DNA of 64,000 nucleotides, from assembly GCA_022414725.1 (NCBI GenBank), contig CM039464.1, positions 12,904,497 through 12,968,496 of the forward strand, given 5' to 3'. Source of the stretch: Microglena sp. YARC (Eukaryota; Chlorophyta; Chlorophyceae; Chlamydomonadales; Chlamydomonadaceae). Positions 1-64,000 of this stretch are shown in pieces. Numbering within the stretch: position 1 is the first letter of the stretch; every line of letters starts with the position of its first letter. The position numbers and the translations under genes were made by a program. The notes under the pieces are model-generated. The model was not told where the DNA came from. It ran no database searches and saw nothing but the letters and a program-made list of their open reading frames with translations.

Positions 1-720
1 AAATTATGCTGGGAGTTTGGGATGAGGCCTTCACATTGCCATGTAATGTGTGGACGTAGCTGAACTAAAGCAACACGAGTAGGTCCCTCAATCACCCCCT
101 ATGAGGTACTGTCTACCGGTATTGGTATGCTGGGCAATTAAGCCTTCACCTACTGGTGGCCGCTGCAAGTGATTGCGGACTCAATTTCCATGATCGAGTC
201 CCGCAGGGCCTTCCAGCTAATTAGTTTGGGCAGTAAGGACGAGGCCTTCACTACCAAGTATCTACACGCATATGATATGCTATGTACTCGCTTCCACACG
301 GGTGCCACATAAGCTTTTCTGACCAATATGGATTCTCTTTGACAACTGTTGCTTATTCTTATACTGGAATTTGGCATTTTGGCATTGATTTTAGGAACAG
401 TTGTATGGGTAAAAGTAACTTCGTGTTTGGATACACGGTCCATCAACCACCCGGCTGCTTATTAATGTTTGCTCGTGGAGTCAACAAGGGCAGTACAAGC
501 ACTAGAAAACTCAATCCTGAGTACAATATGTAATCAAATGCACGTGCCAATCCCGAAGCAAATAATTTTCCATCCTCAATACTGACATTGATTTTCAACA
601 GTAGTTGTGTGTGGTGGCACTCTGACACGCTCTGAAATCTTATTGGATTCAATTCCAAACCCTCCAATCACAACTCATATATATGCATATCAGCATATAT
701 CATATATGGCATAGTCTCAG

Positions 721-781
721 GGGCCCTGTCGGCTAAACGATTGTTTGGGGTTCAGCAGTTCATCAGTGTTTTTCGTCAATA
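721..781 (+). mobile_element. SINE-like element, 5' part only
   Basis: GGGCCCTGTCGGCTAAACGA through the TCAGTGTTTTTCGTCA block, after which family similarity is lost. Shared with block B (19448-19510). Confidence 0.45.
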
Positions 782-1611
782 CGTCTTATTACAAGTCAAT
801 ATACCGGTATAGTACGTATTTTCGTGCAAGGCAGCACAGCTACCGCGACGAACCGAACGCAAATGTGCGACCCTGGCCGGAAACAAAAAACAGTAATAGC
901 CACCACCTGCAACCAGGACTTGCAAACAGCTATAAAATATAAAATATAAAATGGCATAGGACAGCACGTCGAGTTTTCATATTGCGCTGTCATTTGCCTT
1001 GATGTATGATATGATGCTTGGACAGAACAGCTGGGTACTTATGATGCAGGGGAGATGGGCTAGGGTCTCGGGTTAGGGTTGGGGGTTCAGGTCGTGGACC
1101 TCACGGCACCGGATAGACAAGGGTTGTGGTAGCACGACTTGGTAAAAAAAAAAAAACTGTTTGCGATTAATCAAATCTATCCTGCCTTGAAATCCCAAGA
1201 CGCCTCAAGCCCTGTTCCAGAATTCGAGTCTGGCCTCCGACTGCCCCTCTGCAGCAACGAGACGAGGCGCCCTTCCTTTTTCCCGATACCGGCAAGCAAG
1301 GTGGGTCTGATAAACAGATCATATAGCGGAATTTGCAAGAGGTCGATCGCCTGAAAAGCGCGAGATAACTTGATCGAGGCAATATGAATTGGCAGTTAAA
1401 TCATGCACGAGCAGGCACGACTGGGCACGAAGGTTTTTTTCAACGATGGGTTTCGTCCTAGGACTCGGATCATTATCGGGGAGTCTGGGAATCTAGGCAG
1501 TTACGATTCACATCGTCCTGCAATTCTCTAGAGTCTGTTGTCGGCAGTTCGTCTGCACTGCCTCTCTATGCTCAAAGCATATAGCTGTAAGAAACCCTAT
1601 CAGATCATAAC

Positions 1612-1844
1612 CAGGGTTGTTCAGGACGCTGCGTCCTGCGTCGCAGACGCAACGTGGGGAGGGTCCGTTGCGTCGCAGACGCAGCTTCAGTGGGTCGGTT
1701 GCGTCTCAGGACGTAGGCTCGCGTAGGCTATGAAATTGGTTGCGTCCCAGGACGCAGGCTGTAAATCTAGTTTCGTCAAATTTGCAACATTTTTACAGCC
1801 TGTGTCCCAGGACGCAGAGCCGGGGATCCTCCTGAGCAACCCTG
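1612..1844. mobile_element. GCGTC-rich MITE (CAGGGTTG family), copy A
   Basis: Terminal inverted repeats are CAGGGTTGTTCAGGA at the left and, reverse-complemented, CAGGGTTGCTCAGGA at the right, matching at 14 of 15 positions. Between them the near-palindrome GCGTCCCAGGACGC and related GCGTCGCAGACGC words recur at least six times. CAGGG termini suggest the hAT superfamily, but a clean 8-bp target duplication is not visible. A longer relative copy lies in block B at 21005-21291 and another relative at 38628-39758. Confidence 0.55.
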
Positions 1845-2813
1845 TCAGAAAATTATCATCACCCTGTCAGACAAGTCCCAGGCAGCGCGCAGCGACGCAA
1901 GCGACGCGAAATATCGGCGGACAGTGTTGGCAACTGGTCGACAGTTGGCAACGATGGAGCTTACCGAAGCCTGTTAGTGAAGAGACAGTTGGCTTACGTG
2001 TCTGGCTACGTCTCGTCTCGGTCGATCGGTCGCACAAACGGATAACGGCAGGGGCCGGCAGGGGCCCCTGGCTAACGGGGTGACTCTAAGGGGCTCTCGC
2101 GAATAATTATCGTTGTAAAATTGAGATATGCTCGTCCTCAGTAGATAGCAACACACCAGAAATCCAGATTACAGTCACCCGTAGAAACAACTTGGTAATA
2201 CCATTTATGTTTGAACATATTGTGAGAGCCAGTCAGAGTATGTTTAAATAAATTTCAAAACTAATACCTCTGTGTCATATCAGGAGCAGCAGCATTATCA
2301 TGTATCATATCATTATCATTCAATTGCGTCACATCATTAAAAAACCAGGTATATCAGCCATCATAATTACAACTGCTGAAAACACACCATTATCAGAATA
2401 AATATATGCAAAACAAGTTATCAGCAGCAAACCTCGATTTAGTTATACTCGGGCATTGCTACATGGCTACAGCCTTATTGCTGCTCGCGAACTTCAGCAG
2501 AAAAAAAACCAAATCATTACAGGTAGTATTGGCAAAATAATGAGCCAGTCAATAACTGATAGAAACAAACCAAGTTTTGATCATGAGGCTTGATCAGCCA
2601 AGGCTTGATCAACCCAGTGCTTATGATCTTCTTTGCGCATCAAATTAGGCAGCAGCATGGCAGAATCATTATGAACTCAACTGGTCAGGTGACAATATTC
2701 TGATACGTATGCCTCGTATTGAGAAGGACTCTATCAATACATTCAAAGGCCACATGATGCTAATTTTGAACAGTTCTAGAATTGAGAAGTCACATAATTT
2801 CAGGACGAAGTCA

Positions 2814-2950
2814 GGGCCCCTTTCGGTAAAACTATTGTTTGGGGTTCAATTCATCAGTTTTCCCCCGTTTTAGCCCCTCCTGATGTCATGGTTGGGCAAG
2901 TCCCTGAAGCCTATTCGGCTACCCCTGGACTGTAGCAACATACACATACA
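2814..2950 (+). mobile_element. SINE-like short element
   Basis: Same family as 3511-3640; GGGCCCCTTTCGGTAAAACT to TGTAGCAACATACACATACA. Retained in block B at 22196-22335, so it predates the duplication. Confidence 0.6.
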
Positions 2951-3160
2951 CCTGTGAGACGTCACCGGCTCGATCTTCCCACAAAATGATATGTGGCCGC
3001 CATCTGCCACTTTCCACCACCGGTGCTCTCAAATGTATTGCCCTAGAGGAGGTTCTAAATCTATCCATATTGCAGATCACTTAGTTGACCCCACATTATG
3101 TATCTATCCTTGTTGTGAAGACCTTTAAATCCACAATATCCTGCAGGTTAGAGAGTGCCG

Positions 3161-3281
3161 ATGATGCTGAGGGCACGGCCCATGCTGCATTCAAGGCTGG
3201 CAGCACCCACTGCGCCAGTCGTGGGCCGGCCTAGCAGGCTGAGGTGGACACCTGCCCCACCTGTGCACTTCGCCAGCCCAG
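3161..3281 (+). CDS. Candidate first coding exon: organelle transit peptide of HPR-A
   Basis: An open exon from ATG 3161 (a second ATG follows at 3164) to a strong 5' splice site, CCCAG|GTAAGC, at 3281/3282. A candidate acceptor CCTGCAG lies at 3140-3146, just upstream. The encoded 40 residues are rich in Arg, Ala and Pro, contain no Asp or Glu, and begin MMLRARPMLHSR, as expected of a chloroplast or mitochondrial targeting peptide. Copy B (22542-22671) preserves frame, donor and sequence. The exon ends in phase 1. HPR-A, -B and -C all have an AG at the same aligned position (5627, 26224, 44668) that would accept this phase. Joining the exons is inference; the donor and the conserved frame are seen. 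Upstream, the first ATG of copy B is GTG here (3155), so translation would begin six bases later. Confidence 0.5.
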
Positions 3282-3510
3282 GTAAGCATGAGTGCACACA
3301 CATTCATCAGAGCAGCCTACAAGACAACACTTTTTCTAGCTGATGAGAAGAAGAAAAAATATTTCACGAACATGACACGAACGCCACGTCGCTCTATCTA
3401 CTTATCGCAGTTCAAAAATAACTGGCATAACGCAGTGTACACCCAACCTGGAATATCGCAGTGTAAAAAAACTGGAATATCTCAGTTAAACACAACCTTG
3501 AATAGCCTCA

Positions 3511-3640
3511 GGGCCCCCGTCGGTTAAATGATTGTTTGGGATTCACTTCATCAGTGCTTTATCGTTTTAGCTCCTCCTATTACGGTTTGGCAAGTCCCAT
3601 CAGCCTATTTTGCCTACCCCAGGATTGTAACAACATACAT
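3511..3640 (+). mobile_element. SINE-like short element, GGGCCCC-CGTCGGT family
   Basis: Runs from GGGCCCCCGTCGGTTAAATG to GGATTGTAACAACATACAT. The consensus also contains a TTTAGCCCCTCC block, GGCAAGTCCC and CCTACCCCTGGACTGTAACA. It recurs about twelve times in the window in both orientations, usually ending in a CATA or CACATA tail. No coding capacity. Confidence 0.6.
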
Positions 3641-3675
3641 TTGCTACCCACTGTGCCAGATGTTTGCGCATATAT

Positions 3676-3683
3676 GTTGATGT

Positions 3684-3770
<87 letters not shown>
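3676..3770. repeat. (ATG)n microsatellite
   Basis: About 30 units of GAT/ATG directly after a SINE-like element. Block B (around 23050) has no such tract, so it expanded or contracted after duplication. The poly-Met and poly-Ile frames across it are not genes. Confidence 0.95.
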
Positions 3771-4267
3771 CATTTTCCTGGTGCCCTACTGGACTCCAAA
3801 TGTGCCCTCGGTTTGACGGAGTCAAGGGGGACTTATGAACATCATGCACAAAGAAGAAAAGAAAAATAAATAATTTGATGTGCCATTCTGATAGGTGAAA
3901 ACTTTCGTCGGTCATCCGAGTACATATATGTCTGGATAAATTACATCATTTAGACATTCAAGCTCCTCGCTGTCTGCAGACAAAAGTAAGAGGGATAAAA
4001 TAAACACAAACACACCACTCTCATCGAGGACAGATCACAATCCCCATTGTGATGACATATTACAAACATTCCCAGGTCCGCTCATGGGGTACCCCAACAA
4101 CCACGGGATAACCAATGTATGCACTGTCGAGATACAGCCAGAGAGGAGGGCACAATTACTTACTCATCTCATATGCAGATCGGCTCCTTGAAACTTAGAT
4201 TCTCCCAGACATGTCATCCTAGTATCTGCTACTGTGGCAGTAAATGCAGCAACATAGAAGGATGCAA

Positions 4268-4561
4268 TCACTCACATATATGCAGTGACTTCAATAACCT
4301 TAGATTGTCCCTTACCTGATGTCTCATAATGAGCGCATTTGGCTTGGCTCCATACATGAAGCTTCGATTTCCCCTGACATGTGTTCCTATTATCTGCTTC
4401 TTACTGCTGTTCAGATGAGCGGCTAGCCAGGCCTGCAGGAGCAAAAGACCCTCGCGATAGCTCTGAGTTTGATGCGGTAAGTTACCATCTTCACGATTTG
4501 GGGCCAGAACTTGAATTGGGGTTTGTGGATCCAGCCTAAGGCAGCTTGCTGGCTCTAGCAT
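4268..4561 (-). CDS. Small ORF kept open in both blocks, unknown
   Basis: A 97-codon frame on the minus strand whose counterpart in block B (23435-23674) stays open over about 78 codons despite many substitutions. Both share stretches such as HQTQSYREGLLLLQAW and AAHLNSSKKQI. No domain recognised and no membrane segment. It lies inside the inferred HPR intron, on the opposite strand. It may be a small gene or exon, or simply a frame not yet broken since duplication. The counts of synonymous and non-synonymous changes would decide. Confidence 0.25.
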   Translation of the reverse strand: MLEPASCLRLDPQTPIQVLAPNREDGNLPHQTQSYREGLLLLQAWLAAHLNSSKKQIIGTHVRGNRSFMYGAKPNALIMRHQVRDNLRLLKSLHICE

Positions 4562-5289
4562 GCATTGCCTTGTTTCGGAGCATAGCTGGGTAACTTGTGT
4601 TTTATTCAGGACACATGGACGGGTTGGGTATGTGGCTTGCTAGCTGCGCTACACGTGATAGATGCAGGAATAGATGCTTGAAGCGTTTTGGTCCTAATGG
4701 CAATTAAAAACAAATACAAATCTTAGAGGGGGAAGATTTTGGTGGTTGGCCTCGTAATACTACTATAGTACTATCATAATACTATTATAATACTACTATT
4801 TACTTACAACTCTCAGTATGCAATCTTGTTTGAAACAGCCGACCAGGTTACAAGGAAGAGGTGATGTGCAATATTGTTTGAAACAGCTAAACAGGTTATT
4901 AGGTTATGCGGGAGATAGATGGGATGCCCACAGGAAATGAGGGGATGGGTTTTTTAAAGGCAGATAAGGTGAGGGGATGGAGCCAATCCTGCCTGACAAT
5001 CGGCTCATGCATCGGCTAGAGCAAGTTACGGTCCCCCCCTGGTGAATCTGCACAAAAGGATGGTACAAAATCAACCAGTCACCATCATCGGCATTCGGTT
5101 TACGCTTGACAGTGACAAAGGCTCAAGTTTCTTCATTTGGTCATCAAAATGTCACAAAATATTATCAGGCAAAAAATCAAATGATTGAAGAAGTGCTTGT
5201 ATGCCCATACGTTGTAAAGATAATGTCAGACTTATGCACCGAATCTGATACTACTATACACATACAAAATTACCTATGCATACTAGCTA

Positions 5290-5620
5290 ATACTTACACA
5301 TGCATCAGATCTTGCTAACGCACACATGGGCTCATACCAACGCAAACATATGCCCACAGTATTGCTGGTGTCCACATGCTGCAGGAACCAGCCACTACCT
5401 CCGCAAATACATGAGCTAATACTACCGAATGCATCAGATCATACGAACGCACACATATGCTCACAGTATTGGTAGTGCCCACATGCCTCAGGAACCGACC
5501 ACTACCTCAGCAAATACATGAGCTAATACTACCGAAGGCATCAGAACATGCTCACACACACATGGGCTCATACTAATGCACACACATGCTCACAGTGTTG
5601 CTGTCTACCCAATGCTGCAG
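5290..5620. repeat. About 115-bp tandem repeat carrying the acceptor region, three units
   Basis: Three degenerate units, each with a CGCACACATGGGCTCATAC-like start and a CACAGTATTGCTG block. The first ends GCTGCAGGAACCAG (about 5380), the second GCCTCAGGAACCGA (about 5490) and the third GCTGCAGGTTCCAG (about 5615, at the HPR-A exon). Block B has only one unit (about 26120-26220). The repeat multiplies the putative 3' splice region in front of HPR-A. Confidence 0.7.
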
Positions 5621-8599
5621 GTTCCAGTAGGACTCGAGGTGATCAAGACGATCACAGCTTGCCAAGATCTGACAAGCTTACACAAAGCCATTTACAACCG
5701 CAGCCAGGACTTCAACCATACTCAAGTCTGTGCTGCCATGGAAAGGATGGTTGAGATCCTAGGGAAACCTACTCATGTGAAGAAGTTAAAGCTGTTGGAG
5801 TTTTACCTGGCCCAGCAGCTCATGGAAGAACTAAGTGAGGTGGCCCTGGGATGTGTCCATGACATGGATGCTCCTGCCCTCTGCATTGTGCTTGGGGCTT
5901 TGAACAGAGTTGGAGGCACCCCAAACTCCCCCTTGGTGCAGACAATCGTGCAACACACTGCGCAGAACGTGCACAGCTTTGACTCCCCCAACATCTTGCA
6001 AATCCTGTGGGCGATGGCTGCACTTGGAGTGAAAAATGATGGGCAAATTGATTACATCCGGTCAGCTGGAATTAGGGACCTGCCCCCTGACCTGCCCCCC
6101 CGTACGAGTGAGGAGCTGGCATACACTTTGTGGGCTGCTGCCAAGGTGGGTGCCATCCCTGATAACACATTCATCGTGAAATCGTTGTGTGTGGTCAAAC
6201 CCAGTCTGCGCAGTTTCAGCAGTCAGGCACTGTGTGACACTTTGTGGGCTGTAGCAGAGCTGGGGATTGAAGATAAGGCCTTCAAAGACAGCTGGATAAA
6301 CACTTTTTATAACCAGCAATCCAGGCGCCTGGCAGAGCTTAATATCCAGACCTTGGCAAACACCCTGTGGGCTGCAGCGAAGCTGGGCATCAGTATCAAT
6401 GGGTATTTGAGCTATAAGTTGGCAAAGTCCATGTTGGCTACAGACGCAATGTGTGATTTGGAGGTTTGGGATCTGTACAATGTTTTGTGGGCTGCAACTA
6501 AGCTGGACATGAACGATTCAGATTGGAGAAGCCATGGCGGGGGAGAGAAAGAACGAGATATCTTCTTCACCAAGTGGATGGATGCAGCTGTGCCCAAGCT
6601 ACATGAGCTCAATGCTCTGGCCCTGTGTGAGACTTTATCAGCTGCAGCTAAGCTGGGCATTAATGACGAGACCTTCCTAGCCAAGTGGGCGGAGGCTGCA
6701 ACACCCAAGCTACACAAAATCAGTGCTCAGGGACTTTCACAAGCTCTGAGGAGTGCAGCTGAGTTGGGCATTGACAATGAGGCCTTCACAGCCAAGTCGG
6801 TGGATGTGGCTATTGCCAAGATACAGCAGTTCAGTCCTCAGGCCCTGGCTGCCACTGTGTGGGCTGCGGCTGAGCTGGGCATTTCTGACAAGGCCTTCAT
6901 CACTACATTCGTAGAAGCGGCTAGGCGCAAGTTTCCTGATTTTGATCCCCAGGCATTGTCCGACACTCTTGGGGCTGCAGTCAAGCTGGGCGTTGAGGAC
7001 AAGGCCTTCACTACCGCGTGGGTGAATGTGGCTGCACCCAAGCTACATATGTTCAGTGTCGGGGCCTTGTCCAGCACTTTACGGGCTGCAGTCAATCTCG
7101 GCATTTTGGATAAGGTCTTCACAACCAAGTGGATGGAAGCGGCTCTGCCTAAGCTACATAATTTCAGCGCTGAGGATCTATCCCACTCTCTGTGGGTTGC
7201 AGCTGAGCTGGGTATCTGGAATAGGGCCTCCACGGTTCAATTGGTGACTGCGGCTACACCCAAGCTACCTGAGCTCAACGCTCACGTCCTTTCTGAGATC
7301 GTGTGCGCTGCTGCCAAGCTGGGCATCGACAATGAAGCTTTCAACACCAAGTGGGTGGCTGTGACTACACCCAAGCTGCCTGCCATGAATGTCCAGGATC
7401 TGCCATACACCTTGTGGGCAGTAGCTGTGCTCTGTATTGAGGATGCAGCCTTCATCACCAAGTGGGTGGATGTGGCTACTCCCAAACTGCCTAGCTTCAG
7501 AACTCTGGACCTGTTGACAACTTTGCGAGCTGCAGCTAAGATGGGCGTTGAGGATAAGGCCTTCAGTACCAAGTGGGTGAAGGTGACAACACCCAAGCTC
7601 CATCACTTCAGTGCTCAGGCCTTGGAAGGAACATTGTGGGCTGCAGCTGAGCTAGGCATTGAGGATGAGGCCTTTGCCACAAAGTGGGTGGATGTGGCCC
7701 TGACTAAGCTAAGTCATTTCAACCATGCAAACCTGTGTGGGACTTTCGAGGCTGCAGCTAAGCTGGGCATCAGCAACAGGGCCTTCTATACCAAGTGTGT
7801 GAATCTGGCCACGCCAAAGGTACACACTTTCAGTGATCAAGACCTGTCGAACAGTTTGTTTGCTGTAGCCGAGCTGGACATAAAGGATGAGGCCTTCCTA
7901 TCCAAGTGGGTAGCTGTGGCTACACCCAAGCTACATGAGTTCAGCCCTCAAGCCCTGTCAGACACTTTGTTTGCTGCAGCCAGGCTAGGCGTTCAAGATG
8001 AGGCCTTCAACACCAAGTGGGAGGATGCGGCGGTGCCCAAAATTCATGAGTTCAGTTCTGATGCCATGCTAAACACTTTGAAGGCTGCAGAAAAGCTGGG
8101 AATGCACATTGAGGCCTTTATTGCCAAGTGGGTGACTATGACTACACCCAGGCTGCCTGGCATGGATGCCCAGTTCCTGTCAGACACTGTGGTTTATGCG
8201 TATGATCTGGACATTCAGGATGAGGCCTTCCTTACCAAGTTGATGGATGCGGCGCTGCCCAAGCTGCATGAATTCAGTGCTGATGCCCTCTCCAACATTA
8301 GGCACATAGCTTCTGCTTTGCAAGAGGACCTCGGAGCCAAGTGGGTGGCAAAGGCCACACCCAAGCTGCCTGATTTGGATACTGGGGACCTTTTAAAGAC
8401 TCTCTGCATCGCAGATGAGCTGGTCATTAAGGATGTGGCTTTCCTGTCCCAGTTGGTTGATGGGACAGTGCGAAAGCTACACGAGTTCAGTGCCGACGCC
8501 CTGTCTGAAGTGCTGGTCACAGCTTCATCGCTAGGCATTGATACGAAGGACATCCAAACCAAATGGATGGCTGTAACTACACCCAAGCTGCCTGACTAA
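5612..8599 (+). CDS. HPR-A: 37-aa helical-repeat protein, ends at premature stop
   Basis: Long frame encoding the family N-terminal domain (TITACQDLTSLHKAI, then LAQQLMEELSEVA, DMDAPALC and VQTIVQHTAQNVHSF) followed by about 23 consecutive 37-residue repeats with the pattern L-x-x-T-L-W-A-A-A-K-L-G-I-x-D-E-A-F-x-x-K-W-V-x-x-A-x-P-K-L. This is the Trp-containing HPR/OPR-like class known from organellar RNA-binding and RAP proteins. No RAP domain is visible. The in-frame ATGs are at 5576 and 5612, but splicing from 3281 into an acceptor at 5627 fits phase. TAA at 8597 interrupts an otherwise continuing frame (to 9376). Relative to HPR-B it lacks a block of about 960 bp and has two extra repeats next to the stop. 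The probable role is binding chloroplast or mitochondrial RNA; this is inferred from family only. It may be a truncated functional protein or an early pseudogene. Confidence 0.75.
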   Translation: MLQVPVGLEVIKTITACQDLTSLHKAIYNRSQDFNHTQVCAAMERMVEILGKPTHVKKLKLLEFYLAQQLMEELSEVALGCVHDMDAPALCIVLGALNRVGGTPNSPLVQTIVQHTAQNVHSFDSPNILQILWAMAALGVKNDGQIDYIRSAGIRDLPPDLPPRTSEELAYTLWAAAKVGAIPDNTFIVKSLCVVKPSLRSFSSQALCDTLWAVAELGIEDKAFKDSWINTFYNQQSRRLAELNIQTLANTLWAAAKLGISINGYLSYKLAKSMLATDAMCDLEVWDLYNVLWAATKLDMNDSDWRSHGGGEKERDIFFTKWMDAAVPKLHELNALALCETLSAAAKLGINDETFLAKWAEAATPKLHKISAQGLSQALRSAAELGIDNEAFTAKSVDVAIAKIQQFSPQALAATVWAAAELGISDKAFITTFVEAARRKFPDFDPQALSDTLGAAVKLGVEDKAFTTAWVNVAAPKLHMFSVGALSSTLRAAVNLGILDKVFTTKWMEAALPKLHNFSAEDLSHSLWVAAELGIWNRASTVQLVTAATPKLPELNAHVLSEIVCAAAKLGIDNEAFNTKWVAVTTPKLPAMNVQDLPYTLWAVAVLCIEDAAFITKWVDVATPKLPSFRTLDLLTTLRAAAKMGVEDKAFSTKWVKVTTPKLHHFSAQALEGTLWAAAELGIEDEAFATKWVDVALTKLSHFNHANLCGTFEAAAKLGISNRAFYTKCVNLATPKVHTFSDQDLSNSLFAVAELDIKDEAFLSKWVAVATPKLHEFSPQALSDTLFAAARLGVQDEAFNTKWEDAAVPKIHEFSSDAMLNTLKAAEKLGMHIEAFIAKWVTMTTPRLPGMDAQFLSDTVVYAYDLDIQDEAFLTKLMDAALPKLHEFSADALSNIRHIASALQEDLGAKWVAKATPKLPDLDTGDLLKTLCIADELVIKDVAFLSQLVDGTVRKLHEFSADALSEVLVTASSLGIDTKDIQTKWMAVTTPKLPD

Positions 8600-9376
8600 G
8601 ACACCGAGGAACTGACAAACACTCAGCGCATCGCAGCTGAGTTGGGCATTGAGGATGAGGCCTTCCTGTCTCTGTTGGTGGATGAGGCAATGCCCAAGCT
8701 GCTTGATTTCACTGCTGACGCCCTGTCCGAAGAGCTGTACACAGCTTCTCTGATGTGCATGAATGAAAAGGACATCCAAACCAAGTGGGTGGCTGTGGCT
8801 ACACCCAAGCTGCGTGGTGGCATGGATGCCCAGGCCCTGTCAGATACCTTGTGGACTGCATCCAAACTTGGTATCGAGGATAAGGATTTCATCAACACTT
8901 GGGTGGCTGTGTCTGAACCCAAGCTGGGTGAAATGAGTTCCCAGGCCCTGTCAAACACCTTGTGGGCTGCAGCGAAGCTTGGAATCCGGCATAAGGCCTT
9001 CATCAACAAGTGGGTGAATGCGGCTACACCTAAGCTGCACGGAATGAGCTCTCAGGCCCTGTCAAACACCTTGTGGGCTGCAGCTAATCTTGGTATCCGG
9101 CATGAGTTCTTCATCATCGTGTGGGTGAATGTGGCTTCACCTAGGCTGCATGTCATGGATTCCCAGGCCCTGTCAAACATCCTATGGGCTGCAGCTAAGC
9201 TTGGTTTGGAGGATAAGGCCTTCCTCGCTGAGTGGTTGGCTGTGGCGACACCCAAGCTAGATGGTTTCAGTGCTCAGGCCTTGGGAGTGACTATGTGGGC
9301 CGCAGCTGAGCTTGGCATTGATGATGAGGCTTTCAGCACAAAAGTGAGTGCATGTGGCCATGTCCAAGCTACGTAA
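8600..9376 (+). pseudogene. HPR-A C-terminal remnant beyond the premature stop
   Basis: Directly continues the HPR-A reading frame after TAA 8597-8599 and encodes about seven further repeats (including LSDTLWTASKLG and LSNTLWAAAKLGI twice over), ending at TAA 9374-9376 after GHVQAT. HPR-B has the matching C-terminus GHVQAK, so this was the original gene end. At the end, AAAGTGAGTGCATG replaces the AAGTGGGTGGATG of a normal repeat and resembles a splice donor, but no downstream exon is seen. Confidence 0.7.
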
Positions 9377-9413
9377 CTGATATCAATCATGCAAAGCTGC
9401 CTCAACCTGCTGT

Positions 9414-9722
9414 CACTGTCTCTGTTTTGGGCTTCCAGTCAGCTCCATCAGCCAGCCATTGGGTCATGCCCAACGTTTTCAGCTGCATTGGAGTGACTGT
9501 CATATCAGCTTCCGCACTCACTGGCTAGCTTCTGGCTGGGCCCACGAAGGGGGTTGCCTAGAAGCTGTTGTGTGTAGCCCAAGGACGGGTGAAGGGGGCT
9601 GCCTAAAAGCTGCTATGTGTAGCCCAAGGTCAGGTAAAGGGAGCTGCCTAGAAGCTATGGATAGCCCAAGTACAGGTTAAGGGGGCTGCCTAGAAGCTGC
9701 TATGGGTAGTAAAAAGAAAGTG
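9414..9722. mobile_element. hAT-type MITE (CACTG family) with internal tandem units
   Basis: Left end CACTGTCTCTGTTTTGGGCT, right end AAAGAAAGTG, with the family inner TIR GCAGCTTCTAGGCAGC. The right arm is amplified into four roughly 45-bp units of CCCAAGGACGGGTGAAGGG plus GCTGCCTAGAAGCTGCTATG. Flanks CCTGCTGT/CTGGTGTG only weakly resemble an 8-bp duplication. Copy B is 31610-31948; the inverted copy is truncated at 49708-49729. Confidence 0.6.
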
Positions 9723-9736
9723 CTGGTGTGGCTGTA

Positions 9737-9879
9737 GTTGGCCAAACTATCAATGACCGGGCTTTCCTTACCAAGTGGCTGGATCTGACTACGCGCATCC
9801 TACACCATTTAAGTGGAGTCAACCAACATCTGTGGGCTGAAACCAGGCTAGGCATTCTCCTCGATATCTTCATCTCATA
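9737..9879 (+). pseudogene. Decayed HPR repeat downstream of HPR-A
   Basis: Reads as one frayed repeat pair (DRAFLTKWLDLTT, then LWAETRLGI) with no start and ending in a stop. Homologous relics follow HPR-B (31964-32147) and sit inverted at 49265-49690. They are probably the old 3' end of the array, separated from it by the MITE. Confidence 0.55.
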
Positions 9880-11162
9880 ACAGGTGAATGTGTCTACCTG
9901 TAAGCTCCAGATATGTACATGATTATGTCCTGGAAGACCTAACGTCACTAAGGACAGGTCCCATTCAGCATTGGGCTAAGAAGAGACTATACTTAGCTAC
10001 CTAGACTGTATACTGGTAAAATGTATAAACAGCCATTGTGTCTACAACTTTCTTGGCCTTCCACCCAGACGTCCTCTTGCCCGAGCTGCCGCAACTTGTG
10101 CAGTTCATGTCCATATAGGTGCTAGCTGGAAAAAGGTTTGAGCACCATATAAGCAAGAGTGACGTGAGTACAAATATAGTACCGTAAACATACTCAATTT
10201 TCAGGAAAAGAGTATGGTGCGGATTTTAGGTGCGCACGGTCCGTATTACACAAACCTGGCCGCAAGTCCTGCATTTGTACAACGGCCAGACCACTCCGTC
10301 CCTGTCAGATTCTGTACATAAAAAAATAGATAGGCAGGGAGTTGGGATGAGGGGATGAGGCCTTCACCTTCATGTTCTGTGTATGTATGTGGTTTTTAAG
10401 GGGTTGTATGCCCCTTTCTGATTATATAAATTGGTGTGCTGGTCATTGAGACCTTCACCTCATGGATGCTGCATGTGGCTGGGACTCATACAACACTCAA
10501 GATCTATGATTTGGACTCTCAGGGCCTGCCTGCTAGCTAATTTGGGCATTGAGGTTGCTTGAGGCCTTCACCTTTATGTTTTGTGTAAATATGTAAGCGC
10601 TAAAGCCACAGGGTTTATCGCCTTGGCCCTGTCTGGTAATGTCAATTGGTAAGCTGGGCATTTAGGCCTTAACCTTCACCTCCTGGATGCTGCATGTGGC
10701 TGGGACTCACACAGCACTCAAGATCTATGATTGAGACTCTCAGGGCCTGTCTGCTAGCTAAGCAGGGTATTGAGGATGAGGCCTTGCCCTTCATGCATTG
10801 TGTAGATATGTCTGGTCTAAAGCCACAGGGTTTAATACCTTGGCCCTGTTTGGTAATGTCGATTGGTAAGATGGGCAGTGAGACTTTCACCTTTACCTCC
10901 AAGATGCCTAGAGGTCCATGAATGAGACCCTCAGGGCCTGTCTGCTAGCTAAGTTGGGATGTAAGGATGAGGCCATCACCACCAAGTATATCAAAACACA
11001 TTACATGAGCATGTTGAATTTTTGCTTCCACGGAAGCGTTTCTAGCCGAATTGGATTTAGTACTGGCAACAGCTATCCACCCTTAATGCAGGACGTTGAT
11101 TTTTGAGAGTGGTTGTGATTGAGAGTTGTAAAAACTTTGAGTTTGATTGCATGGTCTGTCAG
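9880..11162. repeat. 3' region with about 222-bp duplicated HPR-derived sequence
   Basis: No intact gene. Between 10340 and 11010 decayed units of the form GAGGATGAGGCCTTCACC with CTCAGGGCCTGTCTGCTAGC are seen, i.e. the remains of QALxxTL-LLAKLGIEDEAF. A block with GGATGCTGCATGTGGCTGGG is present at about 10464 and 10685, about 222 bp apart. Block B (32630-32880) has a single unit. Confidence 0.5.
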
Positions 11163-11366
11163 CACTGTCTCTTTTTTGCACTACAAAAGGCAGCTTCCAG
11201 CCAGCTCCATTAGCCAGTCACTGAGTGAAGCTCAAAGATTCCAGCTTCATTGGAATGCCTGTTAGGTCGGCTTTCAAATGGTCTAGCTAGATTCAGGTTT
11301 TGGCCCAAAGACGGGAAAATGGAGCTTCCTAGAAGCTGCTACATGTAGCCCCACAAATAAACAGTG
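11163..11366. mobile_element. hAT-type MITE (CACTG family)
   Basis: 204 bp. The TIRs of roughly 45 bp are imperfect: CACTGTCTCTTTTTTGCACT at the left, against a right end that reverse-complements to CACTGTTTATTTGTGGGGCT followed by TAGCAGCTTCTAGG. Flanks TCTGTCAG (11155-11162) and TCCATCAG (11367-11374) are a decayed 8-bp target duplication. The homologous copies at 32958-33161 and 48213-48416 sit at the same site. Confidence 0.75.
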
Positions 11367-11379
11367 TCCATCAGCCATC

Positions 11380-12507
11380 GTGCTACGGCCAGGCTCTCAG
11401 GCTGCATCCTGCCCATGTGGGCAGTACACACAAGTCTACCATTACTCCTAAATAAAGAAGACATCGGAAGGGTGAAGACAATGTACCCAAGTAGCCCTGA
11501 CTCCACTGCTGTACTGGGCAGTTTCGTTGCTGTACTGCTTAGTACTGCCTCAGTGTTATTTTTGAGTTTTTCATTGCAGCTCATTGTAACAATTTCCAGC
11601 AAGGGTGAAGACAGATGAATGGCATGCCCAGTTCAATTCTGCATTCACATGTTGTCTACTATTTATATGGTATTGATTTGCGGCAGCAGCTGTAATGAGG
11701 ATCAAAGCTGGATCAGAGTACATTCATTATTCCACATGGATTCAAACCCAACTCCTCAATTCGCAACTTAAATAAGCATGCATGATTTATTCTGGAAGGT
11801 CTTCACAGCCTTCGCCAGCAACAAAATGTCAAAATTGCTGTCCTGTGTTTTAGGCACGTGTGGGCTGGTCAAGTGCTCTCAGTTGGTCTGCTAGCAAAGA
11901 CCTGCCTCAACCGGCGTATCTTCCCACGAATCATCAATGGTGGAAGAGGAGTATCCGGAATCACATTAGCAACGTATGACGACCAATTCGTCCTCTACTT
12001 TCCAGCACGCTTTGGGATCTATCTCGAGACTTGTCGTTGCCTTCGCGAATCAGAATTTCGTACACTCCTGAGAGAGCGCTGAGCTGTTCGACACGCTGGC
12101 TGCGTAATTGCTAACTAGGGTCGAACGTCAAGCCAGGGACTCTTAGGGTTCAGTTGACGCACTGGGCCTGGAAAGACAACTCGATCATTCGTGTGGGTTG
12201 ATAGACCCAAGACTCGAGCAAGATCGTCGAGCCCAAAGTTAGCCTGTCGACATGCGCGACCTACTTACGTTGAAAATAGCTAATGTAGTTATAGACACTT
12301 CTCCCCCTCGTTCATGATTCATGATCCGCGGAAAGATACACTTGCATGCCTTTGGCACATCCATGCCAAAAGGCCAATAGAGCAAGGGACCATCCCAACT
12401 GCTTGATGCACACTAAAGCCATTTGATTTTTTGAAGATTCTGGAGATGGTTAGCACCGTTGAAGTTGATAAAGGTAAGCAGCTTTAAAGATCTGGGTTCA
12501 ACTGCAA
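11380..12507. other. Unique 3' region of block A, no gene recognised
   Basis: Shared with B (33170-34330) and inverted at 47070-48200. Small frames exist in all three copies, for example around 11858-12082, but stops and indels differ and no protein family is evident. The stretch 11870-12080 is the best conserved between copies (GTGGGCTGGTCAAGTGCTCT and neighbours) and could be a degenerate exon. Confidence 0.35.
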
Positions 12508-12515
12508 GCAGAATT

Positions 12516-12723
12516 CACTGTTTCTTTTTTGTACTCCGCATGGCAGCTTCCATCCAGCCCCATCAGCAAGTCACTAAGTGAAGCACAAAGATTCCACCTT
12601 CATTGGATTGCCTGTTTTGTCAGCTTTCAGATGCACTACCTAGATTCAGGTTTGGCCCAAGGACGGAGAAAGGAAGCTGTCTAGAACGAAGCTGCTACAT
12701 GTGGCCCAATAAAATAACAGTGG
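12516..12723. mobile_element. hAT-type MITE with perfect 8-bp target duplication
   Basis: CACTGTTTCTTTTTTGTACT to AAAATAACAGTG, 208 bp, with imperfect inverted arms (GCAGCTTCCATCCAGC / GCTGTCTAGAACGAAGCTGC). It is flanked by GCAGAATT at 12508-12515 and 12724-12731. An 8-bp duplication with CA-TG-type termini is the hAT hallmark. Copies: 34339-34545 and, inverted, 46858-47060. Confidence 0.85.
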
Positions 12724-12790
12724 CAGAATTCAGAGCACAGTTCAATCTTTGCTTACAACGCCTGATGTTTGTGTGCATGTTATTAAAAAT

Positions 12791-12900
12791 CCAGGGGTAG
12801 CCAAATAGGCTACTTGCCCAACCATGATTTCAGGAGGGGCTCAAATGAAAAAAACGCTGATGAATTGAACCCCAAACAATTGTTTTACCGGTGGGGGCCC
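12791..12900 (-). mobile_element. SINE-like short element, minus orientation
   Basis: CCAGGGGTAGCCAAATAGGC to CAATTGTTTTACCGGTGGGG, the reverse complement of the family consensus. Same site in B (34612-34728) and in the inverted copy (46678-46810). Confidence 0.6.
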
Positions 12901-12942
12901 TAAGTTCGTGCTACAATGATAATTCAACTCAACTCCTAATAA

Positions 12943-13228
12943 AAAGTGCACACTGCAAAGGGGGGTACAACGATTGGGGGGGACAACTCTGCAAAGTGCG
13001 CACTGCAAAGGGGGGTACAACGATTGGGGGGGACAACTCTGCAAAGTGCGCACTGCAAAGGGGGGTACAACGATTGGGGGGGACAACTCTGCAAAGTGCA
13101 CACTGCAATGGGGGGGGAACGATTGCTTGGGGGGGACAACTCTGCAAAGTGCACACTGCAATGGGGGGGACAACAATTGGGGGGGACAACTCTGCAAAGT
13201 GCACACTGCAAAGGGGGGGACAACGATT
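12943..13228. repeat. G-run minisatellite, about 50-bp unit, 5-6 copies
   Basis: Units of AAAGTGCACACTGCAAAGGG, then GGGTACAACGATT, a 6-8 G run and GACAACTCTGC. Block B has about 2.6 units (34771-34902) and the inverted copy only a collapsed remnant (46607-46640), so the tract changes length quickly. The repeated runs of six or more G could form G-quadruplexes. Open frames on both strands are products of the period and not genes. Confidence 0.9.
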
Positions 13229-13616
13229 GAATTCAGGATTGAGTCATTGACCTAGGCACATTTGTAAGCTGTCTTAACCCTTGTCATTGCATTCTGTACT
13301 CACGAGTGTGAAGTAATATTTGAATACCATACTGCCCATAATGACGTTCAAGGGAAGATTAAGCAGCCTGGTGGCAAATAGACCATGTTATCAATGCAAA
13401 ACTTACTTTGACCCTCATAAACAACTGCTGCTAAAAATCAATGTCAAATCAAGTGTGGAAAACTGCTGTCAAACTGAATCCAAAGTAGCCAGAAATGCCT
13501 ATGCACAAACTGATATCAACATATTCATGTAATGTGTCTCGAGATGCTTAGTGATCAAGGCCTTATCCTCAATGCCCACCTGCTGAGTCAGCAGACAGGG
13601 CCTGGGGGACTCATCA

Positions 13617-15080
13617 TTGATATTGAGTCGCCCCAAGCTTGGCATCTTGGATGAGTTCTTCTTTACCAAGTGGGTGGCTGCGGCTATGCCCAAGCTAGCT
13701 GACATGGATGCCCAGGACCTGCTAGATGTGTTGTGGTTTGCATTGCATCTTGGTAGTGAGGATGAGGTCTTCATCGCCAAGTGGGTGGATGCGGCTATAC
13801 CCAAGCTGACTGACATGGACTACAGTGACCAGATGACGCTGAACGGTAGCACTTTCGATTTGTATGGTATTTCAGATTGGCTGGGGTACCAAGCCTTCCT
13901 ATCTAAGTGGGAGGATGCAGTGGTGCCCAAGCTACAAGATTTCAGCACTAGCGCCCTGTATGGCTTGCTGTCCATGGCTGGGTCCTTGTCGGGCGACTCC
14001 CAGACCATGAACATCAAATGGTTGGATCTGACTACACCCAGGCTGCCGGACCTAGATGCTGAGGACCTGTTAACAACTTTTCGAATTGCTGGCGTGCTTG
14101 GTATTCAAGATAGGGCCTTCCTTGACAAGTTGGAGTCTGTGGCACCACCCAAGCTGACTGACATGGATGCCCAGAGCTTGTTAGACACTTTGTGGTTATC
14201 ACAAGGTCTTTGTATCATGGGAAAGCCCTTCTTCCCCGAGTGGGCGGCTGCAGCTACACCCAAGCTGCCTGACATGGATGCCCAGGGCCTCATAGATGCG
14301 TTGTGTTTTGCAGCTAGGTTTGATCTTGAGGATGAGGTCTTCATCGCCAAGTGGGTGGATGTAGCTACACCCAAGCTGCCTGGCATGGATGCCCATGGCC
14401 TGTTAGACGCGTTGTGGTGTGCAGCCAAGCTTGGTATGGAGGATGAGGTCTTCATCGCCAAGTGGGTGGATGCGGCTATACCCAAGCTGCCTGACATACA
14501 TGAATACCTGAACGACAATATCTTGTATGGTGGAAATGCGGATGGTGATGGTAGGCTGGTAATGTTGTCCAAGGACGACATTGATACTAAAGCTTTCATA
14601 TCCAAGTGGGTGGATGCAGTGGTGCCCAAGCTACTAGAGCTCAGTGCCGACGCCCTGTCTGGCATGTTGTCCTTAGTTTGTACATTGCTGTGCTTTGAAA
14701 ACAGGGACATCATCTGCATCAAATGGGTGGCTGAGGCTACGCCCAGGCTGCCGGACCTAGATGCCCAGGCCCTGTCAACCACCTTGCGCATTGCATATGA
14801 GATTGGTGTTGAGGATGAGCCCTTCTTTTCCAAGTGTGTGGCTGCGGCTACACCCAAGCTGCCTGACATGGATGCCCAGGCCTTGAAAGACACTTTGCGT
14901 GCTGCAGCTGGGCTGGGCATCTCAGATGAGGCCTTCACCTCAAAGTGGGTGGCTGCGGATACACCCAAGCTGTCTGACATGGATGCCAAGGCCCTGGCAG
15001 ATACTTTGCAGCTTGCAGCAAAGCTGGGCATTAAGGATGAGGTCTTCAACCAGCTGGGCACTAGACCTTCATCCAGATAA
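13617..15080 (+). pseudogene. N-terminally truncated HPR array fragment
   Basis: About 12 repeats of the family in one open frame (LLDVLWFALHLG, LLDALWCAAKLGM, LKDTLRAAAGLGI and others), with two irregular inserts (around 13820-13870 and 14500-14580) that lack the canonical LW motif. There is no family N-terminal domain and no good start. The frame simply emerges at about 13630, where repeat sequence abuts the 3' region shared with B (CGCCCCAAG), which marks a breakpoint. The 3' end runs into a collapsed repeat satellite and stops at 15078. It may be expressed as an internal exon of a larger gene, but it is more likely a recombination-derived fragment. Confidence 0.6.
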
Positions 15081-15830
15081 GCTGAGCATGAGGCCTTCAT
15101 CCATCTGGACATTAAGGATGAGGCCTTCATATAGCTGGGCATTATGGATGGGCCTTCATCCAGCTAAGCTGGGCATGAGGCCTTCATCCAGCTGAGCATT
15201 AAGGATGCATGAGGCCTCCATCCAGCTAAGCTGGACATGAGGCCTGCATCCAGCTGGGCATTAAGGATGCGGCCTTCATCTAGCTGGGCATTAAGGATAA
15301 ATAAGGCCTTCATCCAGCTAAGCTGGGCATTCAAGATGAGGCCTTCATTTAGCTAAGCTGGACATGTGGACTTCATCCAGGCAAGCTGGGCATTAAGTAT
15401 GAGGCCTTCATCTAGCTGGGAATTAGGCCTTCATCCAGTTGGGCATTAAGGATGAGGCCTTCATCCAGCTAAGCTGGACATGATACCTTCATTTAGCTGG
15501 GCATTAGTCCTTCATACAGCTAAGCTGAGCATTCAGTATGAGGCCTTCATCTAGCTGGGAATTAGGCCTTCATCCAGTTGGGCATTAAGGGTGAGACCTT
15601 CATCCAGCTAAGCTGGGCATTCAGTATGAGGCCTTCATCTAGCTGGGAATTAGGCCTTCATCCAGTTGGGCATTAAGGATGAGGCCTTCATCCAGATAAG
15701 CTGGACATGATACCTTCATCTAGCTGGGCATTAGGACTTCATCCAGATTATCTGAGCCTTAAGGATGATGCCTTCATCCTTCTAAGCTGGTGGTTAAGGA
15801 TGAGGCATTCATCCCTTCATCTACGTAGAT
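15061..15830 (+). repeat. Satellite derived from the core of the HPR coding repeat
   Basis: About 20 irregular units of roughly 25-40 bp built only from AAGCTGGGCATTAAGGATGA and GGCCTTCATCCAGCT. The first part is the codon sequence for KLGIKDEAFI of the 111-bp repeat; the rest of the repeat has gone. Unit lengths are not multiples of three and stops are frequent, so it is no longer coding. A short inverted counterpart is at 43480-43690. Confidence 0.8.
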
Positions 15831-15904
15831 GGATGTCACTACACCCAAGCTGCCCGAAATGGATGCCCAAGACCTGTCAGCAGACACTGGGCGGTTTCTT
15901 GATA

Positions 15905-16735
15905 ATTTGACCTGGGTATTGAGGATGAGGCCTTCATCACCTAGTTGGTGGATGCGGTAACACCCAAGCTGGCTGACTTAGATACCCGGGCCATGCCAGA
16001 CCCCTCATTTGCTGCATCTAAGCTGGGTACCAAGCGCGAGGCCTTCATCACCAATTGCGTGGATGTGGTTACACCCAAGCTGGCTGACTTTGATACCCGG
16101 GCCCTGTCAGACCCCTTATTTAGTCATTTGCTGCATCTAAGCTGGGTACCAAGCATGAGGCCTTCATCACCTAGTGGGTGGATGCGGTTATACCCAAGCT
16201 GGCTGTCTTAGATACCCGGGCACTGTCAGACCCCTCATTTGCTGCATCTAAGCTCGGTACCAAGCATGAGGCCTTCATCACCTAGTGGGTGGCGGCTGTA
16301 GCAACACCCAAACTGCCAGACATGTATGCGCACTGTCTGTCGGGCTCTATGCGGCTTGCAGAGGAGCTGTGCATCCGGAATGCTGCATTCAATATCACGT
16401 GGGTGGATGCGGCGGTGCCCAAGCTACATGAGCTCAGTGCTGACAGCCTGTCCATGACGCTGGGCAATGCTGCTGAGCTGGGATGGGCATTTCTATTGGC
16501 GACATCCAAATGTATTGACTGGCTTATATGCTTGGCCGAGCTGTCTGTAGTGTGTGCAGGGCCCTGCCGGACACTTTGCTCGCAGCAATTAAGCTCGGTA
16601 TCCGGCAGGATGATGCCTTTCTTACCAAGTGGTTGGATGTTGCTACATCCCAGCTATAGAATATGCAGTCGGCATGCCTTACCTTGAGCAGCACAGCAGA
16701 AAGGGCTGCAGCCAAGCTGGGCATCTTCTCTGCTT
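15905..16735 (+). pseudogene. HPR pseudogene segment with TAG at a conserved Lys codon
   Basis: Three consecutive 111-bp-type units carry ADLDTRALSDP-FAASKLGTKHEAFIT and then a TAG in place of AAG in two of the visible units (about 16171 and 16281), as well as at 15941. Past the stops, 16289-16687 stays open (LPDMYAHCLSG, LAEELCIRNAAF, VPKLHELSADSL) before a shift. The inverted copy at 42170-43473 has Lys at the matching positions, so the damage here is copy-specific. Confidence 0.65.
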
Positions 16736-17040
16736 GATACCAAAATGGCTGTTTGGAGAAGTTTACTTGTTGTTAGCTATCAGGCTTTTATTGAAAATGC
16801 TACTTATAGTACAAGTGCTACACAGGGGACTTCTTGAAAGTGCTACTTGTAGCAGAAGTGCTGCATTACGTGCCTTTTGTTTTGCTACGTTATAGTCTTT
16901 TAGGTTGCTTTGGGGAGCAAAAGAGCTTATAGTAGCACCCTCACGGCTACATGGTGCTATGTGAAGACACTAGTTCATTTCCTTAGGATAGACAAACTTG
17001 TGGTACTTGTTGTGCTTTTTTACATCACATTTTATTTTTG

Positions 17041-17273
17041 ACATGGATTCCTAGGACCTGTCAAATACCATGTGGGCCGCTGCCAAGCTTGGTATTGAGG
17101 ATAAGGCCTTCATCACCATGTGGGTGAAGGAGGCTACACTCAAGCTACATGCTTTCAATGCTCAGGCCTTGGAAGAGACTACGTGGGCTGTAGCTGAGCT
17201 TGGCATTGAAGATGGGGCTTTCAAGAATAAGTGAGTGGATGTGGCCATGTCCAAGCTAGCTGACTTCAACTAG
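17041..17273 (+). pseudogene. HPR C-terminal repeat fragment
   Basis: Reads DMDS, stop, then DLSNTMWAAAKLGIEDKAF, VKEATLKLHAFNAQALEET and VAELGIEDGAF before TGA and a frayed VDVAMSKLADFN. The same C-terminal module is on the minus strand at 41657-41459 and at the end of the 35787-36971 pseudogene, so it is the ancestral 3' end of this subfamily. Upstream, a repeat of AGTGCTAC-like words fills 16770-16900. Confidence 0.6.
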
Positions 17274-17296
17274 GCAAAGCAGACTGAAAGTGTTGT

Positions 17297-17360
17297 ATGT
17301 ATGTATGTATGTTACAGTCCAGGGGTAGGCCAAATAGGCTGAAGGTACTTGCCCAACCGT
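17297..17360 (-). mobile_element. Truncated SINE-like insertion with perfect 10-bp target duplication
   Basis: TATGTATGTATGTATG tail followed by TTACAGTCCAGGGGTAGGCC, i.e. the minus-strand family 3' end with its CATA tail, only 64 bp. Flanked by AAAGTGTTGT at 17287-17296 and 17361-17370. The inverted copy at 41321-41396 has the same duplication, and 35677-35685 is the empty site. Confidence 0.85.
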
Positions 17361-17370
17361 AAAGTGTTGT

Positions 17371-17516
17371 GGCTGTCAGTGACTGGGCCTTCTTTACCAA
17401 GAGGGCGGATCTGACTAGTCCCAAGGTACACAATTCCAATGGCTTGGCCTTGCCAAACGCTTTGTAGAGTGCAGCTAAAGTGGGCATTCTTGACGAGACC
17501 ACCACCTCGTATGACG
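17371..17516 (+). pseudogene. Decayed HPR repeat relic
   Basis: Reads VSDWAFFTKRADLTSPKVHN, then LALPNAL, stop, SAAKVGILDETTTS. It is the same module as the relics at 9737-9879 and 35505-35690 (minus). Confidence 0.5.
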
Positions 17517-17653
17517 ATGGGCGTGTCTACCTAATGCTCTAGCTATGTACATTATTGTGCCCCGAAAGGCCTAAGGGCACTGTTTGTGGGCAGGTACCAT
17601 ATACGCCTCAGTCCAAGATAAGAGTGAATAAAGAGAAAAATCATGAGGCCATG

Positions 17654-18000
17654 CATTTTTCCTTTTTTTGGCTGTGCGTAGCAGCTTCTAGGCAGCTCTT
17701 TTCCCCATCCTTGGGCCTGACCTGAAACTAGCTAGTGTGTCTTGAAGCAGACACGAGGGGCATTCTAGGGTAGCTAACATATCTGGGTTGGACCCAATGG
17801 ATTTAAAAATTGTAATTAGTACGCCATGCCAAAGGCGTGAGATTGAGGGAACCCTCCAGTTTGCATGCATGTGTAAATTCTGTAGAATAAGTACCATGTT
17901 GGGTTTATTTGGTTTCGCAGACCCTCTGCGCCTGAGGTTAATGGATGGCAAATGTAGCTGGGTAGAAGCTGCTACTTATGTCTAGCAAAAGAAGAAATTG
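17654..18000. mobile_element. hAT-type MITE, long form
   Basis: CATTTTTCCTTTTTTTGGCT plus GCAGCTTCTAGGCAGCTC at the left; GTAGAAGCTGCTACTTATGT to GAAGAAATTG at the right. Flanks AGGCCATG and GGGCCATG look like the 8-bp duplication. The 350-bp form has a central region not found in the short MITEs. The inverted copy is 40662-41011. Confidence 0.6.
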
Positions 18001-18160
18001 TGGGCCATGACAAGAGACTGTTAGTAGAGGGCTAAGTTGGGTTTGAGCATGAGGCCCTTACTTAGCGTTGATCTGCGTAGACGGGGAATCATTGAATGGG
18101 CCATGTGTACCAATAGGGCATATCTGATAGTCCCCTTCCTAACAACGTAATTAAATAGTG

Positions 18161-18546
18161 CATATTTTCGGCTACGAGTTGCAGCTTCTAGGCAGCTTCT
18201 TGAGCAGACCACTGAGCTTAACCCCAATATTGCAGCAGTTCCGGACAACTAACAGATTGTGCCAGCTTTAAGGTGCGCTAGGTTGTGTAAGGCTTGGCTG
18301 AATAGGTAGTCAGGGGAGCTGCCTAGAAGCTGCTGTTGCAGGGGACCCACCAGGGCACCCTACTCTTTTGGGTTTCCCGTCAGCTCCAGTAGTCAGCCTT
18401 TGGGTCAAACCCAAATCCTCCAGCTACATTGGAATGCCCGTCATGTCAGCTATCAGGCGCACTATTCTATCTAGCTTTAGGTTTTGCCAAAGAACGGGGA
18501 TTAGGAAGCTGTCTAGAAGCCGCTACGCACAGCAAAACAAACAATG
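18161..18546. mobile_element. Two adjacent MITE remnants (CACTG family)
   Basis: The first arm pair is CATATTTTCGGCTACGAG with GCAGCTTCTAGGCAGC against GGGGAGCTGCCTAGAAGCTG at 18303. The second runs from CTCTTTTGGGTTTCCCGTCA to CGCTACGCACAGCAAAACAA with ACAATG at 18546. Inverted counterpart at 40108-40500. Confidence 0.45.
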
Positions 18547-18899
18547 GTACGGTATGCAGGTCCCATTGAAGCCTTAGACAAGATTGTGTAAAGAGATTGA
18601 ATACCGGTAAAATCAATTGTGCCCTTAACCATTAAGGCCTTGTCAGAGACCCCAAATTATGCTGGGAGTTGGGGATGAGGCCTTAACATTGCCATGTAAT
18701 GTGTGGACGTAGCTGAACTGAAGCAACACGATTAGGTCCCTCAGTCAGCCCCTATGAGGTACTGTCTACCGGTATTGGCATGCTAGGCAATTAGGCCTTC
18801 ACCTACTGGTGGGTGCTGCAAGTGATTGCGGACTCAATTTCCATGCTTGAGTCCCGCAGGGCCTTCCTGCTCATTCGTTTGGGCAGTAAGGACGAGGCC

Positions 18900-20315
18900 T
18901 TCACTTCCAAGTATCTACACGCATGTGATATGCTATGCACTCGTTAAATTTGCTTCCACACGGTACAAGTGCCACATAAGCTTTTCTGACCAATATGGAA
19001 TCACTTTGACAACTGTCGCTTATTCTTATACCGGTCTTTGGCATTTTGGCATTGATTTTTGAAGCAGTTGTATGGGTAAATTTAAGTTCATGTTTGGATA
19101 CACGGTCCATCAACCATCCTGCTGCTTATTAATGTTTGCTCGTGGAGTCTAAATGGACTTTACAGGGAATTTTGTTTGGGATCTTACACCATATGAATTC
19201 ACACACACACAACAAAGGCAGTACAAGCACTAGAAAACTAAATCCTGAGTACAATATGTAATCAAATGCACGTGCCAATTCCGAAGCAAATAATTGTCCA
19301 TCCTCAAGCAATGCTGGCATTGATTTTCAACAGTACTTGTGTGTGGTGCCACTCTGGCCGCTCTGAAATCTTCATGGATTCAATTCCAAACCCTCCAGTC
19401 ACAACTCACATATATATATGCATACATCATATATGGCATCGTCTCAGGGGCCCTGTCGACTAAACGATTGCTTGGGGTTTATCAGTTCATCAGCGTTTTT
19501 CGTCAATACGTCTGATTACAAATCAATATACAAGTCAATCCGTATTTTCGTGCATGGTAGCACAGCTACCGCGACGACCCGTACGCAAATGTGCGACCCT
19601 GGCTGGAAACAAAAAACAATAATAGCCGCCTGCAACCAGGACTTGCAAACAGCTATAAAATATAAAATATAAATGGCATAGGACAGCATGTCGAGTTTTC
19701 ATATTGCGCTGTCATTTGCCTTGATGTATGAGATGATGCTTGGGCAGAACAGCTGGGTACTTATGATGCAGGAGATGGGTTAGGGTCTCGGGTTAGGGTC
19801 TCGGGTTAGGGTTGTGGGTTCAGGTCGTGGACCTCCCGGCACCGGATAGACAAGTGAAGGGTTGTGGTAGCACGACTAGGTATTTATCACTTTTTCGATT
19901 AATCAAATCTATCCTGCCTTGAAATCCCAAGACGCCTCAAGCCCTGTTCCAGAATTCGAGTCTGGCCTCCGACTGCCCCTCTGCAGCAACGAGACGAGGC
20001 GCCCTTCCTTTTTCCCGATACCGGCAAGGTGGGTCTGATAAACAGATAATATGGCGGAATTTGCAAGAGGTCGATCGCCTGAAAAGCGCGAGATAACTTG
20101 ATCGAGGCAATATGCATTGACAGTTAAATCATGGGCACGACTGGGCTCGAAGGTTTTTTCCAACGATGGGATATATGGGTTTCGAATCATCGTCATACTA
20201 CCGGACTCGGATCATAATCGGGGAGTCTGGGAATCATGGCAGTAACGATTCATATCGTCCTTTATCATAGTTCTCTGGAGTATGTTGTCGGCAGTTTATC
20301 TGCACTGCCTCTCTG
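18900..20315. other. Gene-poor upstream region of block B
   Basis: Copy of A 250-1565. It includes SINE-like 5' part 19448-19510, an AC-rich insertion at 19150-19215 not in A, and a doubled GGGTTAGGGTCTC stretch near 19785-19815. No gene supported. Confidence 0.5.
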
Positions 20316-21004
20316 TGCTCAAAGCCTAGAGCTGTAAGAAACCCTATCAGATCATAACAAGGGCGTGACCGCGTGGTCCAATCCAACACAAGGATTGGAC
20401 CAATTGGACCAAGGGATCCGCTGGTGGCTAGGGATGGGAATGGGTAGCCCCGCTGTAACCATGGAGGGGCGGTAACTAGGGTTGTTTGTGTGCGGTGTGC
20501 GTTGTGTGTAACCTTGTTGCTGCCCTCGTGTTATTTTTGCGGAACGTATGTCTCGTTTAACGCGCTTTGGTATACAGTTGCGCGTTACGTCATAAACTAT
20601 GGCTGTGCACCCTCCGGCTGTGACTAGGCAGTCTCCTTCGAGGTGGCTTGACTGCTGAATCCTAACGTCAAGTGGCTTGGGGCGCAGTTTGACTTAAATG
20701 TACCTGGAAGATGAGGTGGCGTGACTGCAAATACAACTAGTCTGAAATTTGCTTCGAGTCGGAGTGGAGGTGACTGTATTGGGGAGTTTCTCGAGCTGCC
20801 TGCCGTTTGCAAACGTCAGTTGGTGCGGTCCAAATGCACTTTGTAGGGCGAACCCTTAGGTTCCCTAGCACACCCGTTTGGCGCATCCGTTTGGCGCACC
20901 CGTTTTGCTCGCCCGGCAGTGCGGTTGTTGTACCGAAGTCGCTACCGAAGGTCGCACCCCATGCTCAAAGCCTAGAGCTGGAAGAAACCCTATCAGATCA
21001 TAAC
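20316..21004. repeat. Insertion bounded by a 41-bp direct repeat, block B only
   Basis: TGCTCAAAGCCTAGAGCTG..AAGAAACCCTATCAGATCATAAC occurs at about 20317-20361 and again at about 20962-21004, with 600 bp between that is absent from block A (where the motif is single, about 1568-1611). The inner sequence has G/C-rich direct repeats (CCGTTTGGCGCATCCGTTTGGCGCACCCGTTT, split at about 20874-20905) and an inverted TCCAATCC/GGATTGGA pair near 20378-20398. No gene recognised. Confidence 0.65.
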
Positions 21005-21291
21005 CAGGGTTGTTCAGGACGCTGCGTCCTGCGTCGCAGACGCAGCTTCAGTGGGTTGGTTGCGTCTCAGGACTTAGGCGTCCTGCGTCGCAGACGCAGC
21101 GTGGGTAGGGTCCGTTGCGTCGCAGACGCAGCTTCAGTGGGTTGGTTGCGTCTCAGGACTTAGGCTCGCGTAGGCTATGAAATTGGTTGCGTCCAAGGAC
21201 GCAGGCTGTAAATCTGGTTTCGTCAAATTTGCAACATTTTTACAGCCTGCGTCCCAGGACGCAGAGCCATGGATCCTCCTGAACAACCCTG
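21005..21291. mobile_element. GCGTC-rich MITE (CAGGGTTG family), copy B
   Basis: Same ends as 1612-1844 (CAGGGTTGTTCAGGA / TCCTGAACAACCCTG) but about 54 bp longer because a segment with GCGTCTCAGGACTTAGG is duplicated internally. Confidence 0.55.
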
Positions 21292-21438
21292 TCTGGAAAT
21301 TATCATAACCCTGTCAGACTCGCCCAGGCAGCGATGCAAGCGAGGCGGAAAATCGGCGGACAGCGTTCGGTTGGCAACGAGTTGACAGGTGGCAACGATG
21401 GAGCAAGCCAGATTGTTAGGAGACCGTTGGCTGACGTG

Positions 21439-21476
21439 GATCGACCGACGACCGCGGTCGCGGTCGTCGGTCGATC
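21439..21476. repeat. Perfect 18-bp inverted repeat (GC hairpin)
   Basis: GATCGACCGACGACCGCG, two bases GT, then its exact reverse complement. Block A has only a fragment of it (GGTCGATCGGTCGCAC near 2020). It would extrude as a strong GC-rich cruciform. No function known. Confidence 0.9.
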
Positions 21477-22195
21477 TGTCGCGGTCGCACAAACGGATCA
21501 CGGCAGGGCCCCCTGGATAACGGGGTGACCCTGGGGGCTCCCGCCAATAATTATCGTTGCTGTAAAATTGGGAAATGCTCGTCCTCGGTAACACCTATAA
21601 CCTCAACATATGGTAAGAGCCAGAGCCAAATATTAAAATTAAAATTTTCAAAACTAATAATACCCTTGTATCATATCAGGAGCAGCAGCATTATCATATA
21701 TGATATATCATATCATTATCATTCAATTGCATCATATCATTACAAAATCAGGCATATCAGCCATCGCAATTACAACTGCTGAAAACACACCATCATCAGA
21801 ATATATATGCAAAACAAGTTCTCAGCAGCAACCCTCGATTTAGTTTTACTCGGGCATTGCTACATGGCTACAGCAGCAATAAAAACCAAATCATTACGTA
21901 CAGGTAGTATTGGCAAAATAATGAGCCAGTCAGTAACTGATAAAAAACAAACCAAGGTTTGATCATGAGGCATGATCAGCCAAGGCTTGATCAACCAAGT
22001 GCTGATGATCTTCTTTGCGCATCAAATTAGGCAGCAGCATGGCAGAATCATTATGACCTCAACTGGTCAGGTGACAAGATTCTGATACTTGTGCCTGGTA
22101 TTCAGAAGGACTCTATCAATACATTCAAAGGCCACATGATGTTAATTTTGAACAGTTCCAGAATTGAGAAGTCACATAATTTCAGGACGAAGTCA

Positions 22196-22335
22196 GGGCC
22201 CCTGTCGGTTAAACTACTGTTTGGGGTTCAGTTCATCAGTCCCCCCCCCATTTTTAGCCCCCCCCTAATATCATGGTTGGGCAAGTCCCTTTAACCTATT
22301 TTGCTACCCCTGGACTGTAACAACATACACATACA
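22196..22335 (+). mobile_element. SINE-like short element
   Basis: GGGCCCCTGTCGGTTAAACT to TAACAACATACACATACATC; same site as A 2814-2950. Confidence 0.6.
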
Positions 22336-22541
22336 TCTGTGAGAAGTCACAGGCCCGATCTTTCCTCAAAATAATGGCCAGCATCTGCCACTTTCCACCA
22401 CCGGTGCTCTCAAATGAATTGTCCTAGAGGAGGTTCTAAATCTATCCATATTGCAGATCACTTAGTTCCCCCCACATGATGTGTCTACCGGTATCCTTGT
22501 TGTGAAAACCTTTAAATCCAAAATGTTATGCAGGTTAGAGA

Positions 22542-22671
22542 ATGCCGATGATGCTGATGAGGGCACGGCCCATGCTGCACTCAAGGCTGGCAGCACCCAC
22601 TGCACCAGTCGTGGGCCGTCCTAGCAGGCTGAGGTGGACACCTGCCCCACCTGTGCACTTCGCCAGCCCAG
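22542..22671 (+). CDS. Candidate first coding exon: transit peptide of HPR-B
   Basis: Copy of the exon at 3161-3281 with the frame intact from ATG 22542 (MPMMLMRARPMLHSR and onward) to the donor CCCAG|GTAAGC at 22671/22672. It is Arg/Ala/Pro-rich and free of acidic residues, as in plastid or mitochondrial presequences. Length 130 nt, so the intron is phase 1; the matching acceptor would be AG at 26223-26224 in front of HPR-B. The intervening 3.5-kb intron has gained a reverse-transcriptase fragment and another insertion. One ATG codon in the start differs from block A (GTG there; an extra ATG triplet here). Joining is inferred. Confidence 0.5.
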
Positions 22672-22902
22672 GTAAGCATGAGCGCACACACATTTATCAT
22701 AGCAGCCTACAAGACAACACTTTTTCTATGTGGCTGATGAGAAGAAGATTTTTTTTTTACGAATATGACATGAACGCCACGTTGCTCTATCTACTTATCA
22801 CATTTCAAAATAACTGGCATAACGCAGTGTACACAAAACCTGGAATATCGCAGTGTAAAAAAAATTGGAATATCGCAGTTGAACAAACTTGAATAGTTTC
22901 TA

Positions 22903-23032
22903 GGGCACCCGTCGGTAAAACGATTGTATGGGATTCAGTTGATCAGTGCTATTTCGTTTCAGCCCTTCCAATTACGATTTGGCAAGTCCCTTCAGCCTAT
23001 TTTTCCTACCCCTGGATTGTAACAACATCCAT
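22903..23032 (+). mobile_element. SINE-like short element
   Basis: GGGCACCCGTCGGTAAAACG to CCCTGGATTGTAACAACATC; same site as A 3511-3640 but without the ATG microsatellite. Confidence 0.55.
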
Positions 23033-23434
23033 TTGCTACCCACTGTGCTAGATGTTTGCCCATGAAGGTCTGCTTATATTACATTATCTACACATTCAAG
23101 CTCCTCACTGACTGCAGGCAGAAGTGTCAGGGATAAAATAAACACAAATACACCACTCCTACCCAGGACATCACAATCACCATTGTGAGGACACACTACA
23201 AACATGTCCAGCTGCGCTCATTGGGTACCCCAACAACACGGGATAACCAATGTACGCACTGTGAAGGAACATACAGCAAGAGGGAAGGACACAATTACTT
23301 ACTCATCTCATATGTGGATCGGCTCCTTGAAACTTAGATTCTCCCCCGGCATGTCTTCCTAGTATCTGCTACTGTGGCAGTAAATGCAGCAGCAGAGAAA
23401 GATGCAATTACTCACGTATATACACTGGCTCCGT

Positions 23435-23674
23435 TCAGCTTAGATTTTCCCTGACCTGTTGTCCAACTATGAGCGCATGTGGCTTGGCTCCATACAACAA
23501 GCTTTGATTTACCCTGACATGTGTTCCTAGTATCTGCTTCTTACTGCTGTTCAGATGAGCGGCTACCCAGGCCTGCAGGAGCAAAAGACCCTCGCGATAG
23601 CTCTGAGTTTGATGCAGTAAGTTACCATCTTCATGCTTTGAGACCAGAACTTGAACTTGGTTGCTTGGCTCCAA
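23435..23674 (-). CDS. Small ORF, block B counterpart of 4268-4561
   Basis: Keeps the same minus-strand frame with conserved NLLHQTQSYREGLLLLQAW and LNSSKKQILGTHV. The 5' end differs because of substitutions after MEPSNQVQVL. Function unknown; coding status uncertain. Confidence 0.25.
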   Translation of the reverse strand: MEPSNQVQVLVSKHEDGNLLHQTQSYREGLLLLQAWVAAHLNSSKKQILGTHVRVNQSLLYGAKPHALIVGQQVRENLS

Positions 23675-23744
23675 CCTAAGGCTGCTTGCTACCTTTAGCT
23701 GGCACTGTCATGTTATGGAGAATGGCTGCCAACTTGTGTTTTAT

Positions 23745-23949
23745 CCTATATATAATAGTCCGTTGCGCAGGGGTTAGTGCGTGCCCAGCGCGTGTCCGCT
23801 CCCTTTTGGCCCAGCCACTTGGGGCTTTGGTTTCATATCTTGCTGACCTGTTGCCCAGGTGGCAGCAAGTCTCGGATCTCGATGTCCCGAGACCTGTCGC
23901 TGACGTGGCCACGGGGGTCTTCCTGTTGGAACGACGGGCTCAATGCTAG
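23745..23949 (+). mobile_element. 205-bp insertion with tRNA-like promoter words (SINE candidate)
   Basis: Present in block B only; A reads straight through (GTTTTATTCAGGACACATGG, about 4599-4618). Near the 5' end TTGCGCAGGGGTTAGTGCG closely resembles a tRNA D-arm/A-box, and GGATCTCGATGTCCCGAG about 110 bases further is a poor B-box. No clear target duplication or tail. Could also be an unrelated short insertion. Confidence 0.35.
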
Positions 23950-23950
23950 T

Positions 23951-24379
23951 TCAGCACACATGGATGGGTTGGGTAGGTGCCTTGCTAGCTTCCTGTCTTG
24001 CTCTTCTACAAGTAGAAAGATAGCTGGCTAGGTTGCTCCAAAAATTCTTAGTGCCATTTCCATTCATAAAGGTTCTGAATGTGGAAACGCAGAATTCCAC
24101 ATTCCATACGTCGGTATCCTCATGGACATGCCTATAAATATCTGTAAACAGCTTTTGGTAGCGGAGGCGAATATCATTATAAAAAGGGCACTCAAACATA
24201 TGCATTTCATCCTCAGGTTTTTGGAACCCACACATTTGACAATGTCTCATTGAACGAGGGATGTGTGCTCTATCCACCACCCTCATTCTTTCTGTGTTCA
24301 GCCAATGGGAACCCATTCTAAACTGTGCTATAGAACCAATCTGATCATGCTTATGTAAGGTGGATGTAAAGGGAATCAA
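23951..24379 (-). pseudogene. C-terminal zinc-finger part of the LINE protein
   Basis: Frame following a TGA at about 24411-24413; it contains RHCQMCGFQKPEDEMHMFEC, a C-x2-C-x9-H-x3-C finger of the zf-RVT type, then CPFYNDIRLRYQKLFTDIY and a FWSNLASYL tail. The last 16 or so codons run into flanking non-element sequence. It was once continuous with 24516-25943, now separated by one frameshift and one stop. Confidence 0.8.
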
Positions 24380-24515
24380 GCCATTCTCATCATTACTGTT
24401 GGCTGCGAATCATTTCTGGTATCGGAGGCATTTAAAGCCAACCCTTCTCTCATCAGGTATGTCTCTGACTGCATTGGTGTCACTTGGGTACTTAAACCTC
24501 CATGACTCAAAAACT

Positions 24516-25943
24516 TCAGACATAATACCTTCGACATCGGCAGCCTCCAAAATGCTGAGGTTTTTTACTGGATCCTAGCTTGTGGAGAGCACAACGTAAG
24601 TCATGAACCCAGCCAGTGTTGGAATCAAAAGATTCCTCAAGAGCCATTCTAATGAGATCCTCAGGTTCTTTATCTATGGTCTTGTTCCAGAAGCGCAAAG
24701 CTTGTTTAAACCAAGCAAAACACAACGGGGTTCTACCCAGCTCTTCCATGATAATATTAGATGTAGTAGATTGGCAAACGCCAAACATTTGTTTAAGTAT
24801 ACCTCTATGCCATTTCTCACAAGCATGGTCATTTGAGATAAGTGTGTTGTTCAGAATAGAAGGAGCCCACATCTCACAACCAAAATTCAGGATAGGTTGT
24901 ACAAGAGAATCAAACAGGTGGGTAAGAATATCAATATTGTATATCTCCATAGTATGGCATCGCCTACTGAGCATGTGGTGTGCCTTTTGGGCCTTAGTGA
25001 GCATCCTAGAAAAAGCAGCCTTTGCACGACTGCTTGAGTCACCATTCACAAAGAGGGATCCCAGGTAGATAAAAGATAACTTTGTAGAAAGTTGTGCTCC
25101 ATCACAGACAAATTTGTAATCAGGATCCATGCAGGCCTCATCACAGAATTGCTTGTTGAAAACGACAATCTCAGTTTTCTTTATACTCACAGCCATCTTA
25201 GTAGCCTTGCAGAAATCTCTTAGGCAGTCAAGCATCGCTTGCATATCTGCCGGGGATTCTGCCATTATAGCTAGGTCATCAGCATCAAGTAACAGTTGCA
25301 GAATCTTTCCCCTAAGCTCAGCCCCTACATTTGGGAGCTTGGATTGGAGGAACGATTCAATTCTATCAATGAACAGACCGAATAGTTTTTTTTTTTTTTG
25401 AGAGAAGAAAGAATTTTCTTCTTTCTTCTCTCTATATTTGTCTACAATATGGTTAAGAATGAATGATGCATCTGCAGTACCCCTACCACTTCTAAATCCA
25501 TATTGGCCAGCGGCTCTGAGGTTGAATTCTTCTGACCAATCATCTAGTCTACGTAGCATGCAAAGGGAGAAGATCTTTCCTATGGAGTTGCTCACCGCAA
25601 GACCTCGATAGTTGTCCGTGTCATAAACACTGCCTTTGGATTTGAGTACGGGTACCACGGCAGCTGCAGCCCATTGGCTAGGGTAAGAGGCTTTCCAGAT
25701 GAGATTAAACAGGTTAGTCATAGCTTGTATAAATCGGGAGTTGGCCTCATGGGAAGCAAATCTGTACCATTCTGCAGGGATACCATCTACCCCGGGGGAG
25801 AGTTTTTCCGTAGGGATTGGAGAAAACACCTCTTGGGCGGTAAAGTCTTGACATAACCACGTTTGTGCGGCCTGTATCCGAGATCCATCAGCTTGAGGGA
25901 CAAAGTCCCTAGCATCCAGACTTGGATCAATACCTAATTGCAC
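24516..25943 (-). pseudogene. LINE reverse transcriptase with deleted palm core
   Basis: 475-codon frame. RT landmarks are PGVDGIPAEWYRF (about residues 48-60), NYRGLAVSNSIGKIFS, QYGFRSGRGTADASFI, GLFIDRIESFL, LLLDADDLAIMAES, and the thumb/connection region with YLGSLFVNGDSSSRAKAAF and LVQPILNFGCEMWAP. Between DKYREKKEE and LFGLFIDRI the usual 80-90 residues with the first catalytic Asp and the QGD-SPLLF-type motif are missing. A hairpin plus poly-A stretch sits there instead (25386-25431). The YADD box reads DADD. Near 24553 an A-run shift moves the frame out, and the protein continues in another frame to a stop at about 24413. Not active. Confidence 0.85.
25386..25431. repeat. T14 run next to a perfect 13-bp hairpin inside the RT
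   Basis: T x14 (25386-25399), then AGAGAAGAAAGAA, loop TTTTC, and TTCTTTCTTCTCT. It sits precisely where the RT palm core is missing. Confidence 0.9.
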
Positions 25944-26208
25944 ATCAAAGAGGTCTGCAAAATAATCAGTCCAATCATGAATGATAATGACAGAGGTGCA
26001 AGTTTATTTATTTGGTCATCAAAATATCATACAATATTTCCAGACAATGAATCAAATTATTGAAGAAGGGCTTGTATGCCCAAACTTGGCAAACATTTCG
26101 TCAGACTAGTGTACCGAAGCTGATACTTACACATGCATCAGATCATGCTAACGCACACATGGGCTCATACTAGCACACACATATGCTCACAGTATTGCTA
26201 TCTCCCAA

Positions 26209-29200
26209 ATGCTGCAGGAACTAGTAAGACCAGAGGTGATGAAGACGATCACAGCATGCCAAGATCTGACAAGCTTACACAAGGCCATTTCCAACCGCAG
26301 CCAGGACTTCAACCATACTCATGTCTGTGCTGCCATGGAAAGAATGGTTGGAATACTAGGGACACCTACTGGATTGGAGAAGAATACCCTGGCCCAACAG
26401 CTTATGGAAGAACTAAGTGAGGTGGCCCAGGGATGTGTACATGACATGGATGCTCCTGCTCTCTGCAGTGTGCTTGGGGCTTTGAACAGAGTTGGAGGCA
26501 CCCAAAACTCCCCCTTGGTGCAGACAATCGTGCAACACACTGCGCAGAACGTGCACAGCTTTGACTCCCCCAACATCTTGCAAATCCTGCGGGCCATGGC
26601 TGCACTTGGAGTGAAAAATGATGGACAAATTGATGGCATCATGTCAGCTGCAACTAGGGACCTGCCCCCTGACCTGCCCCCCCGTACGAGTGAGGAGCTG
26701 GCATACACTTTGTGGGCTGCTGCCAAGCTGGGTGTCATCCCTGATAACACATTCATCGTGAAATCGTTGTGTGTGGTCACACCCAGTCTACGCAGTTTAA
26801 GCGATCGGGCATTGTGTGACACTTTGTGGGCTGTAGCAGAGCTGGGGATTGAAGATAAGGCCTTCAAAACCAGCTGGGAAAATGCTTTTATCCAGCACTA
26901 CAACAGGCGCCTAGAGAAGCTAAGTTGCCAGACCTTGGCAAACACCCTGTGGGCTGCAGCTAAGCTGGGCCTCATAAGCAGGGATGGGTATTTTAGCGTC
27001 ACGTTGGCGAAGTCCATGTTGGCTACAGACGCAATGTGTGATTTGGAGGTTCAGGACCTGTACAATGTTTTGTGGGCTGCAGCTAAGTTAGACATGAATG
27101 ACGTGGCTTGGAAAAAATTTGACGGGGGCGAGAAAATACAAGCTCTCTTCTTCACCAAGTGGGTGGATGCAGCTGTGCCCAAGCTACATGAGCTCAATGC
27201 TCTGGCCCTGTGTGAGACTTTGTCAGCTGCAGCTAAGCTGGGCATGCATGACGAGACCTTCTTAGCCAAGTGGGCGGAGGCTGCAACACCCAAGCTACAC
27301 AAAATCAGTGCTCAGGGCCTTTCCAAAGCTCTGAGGACTGCAACTGAGTTGGGCATTGACAATGAGGCCTTCACAGCCGAATGGGTGGATGTGGCTACTA
27401 CCAAGATACAGCAGTTCAGTCCCCAGGCCCTGGCTGACACTATGTGGGCTGCCGCTGAGCTGGGCATTTCGGACAAGGCCTTCAGCACCACATTGGTAGA
27501 AGCGGCTAGGTGCAAGCTGCCTGATTTCAATCCCCAGGCCTTGTCCAACATTCTAGGGGCTGCAGTCAAGCTGGGCGTAGAGGACAAGGCCTTCACTGCC
27601 GCGTGGGTGAACGTGGCTGGACCCAAGCTACATATGTTCAGTGTTGGGGCCTTGTCCAGCACATTACGGGCTGCAGTCAAGCTGGGCATCTTGGATAAGG
27701 TCTTCACAACCAAGTGGATGGAAGCGGCTCTGCCCAAGCTACGAGGTTTCAGCGCTGAGGGTCTATCACACTCTCTGTGGGTTGCAGCTAAGCTGGGTAT
27801 CTGGGATAGGGCCTTTACGGTTCAATTGGTGACTGAGGCCACACCCAAGCTACTTAGACTGAGTGGTGAGGGCTTATCCACCACCTTGTGGGCCGCAGCC
27901 AAGCTAGGCATCAACAGTCCTGACTTCACCACAGGGTGGTCGCGTGTGGCTACTCCCAAGCTACATGAGTTCAGAGCTCAGGAACTTGCAGACAGTGTGT
28001 GGGCTGCAGCTAAGCTGAACGCCCAGGATAAGGCCTTCACCACGCAGAATGTTATTAAGCTCTCCACCACGATGTGGGGGGCCAAACAGTATGAGTCCTT
28101 CACCACCAAGTGGGTGGAAGTGGCTACTCCCAAGCTACCTGATTTCAGTTCTCAGGCCCAGGTAGACACTTTGTTATCTTCAATCAAGCTCGGCATTAAG
28201 GATGAGACCTTTACCAAGGCGTGGGTGGAAGCGGCCACTCCCCAGGACTTTGGTGACGAGGCCTTGTCCAACACATTTCTAGCCCTAGCAATCATGGATG
28301 ACGGTATGATGAGTGATCCGTCCATCTACCAGAAGCTGGTGGATGAGGCTACACCTAGGCTACACGCTTTCCATCCCCAGGCTCTGTCTGATACTTTGTG
28401 CGCAGCAACACGCCTCGGCGTCAATGACAAGGCCTTCACCTCAACGTGGCTGGATGTGGCAACACCCAAGCTTCTTGGCTTCAATGCCCAGGCCTTGGAA
28501 GGAACATTGTATGCAGCAGCTGAGCTTGGTATCGAGGATGAGGCCTTTGCCACGAAGTGGGTGGATGCGGCCATGGATAAGGTACATGATTTCAACCATG
28601 AAAACCTACGGGGGACCTATGAGGCTACTGTTAAGTTGGGTATTAGGAGCAGGGACTTCTTCGCCAGGTGGGTGGGCCTGGCTACGCCCAAGCTACACAC
28701 GTTCAGTGGCCTGGACTTGTCAAATGCTTTGTGGGCCACAGTCAAGCTGGGCATCGAGGATGAGGCCTTCATCACCGAGTGGGTGGATGTGGTGGTGTCC
28801 AAGCTACCTGAGCTCAACGCTCACGCCCTTTCTGAGATGTTGTGTGCTGCTGCTAAGCTGGGCATTGACAATGAGGGCTTCATCACCAAGTGGGTGGTTT
28901 TAGCTACACCTATGCTGCCTGTCATGAATGTCCAGGACCTGTCATACACCTTGTGGGCAATAGCTGTGCTCCGTATTGAGGATGAAGCGTTCATCACCAA
29001 GTGGGTGGATGTGACCACTCCCAAGCTGCCTAGCTTCAGAGCCCTGGACCTGTCGACCACTTTGCAAGCTGCAGCTAAGATCGGTATTGAGAATGAGGCC
29101 TTCAGCACCAAGTGGGTGAAGGTGACGACACCCAAGCTCCATGGTTTCAGTGCGCAGGCCTTGGAAGGAACATTGTGGGCTGCAGCTGAGCTAGGCATTG

Positions 29201-31572
29201 AGGATGAGGCCTTTGCCACAAAGTGGGTGGATGTGGCCCTGGCTAAGCTAAGTGATTTCAACCATGCAAACCTGCGTGGGACTTACGAGGCTGCAGCTAA
29301 GCTGGGCATCAGCAACAGGGCCTTATATACCAAGTGGGTGAGTCTGGCTACGCCAAAGCTACACACTTTCAGTGATCAAGACCTGTCAAACAGTTTGTTT
29401 GCTGCAGCCAAGCTCGACATAAAGGATGAGGCCTTCCTATCCAAGTGGGTGGCTGTGGCTACACCCAAGCTACGTGAGTTCAGTCCCCAAGCCCTGTCAG
29501 ACACTTTGTTTGCTGCAGCTAGGCTAGACATCAAGGAGAAGGCATTCCTAACCAAGTGGGTGGATGCAGCGATGCCCAAGCTGGCCGACATGAATGCCCA
29601 TGCCCTATCAGTGACTTTAGAGTCTGCTGCTGAGCTACGCATTGAAGATGAGGCCTTCATCACCAAGTGGGACGATGCGGCGGTGCCCAAGATTCATCAG
29701 TTCAGTTCTGATGCCCTGCTGACCACTTTGAAGGCTGCAGGTAAGGTGGGGATGCACATTGAGGCCTTCATCACCAAGTGGGTGGCTATGACTACACCCA
29801 GACTGCCTGGCATGGATGCCCAGGACCTGTCAGACAATTTGGGTTCTGCATATGAGCTGGACCTTCAGGATGAGGCCTTCCTTACCAAGTTGATGGATGC
29901 GGCGCTGCCCAAGCTGCATGAATTTAGTGCTAGTGACCTCTCCAACATTAGGTACGTAGCTTCTGCTTTGCAAGAGGACCTCGGAGCCAAGTGGGTGGCT
30001 GAGGCCACACCCAAGCTGCCTGATTTGGATTCTGGGGACCTGTCTAACACTATGTGCATCGCAGCTGAGCTGGGCATTGAGGATTATGCCTTCCTTATCA
30101 AGTTGATGGATGAGGCAGTGCCCAAGCTACTTGATTTCACTACTGACGCCCTGTTCGAAGAGCTGTACACAGCTTCTCTGATGTACATGGATGAAAAGGA
30201 CATCCAAACCAAGTGGGTGGCTGTGGCTACACCCAAGCTACATGGTGGCATGGATGCCCAGGCCCTGTCAGATACCTTGTGGGCTGCAGCTACCCTTGGT
30301 ATCGAGGATAAGGACTTCATCAACACTTGGGTGGCTGTGTCTGAACCCAAGGTGGGCGAAATGAGTTCCCAGGCCCTGTCAAACACCTTGTGGGCTGCAG
30401 CTACCCTTGGTATCCGGCACAAGGCCTTCATCAACAAGTTGGTGAATGCGGCTCTACGTAGGCTGCATGACATGGATTCCCAGGCCCTGTCAAACATCTT
30501 GTGGGCTGCAGCTAAGCTTGGTATGAAGGATAAGGCCTTCATCACCAAGTGGGTGGATTTTGGCACACACAAGCTGCACGAAATGAGTTCCCATGCCCTG
30601 TCAAACACCTTGCTGGCTGCAGCTACCCTTGGTATCCAGCATGAGGCCTTCATCAACAAGTTGGTGAATGCGGCTACACCTAGGCTGCATGACATGGATT
30701 CCCTGGCCCTGTCAAGTACCTTGTGGTCTGCAGCTACCCTTGGTATCCGGGATGAGTTATTCATCACCGAGTGGGTGAATGTGGCCACATACAAGCTGTG
30801 CGATATGAGTTCTCAGTACCTGTCAAGCACCTTGCTGTCTGCAGCTAGGCTTTGTATGAAGGATAAGGCCTTCATCATCAAGTGGGTGGATGCGGCTACA
30901 CCTAGGCTGCATGACATGGATTCCCAGGACCTGTCAAACACCTTGTGGGCTGCAGCTACCCTTGGTATGAAGGATGAGGCCTTCATCACCGAGTGGGTGA
31001 ATGCGGCCACTTACAAGCTGTGCGATATGAGTTCTCAGGCCCTGTCAAACACCTTGTGGGCTGCAGCTACCCTTGGTATCGAGGATGAGGCCTTCATCAC
31101 TAAGTGGGTGAATGCGGCTACACCTAGGCTGCATGACATGGATTCCCAGGCCCTGTCAAACACCTTGTGGGCTACAGCTACCCTTGGTATGAAGAATAAG
31201 TACTTCATCACCAAGTGGGTGAATGCGGCCACATACAAGCTGTGCGATATGAGTTCTCATGACCTGTCAAACACCTTGTGGGCTACAGCTACCCTTGGTA
31301 TCCGAAATGAGGCCTTCATCCCCAAGTCGTTGAATGCGGCTACACCTAGGCTGCATGACATGGATTCCCAGGCCCTGTCAAAAACTCTATGGGCTGTAGC
31401 TAAGCTTGGTATGAAGAATAAGTACTTCATCACCGAGTGGTTGGCTGCGGCAACACCCAAGCTATATGGTTTCAATGCCCAGGCCTTGGAAAGGACTAGG
31501 TGGGCCGCAGCTGAGATTGGCATTGATGATGAGGCTTTCAGGAATAAGTGTGGCCATGTCCAAGCTAAGTAA
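26209..31572 (+). CDS. HPR-B: giant intact 37-aa helical-repeat protein
   Basis: 1787 codons without a stop. Residues 1-125 or so are the family N-terminal domain (TITACQDLTSLHKAI, LAQQLMEELSEVAQ, DMDAPALCSVLGAL, VQTIVQHTAQNV). From there about 45 repeats of 37 residues follow, consensus LSNTLWAAAKLGI-x-DEAF-x-TKWVDAATPKL-x-x-F. One irregular unit (about residue 690, ALAIMDDGMMSDPSIYQKL) is shared with the minus-strand pseudogene. The last ten units form a two-repeat higher-order array. ATG 26209 is in frame, but splicing from 22671 to the phase-matched acceptor at 26224 is equally good and supplies a transit peptide. Known Trp-rich HPR/OPR proteins bind organellar transcripts; here that role is inferred. 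No RAP or other effector domain, and no transmembrane segment. This is the only full-length member, so it is the best functional candidate. Confidence 0.85.
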   Translation: MLQELVRPEVMKTITACQDLTSLHKAISNRSQDFNHTHVCAAMERMVGILGTPTGLEKNTLAQQLMEELSEVAQGCVHDMDAPALCSVLGALNRVGGTQNSPLVQTIVQHTAQNVHSFDSPNILQILRAMAALGVKNDGQIDGIMSAATRDLPPDLPPRTSEELAYTLWAAAKLGVIPDNTFIVKSLCVVTPSLRSLSDRALCDTLWAVAELGIEDKAFKTSWENAFIQHYNRRLEKLSCQTLANTLWAAAKLGLISRDGYFSVTLAKSMLATDAMCDLEVQDLYNVLWAAAKLDMNDVAWKKFDGGEKIQALFFTKWVDAAVPKLHELNALALCETLSAAAKLGMHDETFLAKWAEAATPKLHKISAQGLSKALRTATELGIDNEAFTAEWVDVATTKIQQFSPQALADTMWAAAELGISDKAFSTTLVEAARCKLPDFNPQALSNILGAAVKLGVEDKAFTAAWVNVAGPKLHMFSVGALSSTLRAAVKLGILDKVFTTKWMEAALPKLRGFSAEGLSHSLWVAAKLGIWDRAFTVQLVTEATPKLLRLSGEGLSTTLWAAAKLGINSPDFTTGWSRVATPKLHEFRAQELADSVWAAAKLNAQDKAFTTQNVIKLSTTMWGAKQYESFTTKWVEVATPKLPDFSSQAQVDTLLSSIKLGIKDETFTKAWVEAATPQDFGDEALSNTFLALAIMDDGMMSDPSIYQKLVDEATPRLHAFHPQALSDTLCAATRLGVNDKAFTSTWLDVATPKLLGFNAQALEGTLYAAAELGIEDEAFATKWVDAAMDKVHDFNHENLRGTYEATVKLGIRSRDFFARWVGLATPKLHTFSGLDLSNALWATVKLGIEDEAFITEWVDVVVSKLPELNAHALSEMLCAAAKLGIDNEGFITKWVVLATPMLPVMNVQDLSYTLWAIAVLRIEDEAFITKWVDVTTPKLPSFRALDLSTTLQAAAKIGIENEAFSTKWVKVTTPKLHGFSAQALEGTLWAAAELGIEDEAFATKWVDVALAKLSDFNHANLRGTYEAAAKLGISNRALYTKWVSLATPKLHTFSDQDLSNSLFAAAKLDIKDEAFLSKWVAVATPKLREFSPQALSDTLFAAARLDIKEKAFLTKWVDAAMPKLADMNAHALSVTLESAAELRIEDEAFITKWDDAAVPKIHQFSSDALLTTLKAAGKVGMHIEAFITKWVAMTTPRLPGMDAQDLSDNLGSAYELDLQDEAFLTKLMDAALPKLHEFSASDLSNIRYVASALQEDLGAKWVAEATPKLPDLDSGDLSNTMCIAAELGIEDYAFLIKLMDEAVPKLLDFTTDALFEELYTASLMYMDEKDIQTKWVAVATPKLHGGMDAQALSDTLWAAATLGIEDKDFINTWVAVSEPKVGEMSSQALSNTLWAAATLGIRHKAFINKLVNAALRRLHDMDSQALSNILWAAAKLGMKDKAFITKWVDFGTHKLHEMSSHALSNTLLAAATLGIQHEAFINKLVNAATPRLHDMDSLALSSTLWSAATLGIRDELFITEWVNVATYKLCDMSSQYLSSTLLSAARLCMKDKAFIIKWVDAATPRLHDMDSQDLSNTLWAAATLGMKDEAFITEWVNAATYKLCDMSSQALSNTLWAAATLGIEDEAFITKWVNAATPRLHDMDSQALSNTLWATATLGMKNKYFITKWVNAATYKLCDMSSHDLSNTLWATATLGIRNEAFIPKSLNAATPRLHDMDSQALSKTLWAVAKLGMKNKYFITEWLAAATPKLYGFNAQALERTRWAAAEIGIDDEAFRNKCGHVQAK
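30358..31468 (+). repeat. 222-bp higher-order repeat in the 3' part of HPR-B
   Basis: Alternating 111-bp units start EMSSQALSNTLW or DMSS.. (30358, 30580, 30801, 31024, 31246) and DMDSQALSNTLW (30468, 30690, 30913, 31135, 31357). Neighbours are nearly identical in DNA, for example CTGTCAAACACCTTGTGGGC in most. HPR-A has only the first few such units. Confidence 0.9.
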
Positions 31573-31609
31573 CTGATTTCAATCATGCCAAGCTGCCTCA
31601 AAATGTTGT

Positions 31610-31948
31610 AACTGTTTCTGTTTTGGGCTACTCATGGCAGCTTCCAGTCAGCTCCATCAGCCAGCTACTGGGTCATGCCCAACGTTTTCAGCTGGATTGG
31701 AGTGACTGTCATATCAGCTTTCGGACGCACTAGCTAGCTTCTGCTTGGGCCCAAGGACGGGTAAAGGGGGCTGCTTTGGAGCTGCCATATGTAGCCCAAG
31801 GACGGGTGAAGGGGGATGTCTAGAAGCTGCTATGGGTAGCCCAAGGACGGGTAAAGGGGGCTGACTAGAAGCTGCTATGGGTAGCCCAAGGACGGGTGAA
31901 GGGGGCTGACTAGAAGCTGCTATGGGTAGTCAAACGAAAGAAACAGTG
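31610..31948. mobile_element. hAT-type MITE with four 45-bp tandem units
   Basis: ACTGTTTCTGTTTTGGGCTA to GAAAGAAACAGTG. CCCAAGGACGG recurs at 31750, 31795, 31840 and 31885 with exact 45-bp spacing. Same site as 9414-9722. Confidence 0.7.
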
Positions 31949-31963
31949 CCTAGTGTGGCTGTA

Positions 31964-32147
31964 GTTGGCCTGACCATCAGTGGCCGGGCCTTCTTTACTT
32001 AGTGCGCCAATCTGACTACGTGCATGCTACACAGTTTCAGTGAAGTCAACACCCTGTGGGCTGAAGCCACACCATTCCTGTAGAGTCAACCAACACCTGC
32101 AGGCTGCAGCCAGGCTGGGCATTCTTGACGATATCTTCATCTCATAA
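31964..32147 (+). pseudogene. Decayed HPR repeat downstream of HPR-B
   Basis: Same relic as 9737-9879 with an extra partial unit (ACCCTGTGGGCTGAAGCCAC before AACACCTGCAGGCTGCAGCC). Stops and shifts prevent translation. Confidence 0.5.
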
Positions 32148-32149
32148 CT

Positions 32150-32957
32150 GGTGAATGTGTATACCTGTAAGCTCCAGATATGTACTTGATTGTGTACTGG
32201 AAGACCTAAGGTCACTATGGACAGGTCCCTTTCAGCATTGAGCTAAGAAGAGACTACACCTGGCTACCTGGACTGTATAAAATGTATAAACAGCAACTGT
32301 GTCTAAAACTTTCTTGGCCTTCCAACCAGACGTCCTCTTGCCCGAGCTGCCGCAACTTGTGCCGTACGTGTACTGCATATAGGTGCTAGCTGGAAAATGG
32401 CTTTATCACCCTATATGCAAGAGTGTCGTGAGTACAAATTGAGTACCTTATACGTACTCAATTTCCAGGAAAACGTGTATGGTACGGATTGTAGGTGTGT
32501 ACAGCCTTATTACGCAACCCTGGCCGCAAGACCTACATTTGTGCAAGGGCCAGCCAGACTACTCCGACCCTGTCAGATTCTGCACATACAGAACTAGATA
32601 GGCAGGGAGTTGGGATGAGGGGATGAGGCCTTCATGTTCTGTGTACGTATGTGGCTACGTTCAAGGGGTTGAATGCCTTCCCCATGTCTGATTATATCTA
32701 TTTGTATGCTGGTCATTGAGGCCTCCACCTTCACCTCCTGGATGCTGTATGTGGCTGGGATTCTCTGGGATGGGAAGTTCCATGAAGGAGACCCTGAGGA
32801 CCTGCGTTATAGCTAAGTTGGGATTTTAAGATGAGGCCATGACCACCAAGTATCTCCATACGCATTGCATGAATATGTTGGAATTTTGCTTTGATTTTTG
32901 ATAGAGATTGTAATTGAAAGTTGCACTAACTTCGAGTTTGATTGCATGGTCTATGAG
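32150..32957. other. 3' region of block B, no gene
   Basis: Parallel to A 9880-11162 but lacking the 222-bp duplication. Contains single HPR-derived remnants (GGATGAGGCCTTCATGTTCT near 32621). Confidence 0.45.
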
Positions 32958-33161
32958 CACTATTTATTTTTTGTGCTATGCATGGCAGCTTCCAGCTAGC
33001 TCCATTAGCCAGTCACTGAGTGAAGCACACAGACTCCAGCTTCAGTTGAATGCCTGTTATGTTGGATTTCAGATGCACTAGCTAGATTCAGGTTATGGCC
33101 CAAAGACGGGGAAATGGAGCTTCTTAGAAGCTGCTACATGTAGCCAAAACAATAAACAGTG
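32958..33161. mobile_element. hAT-type MITE
   Basis: CACTATTTATTTTTTGTGCT to CAATAAACAGTG. Flanks TCTATGAG (32950-32957) and TCTATCAG (33162-33169) match at 7 of 8 bases. Confidence 0.8.
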
Positions 33162-33169
33162 TCTATCAG

Positions 33170-34338
33170 CGATTCAGCCATTATGCATTTATGCCACGGC
33201 CAGGCTTTCAGGCTGCTTCCCGTCCACGGCAGTACAAACAACTCTAACATTACTCCTGAACAAATAAAACAACCACAAGGGTGAAGACCATGCACCCAAG
33301 CAGCCCCTGAATCCACTGCTCTACCGGGCAGTTTCGCCGCTGTAGTGCTCAGTACCGCCTCAGTGTTATTTTTTCGTTTCTCATTGCAGCTCATTGTAAC
33401 AATTTCCAGCAAGGGTGAAGACAGATGACTGGCATGCCCAGGTCAATTCTGCATTCACATGGTGTCCACTACTTATATGGTATTGATTTACGGTAGCAGC
33501 TGTAATGAGGATCAAAGCTGGATCAAAGTACATTCAATATTCCACATGGATTCAAACCCAACTCCTCCATTCACAACTTACAGAAGCATGCATGATTTAT
33601 TCTGGAAAGTCTTCACAGCCTTCGCCAGCAACAAAATGTCAAAATCGCTGTCCTGTGTTTTAGGCAGGTGTGGGCTGGTCAAGTGCTCTCAGTTGGTCTG
33701 CTAGCTAAGACCTGCCTCAGCCGGCGTATCTTCCCGCGAATCATCAATGGTGGGGGAGAAGTGCCCGGAATCGCATTGGCAACGTGCGACGGTCAATGCG
33801 TGTTCTACTTTCCATCAAGCTTTGGGTTTGACGATCTGTCTCGAGACTTGCCGCTGCCTTCGCGAGTCAGAATTCCTTAGACAGCGCTTAGCTGTCGTTG
33901 TTGACACGCTGGCTGCGTGATTGCCAACTAGGGTCGAACTTGTCAAGCCAGACTCTAAGGGTTCAGTTGAGGCGCTGGGCCTGGAAAGCCAACTTCGATC
34001 ATCGTGTGGGTTGACCGACCAAAGGCAAGTCTCGAGCAAGATCGTCGAGCCCAAAGTTATCCTGTCGACGTGCGCGACCTACTTCTGTTAAAAATAGCTA
34101 ATGCAGTTATGGACACATCTCCCCCTCGTTCATGATTCATGATCCTCAGAAAGATACACTTGCATGCCATTGGCACGTCCATGCTAATAGGCCAATAGAG
34201 AGCAAGGGACCATCCCAACTGCTTGATGCACACGAAAGCCATTTGACTTTTTGTAGATTCTGAAGATGGTAGGCACCGTTGAAGCTAATAGAGGAGGTAC
34301 GCAGCTTTGAAGATTTGGGTTCAACAGCGTGCAAAATT
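33170..34338. other. Unique 3' region of block B, no gene recognised
   Basis: Copy of A 11380-12515; see there. The 33668-33880 stretch is the best conserved piece and has different frame breaks in the two blocks. Confidence 0.35.
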
Positions 34339-34545
34339 CATTGTTTGTTTTCTGTTATACGCATGGGAGCTTCCATCCAGCCCCATTAGCCAGTCACTGA
34401 GTGAAGCACAAAGATTCCAGCTTCATTGGAATTCCTGTTATGCCGGCATTCAGATGCACTAGCTAGATTCAGGTTAGGCCCAAGGACGGAGAAAAGAAGC
34501 TGCCTAGAACGAAGCTGCTACGTGTGGCCCAACAAAATAACAGTG
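34339..34545. mobile_element. hAT-type MITE
   Basis: CATTGTTTGTTTTCTGTTAT to AAAATAACAGTG. Flanks GCAAAATT and GCAGAATT differ at one base. Confidence 0.8.
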
Positions 34546-34611
34546 GCAGAATTCAGAGCACAGTTCAATCTTTGCTTACAACGCCTGATGTTTGTGTGTA
34601 TGTTGTTAAAA

Positions 34612-34728
34612 TCTAGGGGTAGCCAAATAGGCTAAAGGGACTTGCCCAACCATGATTTCAGGAGGGGCTCAACTGAAAAAAACGCTGATGAACTGGACCC
34701 CAAACAATCGTTTTACCGGTGGGGGCCC
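34612..34728 (-). mobile_element. SINE-like short element, minus orientation
   Basis: TAGGGGTAGCCAAATAGGCT to CAATCGTTTTACCGGTGGGG; same site as 12791-12900. Confidence 0.6.
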
Positions 34729-34770
34729 TAAGTTCGTGCTACAATGATAATTCAACTCAACTCCTGATAA

Positions 34771-34902
34771 AAAGTGCACACTGCAAAGGGGGGGACAACG
34801 ATTTGGGGGGACATCTCTGCAAAGTGCACACTGCAATGGGGGGGACAACGACAGGGGGGGACAACTCTGCAAAGTGCACACTGCAAAGGGAGGGACAACG
34901 AT
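34771..34902. repeat. G-run minisatellite, about 2.6 units
   Basis: Block B counterpart of 12943-13228, with fewer units. Confidence 0.85.
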
Positions 34903-34929
34903 CAAATTCAGGATTGAGTCATTGACCCA

Positions 34930-35786
34930 GGCACATTTGTAAGCTGTCTTAACCCATGTCATTGCATTCTGTACTCACGAATGTGAAGTAATATTTGAAT
35001 ACCATACTGCCCATAATGACGCGCAAGGGAAGAGTGAGCAGCCTGGTGGCAAATAGACCATGTAATCAATGCCTAACTTACTTTGACCCTCATAAACAAC
35101 TGCTGCTAAAAATCAATGTTAAATCAAATGTGGAAAACTACTGTCAAACTGAATCCAAAGTAGCCAGAAATGCCTATGCACAAACTAATATTAACATATC
35201 CATGTAATGTGTCTCAAGATGCTTAGTGGTCAAGGCCTCATCCTCAATGCCCACCTGCTGAGTCAGCAGACAGGCCATGGGGGACTCATCATTGATCTTG
35301 AGTCGCCCCAAGTTGAGCAGCAGGCACAAGGTGATGTGCCAAGGCCTCTATGCCCAGCTTGGCACTAGTCAAACAGGATCCCTGATAGGGCCAAGGCATT
35401 CAGCCTTAGCTTAGCCCTGGGCTTATATGGGACCTGCCCACTGGCAGAACCCTTAGGCCTTTCGGGGAACAATCATATACATAGCTGGAGCATATAGGTA
35501 GACACGTCCACCGTCATACGAGGTGGCAGTCTTGCTCGTCAAGAATGCCCACCTTAGCTGCAGTCTAGTAAGCGTTTGGCAAGACCAGGCCATTGTAATT
35601 GTGTATCTTGGAACGAGTTAGATCCACCCTCTTGGTATAGAAAGCCCAGTCACTGACGCCCCGGACAACTGCAGCCACAACACTTCCAGTCAGCTTTGCC
35701 TAGTTGTAGTCAGCCAGCTTGGGCATGGCCACATCCACTCACTTATTCATGAAAGCCTCATCTTCAATGCCAAGCTCAGCTACAGC
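34930..35786. other. Junction region between block B and the minus-strand HPR module
   Basis: Up to 35313 it is block B (A 13258-13640). 35314-35400 continues the sequence also found inverted at 46085-46200, showing that A, not B, was broken at 13630. 35420-35786 is the 3' module of minus-strand HPR genes (also 41045-41490 and, inverted, 17260-17600), with a decayed repeat at 35505-35690 and an empty SINE target site at 35677-35685. Confidence 0.6.
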
Positions 35787-38273
35787 CTACATAGTCTCTT
35801 CCAAGGCCTGAGCATTGAAAGCATGTAGCTTGGGTGTAGCCTCCTTCACCCACATGGTGATGAAGGCCTTATCCTCAATACCAAGCTTGGCTGCGGCCCA
35901 CAAGGTACTTGACAGGTCTTGGGAATCCGTGTCAGGTAGATTGGGTGTAGCCACATTCACCCACTTGGTTAGGAAGGGCTCATCCTTTATGCCCAGCTTG
36001 GCTGCAGCGAACAAAGTGCTAGACAGGTCTCCAACACTGAAAGTGTGCAGCTTGGGCATAGCCAGATCCACCCACTTGGTAAATAAGGCCCTGCTGCTGA
36101 TGCCCAGCTTAGCTGCAGCCACGGCAGAGACACACAGCTCTGCATGATTGCTGTCAGCAAGCTTAGCCATGGCCACATCCACCCATTTTGTGTTGAAGGC
36201 CTCATCTGTGATTCCAAGCTTAGCTGTAGCTCTTAGTAATGTCACCAACTCCTGAGCACTGAAGCAGTGCAGCTTGGGTATAGCCACGTCCACCCACGTA
36301 TTGGTGAACGCCTTGTCGTCAATGCCCAGGACTGTAGCTGCGTACACAGTGTTGCGCAAGGCCTGAGGAGGGAATGAATGCAGCCTAGGTGTAGCCTCAT
36401 CCACCAATTTGTCGTAGATGGACGTATCTCTCACTGGACCGTCATCCGACATTGCTATAGCCAAGGCCATAAATATGTTTGACATGGCCTCAACACTGAA
36501 GTCAAGGGGAGTAGCTGCTTTCACCCACGCCTTGGCAAAGGCAACATCCTTGATGCCCAGTTTGACTGCAGACAACAAAACGTTTGGCATTGACGGAGAT
36601 GGAAAGTCGTGTAGCTTGGGAGTCAACACGTCCACCCACTTGGAGGTGAAGGCAGAAGCTAGAAAGCCCAGGTTGGCTGATGCCCACAAAGTGTCTGACA
36701 GGGCCTGAGCACTGAAATCAGGCAACTTGGGACTAGCCACTTCCACCCACTTGGTGTTGAAGGCCTCATCCCGGATGCCCATCTTGGCTACAGCCCATAG
36801 ACTGTCTGCCAGTTCCTGAGCTGTGATCTCATTTAGCTTTGGAGTCGCCACATCCAGCCACTTTGTGGTGAATGCAGCACTGTCGATACCTAGGTTGGCT
36901 GTGGCCCACAACATGATGGATAAGTGCGCACCACATAGGTCATGTAGCTTGGATGAAGCTAGATCCACCAACTCAGTGATAAAGGCCTCGTGCCAAATTC
37001 CCAGCTTGGCTGCAGCCCATAGAGTATCTGACAGATCGTCAGAGCTGAAATCATATACGGTAATTTATGACGAGCGACATGTATCTCCCAGCTTGGCTGT
37101 AACCCACTAAGTGTCTCACAGGGCTTGAAGATCAAAATCAGGTAGCTTGCACCGTGCCTCATCTACCAATGCAGTGATGAAGGTCTTGTCAAAAATGCCC
37201 AACTCAGCTGCAGCCCACAAAGCTTTTGGCAGTATCTGTGCATTGAAATCCTGTAGCTTGGGTGCAGCAGCCTCCATCCATATGTCAGTGAAGATCTTGT
37301 CAGAAATGCCCAGCTTAGCTGCAGCCCACAAAGTGTCTGCAAGAGCATCTACTCAGCACATGTGCAGCGTGTGCATAGCCACATCCACCCACATGTTGGT
37401 GAAGGCCTCATCCTCCAGGCCCAGCTTCGCAGCAGCCAGCAAAATGTTTGATAGGGCTTGTGGACTGAAGTGTTGAATCTTGACTGTAGCCGCATCCACC
37501 CACTTGACCATGAAGGTTTCATTATCAATCCCCCACCTGCAGTTGTCAGAGCTTTGGAAAGGCCATGAGCACTGAAATCGTGTAGCTTGGGTGTAGCGAC
37601 TTCTACCAATGTGGCTATGAAGGTCTTGTCATTGATGCCCAGCTTAGCTGCAGCTGAGAAAGTGTGACGTAGGGCCTCAGCACTGAACTCTTGTAGCTTG
37701 GGAACAGCTGCATCTACCCACTTGGTGAAGAAGAGGTCGCGTACCGTGGTACTGAACTGATACCCCAGTCTATCTGTGATGATGACTGCACTGTTCACCT
37801 CTTTCATGTTCAGCATAGCTGCAGCCCACAACACCTTGGAGAGGTCCTGAGCCCTGAGCTCACACATGGTGTCTGCAGTCCACATGGCACTTGACACAAA
37901 ACTCCTCATTCCTGATGCCCAACTTTGCCGCAGCACACAGAGTGTCAGCCAAGGCCTGACAGTCACACCGACCCAGCATGGTTGTGAGCTTTAATACCAC
38001 TTCTGTGTCGAAGGCTTTGTCCACAATGCCCAGCTCTGCTACAGCCCACAAAGTGTTACGTAGAGACTGTTCAGGGAACTCATGTAGCCTGGACTTTGCC
38101 TGAGTCATCCATTTTGCGGTGGAAACCTCATCAACGATGCCCAGCTTAGTGACAGCCCACAGAGTGTCTGCCAAGGCCTCGCAACCAAACCCATCTAGCT
38201 TGGTCATAGCTTCTGATACCAATTTGGTGTTGAAAGCCTCGCCCACAATTCCCAGCTCTGCTGCAGCCCACAA
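35787..38273 (-). pseudogene. HPR-D: minus-strand HPR array broken by stops and frameshifts
   Basis: Reading from 38273 down: LPNTLWAAAELGIVGEAFN (first visible unit), about seven repeats with a frame change near 37880, an insert NSAVIITDRLGYQ, a second shift near 37545 (GCAGGTGGGGG run), stops around 37340 and 37110-37000, then an open stretch of 394 codons (36971-35787). That stretch includes the irregular unit ALAIAMSDDGPVRDTSIYDKL also found in HPR-B, and the C-terminal module VKEATPKLHAFNAQALEET. Altogether at least 20 repeats. There is no N-terminal domain: the array begins abruptly at an 11-C run (38287-38297). Short introns removing the lesions are conceivable, but no consistent GT-AG pairs were seen, so it is called a pseudogene. 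Confidence 0.7.
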
Positions 38274-38281
38274 AGTGTTAG

Positions 38282-38627
38282 GCAGACCCCCCCCCCCGGA
38301 TTTTAAAGTTGGAAACCCTTGAACCTAACCTGGTTTACATCCCACTCGCATTCATGCCAGTACCCACCCGCCCAACTATATATAGGGTCCCCCCATCCAG
38401 ACTTGGAAGCTCTTAACCAAGGGTCTAAGTGGCAAGCAGATGGGAGCATTCCAAGCCCATAAAATAGTGGTTTATTTATTTATGGACGCGTGGCTGATGA
38501 CTTTTGGACAAATGGATCTACAGATTTCTTGAATTCCGTTAATCATTAACAGTCTGCCGCCAGCCTGCAAAATCCGCATAGCCACATCCACCTTGCCAGA
38601 ATACCACAAAGAAGAGAGGGTGCCTCC
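38282..38627. other. Unique spacer with C-run and a faint HPR relic
   Basis: Starts with CCCCCCCCCCC at the end of HPR-D. It contains a C-rich stretch with TATATATAGGGTCCCCCC near 38380-38396 and, at 38578-38600, CATAGCCACATCCACCTTGC, a minus-strand echo of the repeat codons KVDVAM. No gene. Confidence 0.4.
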
Positions 38628-39758
38628 CAGGGTAGTCCAAGACGCGCGTCCTTGCGTCCCAGGATGCAACATGGGGAGGGCCGTTGCGTCCCAGGACGTA
38701 ACATTGGCAGGGTCGGTTGCGTCTCAGACGCAGCCTGATAGATTGGTTGCGTCTCACTTCATTACCCTGCGTTCTCATGATGGAGTGGATGAGGTTGAGT
38801 TATCAGAAGTAGATGAGGAACTGACTTGTTCTCGGGCGGCGTCGGACATGGTCCTTGAGGATGAGCCCGAGGAACACATCTCAGACCTGTTTGATTATAA
38901 CTAAGTTTGGTTGTTACGCAGGCGCATACGTACATACCTCAGGTTGCAGGCGGCTCATATCAAATGCTTTTCAGGGTGCCTACAAAAGGTTTTTTTAAGG
39001 ATCTTTTGAGTTACTGGTCTTCTGCTCTGATCTGATTATATTGTAAATCTACTGCGCTATAGATGTTTGTTTTGAGGCGGTTAATTGCCGACACTGTTCA
39101 TTTTTCATATGTGAGTCATATTTCAATGTGAACCTTTGAGGTTTACAATTATTTCTAGATGGTGGGATCCTTTAATTAACTCTGTATAATTTGTTGCAGA
39201 GATTCCTGGCAAGGAATGCCATGATCGGTCTCGTTCCTAACAAGCCTGCAAAGTGATTTTCGGGGTTTCTTTTGAGTTACAATTATTTTCTGCTCATGTA
39301 ATTTTCCTGCATCTTGCTTATACTCCACAGAATCTTGTAATTTGTGATTTGGTTTTTTACACTAGCGGAAGTATGAGACATGTAGCACGTGTCACCAACT
39401 TGTAAACTGTCTCTAGAATAGTTACTTCGTTATCTTGCGTACTTAAAGTAACTTCTGGTATACTTAACACTGTGTAGAAAAATGTAACCAATTTGTCCAG
39501 AAACAGTATGTAAAAGACTCAATGAGATGGAATAGGAGGCAGTGGGACGCATCAAGCATGGAGAAAAATTGAGACGCAGTGGGACGCATCAAGCTGCTGT
39601 TGCTGTGGGAGGGGGAAAGAGGATTTTTTGGGACGCAACCTACAAACTTTACTGCGTCCCAGGACGCAACCTACGAAATTGGCTGCGTCCCTGGACACAA
39701 CCTACCCATTTGGGTGCGTCCCAGGAAGCAACTCCTGGGGTCCGTTTGGACAACCCTG
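38628..39758. mobile_element. hAT-like element remnant with GCGTC subterminal repeats
   Basis: Ends CAGGGTAGTCCAA and, reverse-complemented, CAGGGTTGTCCAA (12 of 13 match), with GCGTCCCAGGACG-type repeats near both ends (38645-38755; 39547-39735). Related by ends and repeats to the MITEs at 1612-1844 and 21005-21291, but 1.13 kb long. Flanks GTGCCTCC and GTCCTTAC match at only 5 of 8, so a target duplication is doubtful. Interior 38905-39530 is AT-rich without frames and resembles a 3' untranslated region. Confidence 0.5.
38779..38904 (+). pseudogene. Acidic C-terminal coding remnant inside the hAT-like element
   Basis: Open stretch DGVDEVELSEVDEEL, then SDMVLEDEPEEHISDLFDYN ending at TAA 38902. 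Strongly acidic and protein-like, and it sits just after the 5' repeats of the element. It may be the tail of a transposase or a captured gene. No catalytic motif is present, so identity is unknown. Confidence 0.3.
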
Positions 39759-40107
39759 GTCCTTACTGCCCAAACTAGTTAGCGGAAAGGCCCCGCAGGA
39801 CTAGATAATGGAAATTTAGTCCGCATTCACATGCAGCGGTCACCAGAAGGTGAAGGCCTCATTGCCCAGCATACCAATAGAAAGTCCCTCATATATAGGG
39901 GCTGATTGAGGAATCTAATAGTATTGCTTCAGTTCAGCTACGTCCACACATTACATGGCAATGTGAAGGCCTTATCCCCAACTCCCAGCATCATTTGGGG
40001 TCTCTGGCAGGTCCTTAATTGTTTGGCTGTTATGGACACAATTGCTTTTTATTCAGTCTCCTTATACAATCTTGTCTAATACGGTGCTTATAAGTCTTAG
40101 GTTTAAA

Positions 40108-40500
40108 TGGGACCTTCATACTATTATTTGTTTTGCTGTGCGTAGCGGCTTCTACACAGGTCCCTATTCCCCGTTCTTTGGCCAAACCTGAAGCTAGATA
40201 GTGCGCCTGATTGCTGACATGACGGGCATTCCAATGTAGCTGGAGGATTTGGGTTTGACCCAAAGGCTGGCTCCTGGAGCTGACGGGAAACCCAATAGAG
40301 TAGGGTGCCCTGGTGGGTCCCCTGCAACAGCAGCTTCTAGGCAGCTCCCCTGACTGCTTATTCAGCCAAGTCTTACATAACCTAGCGCACCTTGAAGCTG
40401 GCGCAATCTGCTGTCCAGAACTGCTGCAATATTGGGGCTAAGCTCATTGGTCGGCTCAAGAAGCTGTCTAGAAGTTACAACTCATTGCCAAAAATATACA
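40108..40500. mobile_element. MITE remnants, inverted copy of 18161-18546
   Basis: TTATTTGTTTTGCTGTGCGT with AGCGGCTTCTACACAGG at the left and GTCTAGAAGTTACAACTCAT at the right, with GCAGCTTCTAGGCAGCTCCC between. Confidence 0.45.
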
Positions 40501-40661
40501 CTATTTAATTACGTTTTGAGGAAGGGGACCAGTCAGATATGCCCTATTATATTGGTAAAGAAGGCCCAGGCAATGATTCCCCGTCCACGTAGATCAACGC
40601 GAAGTAAGGGCCTCATCCACAAACCCTAGTCAGCCCTCTACTAACAGTCTCTGACGTGGCC

Positions 40662-41011
40662 CACTGTTTCTTTTTTTTGCTACACATGGTAGCCTCTTCC
40701 TAGCTTCATTTGCCATCCATAAAGCTCAGGCGCAGAGGGTCTGCGAAACCAAATAAACCCAACATGGTAGCTATTTTCCAGTATGTACACATAACATGCA
40801 TGCAAACGGGAGGGCTCCCTCAATCTCACGCTTGTGGCATGGCGTACTAATTTCCAATTTTGCCATCCATTGGGCACAAACCATATATATTAGCTGCCCT
40901 AGAATACCCATCGTGTCAGCTTCAAGACACACTAGCTAGTTTCAGGTTAGGCCCAAGGACGGGGAAAAGAGCTGCCTAGAAGCTGCTATGCGCAGCAAAA
41001 AAATGAAAATG
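40662..41011. mobile_element. hAT-type MITE, long form, inverted copy
   Basis: CACTGTTTCTTTTTTTTGCT to GCAAAAAAATGAAAATG, flanks CGTGGCC(C) and CATGGCCT. Counterpart of 17654-18000. Confidence 0.6.
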
Positions 41012-41149
41012 CATGGCCTCGCGATTTTGCTCTTTATTCAGTCTTATCTTGGACTGAGACTTATATGGGACCTGCCCACAAGCAGGGCTCTTAGGCCTTT
41101 CGGGGCCCAATCATGTGAATAGTTAGGGCATTAGGTAGACACGTCCACC

Positions 41150-41310
41150 GTCATACGAGGTGGTGGTCTTGTCAAGAATGCCCACCTTAGCTGCAATCTA
41201 CAAAGCGTTTGGCAAGGTCAGGCCATGTGGAATTGTGCATCTTGGGACTAGTCAGATCCGCCCTCATGATAAAGATGGCCCAGTCACTGACGCCCCGTGT
41301 AACTGCAGCC
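41150..41310 (-). pseudogene. Decayed HPR repeat relic (minus)
   Basis: Reverse complement of the 17371-17516 relic; GTCAAGAATGCCCACCTTAG and CAAAGCGTTTGGCAAGGTCA are its GILD and LALPNAL parts. Not translatable. Confidence 0.45.
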
Positions 41311-41320
41311 ACAACACTTT

Positions 41321-41396
41321 ACGGTTCGGCAAGTCCCTTCAACCAATTTGACCTACCCCTGGACTGTAACATACATACATACATACATACATACAT
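41321..41396 (+). mobile_element. Truncated SINE-like insertion with 10-bp target duplication
   Basis: ACGGTTCGGCAAGTCCCTTC to the (CATA)n tail; flanked by ACAACACTTT at 41311-41320 and 41397-41406. Inverted copy of 17297-17360 with a longer tail. Confidence 0.85.
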
Positions 41397-41458
41397 ACAA
41401 CACTTTCAGTCAGATTTGCCTAGTTGAAGTCAGCTAGCTTGGACATGGCCACATCCAC

Positions 41459-41657
41459 TCACTTATTCCTGAAAGCCCCTTCTTCAAAGCCAAGCTCAGC
41501 TACAGCCCACCTAGTCTCTTCCAAGGCCTGAGCATTGAAAGCATGTAGCTTGGGCGTAGCCTCCTTCACCCACATGGTGATGAAGGCCTTATCCTCAATA
41601 CCAAGCTTGGCAGCGCCCCACAAGGTATTTGACAGGTCCTGGGAATCCATGTCAAAA
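41459..41657 (-). pseudogene. HPR C-terminal repeat fragment (minus)
   Basis: FDMDSQDLSNTLWGAAKLGI, EDKAFITMWVKEATPKLHAF, NAQALEETRWAVAELGFEEG, AFRNK then TGA. Better preserved than its copy at 17041-17273 (no TAG). Upstream of it, sequence like TTTTATTTTTGACATGG is shared with 17025-17045. Confidence 0.6.
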
Positions 41658-41736
41658 ATAAAATGTGATGTAAAAAAAAGCACATCAAGTACCACAAGTA
41701 TGTCTATCCTAAGGAAATGGAAAGTGTCTTCACCTA

Positions 41737-41977
41737 GCACCATGTAGCCGTGAGGGCGATCACTAGTTTGACCCCGTTTCAGCGAAATTATCCCTATACA
41801 AAAAGTAAAAAAAAAGTTTTGTTTTTGCCCTAAATGGCCCTAGAAAGGTACAAAAAGCTATAGAAAGCACTAAAACGCTGTCCCTTGAGGAGGCCTAGAA
41901 CCATACAGCCAGGAAAACCCCACTTTCAGATTTGAAAACAAATCACTGCACGTAGCACCATGTAGCCGTGAGGGTGC
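41737..41977. repeat. Direct repeat bounding about 195 bp extra sequence
   Basis: TAGCACCATGTAGCCGTGAG occurs at about 41737 and 41954; block A has one copy (about 16944-16965, inverted). The inner part has A-runs and a KYFF-free AT-rich stretch. It is either a tandem duplication followed by divergence or an insertion. Confidence 0.55.
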
Positions 41978-42169
41978 TACTATAAGCTCTTTCGCTCCCC
42001 AAAGCAACCTAAAAGAATCTAACGTAGCAAAAAAAAAGGCTCGTAATGCAGCACTTTCAAGAACCCCCCTGTGTAGCACTTGTAATCCCCCTGTGTAGCA
42101 CCTTCAATAAAAGCCTTATGGCCAACAAGCAACAAGTAAACTTCTCCAAACAGCCATTCTGGTTACAAG

Positions 42170-43473
42170 CAGAGCAGATGCCCAGCTTGGTTGCAGCCCT
42201 TACTGTGCTGCTCAAGGCATGCCGACTGCATGTTCTATAGCTGGGGTGTAGCAACATCCACCCACTTGGTAAGAAAGGCATCATCCGGCTGGATACCGAG
42301 CTTAATTGCTGCGAGAAAAGTGTCTGGCAGGGCCCGGGCACACACCACAGACAGCATGGCCAGGCTTATAAGCCAGTCAATACATTTGGATGTCGCCAAT
42401 GGAAATGCCCATCCCAGCTCAGCAATGTTATTGCCCATCGTCTTGGACAGGCTGTCAGCACTGAACTCATGTAGCTTGGGCACCGCTACATTCGCCCACT
42501 TGATGTGGAATACAGCATTCCGGATGCCCAGCTCCGCTGCTAGCCTCATATAGCCCGACAGACAGTGCGCATACATGTCTGGCAGTTTGCGTGTTGCTAC
42601 AGCCACCCACAAGGTTATGAAGGCCTCATGCTTGGTACCGAGCTTCGATGCAGCAAATGAGGAGTCTGACAGGGTCTAGGTATCTCAGTCAACCAGCTTG
42701 GGTGTAACCACCTCCACCCACTTGGTGATGACGGCCTCATGCTTGGTACCCAGCTTAGATGCAGCAAATGAGGGGTCTGACAGGGCCCGGGTAAAAAAAT
42801 ATATAACGCCTGGAGGGTCGTGGTGTTCAGGGGACCATCCCGTACGCCGCAGCTGGGGAAAGTCACAATGGTTGACATAGTAATTGTTACCCTCCAGGAG
42901 GTAGGGACTCCTTCATGCGACGTGTGGCAAGAATGCTGGTACAAGAGGCAACGGATTCTCTGTGCAGCCTACATATGAGTTCGTCTACGAGTTTGCGACT
43001 GCCCCCTAAGGTGGAGAGATTGGTAATAGTTGTGATGGGTATGGTACCTAGGGTACCTATGGTGAAAACTAGGAAGTGGACAAGGAATCCTTGTTGTTGA
43101 AGGATACATTGGGGCTCCATATGCTGAACGCTCTTTTCCTGGAATTTGATGTGGTGGTTAGTGTCTGAGCAGTAGCCCAGATCAGCTAGGTAGTCTATTA
43201 TTGGTGGGCCCGGGTATCTAAGTCAGCCAGCTTGTGTGTGACCGCATCCACCCACTTGGTGATGAAGGCCTCATGCTTGTTACACAACTTAGATGCAGCA
43301 AATGAGGGGTCTGATAGGGCCCAGGTATCTAAGTCAGCCTGCTTGGGTGTAACCACCTCCACCCTCTTGGTGATGAAGGCCTCATCCTCAATACCCAGCT
43401 TATCAAGAAACTGCCCAGTGTCTGACAGGTCCTGGGCATCCATTTCGGGCAGCTTGCGTGCAGTCACATTCAT
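42170..43473 (-). pseudogene. HPR-E: minus-strand HPR fragment split by a LINE insertion
   Basis: 43473-43217 encodes two to three units (LPEMDAQDLSDT, DKLGIEDEAFITK, LSDPSFAASKLCNKHEAFIT). After the inserted LINE fragment it resumes at 42793 with LSDPSFAASKLGTKHEA and passes a stop near 42678. It then runs open (42612-42235: LPDMYAHCLSGYMRLAAELG, VPKLHEFSADSLSKTM, an irregular ATSKCIDWLISLAML insert, FLAAIKLGI). It ends with TAG at the counterpart of 16658. Where block A has TAG for Lys, this copy has AAG. No N-terminal domain. Confidence 0.65.
42794..43205 (-). mobile_element. 3' fragment of a non-LTR retrotransposon with 11-bp target duplication
   Basis: 412 bp absent from block A, flanked by GGGCCCGGGTA at 42783-42793 and 43206-43216; A has this word once (as its complement, 16094-16104). 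On the minus strand it reads IIDYLADLGYCSDTNHHIKF, QEKSVQHMEPQCILQQQGF, LVHFLVFTIGTLGTI, then ISRK-like KLVDELICRLHRESVA and ATRRMKES. This layout suggests the C-terminus of a LINE polyprotein. It ends in TTATATATTTTTTT. Confidence 0.65.
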
Positions 43474-43479
43474 CTACGT

Positions 43480-43690
43480 AGATGAAGGGATGAAGGCCTC
43501 ATCCTTAATGCCCAGCTGAATGAAGGCCTCATCCAAATGCCTCAGCTTATTAGCTGGATGAAGGCCTAATGCCCAGATATATGAAGTAACGAAGGCCACG
43601 TCCATAATGCCCAGCTGGATAAAGGCCTCATCCTTAATGCCCAGCTAGATGAAGGCCTCCTGTCCATCTTAGCTGGATGAAGGCTCATAC
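43480..43690 (-). repeat. HPR-core satellite, inverted copy
   Basis: GATGAAGGCCTCATCCTTAATGCCCAGCT-type units (split at about 43496-43640), the reverse complement of the 15061-15830 satellite; only about seven units. Confidence 0.75.
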
Positions 43691-44420
43691 ATGGTACAAT
43701 AAGACACGCTTGAGATTGTACTAACACACTTAGCCACTGCCACTGCCACACCCTCCACCTCATACGGGGTACACTAAGACACACAATAGCTTGTACTAAC
43801 ACACTCAGCCACTGCCACTGACACACCCTCCACCTCATACGGGGTACACTAACACACACAATAGCTTGTAATAACACACTCAGCCACAATCACTAACGCA
43901 CACTCGACCACACACGGGGTATACTAACACACACTCATGAGCTTGTACTAACACGCTCAGCCACAGTCACTAACGCACACTCGACCACACACGGGGTATA
44001 CTAACACACACTCACGAGCTTGTACTAACACGCTCAGCCACAGTCACTAACGCACACTCGACCACACACGGGGTATACTAACACACACTCATGAGCTTGT
44101 ACTAACACGCTCAGCCACAGTCACTAACGCACACTCGACCACACACGGGGTATACTAACACACACTCATGAGCTTGTACTAACACGCTCAGCCACAGTCA
44201 CTAACGCACACTCAACCACAAACGGGGTATACTAACACACACTCATGAGCTTGTACTAACACGCTCAGCCACAATCACTAACGCACACTCGACCACACAC
44301 GGGGTAAACTAACACACACTCATGAGCTTGTACTGACACACTTAGCCACAGTCACTAACGCTCACTTAACCTCATACGGGGTATACTATCACTCCTAGCC
44401 ACAGTCACTAACACACACAC
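43690..44420. repeat. 77-bp minisatellite, about 9 units
   Basis: Unit GGGGTATACTAACACACACT, CATGAGCTTGTACTAACACG, CTCAGCCACAGTCACTAACG, CACACTCGACCACACAC. The middle five units are nearly identical; the outer ones (TAAGACACACAATAGC; CACCCTCCACCTCATAC) are older variants. Not coding, and no unique spacers as in CRISPR. Confidence 0.9.
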
Positions 44421-44439
44421 ATGAGCTAGTCATATGCAG

Positions 44440-44620
44440 GGAACGGCAACTAATATTAGTGTTTGAAATACTAATATTAACTAATATTATTTTAGTGTCA
44501 CAATAATATTAGTTTTTCAAATAAATTCGAATTTCTGGTGAGACGGCTTGTCCGACTAATATTAAATAATACTATATAATATTATTTATTCACTAGTATT
44601 ATATAACATAGCCGATCCCT
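44440..44620. repeat. AT-rich palindromic stretch (CTAATATTA words)
   Basis: ACTAATATTA, TAATATTAGT and TAATATTATT repeat on both strands over 170 bp immediately upstream of HPR-C. Possible hairpins; could be a MITE remnant or part of the HPR-C promoter or intron. Confidence 0.5.
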
Positions 44621-44668
44621 AGTCATATGCTCATAGTACTGCTTCCACACAAACTGTGTAGGAATCAG

Positions 44669-45789
44669 GCACACCAGAAGTGGTTATGGCAACCATCGAG
44701 GGCTGCCGGAATATGACAAGCTTACGCATGTATGTCTCTCGGCAGAATACCTTGCAATATGACGGGAGGTATGTCTGTGCTGCCATTGATAAGGTGGCTG
44801 AATTACTTGAAAGATCAACCGAGCCATTTGGGACTGTCATGGCCCAGCAACTGATCAAAAAACTAAGTGAGGATGCCCATTACTATCCCAGTGACATGGA
44901 TGATTTGGCCTTGTCCAGTATGCTTTGGGCTTTGATCAAAGCGGGTACCCCAGAAGCCATGGTGCAGTGTCAAACCCAAGAAGGCAGGTTGATGGTCAGA
45001 ATCCTAGAAGAAGTAGCGCAAACCCGTGGCGTGGACCCCTACATCTGCTTAAGAATTGTACGGGCAATGGCGTATTTTGGAAAAGACGTCCTTGGACAAT
45101 GCTGTTTTTATGATGACCTACCTGATAAACTCTTGTCAGATGGAACTCGTCAAGTTTCGGACCTTCTCCACATCGAGCCTGACGAGCTATCTGACATTCT
45201 ATGGGCTGTAGCCAGGCTGGACATCGGGAATGATGATTTTGTCACCAAGTGGGTGTCTGCATCAGTACCCCAGCAAGATGATTTCAGTGCCCAGGCCTTG
45301 GAGAAATCCTTGTGGGCCGCCGCTGAGCTTGGCATTGATGACAAGGCTTTCACCACCAAGTGGGTGGACGTGGCCATGTCCAAGCTGGCTGATTTCAGTC
45401 TTGCAAACTTGTGTGGAACTTATGAGGTTGCACCTAAGCTGGGAATCAGAAATATGGAATTCTACACCAAGTGGTTGGTTCTGGCTACGCCCAGGTTGGG
45501 CGATTTCAGTTCTCTGGACTTTTCAAACACTTTGTGGGCTGTGGGTGTGCTGGGTATCAAAGACGTGGCCTTCCAAACCGAGTGGGTGGCTGCGGCTAAA
45601 CCCAAGCTGCCTGACATGAGCCCCAAGGCCCTGGCAAACACATTGTGGGCTGTAGGTGTGCTCGGTATTCTGGATGCGGACTTCTGCAAGGAGTGGTTGT
45701 ATGCGGCTAAGCCCAAGATACGTGAGTTTAGTATTGAGGACAGGGCCAATACTATGTGGGCTTTCGCAAATTTGGGCTTAGATTTGTAA
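44669..45789 (+). CDS. HPR-C: short HPR family member with N-terminal domain
   Basis: Open from TAG 44659-44661 to TAA 45787. The N-terminal domain aligns with HPR-A and -B (EVVMATIEGCRNMTSL, YVCAAIDKVAELLE, MAQQLIKKLSEDA, DMDDLALSSMLWALIKAG) but is clearly diverged. Then come only about six repeats (LSDILWAVARLDI, LEKSLWAAAELGI, LCGTYEVAPKLGI, FSNTLWAVGVLGI, LANTLWAVGVLGI, RANTMWAFANLGL) and a natural-looking stop at DL. The first in-frame ATG is 44686. An AG at 44667-44668 aligns with the phase-1 acceptors of HPR-A and -B, so an upstream exon is likely but is not found in this window. Probably an organellar RNA-binding helical-repeat protein. Its divergence from A and B shows it is an older paralogue. 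Confidence 0.75.
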
Positions 45790-46084
45790 CATATGGGTCT
45801 GCCTTGTGCTTGTATGCTTCAGGTATGGTTGCGTGCCCATGGTCCTGAGGTTCCAGTGGGTAGGTCACATTCACCTTGGAGCACTGATCAGACTGCATAA
45901 AGAGATAACAGTAGTAGCATTCCTTAGGACCCAACCCTCTAGCCTGGGTGGGAGCTGCCTGGAAGCTGTTGATGCAGTAGTCGTATCCCTCAGGGCCTAA
46001 CCAACCAACCAGCAATCCTCAGGCCCTGTCGTGTACTTTAGAATCAAAACAAAGCTGGGAGTTGAGGATGATATGCGCTCAGGC
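45790..46084. other. 3' flank of HPR-C, no gene
   Basis: Holds a MITE-like arm remnant (TGGGAGCTGCCTGGAAGCTG near 45950) and an HPR relic (CAATCCTCAGGCCCTGTCGT, AAAGCTGGGAGTTGAGGATG, 46013-46070). Confidence 0.4.
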
Positions 46085-46677
46085 TACAGGGTTTCATGCC
46101 TTGGCCCTATCAGGGATCCTGTGTGACTAGTGCCAAGCTGGGCGTAGAGGCCTTAGCGCTTAACCTCGTGCCTGCTGCTCTACTTGGGGCAACTCAAGAT
46201 CAATGATGAATGATGAGTCCCCCAGGCCCTGTCTGCTGACTCAGCAGGTGGGCATTGAGGATGAGGCCTTGACCACCAAGTATATCAGAAACACATCACA
46301 TGAATATGCTGATATTTATTTGTGCATGTGCGCTTCTTCTTACTTTGGATTCAGTTGCTTTTGACAGCAGTTTTCCACACTCGATTTGACATTGATTTTT
46401 AGCAGCAGTTCTTTATGAGGGTCAAAGTAAGTTAGACGTTGATACCATGGTTTATTTGCCACCAGGCTGCTTAATCTTCCCTTGCGCGTCATTCTGGGCA
46501 GTACGGTATTCAAATATTGCAGCACACTCGTGAGTACAGAATGCAATGACATGGTTGAAGACAGCTTACAAATGAGCCTATGGCAATGAGTCAATTTTGA
46601 ATTCAATCATTGTCCCCCCATAGAGTGTGCATTTTTTATCAGGCGTTGAGGTGAATTATCATTGTAGAACGAACTTA

Positions 46678-46810
46678 GGGCCCCTGTCGGTAAAACGATT
46701 GTTTGGGGTTCAGTTCATCAGCGTTTTTTTTAATTTTAGCCCCTCCTGTTTGGTTGGGCGAGTCTCTTTAGCCTATTTAGCTACCCCTGAACTGAAATAA
46801 CATTCACACA
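46678..46810 (+). mobile_element. SINE-like short element
   Basis: GGGCCCCTGTCGGTAAAACG to GAACTGAAATAACATTCACA, same site as 12791-12900 seen inverted. Confidence 0.6.
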
Positions 46811-46857
46811 TGCATCATGCGTTGTAAGCAAAGATTGAACTGCGCTCTGAATTCTGC

Positions 46858-47060
46858 CACTGTTTCTTTTGGGTGCTGTAAGCAGCAACTTCTAGTCAGA
46901 TCCCTTTCTCCGTCCCTGGGCCAGACATGAATCTAGCTAGTGCATTTGAAAGCTGACATAACAGGCATTCCATTGAAGCTGGAATCTTTGCACTTCACTC
47001 AGTGCCTGGCTAATGGAGCTGGATGGAAGCTCCCATGCGCAGTACAGAAATGAAACAGTG
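46858..47060. mobile_element. hAT-type MITE with perfect 8-bp target duplication
   Basis: CACTGTTTCTTTTGGGTGCT to AAATGAAACAGTG; AATTCTGC at 46850-46857 and 47061-47068. Confidence 0.85.
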
Positions 47061-47069
47061 AATTCTGCA

Positions 47070-48204
47070 AGCTGTTGAACCCAAATCTGCAAAGCTGCTT
47101 ACCTTTGTCAGCTCCAAAGCTGCTTACAGTCTTCAGAATCTTCACAAAATCAAATGGCTTTCATGTGCATCAAGCAGTTGGGATGGTTCCTTGCACTCTG
47201 TTGGCCTATTGACATGGACCTGCCAATGGCATGCAAGTGAATCATGAATCATGAACGAGGGGGGGAAGTGTCTACAACCTTATTTGCCATTGTCAACAGA
47301 ATTAGGTTTCGCATGTCGACAGGCTAACTTTGGGCTCGACGATCTTGCTCGAGACTTGAGCGGTCAACCCACACGAACGATCGAGTTGGCTTTTCCAGCC
47401 CCAGTTGAGTGCGTTCTAAAGTTCGACCCTAGTTGGGGCATTCAAACTCCTCAATCACGCAGCCAGCGTGTCAACAAGGACAGCTCAGCGCAGTCTCAGA
47501 TTAGACGGAATTTCGTTAGGCGAAATTCTGACTCGAGAAGGCAACGACAAGTGTCGAGAAAGATCGTCGAACCCAAAGCGTGCTGTAAATTAGAAGACGA
47601 ATCGCTCGTTGTACGTAGCCAACGCGATTCTGGACACTCCTCCCCCACCATTGATGATTCGCGGAAAGATACGCCGGTAGAGGCAGGTCTATCTAGCAGA
47701 CCAACTGAGTGCACTTGACCAGCCCACACCTGCCTAATACACGACATAATTGTTGGCATTTTATTGCTGGCGAAGGCGATGAAGAGCTTCCGAGACTAAA
47801 GCCATACATGCTTATGTAAGTAGTGAATTGAGGAGTTTGAATCCATGAAGCATATTTTTGAACTTTCATCTAGATCCAGCTTTGATTCTCATTACAGCTG
47901 CTGCCGCAAATCAATGCCAATATAAAGACTGAACAACATATGAATGCAGAATGGACCTAGGCATGCCAGTCATCTGTCATTGCCCTTGCTGGAAATTGTT
48001 ACAAGGAAAAACGAAAAAATAACACTAATGCGGTACTCAGTAGTACAGCGGAAAAACTGCCCGGTAGAGCGGTGGAGTCTGGAGCTGCTTGGGCACATAG
48101 TCTTCACCCTTTTGGTTGTAATCTTTATTCGGGAGTAATGGTAGAGTTTTTGTACTGCCCTCGTGGGCAGGGAGCAGCCTAAGAGCCTGATCATAGCATG
48201 ATGG
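47070..48204. other. Inverted unique 3' region; one longer frame of doubtful coding
   Basis: The frame 47251-47718 (155 codons, LGFACRQANFGLDDLARDL and onwards) covers the reverse complement of A 11870-12300. The matching frame is broken in A and B, so it is probably chance. Confidence 0.3.
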
Positions 48205-48212
48205 CCGATAGA

Positions 48213-48416
48213 CACTGTTTCTTTTTTGGGCTACATCTAGCAGCTTCTAGGAAGCTCCATTTCCCCATCTTCGAGCCAAAACCTAAATGTAGCTAGTGCA
48301 TCTGAAAGCCGACGTAACAGGCACTCCAATGAAGCTGGATCTTTGTGCTTTACTCAATGACTGGCTAATGCAGCTGGCTGGAAGCTGCCATGCGTAGCAC
48401 ACACAAAAAAACAGTG
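48213..48416. mobile_element. hAT-type MITE, inverted copy
   Basis: CACTGTTTCTTTTTTGGGCT to CAAAAAAACAGTG; flanks CCGATAGA and CTGACAGA (6 of 8). Confidence 0.75.
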
Positions 48417-48424
48417 CTGACAGA

Positions 48425-49264
48425 CCATGCAATCAAACTCGACGTTAATACAACTCTCAATTACAACCACTCTCAAAAATCAACGCCTTGTATTAAGGGT
48501 GGATAGCTGTTGTCAGTACTAAATCTAAATCGACTAGAAACACTTGCGTGGAAGCAAAAATTCAACATGTTCATGTAACGCGTATGGAGATACTTGGTGG
48601 TGATAGCCCCATCCTTAAATCCCAACTTAGCTAGCAGGCAGGCCCTGGGAGTATCAATCATATATATAGAGTCCTAGCCACATAAAGCATCCAGGAGGTG
48701 AAGGTGAAGGCCTCAATGACCAGCATACCAATAAATATAATTTGAGAGGAGCAAGGCATTCAACCCCTTGAACGTAGCCACAAACGTACACAGAACATGA
48801 AGGTGAAGGTCTCATCCCCTCATCCCAACTCCCTGCCTATCTAGTTTGTTATGTACAGCATCTGACACGGTCAGAGTAGTCTGGCCCTAGCACAAATGCA
48901 GGACTTGCTAGAAGGGTTGCGTAATACGGCCGGTACACACCCCAAATCCGTACCGTACTCTTTCTCCTGAAAAGGTCCGTACTCACGACACTCTTGCATA
49001 TGTGGTGCTCAAGCCATTTTCCAGCTAGCACCTGTATGCAGTACATGTTCTGCACGAGTTGCGGCAGCTCGGGTAAGAGGACGTCTGGGTGGAAGGCCAA
49101 GAAAGTTGGAGAAACAGTTGCTGTTGATACATTTCATACAGTCTAGGTAGCCAGGTGTAGTCTCTTCCTAGCCCATTGCTGAATGGGACCTGTCCATGGT
49201 GACCTTACGTCTTCCGGGACGCAATCACGTACATAGCTGGAGCTTACAGCTACACACATCCACC
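48425..49264. other. Inverted HPR-derived 3' region, no gene
   Basis: Reverse counterpart of A 9.88-11.15 kb, without the 222-bp duplication. Remnants such as GATAGCCCCATCCTTAAATC (48602-48621) are decayed repeat codons. Confidence 0.45.
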
Positions 49265-49690
49265 TGTTATGAGATGAAGATATCAACAAGAATGCCCAGT
49301 GGACTGGGATTTGAGAAACAGTTCAAATGAAAGTGGGATTATTCTACTTTTTATTTGTTTATTATTATTTATTTTATGTATGAGTTAGTGTGGCAAAGTA
49401 AACCTGTGAAGTAGAATATAGATATCAAGAATGCCCAGCCTGGCTGCAGCCTACAGGTGTTGGTTGACTCCACTGGAATGGTGCAGCACGAACTCAGGGC
49501 CCCCGTCGGTAAAACGATTTTTTGGGGTTCAGTTCATCAGTGCTTTTTCTTTTTAAGCCCTTCCTACTACAGTTGGGCAAGTCCCTTTAGCCTATTTGGC
49601 CTACCCCTGGACTGCAACATACATACATACATGCGCGTAGTCAGATCCACCCACTTTTTAAAGAAAGCCCAGTCACTGATGGTCCGGCCA
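49265..49690 (-). pseudogene. Decayed HPR relic carrying two insertions
   Basis: Minus-strand counterpart of 9737-9879, split by a 120-bp AT-rich insertion (49300-49419) between near-direct repeats AGATATCAACAAGAATGCCC and AGATATCAAGAATGCCC, and by a SINE-like element (49497-49632). Confidence 0.55.
49497..49632 (+). mobile_element. SINE-like short element with CATA tail
   Basis: GGGCCCCCGTCGGTAAAACG to TGCAACATACATACATACAT; absent at the corresponding sites 9800-9820 and 32030-32050, so it is young. Target duplication not clear. Confidence 0.7.
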
Positions 49691-49851
49691 AATACAGCCG
49701 CACCAGGCACTGTTTCTTTTGTGCACTACGATACATTTTCAACATTCGAACTTCCGATGTAACTTTCTCGCTGCTCATTTTCCTTCTTAGCATTCGCGTA
49801 GCATATTCGCATTCTCCTGCGTCTGCGCTATCGAATGCTTCCACCTGCTCT

Positions 49852-50904
49852 TTGTTCCATGCAGTTTCGGTCAACTCTTCCCGAAACAGCAACCAAACAG
49901 GAGCTCATGCTTTCGCAGAGGCAATGCTGCTATCTAAGTCGCTGTCTACAACATCTGACGCGACTCGCAGCAACTTCTGTGGTCGCAGGGCGGTAGACGG
50001 TTACTTTGGTAGCGAGCTGCACCTCTGGGCAGCCGAAAGTATGCACTACCGGACAGAATGCGCCTCTCCCTGGACTTCCCAACAGGGGGGGATGCGAAGC
50101 GCACATCCCTGGCGCATTCTTGATGGTCGCTGCCAGGAGCGAAGGCTCCATGCAATCGAGAAACTCACTAACGAATCCCCTTTTCCCCCATGCAGGACTC
50201 CAGGACAGACACCTGCTCTTTCAAATCGGGACGCTGCCAGTCACCATATGAACTGGAGCACCCTGGGGCTTAACGCCTCTTATTGCCGACCCTTGACAAC
50301 CACTGTTCGCGGCGCCAATCAATTCATGGACCCTGCTAATTTCTGGCAGTTTTTCCAATCCACTCGACAATACCAATCCACTTTCGAAAACACCCCCCAC
50401 GCGCTCTGTTACCCCACGCACCAACTTCATAGCCAGGAGAACGGAAGCACAGGTTGGTCCCCAATCTGCGACCTCAAAGCTACGCGGAATCAGATTTACG
50501 CGGATAGTAGGAGTCAATGCGCTCCTCTCCACCCCGTTTCCCTCCAATGTGCCTCCCGCTATCCTAGCAACACTACCCTGATGCTCACTCAACACGCTGC
50601 TCTCTCCTCTTACGCTGCTCTCTTCCCTTACTCAACTTCTGCTCACAAGCACATGCCCTTTCTGCTTTCTACCCTAACACTAACCATAACCAATACGATG
50701 CGTCTCGGCCTACGGGGCTCCAAATCTCACTCCCCGATCAACCTCATGCTCACGACAAGTCTCGAGCTACCTATCAAACTCATAGGAGCTACGATCTTAC
50801 CTGCCTGCCACATACCATCAATAATTATTATCATCATCCCTGGACGTAAAAAATGGTCGCCGACAACACGATCATACCTTCGAGAGACTGCTGTCGTTGC
50901 CTAG
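49852..50904 (+). CDS. Unrecognised 350-codon frame
   Basis: The longest frame of the right-hand region. Composition is Ser/Thr/Ala/Leu-rich with no repeats, no domain and an unusual IPSIIIIIIPGRKK stretch near the end. The neighbouring frame over 50640-50930 reads more like protein (SRDCCRCLACPLS), and minus-strand frames are also open here, so the real product may be split by indels. It could be the 5' (ORF1) part of the LINE farther downstream. Low confidence. Confidence 0.25.
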   Translation: MFHAVSVNSSRNSNQTGAHAFAEAMLLSKSLSTTSDATRSNFCGRRAVDGYFGSELHLWAAESMHYRTECASPWTSQQGGMRSAHPWRILDGRCQERRLHAIEKLTNESPFPPCRTPGQTPALSNRDAASHHMNWSTLGLNASYCRPLTTTVRGANQFMDPANFWQFFQSTRQYQSTFENTPHALCYPTHQLHSQENGSTGWSPICDLKATRNQIYADSRSQCAPLHPVSLQCASRYPSNTTLMLTQHAALSSYAALFPYSTSAHKHMPFLLSTLTLTITNTMRLGLRGSKSHSPINLMLTTSLELPIKLIGATILPACHIPSIIIIIIPGRKKWSPTTRSYLRETAVVA

Positions 50905-51139
50905 CCTGCCCGCTGTCACTGATCAGATATGCAACATCACCTTAACTCTAGAGATGTTAGAACCACGTCCTTTCTCGACCAGCAGCCAGAGCCCCCTTTA
51001 TCTCATCTTCATGCCCTCAACTGGTTTACTACCCAACACTCAAGCCGTTTTTTTCCCTTTCAACTTGCTCAGATCCATCACTATGGAGAGCCACGGCGGG
51101 CTTGGACTCCTCAAAAGCCTGAGTGGACTTGAGTACTTT

Positions 51140-52090
51140 CCAGGTACGGAGTCTCCCACCCCCAACCTACGCCTCTACCTCAGAGTCTACCACCCCCACC
51201 CTATGCCTCTACCCTGAGTCTACCACCCCAACCTATGCCTCTACCCTGAGTCTACCACCCCCAACCTATGCCTCTACCCTGAGTCTACACCCCCACCCTA
51301 TGCCTCTACCCTGAGTCTACCACCCCAACCTATGCCTCTACCCAGAGTCTGCCTGCCAACCCATGCCTCTACCCTGAGTCTACCACCCCCACCCAATGCC
51401 TCTACCCTGAGTCTACCACACCCACCTCTACCTGAGTTACACCCCCAACTATGCTCTACCCTGAGTCTACCACCCCCAACCTATGCCTCTACCCTGAGTC
51501 TACCACCCCAAACCTAGCCTCTACCCTGAGTCTACCCCCAACCTATGCCTCTACCTGAGTCTACACCCACCCTATGCCTCTACCTGAGTCTACACCCACA
51601 ACCTATGCCTTACCTGAGTCTACCACCCACCTATGCTCTACCTGAGTCTACCACACCCAACCTATGCCTCTACCCTGAGTCTACCACCCCCAACCTATGC
51701 CTCTACCCTGAAGTCTACCACCAACCTATGCTCTACCTGAGTCTACCACCCCAACCCTATGCTCTACCCTGAGTCTACCACCCCCCTATGCCTCTACTGA
51801 GTCTACCACCCTATGCCTCTACCCTGATCTACCACCCCTATGCCTCTACCCTGAGTCTAACCACCCAACTATGCCTCTACCCTGAGTCTACCACCACCAA
51901 CTATGCCTCTACCCTGAGTCTACCACCACCGCCAACTATGCTCTACCCTGAGTCACCACCCACCTATGCCTCTACCGCTGAGTCTAACCCGACCCTTATT
52001 GCCCATACTACTCTGAGTCTAACCACCCCCTAGCTCTACCCTGAGTCTAACCACCCCACACCTATGCTCAACCAAACAACCTACCACCCC
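51140..52090 (+). repeat. 33-bp C-rich tandem repeat, about 28 units, indel-rich
   Basis: Unit ACCCTGAGTCTACCACCCCC, AACCTATGCCTCT. One- or two-base deletions become more frequent to the right, so the encoded PTYASTLSLPP pattern changes frame repeatedly. This is either real decay or uncorrected long-read error. Confidence 0.9.
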
Positions 52091-52935
52091 CCCAACCTAT
52101 GTCTCAACAGAGGGACTTCCTGCCCCTAATCTTATGCCTCTATCAAGAGACTCCTCCCTATCCTCCGCAAGAGGAACGTAACATAAGGCCCTAACCAAGG
52201 CCTCACCTCAAACCCCTGGCACGCGAACACCCCCCTTAACAATCCCACTCCAAACCCTCCAAATCTATAGGGGACCCGCCTCATAAAAGCTGGGAAGTAA
52301 AGCAAACAAGAAGTACCCTGTGGACCAACAGCCCAAATTCACCCTTCTGCCATGCCGAAGTAACAAGCCCAGCAAGCTGGCGAAGATTCTGGCTCTCAAC
52401 ATAAAAAATGGTGTAAGCGCCTGACCCCAGTTCCACGGTCTCGCAAGGGACCTAAGTCACATGGACACTTCGACACACTTCAATTTGTAATTGAGTGTAC
52501 TACCTACCAGTACAATCAGCCCCATGCCCCACTCTCCCATCCAATAGTACCACTAAAGCCATTAACTTGACTCTGTCCTGGGATACGTGGTTCACTACCT
52601 TCTACACCCCCCTTGATTCGGAATCAACTCGGTTGATTTGGTGGCTCCTTTGGAAGCATTCTTCCGTGGCTACACTGGATGGCCTAAGGGTCTCCTTACA
52701 GAGACGGTGCCTCGGTGCAACGCACACAAAAAAAAAAAGAACGTCTCCTCGCGCCCCACCTGTATTAGGGACATACTTATTCAAAAATACGCATTCAATG
52801 CCTATCTCCAGCCCCGAGCCCCATGACCCGACATGTAGAGGAGGAAAGCGCACCCCACCTCAGCAAGGCCAGCCACAATCCCGGCCTAAGCACTATCTAC
52901 ATAATTAACATTGAGAAACAAATCTCAAGCACTTT
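52091..52935 (+). other. C-rich sequence with broken coding, probably LINE 5' part
   Basis: Frames 52495-52908 and 52638-52826 overlap and look like one protein cut by indels (LLTETVPRCNAHKKKKN in one; LGTYLFKNTHSMPISS in the other). Family unknown. Confidence 0.3.
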
Positions 52936-54310
52936 GCCCAGTGCACGCCATCAATGCCTACCTCGGTGGACCACATGTCAAACACAGGGGAAATTTTCAA
53001 AATTTGGGGAGAGACATCACCAAATACTCAAGCAAACCCGAAGCGACCTGGGTGTTAGGCCGCTTCACTTCACCTCAGCGGGAAATTTTTTTTCAAAATT
53101 TGCTGATGCAGGCCTACATGCAACACTGAATGCCCCCAGATGGGCATACTTCACCCAATTGCACAACCCGATTAATACCCTGAACACACCAATCCCACAA
53201 CCTTTCTCTGTTGAATCTACAACTTTTGGAATCCTACTGGTAGCAAGCAAAAAACAAATCCTGGAAACGTCTACAAGGACATAATAAATGTATCTTGCAC
53301 TTTACCACCCACCCCTCTCCAACGCGGCAATATGGACCATGCCGGCTGTCTCAAACAATACCATAACACCTGGTATTGGATAGGCTTCAGAAAACCTCTC
53401 GCCCATCCCCGTTGGACTCCACAGCCGGGCGCTGGCAGGCCATATATGGGCAAATCTCACTTAAAAGATGAGAGCGAGAACATGAGGTTTTTTGGACCCC
53501 CAATTCCGGCTTGGTAATGCGTCGGCTGTTACCCAAAGATACAACCCCTTCCGAACCGCATGCCTACGCTAACCAACAAGGAATATACATGATGGAGGAG
53601 CACCAGCTCACCCAACGCACTCCCCCCAAACACACGAATGGACTGCGACATGGGAATGTTGCCTTAGACCAACCCTGAGTGCTATCCTAACCATACATTG
53701 AGAAACAAATTCGATGGCCACTGGCCAAGTGCACGCCATCAATGCCTATCTCGGTGGACCATATGTCGACACAGGAAAAAATATTCAAATTTGGGAGAGA
53801 CGATCACCGGATACTCAAGGCAACCCGTAATGACCTGTGTGTTTGGCGAACACTTCATCCCTCGCAGGGGGAATTTTCTAATATGCTGATGCAGGCCTAA
53901 CATGCGCACCGAATGCCCCAGATGGGAATACTTACGAATCGTACAACCTGATTATAATCCGGACACCCAAACCTCCGCACGACCTTTCTCTGATGAACCT
54001 TCTACAACCTTGGATCCTACCTGGCAGTAGCAAAGACAAATCCTCCAACGTCTGCAAGGGACACAGTAAATTGTAATCTTGCACTTTACAACCCGCCTCC
54101 AATCCGCATATAAACATGCTGGGTTGTCTAAAAATACCATAACATCTGGTATTGGATAGACTCAGAAAAACTCTCGCCCTAATCCGCCTTGGACTCCACA
54201 CCGGGAGCCTGGCAGGCCTATATGGGAACATCTTCATCCTTAAAAAAGAGAGCGGGGCAGACATGAGATTTTTTGGACCCCAATACCATCTTGACGTTTG
54301 CGACGATGGA
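52936..54310 (+). repeat. Two direct copies of a 575-bp coding-like segment
   Basis: GTGCACGCCATCAATGCCTA at 52940 and 53729 and TTTTTTGGACCCC at 53489 and 54269 bound copies about 790 bp apart, with roughly 215 bp of unrelated spacer. Both encode pieces such as NAYLGGPHV and ENMRFFGPP / ADMRFFGPQ, with different frameshifts in each. This may be a gag/ORF1-like domain of the LINE. Confidence 0.6.
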
Positions 54311-54779
54311 TACTATAGACACAAACCCTACTAAACTCCTACAAAACCCCATGCTTCACAAACCCAACATGGAAGATACCATGATGAAGGACGCAGCCCG
54401 CCCGATCGCACATCCCCCCCCACAACGCAAATGGACTGCGATAGAGGAGATGCTGCCCCTTCAACTGTCACCAAACCTGAAAAAACGTGGTAACACAGAG
54501 CACCCCACAAAAAAAATATCAGGCACCCCAACAAGCATCTGAAACACTCGCAAAACCCTGGGACCCCACATTAAACTCAAACAAACACAATCCCACATTT
54601 TTCCCCCCTCCACCTCTACCCCAATTCAAGGGAGCCCCCCCCCCAACAGGCTAAGAAGCTCAAACAAACATGCTTTAAACCAACCATTCTTTTACCCCTA
54701 AGGATAATGGACCTGCCCAACAACCACCCACATGCCAGTCACGCACTACTAATGGAATAACATACATTTTCTACTCCTC
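54311..54779. other. C-rich spacer, nothing recognised
   Basis: Many C runs (CATCCCCCCCCACAACG; GCCCCCCCCCCAAC) and no sustained frame. Confidence 0.4.
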
Positions 54780-57700
54780 AAATCTGCAGAGGGCTGGAGG
54801 AGCTCCTGGGAGCTAATTCTGCAATCACATCCTAGACACAAAAGCTGATGTGGCTATTCTTACAGAAACCAAACTGCTCTCTGCTCTCCTTCATCCAATT
54901 CATCAGAAGGAACTCCCCAATACTCCTTCACCACAGTAGTGTGGCCAAAAAACCGGACAACAACCACGGGTAAGGAGGGGTCATAATCCTCACCCACAAG
55001 CAATTTAGGCCCCGTCCATGCAAGTCAATGCAGACCCTGGCTGGTTGCTGGTGCACCCATCACTTCGGCCTTCAACCACCCCCCCAACTCCTACACACAT
55101 CATGCAGGCGTTACATGCCCGCATGACCACACCCAGCACGGCAAGCGCCTATACATACATCGGGACTCACCACCACAAAGCCCGATCAACACTCTGTGGA
55201 GGGGATTGGCAATGCAACCTCTTTCCCTCAGATAGATCTACCGCGCCCACTTTCCACACAGACAACATCACATATCTATTGTGCTCCGCAACTCAACCTC
55301 CACCCCTCTCACCAACCTTTCACTAGAGCACCACCTTCCATTGCTACAGGAAGGCAACCTCGAGCCACAAGCAGAATCGATGACATCTCTCATCTCCTTG
55401 CCCAACCCCTCACCGCCATATTAGTGAAAAGACAGGGAGGTCGGAGGATACTAGACACATGGCCTCCACAAATTATCCCCCCTATTTAACTTTCCGATAC
55501 CCTGACTTTGACTGACACCACCGCCCCACTCTAGACCCAACAACTAGTCACTTCCGTCAGCAAGGCTTCATGAACGCCACTAGAAAGGCCATTGAAGAAA
55601 AACGCACACTACCTTCTTCATGGACACCCCCAAACCATCAGGGACTGGTGGGACCAGGCACCAACCTCATAGGAGACAATTCCTCCATCCATCAGCACTC
55701 CACAGTAAACACACTCTCTTGAAAAGGATTAGACCCTCGACATCTCAGCAACCAGATTATGGAACCTATTAGGATGGCCTCACCACTATGTTTGAAACCC
55801 TGCTAACAGGACCAAACCCGAGGGACTTCTTTGACAGAAAGAAGTAAGCAAAGCCCCGCAAAATCAACTCCCATATCCAAAGCTTAAGACGTACAGGAAA
55901 ATCTAACCACCGACCCCAACTCGCGCTATCACACGCCCATTCTACCTCTCCTAGAAACATGCATACCATCCTACCACCTCACCCCCATATCCAGCGGTTG
56001 CTCAGACCATGCTACTCTTGGCTGCAATCAATATATCCTCGATGAGGCTCCCTGTCCTCCGGAGAATTCTCGCAAAAGCAGACAAACAGCTACCGCCACT
56101 GGCAAGCAGCCTTCCATGACCCTAACTATCCAACAAACCTAAACAGAGCCACAGAAAATCTTCAAAATCCTCTGATAATCCGACGTCACCTGCCCAGACC
56201 TCCAAGACCCCACATGGCCAACACAAAACGTCCACTAATGACCTCTCTGGACATCTTGGGGGAGCACATGGGACAGCTTGATGGCCCCCTCCCTCACCAA
56301 CGTGCACCGGCAAATACCTACCCCAAGACAGACAGACGCCCCGTTGATATACGTGCTACCCCCTCCATGGGCCTCTCTGCTAGACACATTCTCCCTAGAA
56401 ACCAAGGCCCAACCCACCAACACTCCACCCATCCTACCCTACCTCATGGAGTTCTCTATTACAAACATGCATGCCAACACGTAGCAAAAAAGCAAACAGG
56501 CTGGCCCAGACGGAATCCCCCCAATGAACTACTAACCTGCTCCCCTGGTCTTGGCACCACATACATAAAATGTTTGGGCTTATGTGGATCACCGGCTACA
56601 CCCATTTGCTGGAAGACCTCCAACACATCATGCTTTTTAACAAGAAGGAGAACCCCACCCAAGCCAACCACTACAGACGCTATTGGCCTCAACAACACGA
56701 TGGGTAAATTGTGGACTAACATGTTACAACAGTGTTGTCCAAATAACTTGGACCAATAAGCCAAGTCTGCAGTGACTCCCAAGAGGGATTTAGACAGAAC
56801 AGAAGCACCCATAGGAAGCTCACCCACGTCCTACATGACATCGAGGATGCGGCCCACTCAAAAAGAGACTGTTTTGCTGCCTAACTTTGACTTCTTTATC
56901 TGCCTTTAATATGGTGGATCCATGACAAGCTGCTCCAACTATGTATGACTTGGAATCCCGGTAGATGTCATTGAAACAGTGAAAGGAATTTACAACGGGG
57001 CTACTACCCATGAGGTAATGGCATGTACTCAACAACACTCAGGCAAACCAATTCAAATCACAAGAGGCACCATCCAAGGTGACACCCTTCCCCCTACTCT
57101 TCATCATCTTCAATCGAACCTCTCCTCAGATGGCTACAAGCCCGGGGGCAGGAGGATACAAGCAAGGCAATTACCAGTCAACATCCAATACTGACCAGAT
57201 AAAACAGGTAGCCTAGATAGGTGGCTGATGACACGCAGTGTGGTCACTAAACAGCAGATCAACCTCAAGGTACAATGCCTTAAAGTGGCAACAATTCAGT
57301 ACTTTGGTCTGGGGATTCCCTTAACGGGGGTAAATGCATGATCACTGGGCATATTGCAAATGGCTTCCACCCAGTGCCAAGGATGGCCACGCCAACCAAA
57401 AGGCGTGGTAACAAATACTTCTCCACAACACATCCTCATTAACGACACATGGGCTGTGGGTGGGATCATACTTCTTACCCAGGTGTGCAATGAAGGAATG
57501 GAGGGGCATAACAGTATCTAGGGGTTTTTGCCCAGGTTGGAGGCCTCATTTCCCGAACTAATTAGGCTGGAGACCCACCGGTCGTTCTCAATGAAGACAA
57601 GCCTTGGCCCGGCCACCTTGCGGATCACATAGTAAAGGTGACCCACAAGCCGAATCCTCACGCCACTGCAAATGGGACGCCGGGTTAAAAGGCGCCACTC

Positions 57701-58650
57701 GCAGGTGGGGTGCTCTGGTGATGGTGGCAATGGAGAATGGTGGTGGGGTTGAAGCTCGTGCGCAGGTCTCACTGCTATGGAAACACGGTACGTGTATTAA
57801 AACTCCTGCCATCCACCGTATGTCCCTATGACTGTAGCAGCTATCCACTACAGCTAGCTCGTGGGGATATGGAGGGTGCATCTTAGACAAGGCCTTATGG
57901 ACAGTTGCAAGGGTGGGCGTAATTGAAAGAGTGTGGGGCTGTGGGAATGGTGGTGACGTTGCTAAGTGAGTGGACAGATCGCCGTCGTGCATTCCCGGAA
58001 CTGCTAGTTGGTTCTGCCTGCCTTCGGAGTTGGGTGGGGACAGGGGACAGGAGTTTATGGGTATGTGCCTTTCGCTCCTGGATATGGTGGAGCTGTGATT
58101 ATGTAGGGTTGTGATGCTCAAGAGCCATAGCAGCAGGGCCATCACTGAGTTCGCGTCCCTCAAGCGACACGAATCGTAGGGTTGCCGTCCGTACGTACTG
58201 GGTGGGGAAAACAGGCAGGCTCAGCCTTTTGTGACAGCCCTCGCTCCACAAAGAGGAAGCTGCTATGGACTGTACCCAGGGGGGTATGTTTTGAGGGGTG
58301 TGGGGTGGTTGTCTTCTCTTTCTACCTTGCGTTGCCGCAGCCGACACACTTGTCAATACTTGTTAATACCTTGGCCAGGCAAATGGCGAGCATGCCACTC
58401 TAAAAGAGCCTATGCGGGCAAATCCATATGGAGGATTGAAGACCCTACTCAATGGCCCTTCAAGACTCCCTCCCGGACTTACCCCAACACACGCATTCCC
58501 CCCTACCTTCTCAAACCCTCATCCAGCCGCTTGGGCATTATTAGCTTCGCTCTGAGCTGAACATTGTGAGCCGCCTGATGGGACCTGTACAATCATAACC
58601 ATCCAATACCCTCGGGTCGCACACCTATGGCCACCAGAGTCTCCACTAGG
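54780..58650 (+). mobile_element. Indel-riddled non-LTR retrotransposon
   Basis: Endonuclease start near 54784-54890 (CRGLEELLG, then ADVAILTETKLLSALL). RT follows: AGPDGIPPNELL (56500-56535), AIGLNNTMGKLWTNML (56677-56724), DFFIAFNMVD-like (56889-56925), RGTIQGDTLPP (57064-57096) and ADDT (57227-57238). YLGVF (57513-57527) and SELNIVSRLMGPVQ (58555-58595) suggest downstream connection or RNase H-like parts. Frames change every 50-200 bases, so it is either long dead or badly sequenced. Boundaries unknown. Confidence 0.7.
56480..57250 (+). pseudogene. LINE reverse transcriptase domain, frame-broken
   Basis: Covers RT motifs from PDGIPPNELL through NNTMGKLW, the F-x-x-AF-x-MVD catalytic Asp region, QGDTLPPLLF and ADDT. 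Key catalytic residues are preserved in separate frames, unlike the RT at 24516-25943, which lacks the palm core. The two are different families: AGPDGIPPNEL here, PGVDGIPAEWY there. Confidence 0.75.
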
Positions 58651-60390
58651 CATCAAGTTGCCTGGTCGTCAACAGACTCAGCCTACACCTGTGCTCTCGC
58701 ACCCCCACCTGAATAGCCCATACTCCAACCCTACTAAGATTCCTGCCACAGCCCCCTGCCTTGGCATAAGAGGAACCTGACCATAGCCACGCTACGCATT
58801 CCCCGAAACAGGCACATTTACCTGAAAGTTCTCCACATATACTTATCAGCGACCCTTTAACGGAACTGGGACATCCGCGACCCATTAAACTGCTTCCGAC
58901 CACTTGACCCTCCAATGCCGGCATCCTTAGCCCAACTTACCCAAACACAACAAGCCCCCCAGCAGCATAAATATCTGAGGAGATCTTGCTCAATGCACAC
59001 ATGTGTTTCCGTGGGATGGGTTGCCAGAGAGTCTATCTTCACCCCAACCGGAAGTAATGCTCAACGCCTGGAGCCTGACCCCTAAGATTGCTTGGACTGC
59101 AGAATGCAATTCAGTCAGAAATGAACACCATCACCATGGTCAAATGTACTGACGCTCTATCTACAAACAACCACAGCATCCGTAGAACAGCTCCCATACG
59201 ACGACCTTGGTGCATGCTGTCCTCTACCCCAGACCTTCTTGCTCCCGCCCACCACCAGCCAAGCTTCCCTCCACCTCTGTCCTATCTTGGAAACCAACAC
59301 AGCCTGACCCACGCTCCTGGGCTTCAGAGAGCCCAAAAGAGGAAAGGCTAACGAACATAGAGAAACGCCCACCATCCACAGATATTGGAGGGTCCAGAAA
59401 GCCCATGGCACCATTCTCTGCCACATATTCTCCCTTGTTACATATCTGCTGGCCTCCCGTGCATTCCACCACACTAACTCTCTGCCACACCTCCATTGTG
59501 GTCACTTGGTCCCCGCCGTCCATCTCACAGAGGAACAATCACCCTGCTGGTTGGCCATCTTCCCACCAGATTTCAGGAACTCCTCCATGCCTACAACACT
59601 GAAACTGACCTCAACCCCAAATGCCCGCCTCCCCCTCCATTCCACCAGACAAGACCTCTCACCTCACTAACCTCACAACATAGCAAGGACAGTGGGCGGA
59701 GGGAGGAGAGTTTGATGCAAATGGTATAGCGAAGGCTCAGGCAAAACTCATCATCAACACGGCAGAACCACCACCTGATATACAGAGCTGGGATAAATCC
59801 AAGACCCCGCCGGCAAATACCACATACAGGCTGGTACACTGAATGAAGGTACCACACCTCCCTCCCCAATCAAGACGGAGACACCCACCTACATCTACTC
59901 ACAACAGGCCAATGTGTCGGTCATATACCCCTCCGCGCCAACTCCAGTGATACCTCATATCACGAAACACAGATACCGATACCAACAAGGCCCACTCTCA
60001 CCACAGATCTCTGGACCCTCCACAGCACAGGAACTTCGCTGGAGATAGTTACGTAGCCACCCTCCTATCGACAGCAAAAGACACTACATCTCCAAATGTC
60101 CTCCTGACCATAACACAAGCTATGTCCACCCTGGGGATGACAAACGGACCTTGAAAACATATCACCCGTGCTACCTCCTAATGAGTTCCCTACCTCCCAT
60201 GGGCAACACCTTTTCCCACCCGACATCGTTGGCCAACTGTTTTGGCTTTAGGACCGCCACTGCTACAGATCCCAACTTGGTACGGGGGAAACACACACCT
60301 CACCAGCCAGACCCTGAAGAGGCCACAAGGCTGTTCGATGGCACTAGGGCAGTGCCACACAGCCATGGCCACATTGCTCATGGTTGGGAT
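58651..60390. other. C-rich sequence, possible LINE 3' part
   Basis: Several medium frames on both strands (for example 59207-59602) but no domain. Consistent with the end of the LINE or with another broken element. Confidence 0.25.
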
Positions 60391-61829
60391 TAGGTGATAA
60401 CGCCACTTGATATTATGATCCCGTGTCGGCGTGCACAGATATTATTCTCCGTTGGTTTCCGCGGACAAAAACCCACATATTTGCCCATAAACGCCATGAC
60501 TCCTAAATTCAATGAATGCACGCGCATGGCTTGGGTCATGGAAATAGTGCCACGGCTGCCATTCGGCTCCAAGGCCTAAACCACGCCTCACGCATGATAT
60601 GGTCCCTCCCCCGGGTAATCTGGACGGGGGGAGAAACTCACGCGGTGCTACCCGAAGAGGACACAGAGGGAAGATACGGCTAACGAACTTCAGTTGCCCA
60701 TCTAACTTCCACGCTGGGCCATGCTATTGGGCTCCAAGGTACCCACCAACACCACCCACGGCACATGGGCCAAACCATGAAGGGACATGGGGGCAATTCG
60801 CATCCAGGCGACCAGGTCGAAGTCCCCCCCTCCCCAACTGGGCCTTCCTTACATTATAGGCTCCACTTGTACCCAAAGGTTGGCTCTAGCGTCGCCAATC
60901 CTTAATGGACCTGGAGGCATCGGAAGCAACCCACCCCAAGTGTCAGATAGGACCCACAGTGATTGTGGTCGCCATAAGCCCAGGTGGGGGTAGTGGCCCC
61001 TGTGGCTCCGGTGGCAACACAGTGCTATCGCTTTAATTAGTGTAGCAACCCGAAGGCCCTGCGCTCTATAATCCGAATGGAAAGTGCCTTATCATTGTAG
61101 ACAAGACGGCGTCTCTACGGCCTAGGGAACACGGGGGCGGTAATACTCCCCTAGGGCGCTGAACGTTGAACCTTGGGTGATCACGCCATAGACGCCAGTG
61201 GCGGACAGGGCATCACTGGACGACATCTAAAATCGCGGCCGTAACGGTCGTGGTATCAACAAGCACTATACAAACTCCGAATAGATGAAGAATACCATTA
61301 CTCGACACGTTATTGTTTTGAGCTTATTAACCCTGGCCAGTGTGTGTTGGGCGGAAAAACAATTAGCCATTCTATCCCCAAGCAGGACCCGGGCTAAACA
61401 CCAGACCGGGCGACTCTTCGTGCCAAGAATCGCCATGCAACATTATTCAGTCCAAAGACACATACGCTGCTGGCTGACAAGGGCTGTTAGGTGATCTCAT
61501 CAGGAATCATAGGGGAATTGAGAGTGCATGACACGCTGGGATGAAGAAGCGAGACATGGATCAATATGTATTGGGCGATGTTAACAGGGGGATGGATGTA
61601 TGCGCATGGCTCAATCATGCATATGGCCGTTCTGTCTTCAGCACCCTCCGAAATCTTATTATGGGGAGGACCCAGCCCCCGCACCGGCATTCGGTCTAGA
61701 CGGTTTTGCGCGGCCACAAATGTTCTGCACGCGAAGTGGGTAATTCAAGAATAACCTCGGATCCCACGCCCATGCACGACTGTCACAGCACCGGGCATGC
61801 TGAAGTGTGAGTTCATGCGTTACATGAAT
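60391..61829. other. Sequence of balanced composition, nothing recognised
   Basis: Unlike the C-rich sequence before it, this has near-even base use, no repeats, no homology to the rest of the window and only short frames. A 69-codon frame at 61285 begins like a signal peptide but stands alone. It ends at the assembly gap. Confidence 0.4.
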
Positions 61830-62829
61830 NNNNNNNNNNNNNNNNNNNNNNNNNNNNNNNNNNNNNNNNNNNNNNNNNNNNNNNNNNNNNNNNNNNNNNN
61901 NNNNNNNNNNNNNNNNNNNNNNNNNNNNNNNNNNNNNNNNNNNNNNNNNNNNNNNNNNNNNNNNNNNNNNNNNNNNNNNNNNNNNNNNNNNNNNNNNNNN
62001 NNNNNNNNNNNNNNNNNNNNNNNNNNNNNNNNNNNNNNNNNNNNNNNNNNNNNNNNNNNNNNNNNNNNNNNNNNNNNNNNNNNNNNNNNNNNNNNNNNNN
62101 NNNNNNNNNNNNNNNNNNNNNNNNNNNNNNNNNNNNNNNNNNNNNNNNNNNNNNNNNNNNNNNNNNNNNNNNNNNNNNNNNNNNNNNNNNNNNNNNNNNN
62201 NNNNNNNNNNNNNNNNNNNNNNNNNNNNNNNNNNNNNNNNNNNNNNNNNNNNNNNNNNNNNNNNNNNNNNNNNNNNNNNNNNNNNNNNNNNNNNNNNNNN
62301 NNNNNNNNNNNNNNNNNNNNNNNNNNNNNNNNNNNNNNNNNNNNNNNNNNNNNNNNNNNNNNNNNNNNNNNNNNNNNNNNNNNNNNNNNNNNNNNNNNNN
62401 NNNNNNNNNNNNNNNNNNNNNNNNNNNNNNNNNNNNNNNNNNNNNNNNNNNNNNNNNNNNNNNNNNNNNNNNNNNNNNNNNNNNNNNNNNNNNNNNNNNN
62501 NNNNNNNNNNNNNNNNNNNNNNNNNNNNNNNNNNNNNNNNNNNNNNNNNNNNNNNNNNNNNNNNNNNNNNNNNNNNNNNNNNNNNNNNNNNNNNNNNNNN
62601 NNNNNNNNNNNNNNNNNNNNNNNNNNNNNNNNNNNNNNNNNNNNNNNNNNNNNNNNNNNNNNNNNNNNNNNNNNNNNNNNNNNNNNNNNNNNNNNNNNNN
62701 NNNNNNNNNNNNNNNNNNNNNNNNNNNNNNNNNNNNNNNNNNNNNNNNNNNNNNNNNNNNNNNNNNNNNNNNNNNNNNNNNNNNNNNNNNNNNNNNNNNN
62801 NNNNNNNNNNNNNNNNNNNNNNNNNNNNN
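61830..62829. other. Assembly gap, exactly 1000 N
   Basis: Uninterrupted N run of round length, the usual scaffold placeholder of unknown true size. Confidence 0.99.
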
Positions 62830-64000
62830 CCACCCAAAGAGAGATGATTCTCTAGTCAGCGGTGGGGTAAAGGTCAGTCTACATTTGAGTTTGTGTTTTT
62901 GTAGTCAGGCGTGTGTAAAGGTGTCCATTACAGTCAAGGTGATTTTTTAGTCCACGGTGTGCTGCGGTTGAGTTGTCCATCTGCATCTTGCTAGGTGCTT
63001 TGGGGGAACATCATCGCCAGGCTGTTGGGTCGCTAAAGTGGTCTCAGTTCTCAGCTGCCGCAGTTGGGGAATCATCAGGTTCACAGTTGGCGTGGGGTTA
63101 AAGGTGTTCAGTCACAGTCGAGGTTTAAGTTTTTTTGCGAGTCCTTGGTGTTGGGGTAATGCTGTCCAGTCGATCATCTCATCGTTTGTTTTCTCTGGAC
63201 CAGTGTGGTGGTGGTAAAGGTTGGTCAAGCAATCAGTCAGGAGTTTTGGGGTTCACATCCACCGGCGTTGTTGGAAGTGGTCAGGAGCTCCAGATTCTGG
63301 ACTTTTCCCTACGAGACCAGTGCGTGGGTAGAATGTCAGAGCTCACGATCGCAGGTTTGGTGGAGTTTCACCATTCAGGAGCCGCTGTGGTAAAGTGTCT
63401 CGAGTCAGCATCTCGAGGTGTTTGTTTTGTTGCTAGTCCCATTGTGTGCGTGGGTAAGGGTCCAGCCTCTACATCCAGGTTGGGGAGTCACGTCTCAGGC
63501 GTGGGTGTATACAGTGGGTCTAGTGCACATCCAGGTTTGTTTTTCGGAGCCTTGCGTGGTAAGTGTCCATCAGCTATCCAGGTTTGAGTTTTTTTAGTCA
63601 GGGCGTTGGGGTTATGTCTAGTTATACGGTGTGGGACGTCACACTCCTAGGTTTTGGGGAATACATCAGTGTGCGGGGGGTAACTGTCATGTCAGTGGGC
63701 TTGAGGTTTGATTTTCTAGTCAGGCGTGGGGTAAAGAGTGTCCAGCGTTATTGATCCAGGGTGGGGAGTCACAGTCAACCGCGTGGGATAAGTGTCAGTC
63801 ATTCCAGCGTTTGTTTTTCTTCTAGTCAGGCTGTAGGGGAAAAGTCGGGTCCAGTCCGATCAGTGTTTGAAGTCTCGAATACCAGGCGTTGGGGTGGAAA
63901 GTGTCAGTCATCGTGCAGTGAACTTTGTAGTCCAACGGCTGTGGGCGTAAAGTTGTTCCAGTCTACATCAGGTTGGGAGCTCCACAATTAAGGTTGCTGG
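62830..64000. repeat. Noisy G/T-rich tandem repeat, about 50-70 bp period
   Basis: Recurrent AGTCAGGCGTGGGGTAAAG, GTGTCCAGTC, CATCCAGGTTTGAGTTTTTT words (for example near 62905, 63596, 63718, 63824) with heavy indels. Frames such as 63135-63587 reflect the repeat. Likely a satellite at a poorly assembled contig edge. Confidence 0.75.

What the first reader, a model, noticed from the sequence alone, without database searches (positions are those of the whole stretch)
3161..45789. A fast-evolving cluster of probable organelle-targeted RNA-binding repeat genes
Seen: three genes with a shared N-terminal domain, at least five truncated or broken arrays of the same 37-residue repeat, and direct and inverted duplications in 46 kb. 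Established: Trp-rich HPR/OPR proteins act on chloroplast or mitochondrial RNA, and clustered, duplicating organellar RNA-binding families (plant Rf-PPR, Chlamydomonas NCL/OPR) evolve under nucleus-organelle conflict. Inference: this locus is an equivalent hot spot, with one giant intact member (HPR-B) and decaying relatives.
Basis: partly seen in the sequence, partly recalled or inferred. Interest (0 to 1): 0.78.

Follow-up and report, generated by a model that had tools for sequence, protein, structure and literature searches.

The report
Expanding cluster of organelle RNA-binder genes
This stretch of a green alga-like nuclear genome holds three related genes and decayed copies for long repeat proteins that probably bind organelle RNA; they belong to a large clustered family, one branch of which has joined on an RNase H-like (RNA-cutting type) domain taken from a jumping gene.

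Summary
Three genes (A, B, C) share a helical N-terminal domain and 37-residue Trp-rich repeats; three decayed arrays and fragments lie among them, joined by direct and inverted duplications (A/B flanks 86-93% identical). Sequence (FAST_1, DUF6832) and fold (best PDB matches: trypanosome RESC proteins and mitoribosomal OPR-type solenoids) place them in the HPR/OPR class, not ARM/HEAT. A basic presequence-like first exon recurs across the family. B is intact, A has one in-frame stop, C is short. The locus is one cluster of a genome-wide family: 78 near full-length N-domains by hand count (lower bound), 69 without stops; 4 of 7 clusters tested are clades; N-domain dN/dS is mostly 0.3-0.55. RAP (10 matches) and PPR (about 13 places) are few. 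Change shows as repeat gain and loss, not dN/dS above 1, so nucleus-organelle conflict is possible but unshown. Unexpected: 14 relatives elsewhere in the genome carry, in one open frame, a C-terminal domain derived from a retrotransposon polymerase tail, RNase H-like by acidic residues and position; my paper searches listed no such fusion. Expression, import, RNA binding and nuclease activity are untested.

The parts
3161..3281 (+). HPR-A exon 1: basic presequence-like peptide, donor GTAAGC
   Evidence: conserved in B (5 of 117 bases differ) and in family proteins
5628..9376 (+). HPR-A exon 2: N-domain plus repeats (31 hits); in-frame TAA at 8597-8599
   Evidence: acceptor placed by phase agreement in A, B, C (inference)
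13587..17312 (+). decayed array P1
22548..22671 (+). HPR-B exon 1
24516..26003 (-). reverse transcriptase ORF lying in the predicted HPR-B intron 1; the A intron shows no aligned counterpart
   Evidence: RVT_1 E 7e-10; position
26225..31572 (+). HPR-B exon 2: intact, about 1,780 residues, 46 repeat hits; N-domain about 26225-26697
30373..31371 (+). nine repeats alternating two types: 222-bp higher-order unit
   Evidence: mean identity 0.879 at lag 2 against 0.777 at lag 1; TRF period 222
35500..38300 (-). decayed array P2 without N-domain, longest open stretch 425 aa
41381..43700 (-). decayed array P3, inverted copy of the 3' part of P1 (about 82-86%)
44669..45789 (+). HPR-C exon 2: diverged N-domain and about 6 repeats; no exon 1 found
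1..13644 (+). duplicon copy I
18654..35319 (+). duplicon copy II
46183..49299 (-). inverted copy of the 3' flank of A and B (79-86%)

Best explanation
A, B and C are nuclear genes for HPR-type (OPR-class) alpha-solenoid proteins. A presequence exon sends the protein to an organelle, a conserved helical N-terminal cap opens the solenoid, and the repeat array binds organelle RNA along its length, so as to protect, process or translate particular transcripts. The family grows by local tandem and inverted duplication, and arrays change length by unequal exchange of whole repeats or two-repeat units; copies that lose head, frame or exon 1 decay. In one branch elsewhere in the genome a retrotransposon RNase H-like domain was captured at the C terminus, probably giving the RNA binder a cutting module. 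Shown: gene anatomy in the DNA, fold class, family size, duplication, purifying selection, the fusion in the DNA. Inferred: splice sites, import, RNA binding, cutting.
For: FAST_1 E 2e-29 and DUF6832 E 5e-11 for B. PDB sequence hits RESC6, ASA2, mL123, mL115. AlphaFold2 model of B residues 1-610: all-alpha solenoid, mean pLDDT 84; of 48 PDB fold matches at E<=0.001 the first 24 are all organellar (RESC, mitoribosome, ATP synthase ASA). Presequence without D/E in the first 40 residues of the 4 proteins looked at; matches at 90 places, many beside N-domain genes. 78 near full-length N-domains by my count of the 138 matches; 150 of 436 candidates were scored. Cluster labels follow the tree: 10 changes against a shuffled mean of 21.1, 0 of 200 as low, 31 rows. 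N-domain dN/dS medians 0.29-0.44 in 5 of 6 clusters, 0.55 for A against B. HPR-RNase H: 14 single open frames, 11 annotated proteins.
Against: No RNA-binding, expression or import data. The protein search with B (which sees lengths of about 993-3160 only) did not return B itself from the EukProt set that holds its relatives P0001/P0002, so B may be unannotated there, or split. dN/dS of A/B repeats is 0.49 and no repeat position stands out with pN well above pS on adequate counts. One cluster pair has N-domain dN/dS 0.66. RAP, common in OPR proteins, is absent. No exon 1 found for C. The RNase H name rests on weak evidence (see membership test).
Confidence: 0.75

Rival explanations
1. The proteins are structural parts of organellar complexes (like the OPR-fold mitoribosome proteins or the ATP synthase subunit ASA2) and do not select RNA sequences.
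For: Several of the best sequence and fold matches are such subunits.
Against: At least 78 gene-like loci and widely varying repeat numbers fit a target-recognition family better than a fixed complex.
Confidence: 0.12
2. Mostly non-functional debris: a locally amplified repeat family with no selected role.
For: Decayed arrays and fragments are common; 9 of 78 N-domains hold stops.
Against: 69 of 78 N-domains are open; N-domain dN/dS medians are 0.29-0.44 in 5 of 6 clusters; exon 1 is kept.
Confidence: 0.08
3. The HPR genes are cargo or parts of mobile elements, and the RNase H-like tail marks a retrotransposon that took up HPR repeats.
For: The tail is 42-45% identical to the C-terminal part of reverse transcriptase proteins; an RT ORF lies in B's predicted intron.
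Against: None of the 11 fusion proteins has RVT_1 in its precomputed Pfam list; family genes keep the presequence on a separate exon; cluster labels follow the tree, as local duplication would give.
Confidence: 0.05

Closest known systems
HPR/OPR proteins (apicomplexan heptatricopeptide, green algal octatricopeptide)
   Same: 37-38 residue two-helix repeats in a solenoid, nuclear genes, organelle-targeting-like N terminus, FAST_1 match; PMC13126933 (passages read) counts HPR as a subset of OPR
   Different: no RAP domain; a very long array in B (46 repeat hits); a conserved N-terminal cap; two-repeat higher-order units
Chlamydomonas NCL/NCC OPR-RAP cluster
   Same: tandemly duplicated OPR paralogues (passages of PMC13126933 and PMC8635915)
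   Different: NCL proteins have 7-12 repeats and end in RAP; these have no RAP; here many clusters over several large contigs
Paulinella OPR family (at least 101 members, PMC7729196, passages read)
   Same: lineage-specific expansion of OPR proteins, mostly organelle-targeted
   Different: 1-13 motifs of 38 residues, many with FAST and RAP; no RNase H mentioned in the passages read
Plant Rf-PPR clusters (recalled)
   Same: clustered birth-and-death of organelle RNA binders
   Different: 35-residue PPR repeats; PPR matches are few in this genome
Retrotransposon polymerase C-terminal region (RVT_1 proteins P0139-P0142)
   Same: 42-45% identity with the tail of the fusion branch; D-E-D-D pattern, with one RT protein (P0142) lacking the first D
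   Different: fusion branch lacks RT and has an insert of about 34 residues

Membership tests
HPR/OPR proteins | tandem degenerate 37-38 residue repeats | tested here: met
HPR/OPR proteins | two helices per repeat forming an alpha-solenoid | tested here: met
   model of B 1-610, pLDDT 84, helical throughout; top folds are organellar OPR/RESC solenoids
HPR/OPR proteins | match to an OPR or HPR profile | not testable with these tools
   PMC13126933 (passage) says the OPR motif is not in domain databases; FAST_1 and DUF6832 matched instead
HPR/OPR proteins | organelle targeting | tested here: inconclusive
   acid-free basic first 40 residues; hydrophobic moment 0.42 in A, only 0.23-0.28 in three relatives; import not testable here
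HPR/OPR proteins | RNA binding | not testable with these tools
   needs a bench assay
NCL/OPR-RAP | C-terminal RAP domain | tested here: not met
   no RAP match in the 7 window proteins scanned; 10 RAP matches in the whole genome
PPR (Rf-like) | 35-residue PPR repeats | tested here: not met
   no PPR match in the 7 window proteins scanned
ARM/HEAT | best sequence or fold match to ARM/HEAT proteins | tested here: not met
   adaptin, condensin and spliceosome folds appear only from rank 25 on
RNase H (fusion branch, outside the window) | acidic D-E-D-D residues in order | tested here: met
   D 14, E 15, D 15, D 15 of 15 tail copies
RNase H (fusion branch, outside the window) | profile or fold match to RNase H | tested here: inconclusive
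   no RNase H match in Pfam or PDB (RT profile finds RT parts only); model tail pLDDT under 50. hhalign to E. coli RNase HI: own probability only 4.4% (RT tails) and 1.6% (fusion plus RT tails); the RT-tail alignment puts E, D, D on E48, D70, D134, the mixed one covers E and the second D only (residue numbers recalled); scores reached by 2 of 150 and 0 of 150 shuffles

The most novel reading that the evidence does not exclude
The alga-like host runs a large, still growing nuclear arsenal of organelle-targeted HPR proteins, and a branch has become natural sequence-guided nucleases by domesticating a retrotransposon RNase H: the repeat array chooses an organelle transcript and the RNase H cuts it in an RNA-DNA hybrid (for example an R-loop or a reverse-transcription intermediate), as a control or defence against selfish organelle RNAs.
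Probability: 0.25. Interest if true: 0.87.

Novelty: new variant of a known kind. Interest (0 to 1): 0.62.

Why it matters
It shows a genome in which HPR/OPR-type genes look far more numerous than PPR genes (the searches are not like for like) and expand in clusters as Rf-PPR genes do in plants, with repeat gain and loss directly readable in the DNA. The RNase H-like fusions, if active, would be a natural pairing of a modular RNA-binding array with a nuclease taken from a retrotransposon; they make the question of the HPR/OPR recognition code testable, because homogenised arrays vary at few positions.

Tried and rejected
ARM/HEAT identity: rejected on fold ranking. Recoded stop codons (TAA/TAG as Gln) to explain A's stop: rejected, since B uses 52 CAA/CAG and no stop-type codon in 1783 codons. 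False duplication from unmerged haplotypes: unlikely at 86-93% identity; reads were not available. Positive selection on repeats: not found. Faster substitution in repeats than in flanks: the first impression from long gapped alignments (73.8%) came from repeats out of register; in register they are 90-91% identical, as flanks are. Species name: rbcL is nearest to unnamed and green-lineage sequences, not decisive. RNase H fold by AlphaFold2: tail not modelled. Rfam: no match at gathering score. NCBIfam: only matches far below their cut-offs.
Full report
What is there. Two proteins of EukProt, P0001 and P0002, are family members; the C-terminal 324 residues of P0001 that I searched are 100% identical to C501 of this genome, so they very probably come from the same species. 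Gene B (exon 2 26225-31572) is one open frame, 1783 codons without a stop as counted from 26221; gene A (5628-9376) has a single TAA at 8597-8599; gene C (44669-45789) is short. A and B have a first exon at 3161-3281 and 22548-22671 with a GTAAGC donor. The acceptor is placed at an AG that keeps phase in A, B and C; this is inference from the sequence.

Duplication and decay. Unit 1-13644 recurs directly at 18654-35319, and parts recur inverted at 39755-42798 and 46183-49299. Aligned identities between A and B are 85.7-92.9% in six segments outside the repeats (exon 1 and the N-domain, 91.8%, among them) and 90.5-91.1% in three sets of in-register repeats. B holds units whose best match is not an A unit in register, and its last nine full repeats alternate two types (mean identity 0.879 at lag 2, 0.777 at lag 1). 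Over 18 in-register A/B repeat pairs dS is 0.174, dN 0.086, ratio 0.49; 18 of A's 31 hits were used, and A1-A6, A22-A24 and A28-A31 were left out as partial, irregular, without a sure partner or in the alternating end. The A/B N-domain ratio is 0.55. So what changes fast is repeat number, and there is no sign of selection for amino-acid change.

What it is. B matches FAST_1 (E 2.3e-29) and DUF6832 (E 4.8e-11). Of 9 PDB sequence matches up to E 1, those at E<=0.01 are RESC6, ASA2, mL123 and mL115; proteasome activator sequences appear at E 0.3. The model of B's first 610 residues is an alpha-solenoid and the first 24 PDB fold matches are all organellar proteins; adaptin, condensin and spliceosome folds follow from rank 25, mixed with more organellar ones. 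Hence the HPR/OPR class, which PMC13126933 (passages read) treats as one family. RAP is absent from the 7 window proteins scanned and has 10 matches in the genome (18 candidates scored); PPR_2 has 47 matches (110 scored) that I count at 13 places. These Pfam searches and the search with the genome's own N-domain are not like for like.

Genome-wide family. A search with B's N-domain gave 138 matches at E<=0.01; 150 of 436 candidates were scored, so counts are lower bounds. By hand I count 78 near full-length domains (query start <=12, end >=165), 9 of them with a stop inside. Clusters: C1 112.27-112.77 Mb (12), C1 9.64-9.93 (8), C1 13.53-13.72 (6), C3 12.886-13.038 (6, including A, B, C), C2 12.38-12.45 (5), C3 44.80-44.85 (4). 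A second search with a C1 query gave 162 matches (150 of 628 candidates scored), by eye largely at the same places. In a tree of 31 N-domains (30 fetched loci and C) the cluster labels need 10 changes against a shuffled mean of 21.1 (0 of 200 as low); 4 of 7 clusters are single clades, while C1 9.7 Mb, C3 14.9 Mb and the window's own cluster are not (2, 2 and 3 changes). Median N-domain dN/dS is 0.29 (C1 112), 0.30 (C1 13.5), 0.66 (C1 116, one pair), 0.40 (three minus-strand genes of the window's cluster), 0.29 (C3 45, one pair) and 0.44 (C1 9.7), from 21 of the 30 loci.

Presequence. The first 97 residues of P0002 matched 90 places at E<=1 of 98 scored, many in the known clusters and beside N-domain genes; some weak matches may be chance. 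The first 40 residues of A, P0001, P0002 and P0133 hold 3-6 R/K and no D/E; the helical moment is high only in A (0.42; others 0.23-0.28). Seven of the other annotated fusion proteins begin otherwise, perhaps through wrong gene models. Organelle import is likely, which organelle is open.

The RNase H-like branch. P0001 and P0002 continue past the repeats into a domain that a search of 5.8 billion proteins finds, among 15 hits at E<=0.001, in 11 annotated HPR proteins of this EukProt set (P0001 and P0002 included) and in 4 reverse transcriptase proteins at 42-45% identity, one of Chlamydomonas eustigma (RVT_1 found in all 4, one just under the curated cut-off). In the genome I find 14 places where the tail lies in one open frame with the HPR part: in 13 the fetched frame holds both N-domain (whole or cut) and tail; for C501 the fetched piece holds repeats and tail, and equal frame length and P0001 supply the N-domain. 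Other copies are broken or cut short. Among 15 tail copies (these 14 and L062) dN/dS is 0.17-0.72, median 0.418 in 105 pairs, and the acidic residues D, E, D, D are kept in 14, 15, 15, 15 of 15. The tail differs from the RT version by an insert of about 34 residues. No Pfam or PDB sequence match names it RNase H and the AlphaFold2 tail is not confident. The name rests on position after the RT domain in the related elements, the acidic pattern, and a weak profile alignment to E. coli RNase HI (hhalign probability 4.4% and 1.6%; scores reached by 2 and 0 of 150 shuffles). The fusion is seen in this species alone as far as that search reaches. Paper searches listed no OPR or HPR protein with an RNase H domain; they show listings only, of which I read passages of PMC13126933, PMC7729196 and PMC8635915.

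How it most likely works. A presequence and a conserved head deliver a variable RNA-binding array to an organelle; arrays shift target by gain and loss of repeats; RNase H-like tails may cut. Within 81 units (of 83 hits, score 30 or more) of the 11 fusion proteins variation concentrates at positions 1, 20, 17, 11, 25, 15 and 33, and in A/B pairs positions 11 and 33 change most (6 of 18 each). These are candidates for base recognition; this is inference.

Novelty. HPR/OPR clusters and expansions are known (NCL in Chlamydomonas, Paulinella). New here, as far as my searches show, are the size and RAP-less form of the family in this genome, the very long alternating array of B, and the RNase H-like fusions.

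Noticed in passing
51149-61829: C-over-G skew in much of it, a degraded 32-bp tandem repeat (51149-52067) and reverse transcriptase-like pieces broken by many frame changes; looks like uncorrected long-read sequence before a 1000-base N gap (61830-62829).
   Followed up: partly
43704-44392: 77-bp satellite of about nine copies just upstream of HPR-C; it holds 12 of the 14 plus-strand TACTAAC motifs of the window, a branch-point-like word; similar words lie before exon 2 of A and B.
   Followed up: partly
24516-26003 (-): Reverse transcriptase ORF (RVT_1) in the predicted intron 1 of HPR-B, with no aligned counterpart in A.
   Followed up: partly
9546-9709 and 31749-31929: 45-bp tandem repeats at corresponding places behind A and behind B.
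   Followed up: no
L060, L062 (G000:C1:12.169-12.182 Mb): Open frames in which the end of the RNase H-like tail is itself repeated two to four times in tandem.
   Followed up: no
G000 contigs C996, C1833, C2356, C2018, C764, C2110: Four intact rbcL matches on C996 (two), C1833 and C2356, and further rbcL matches full of stops on C1833, C2018, C764 and C2110.
   Followed up: no
1637-1709, 38648-38732, 39631-39732: 31-33 bp tandem repeats built on a palindromic core GCGTCCCAGGACGC or a variant of it.
   Followed up: no
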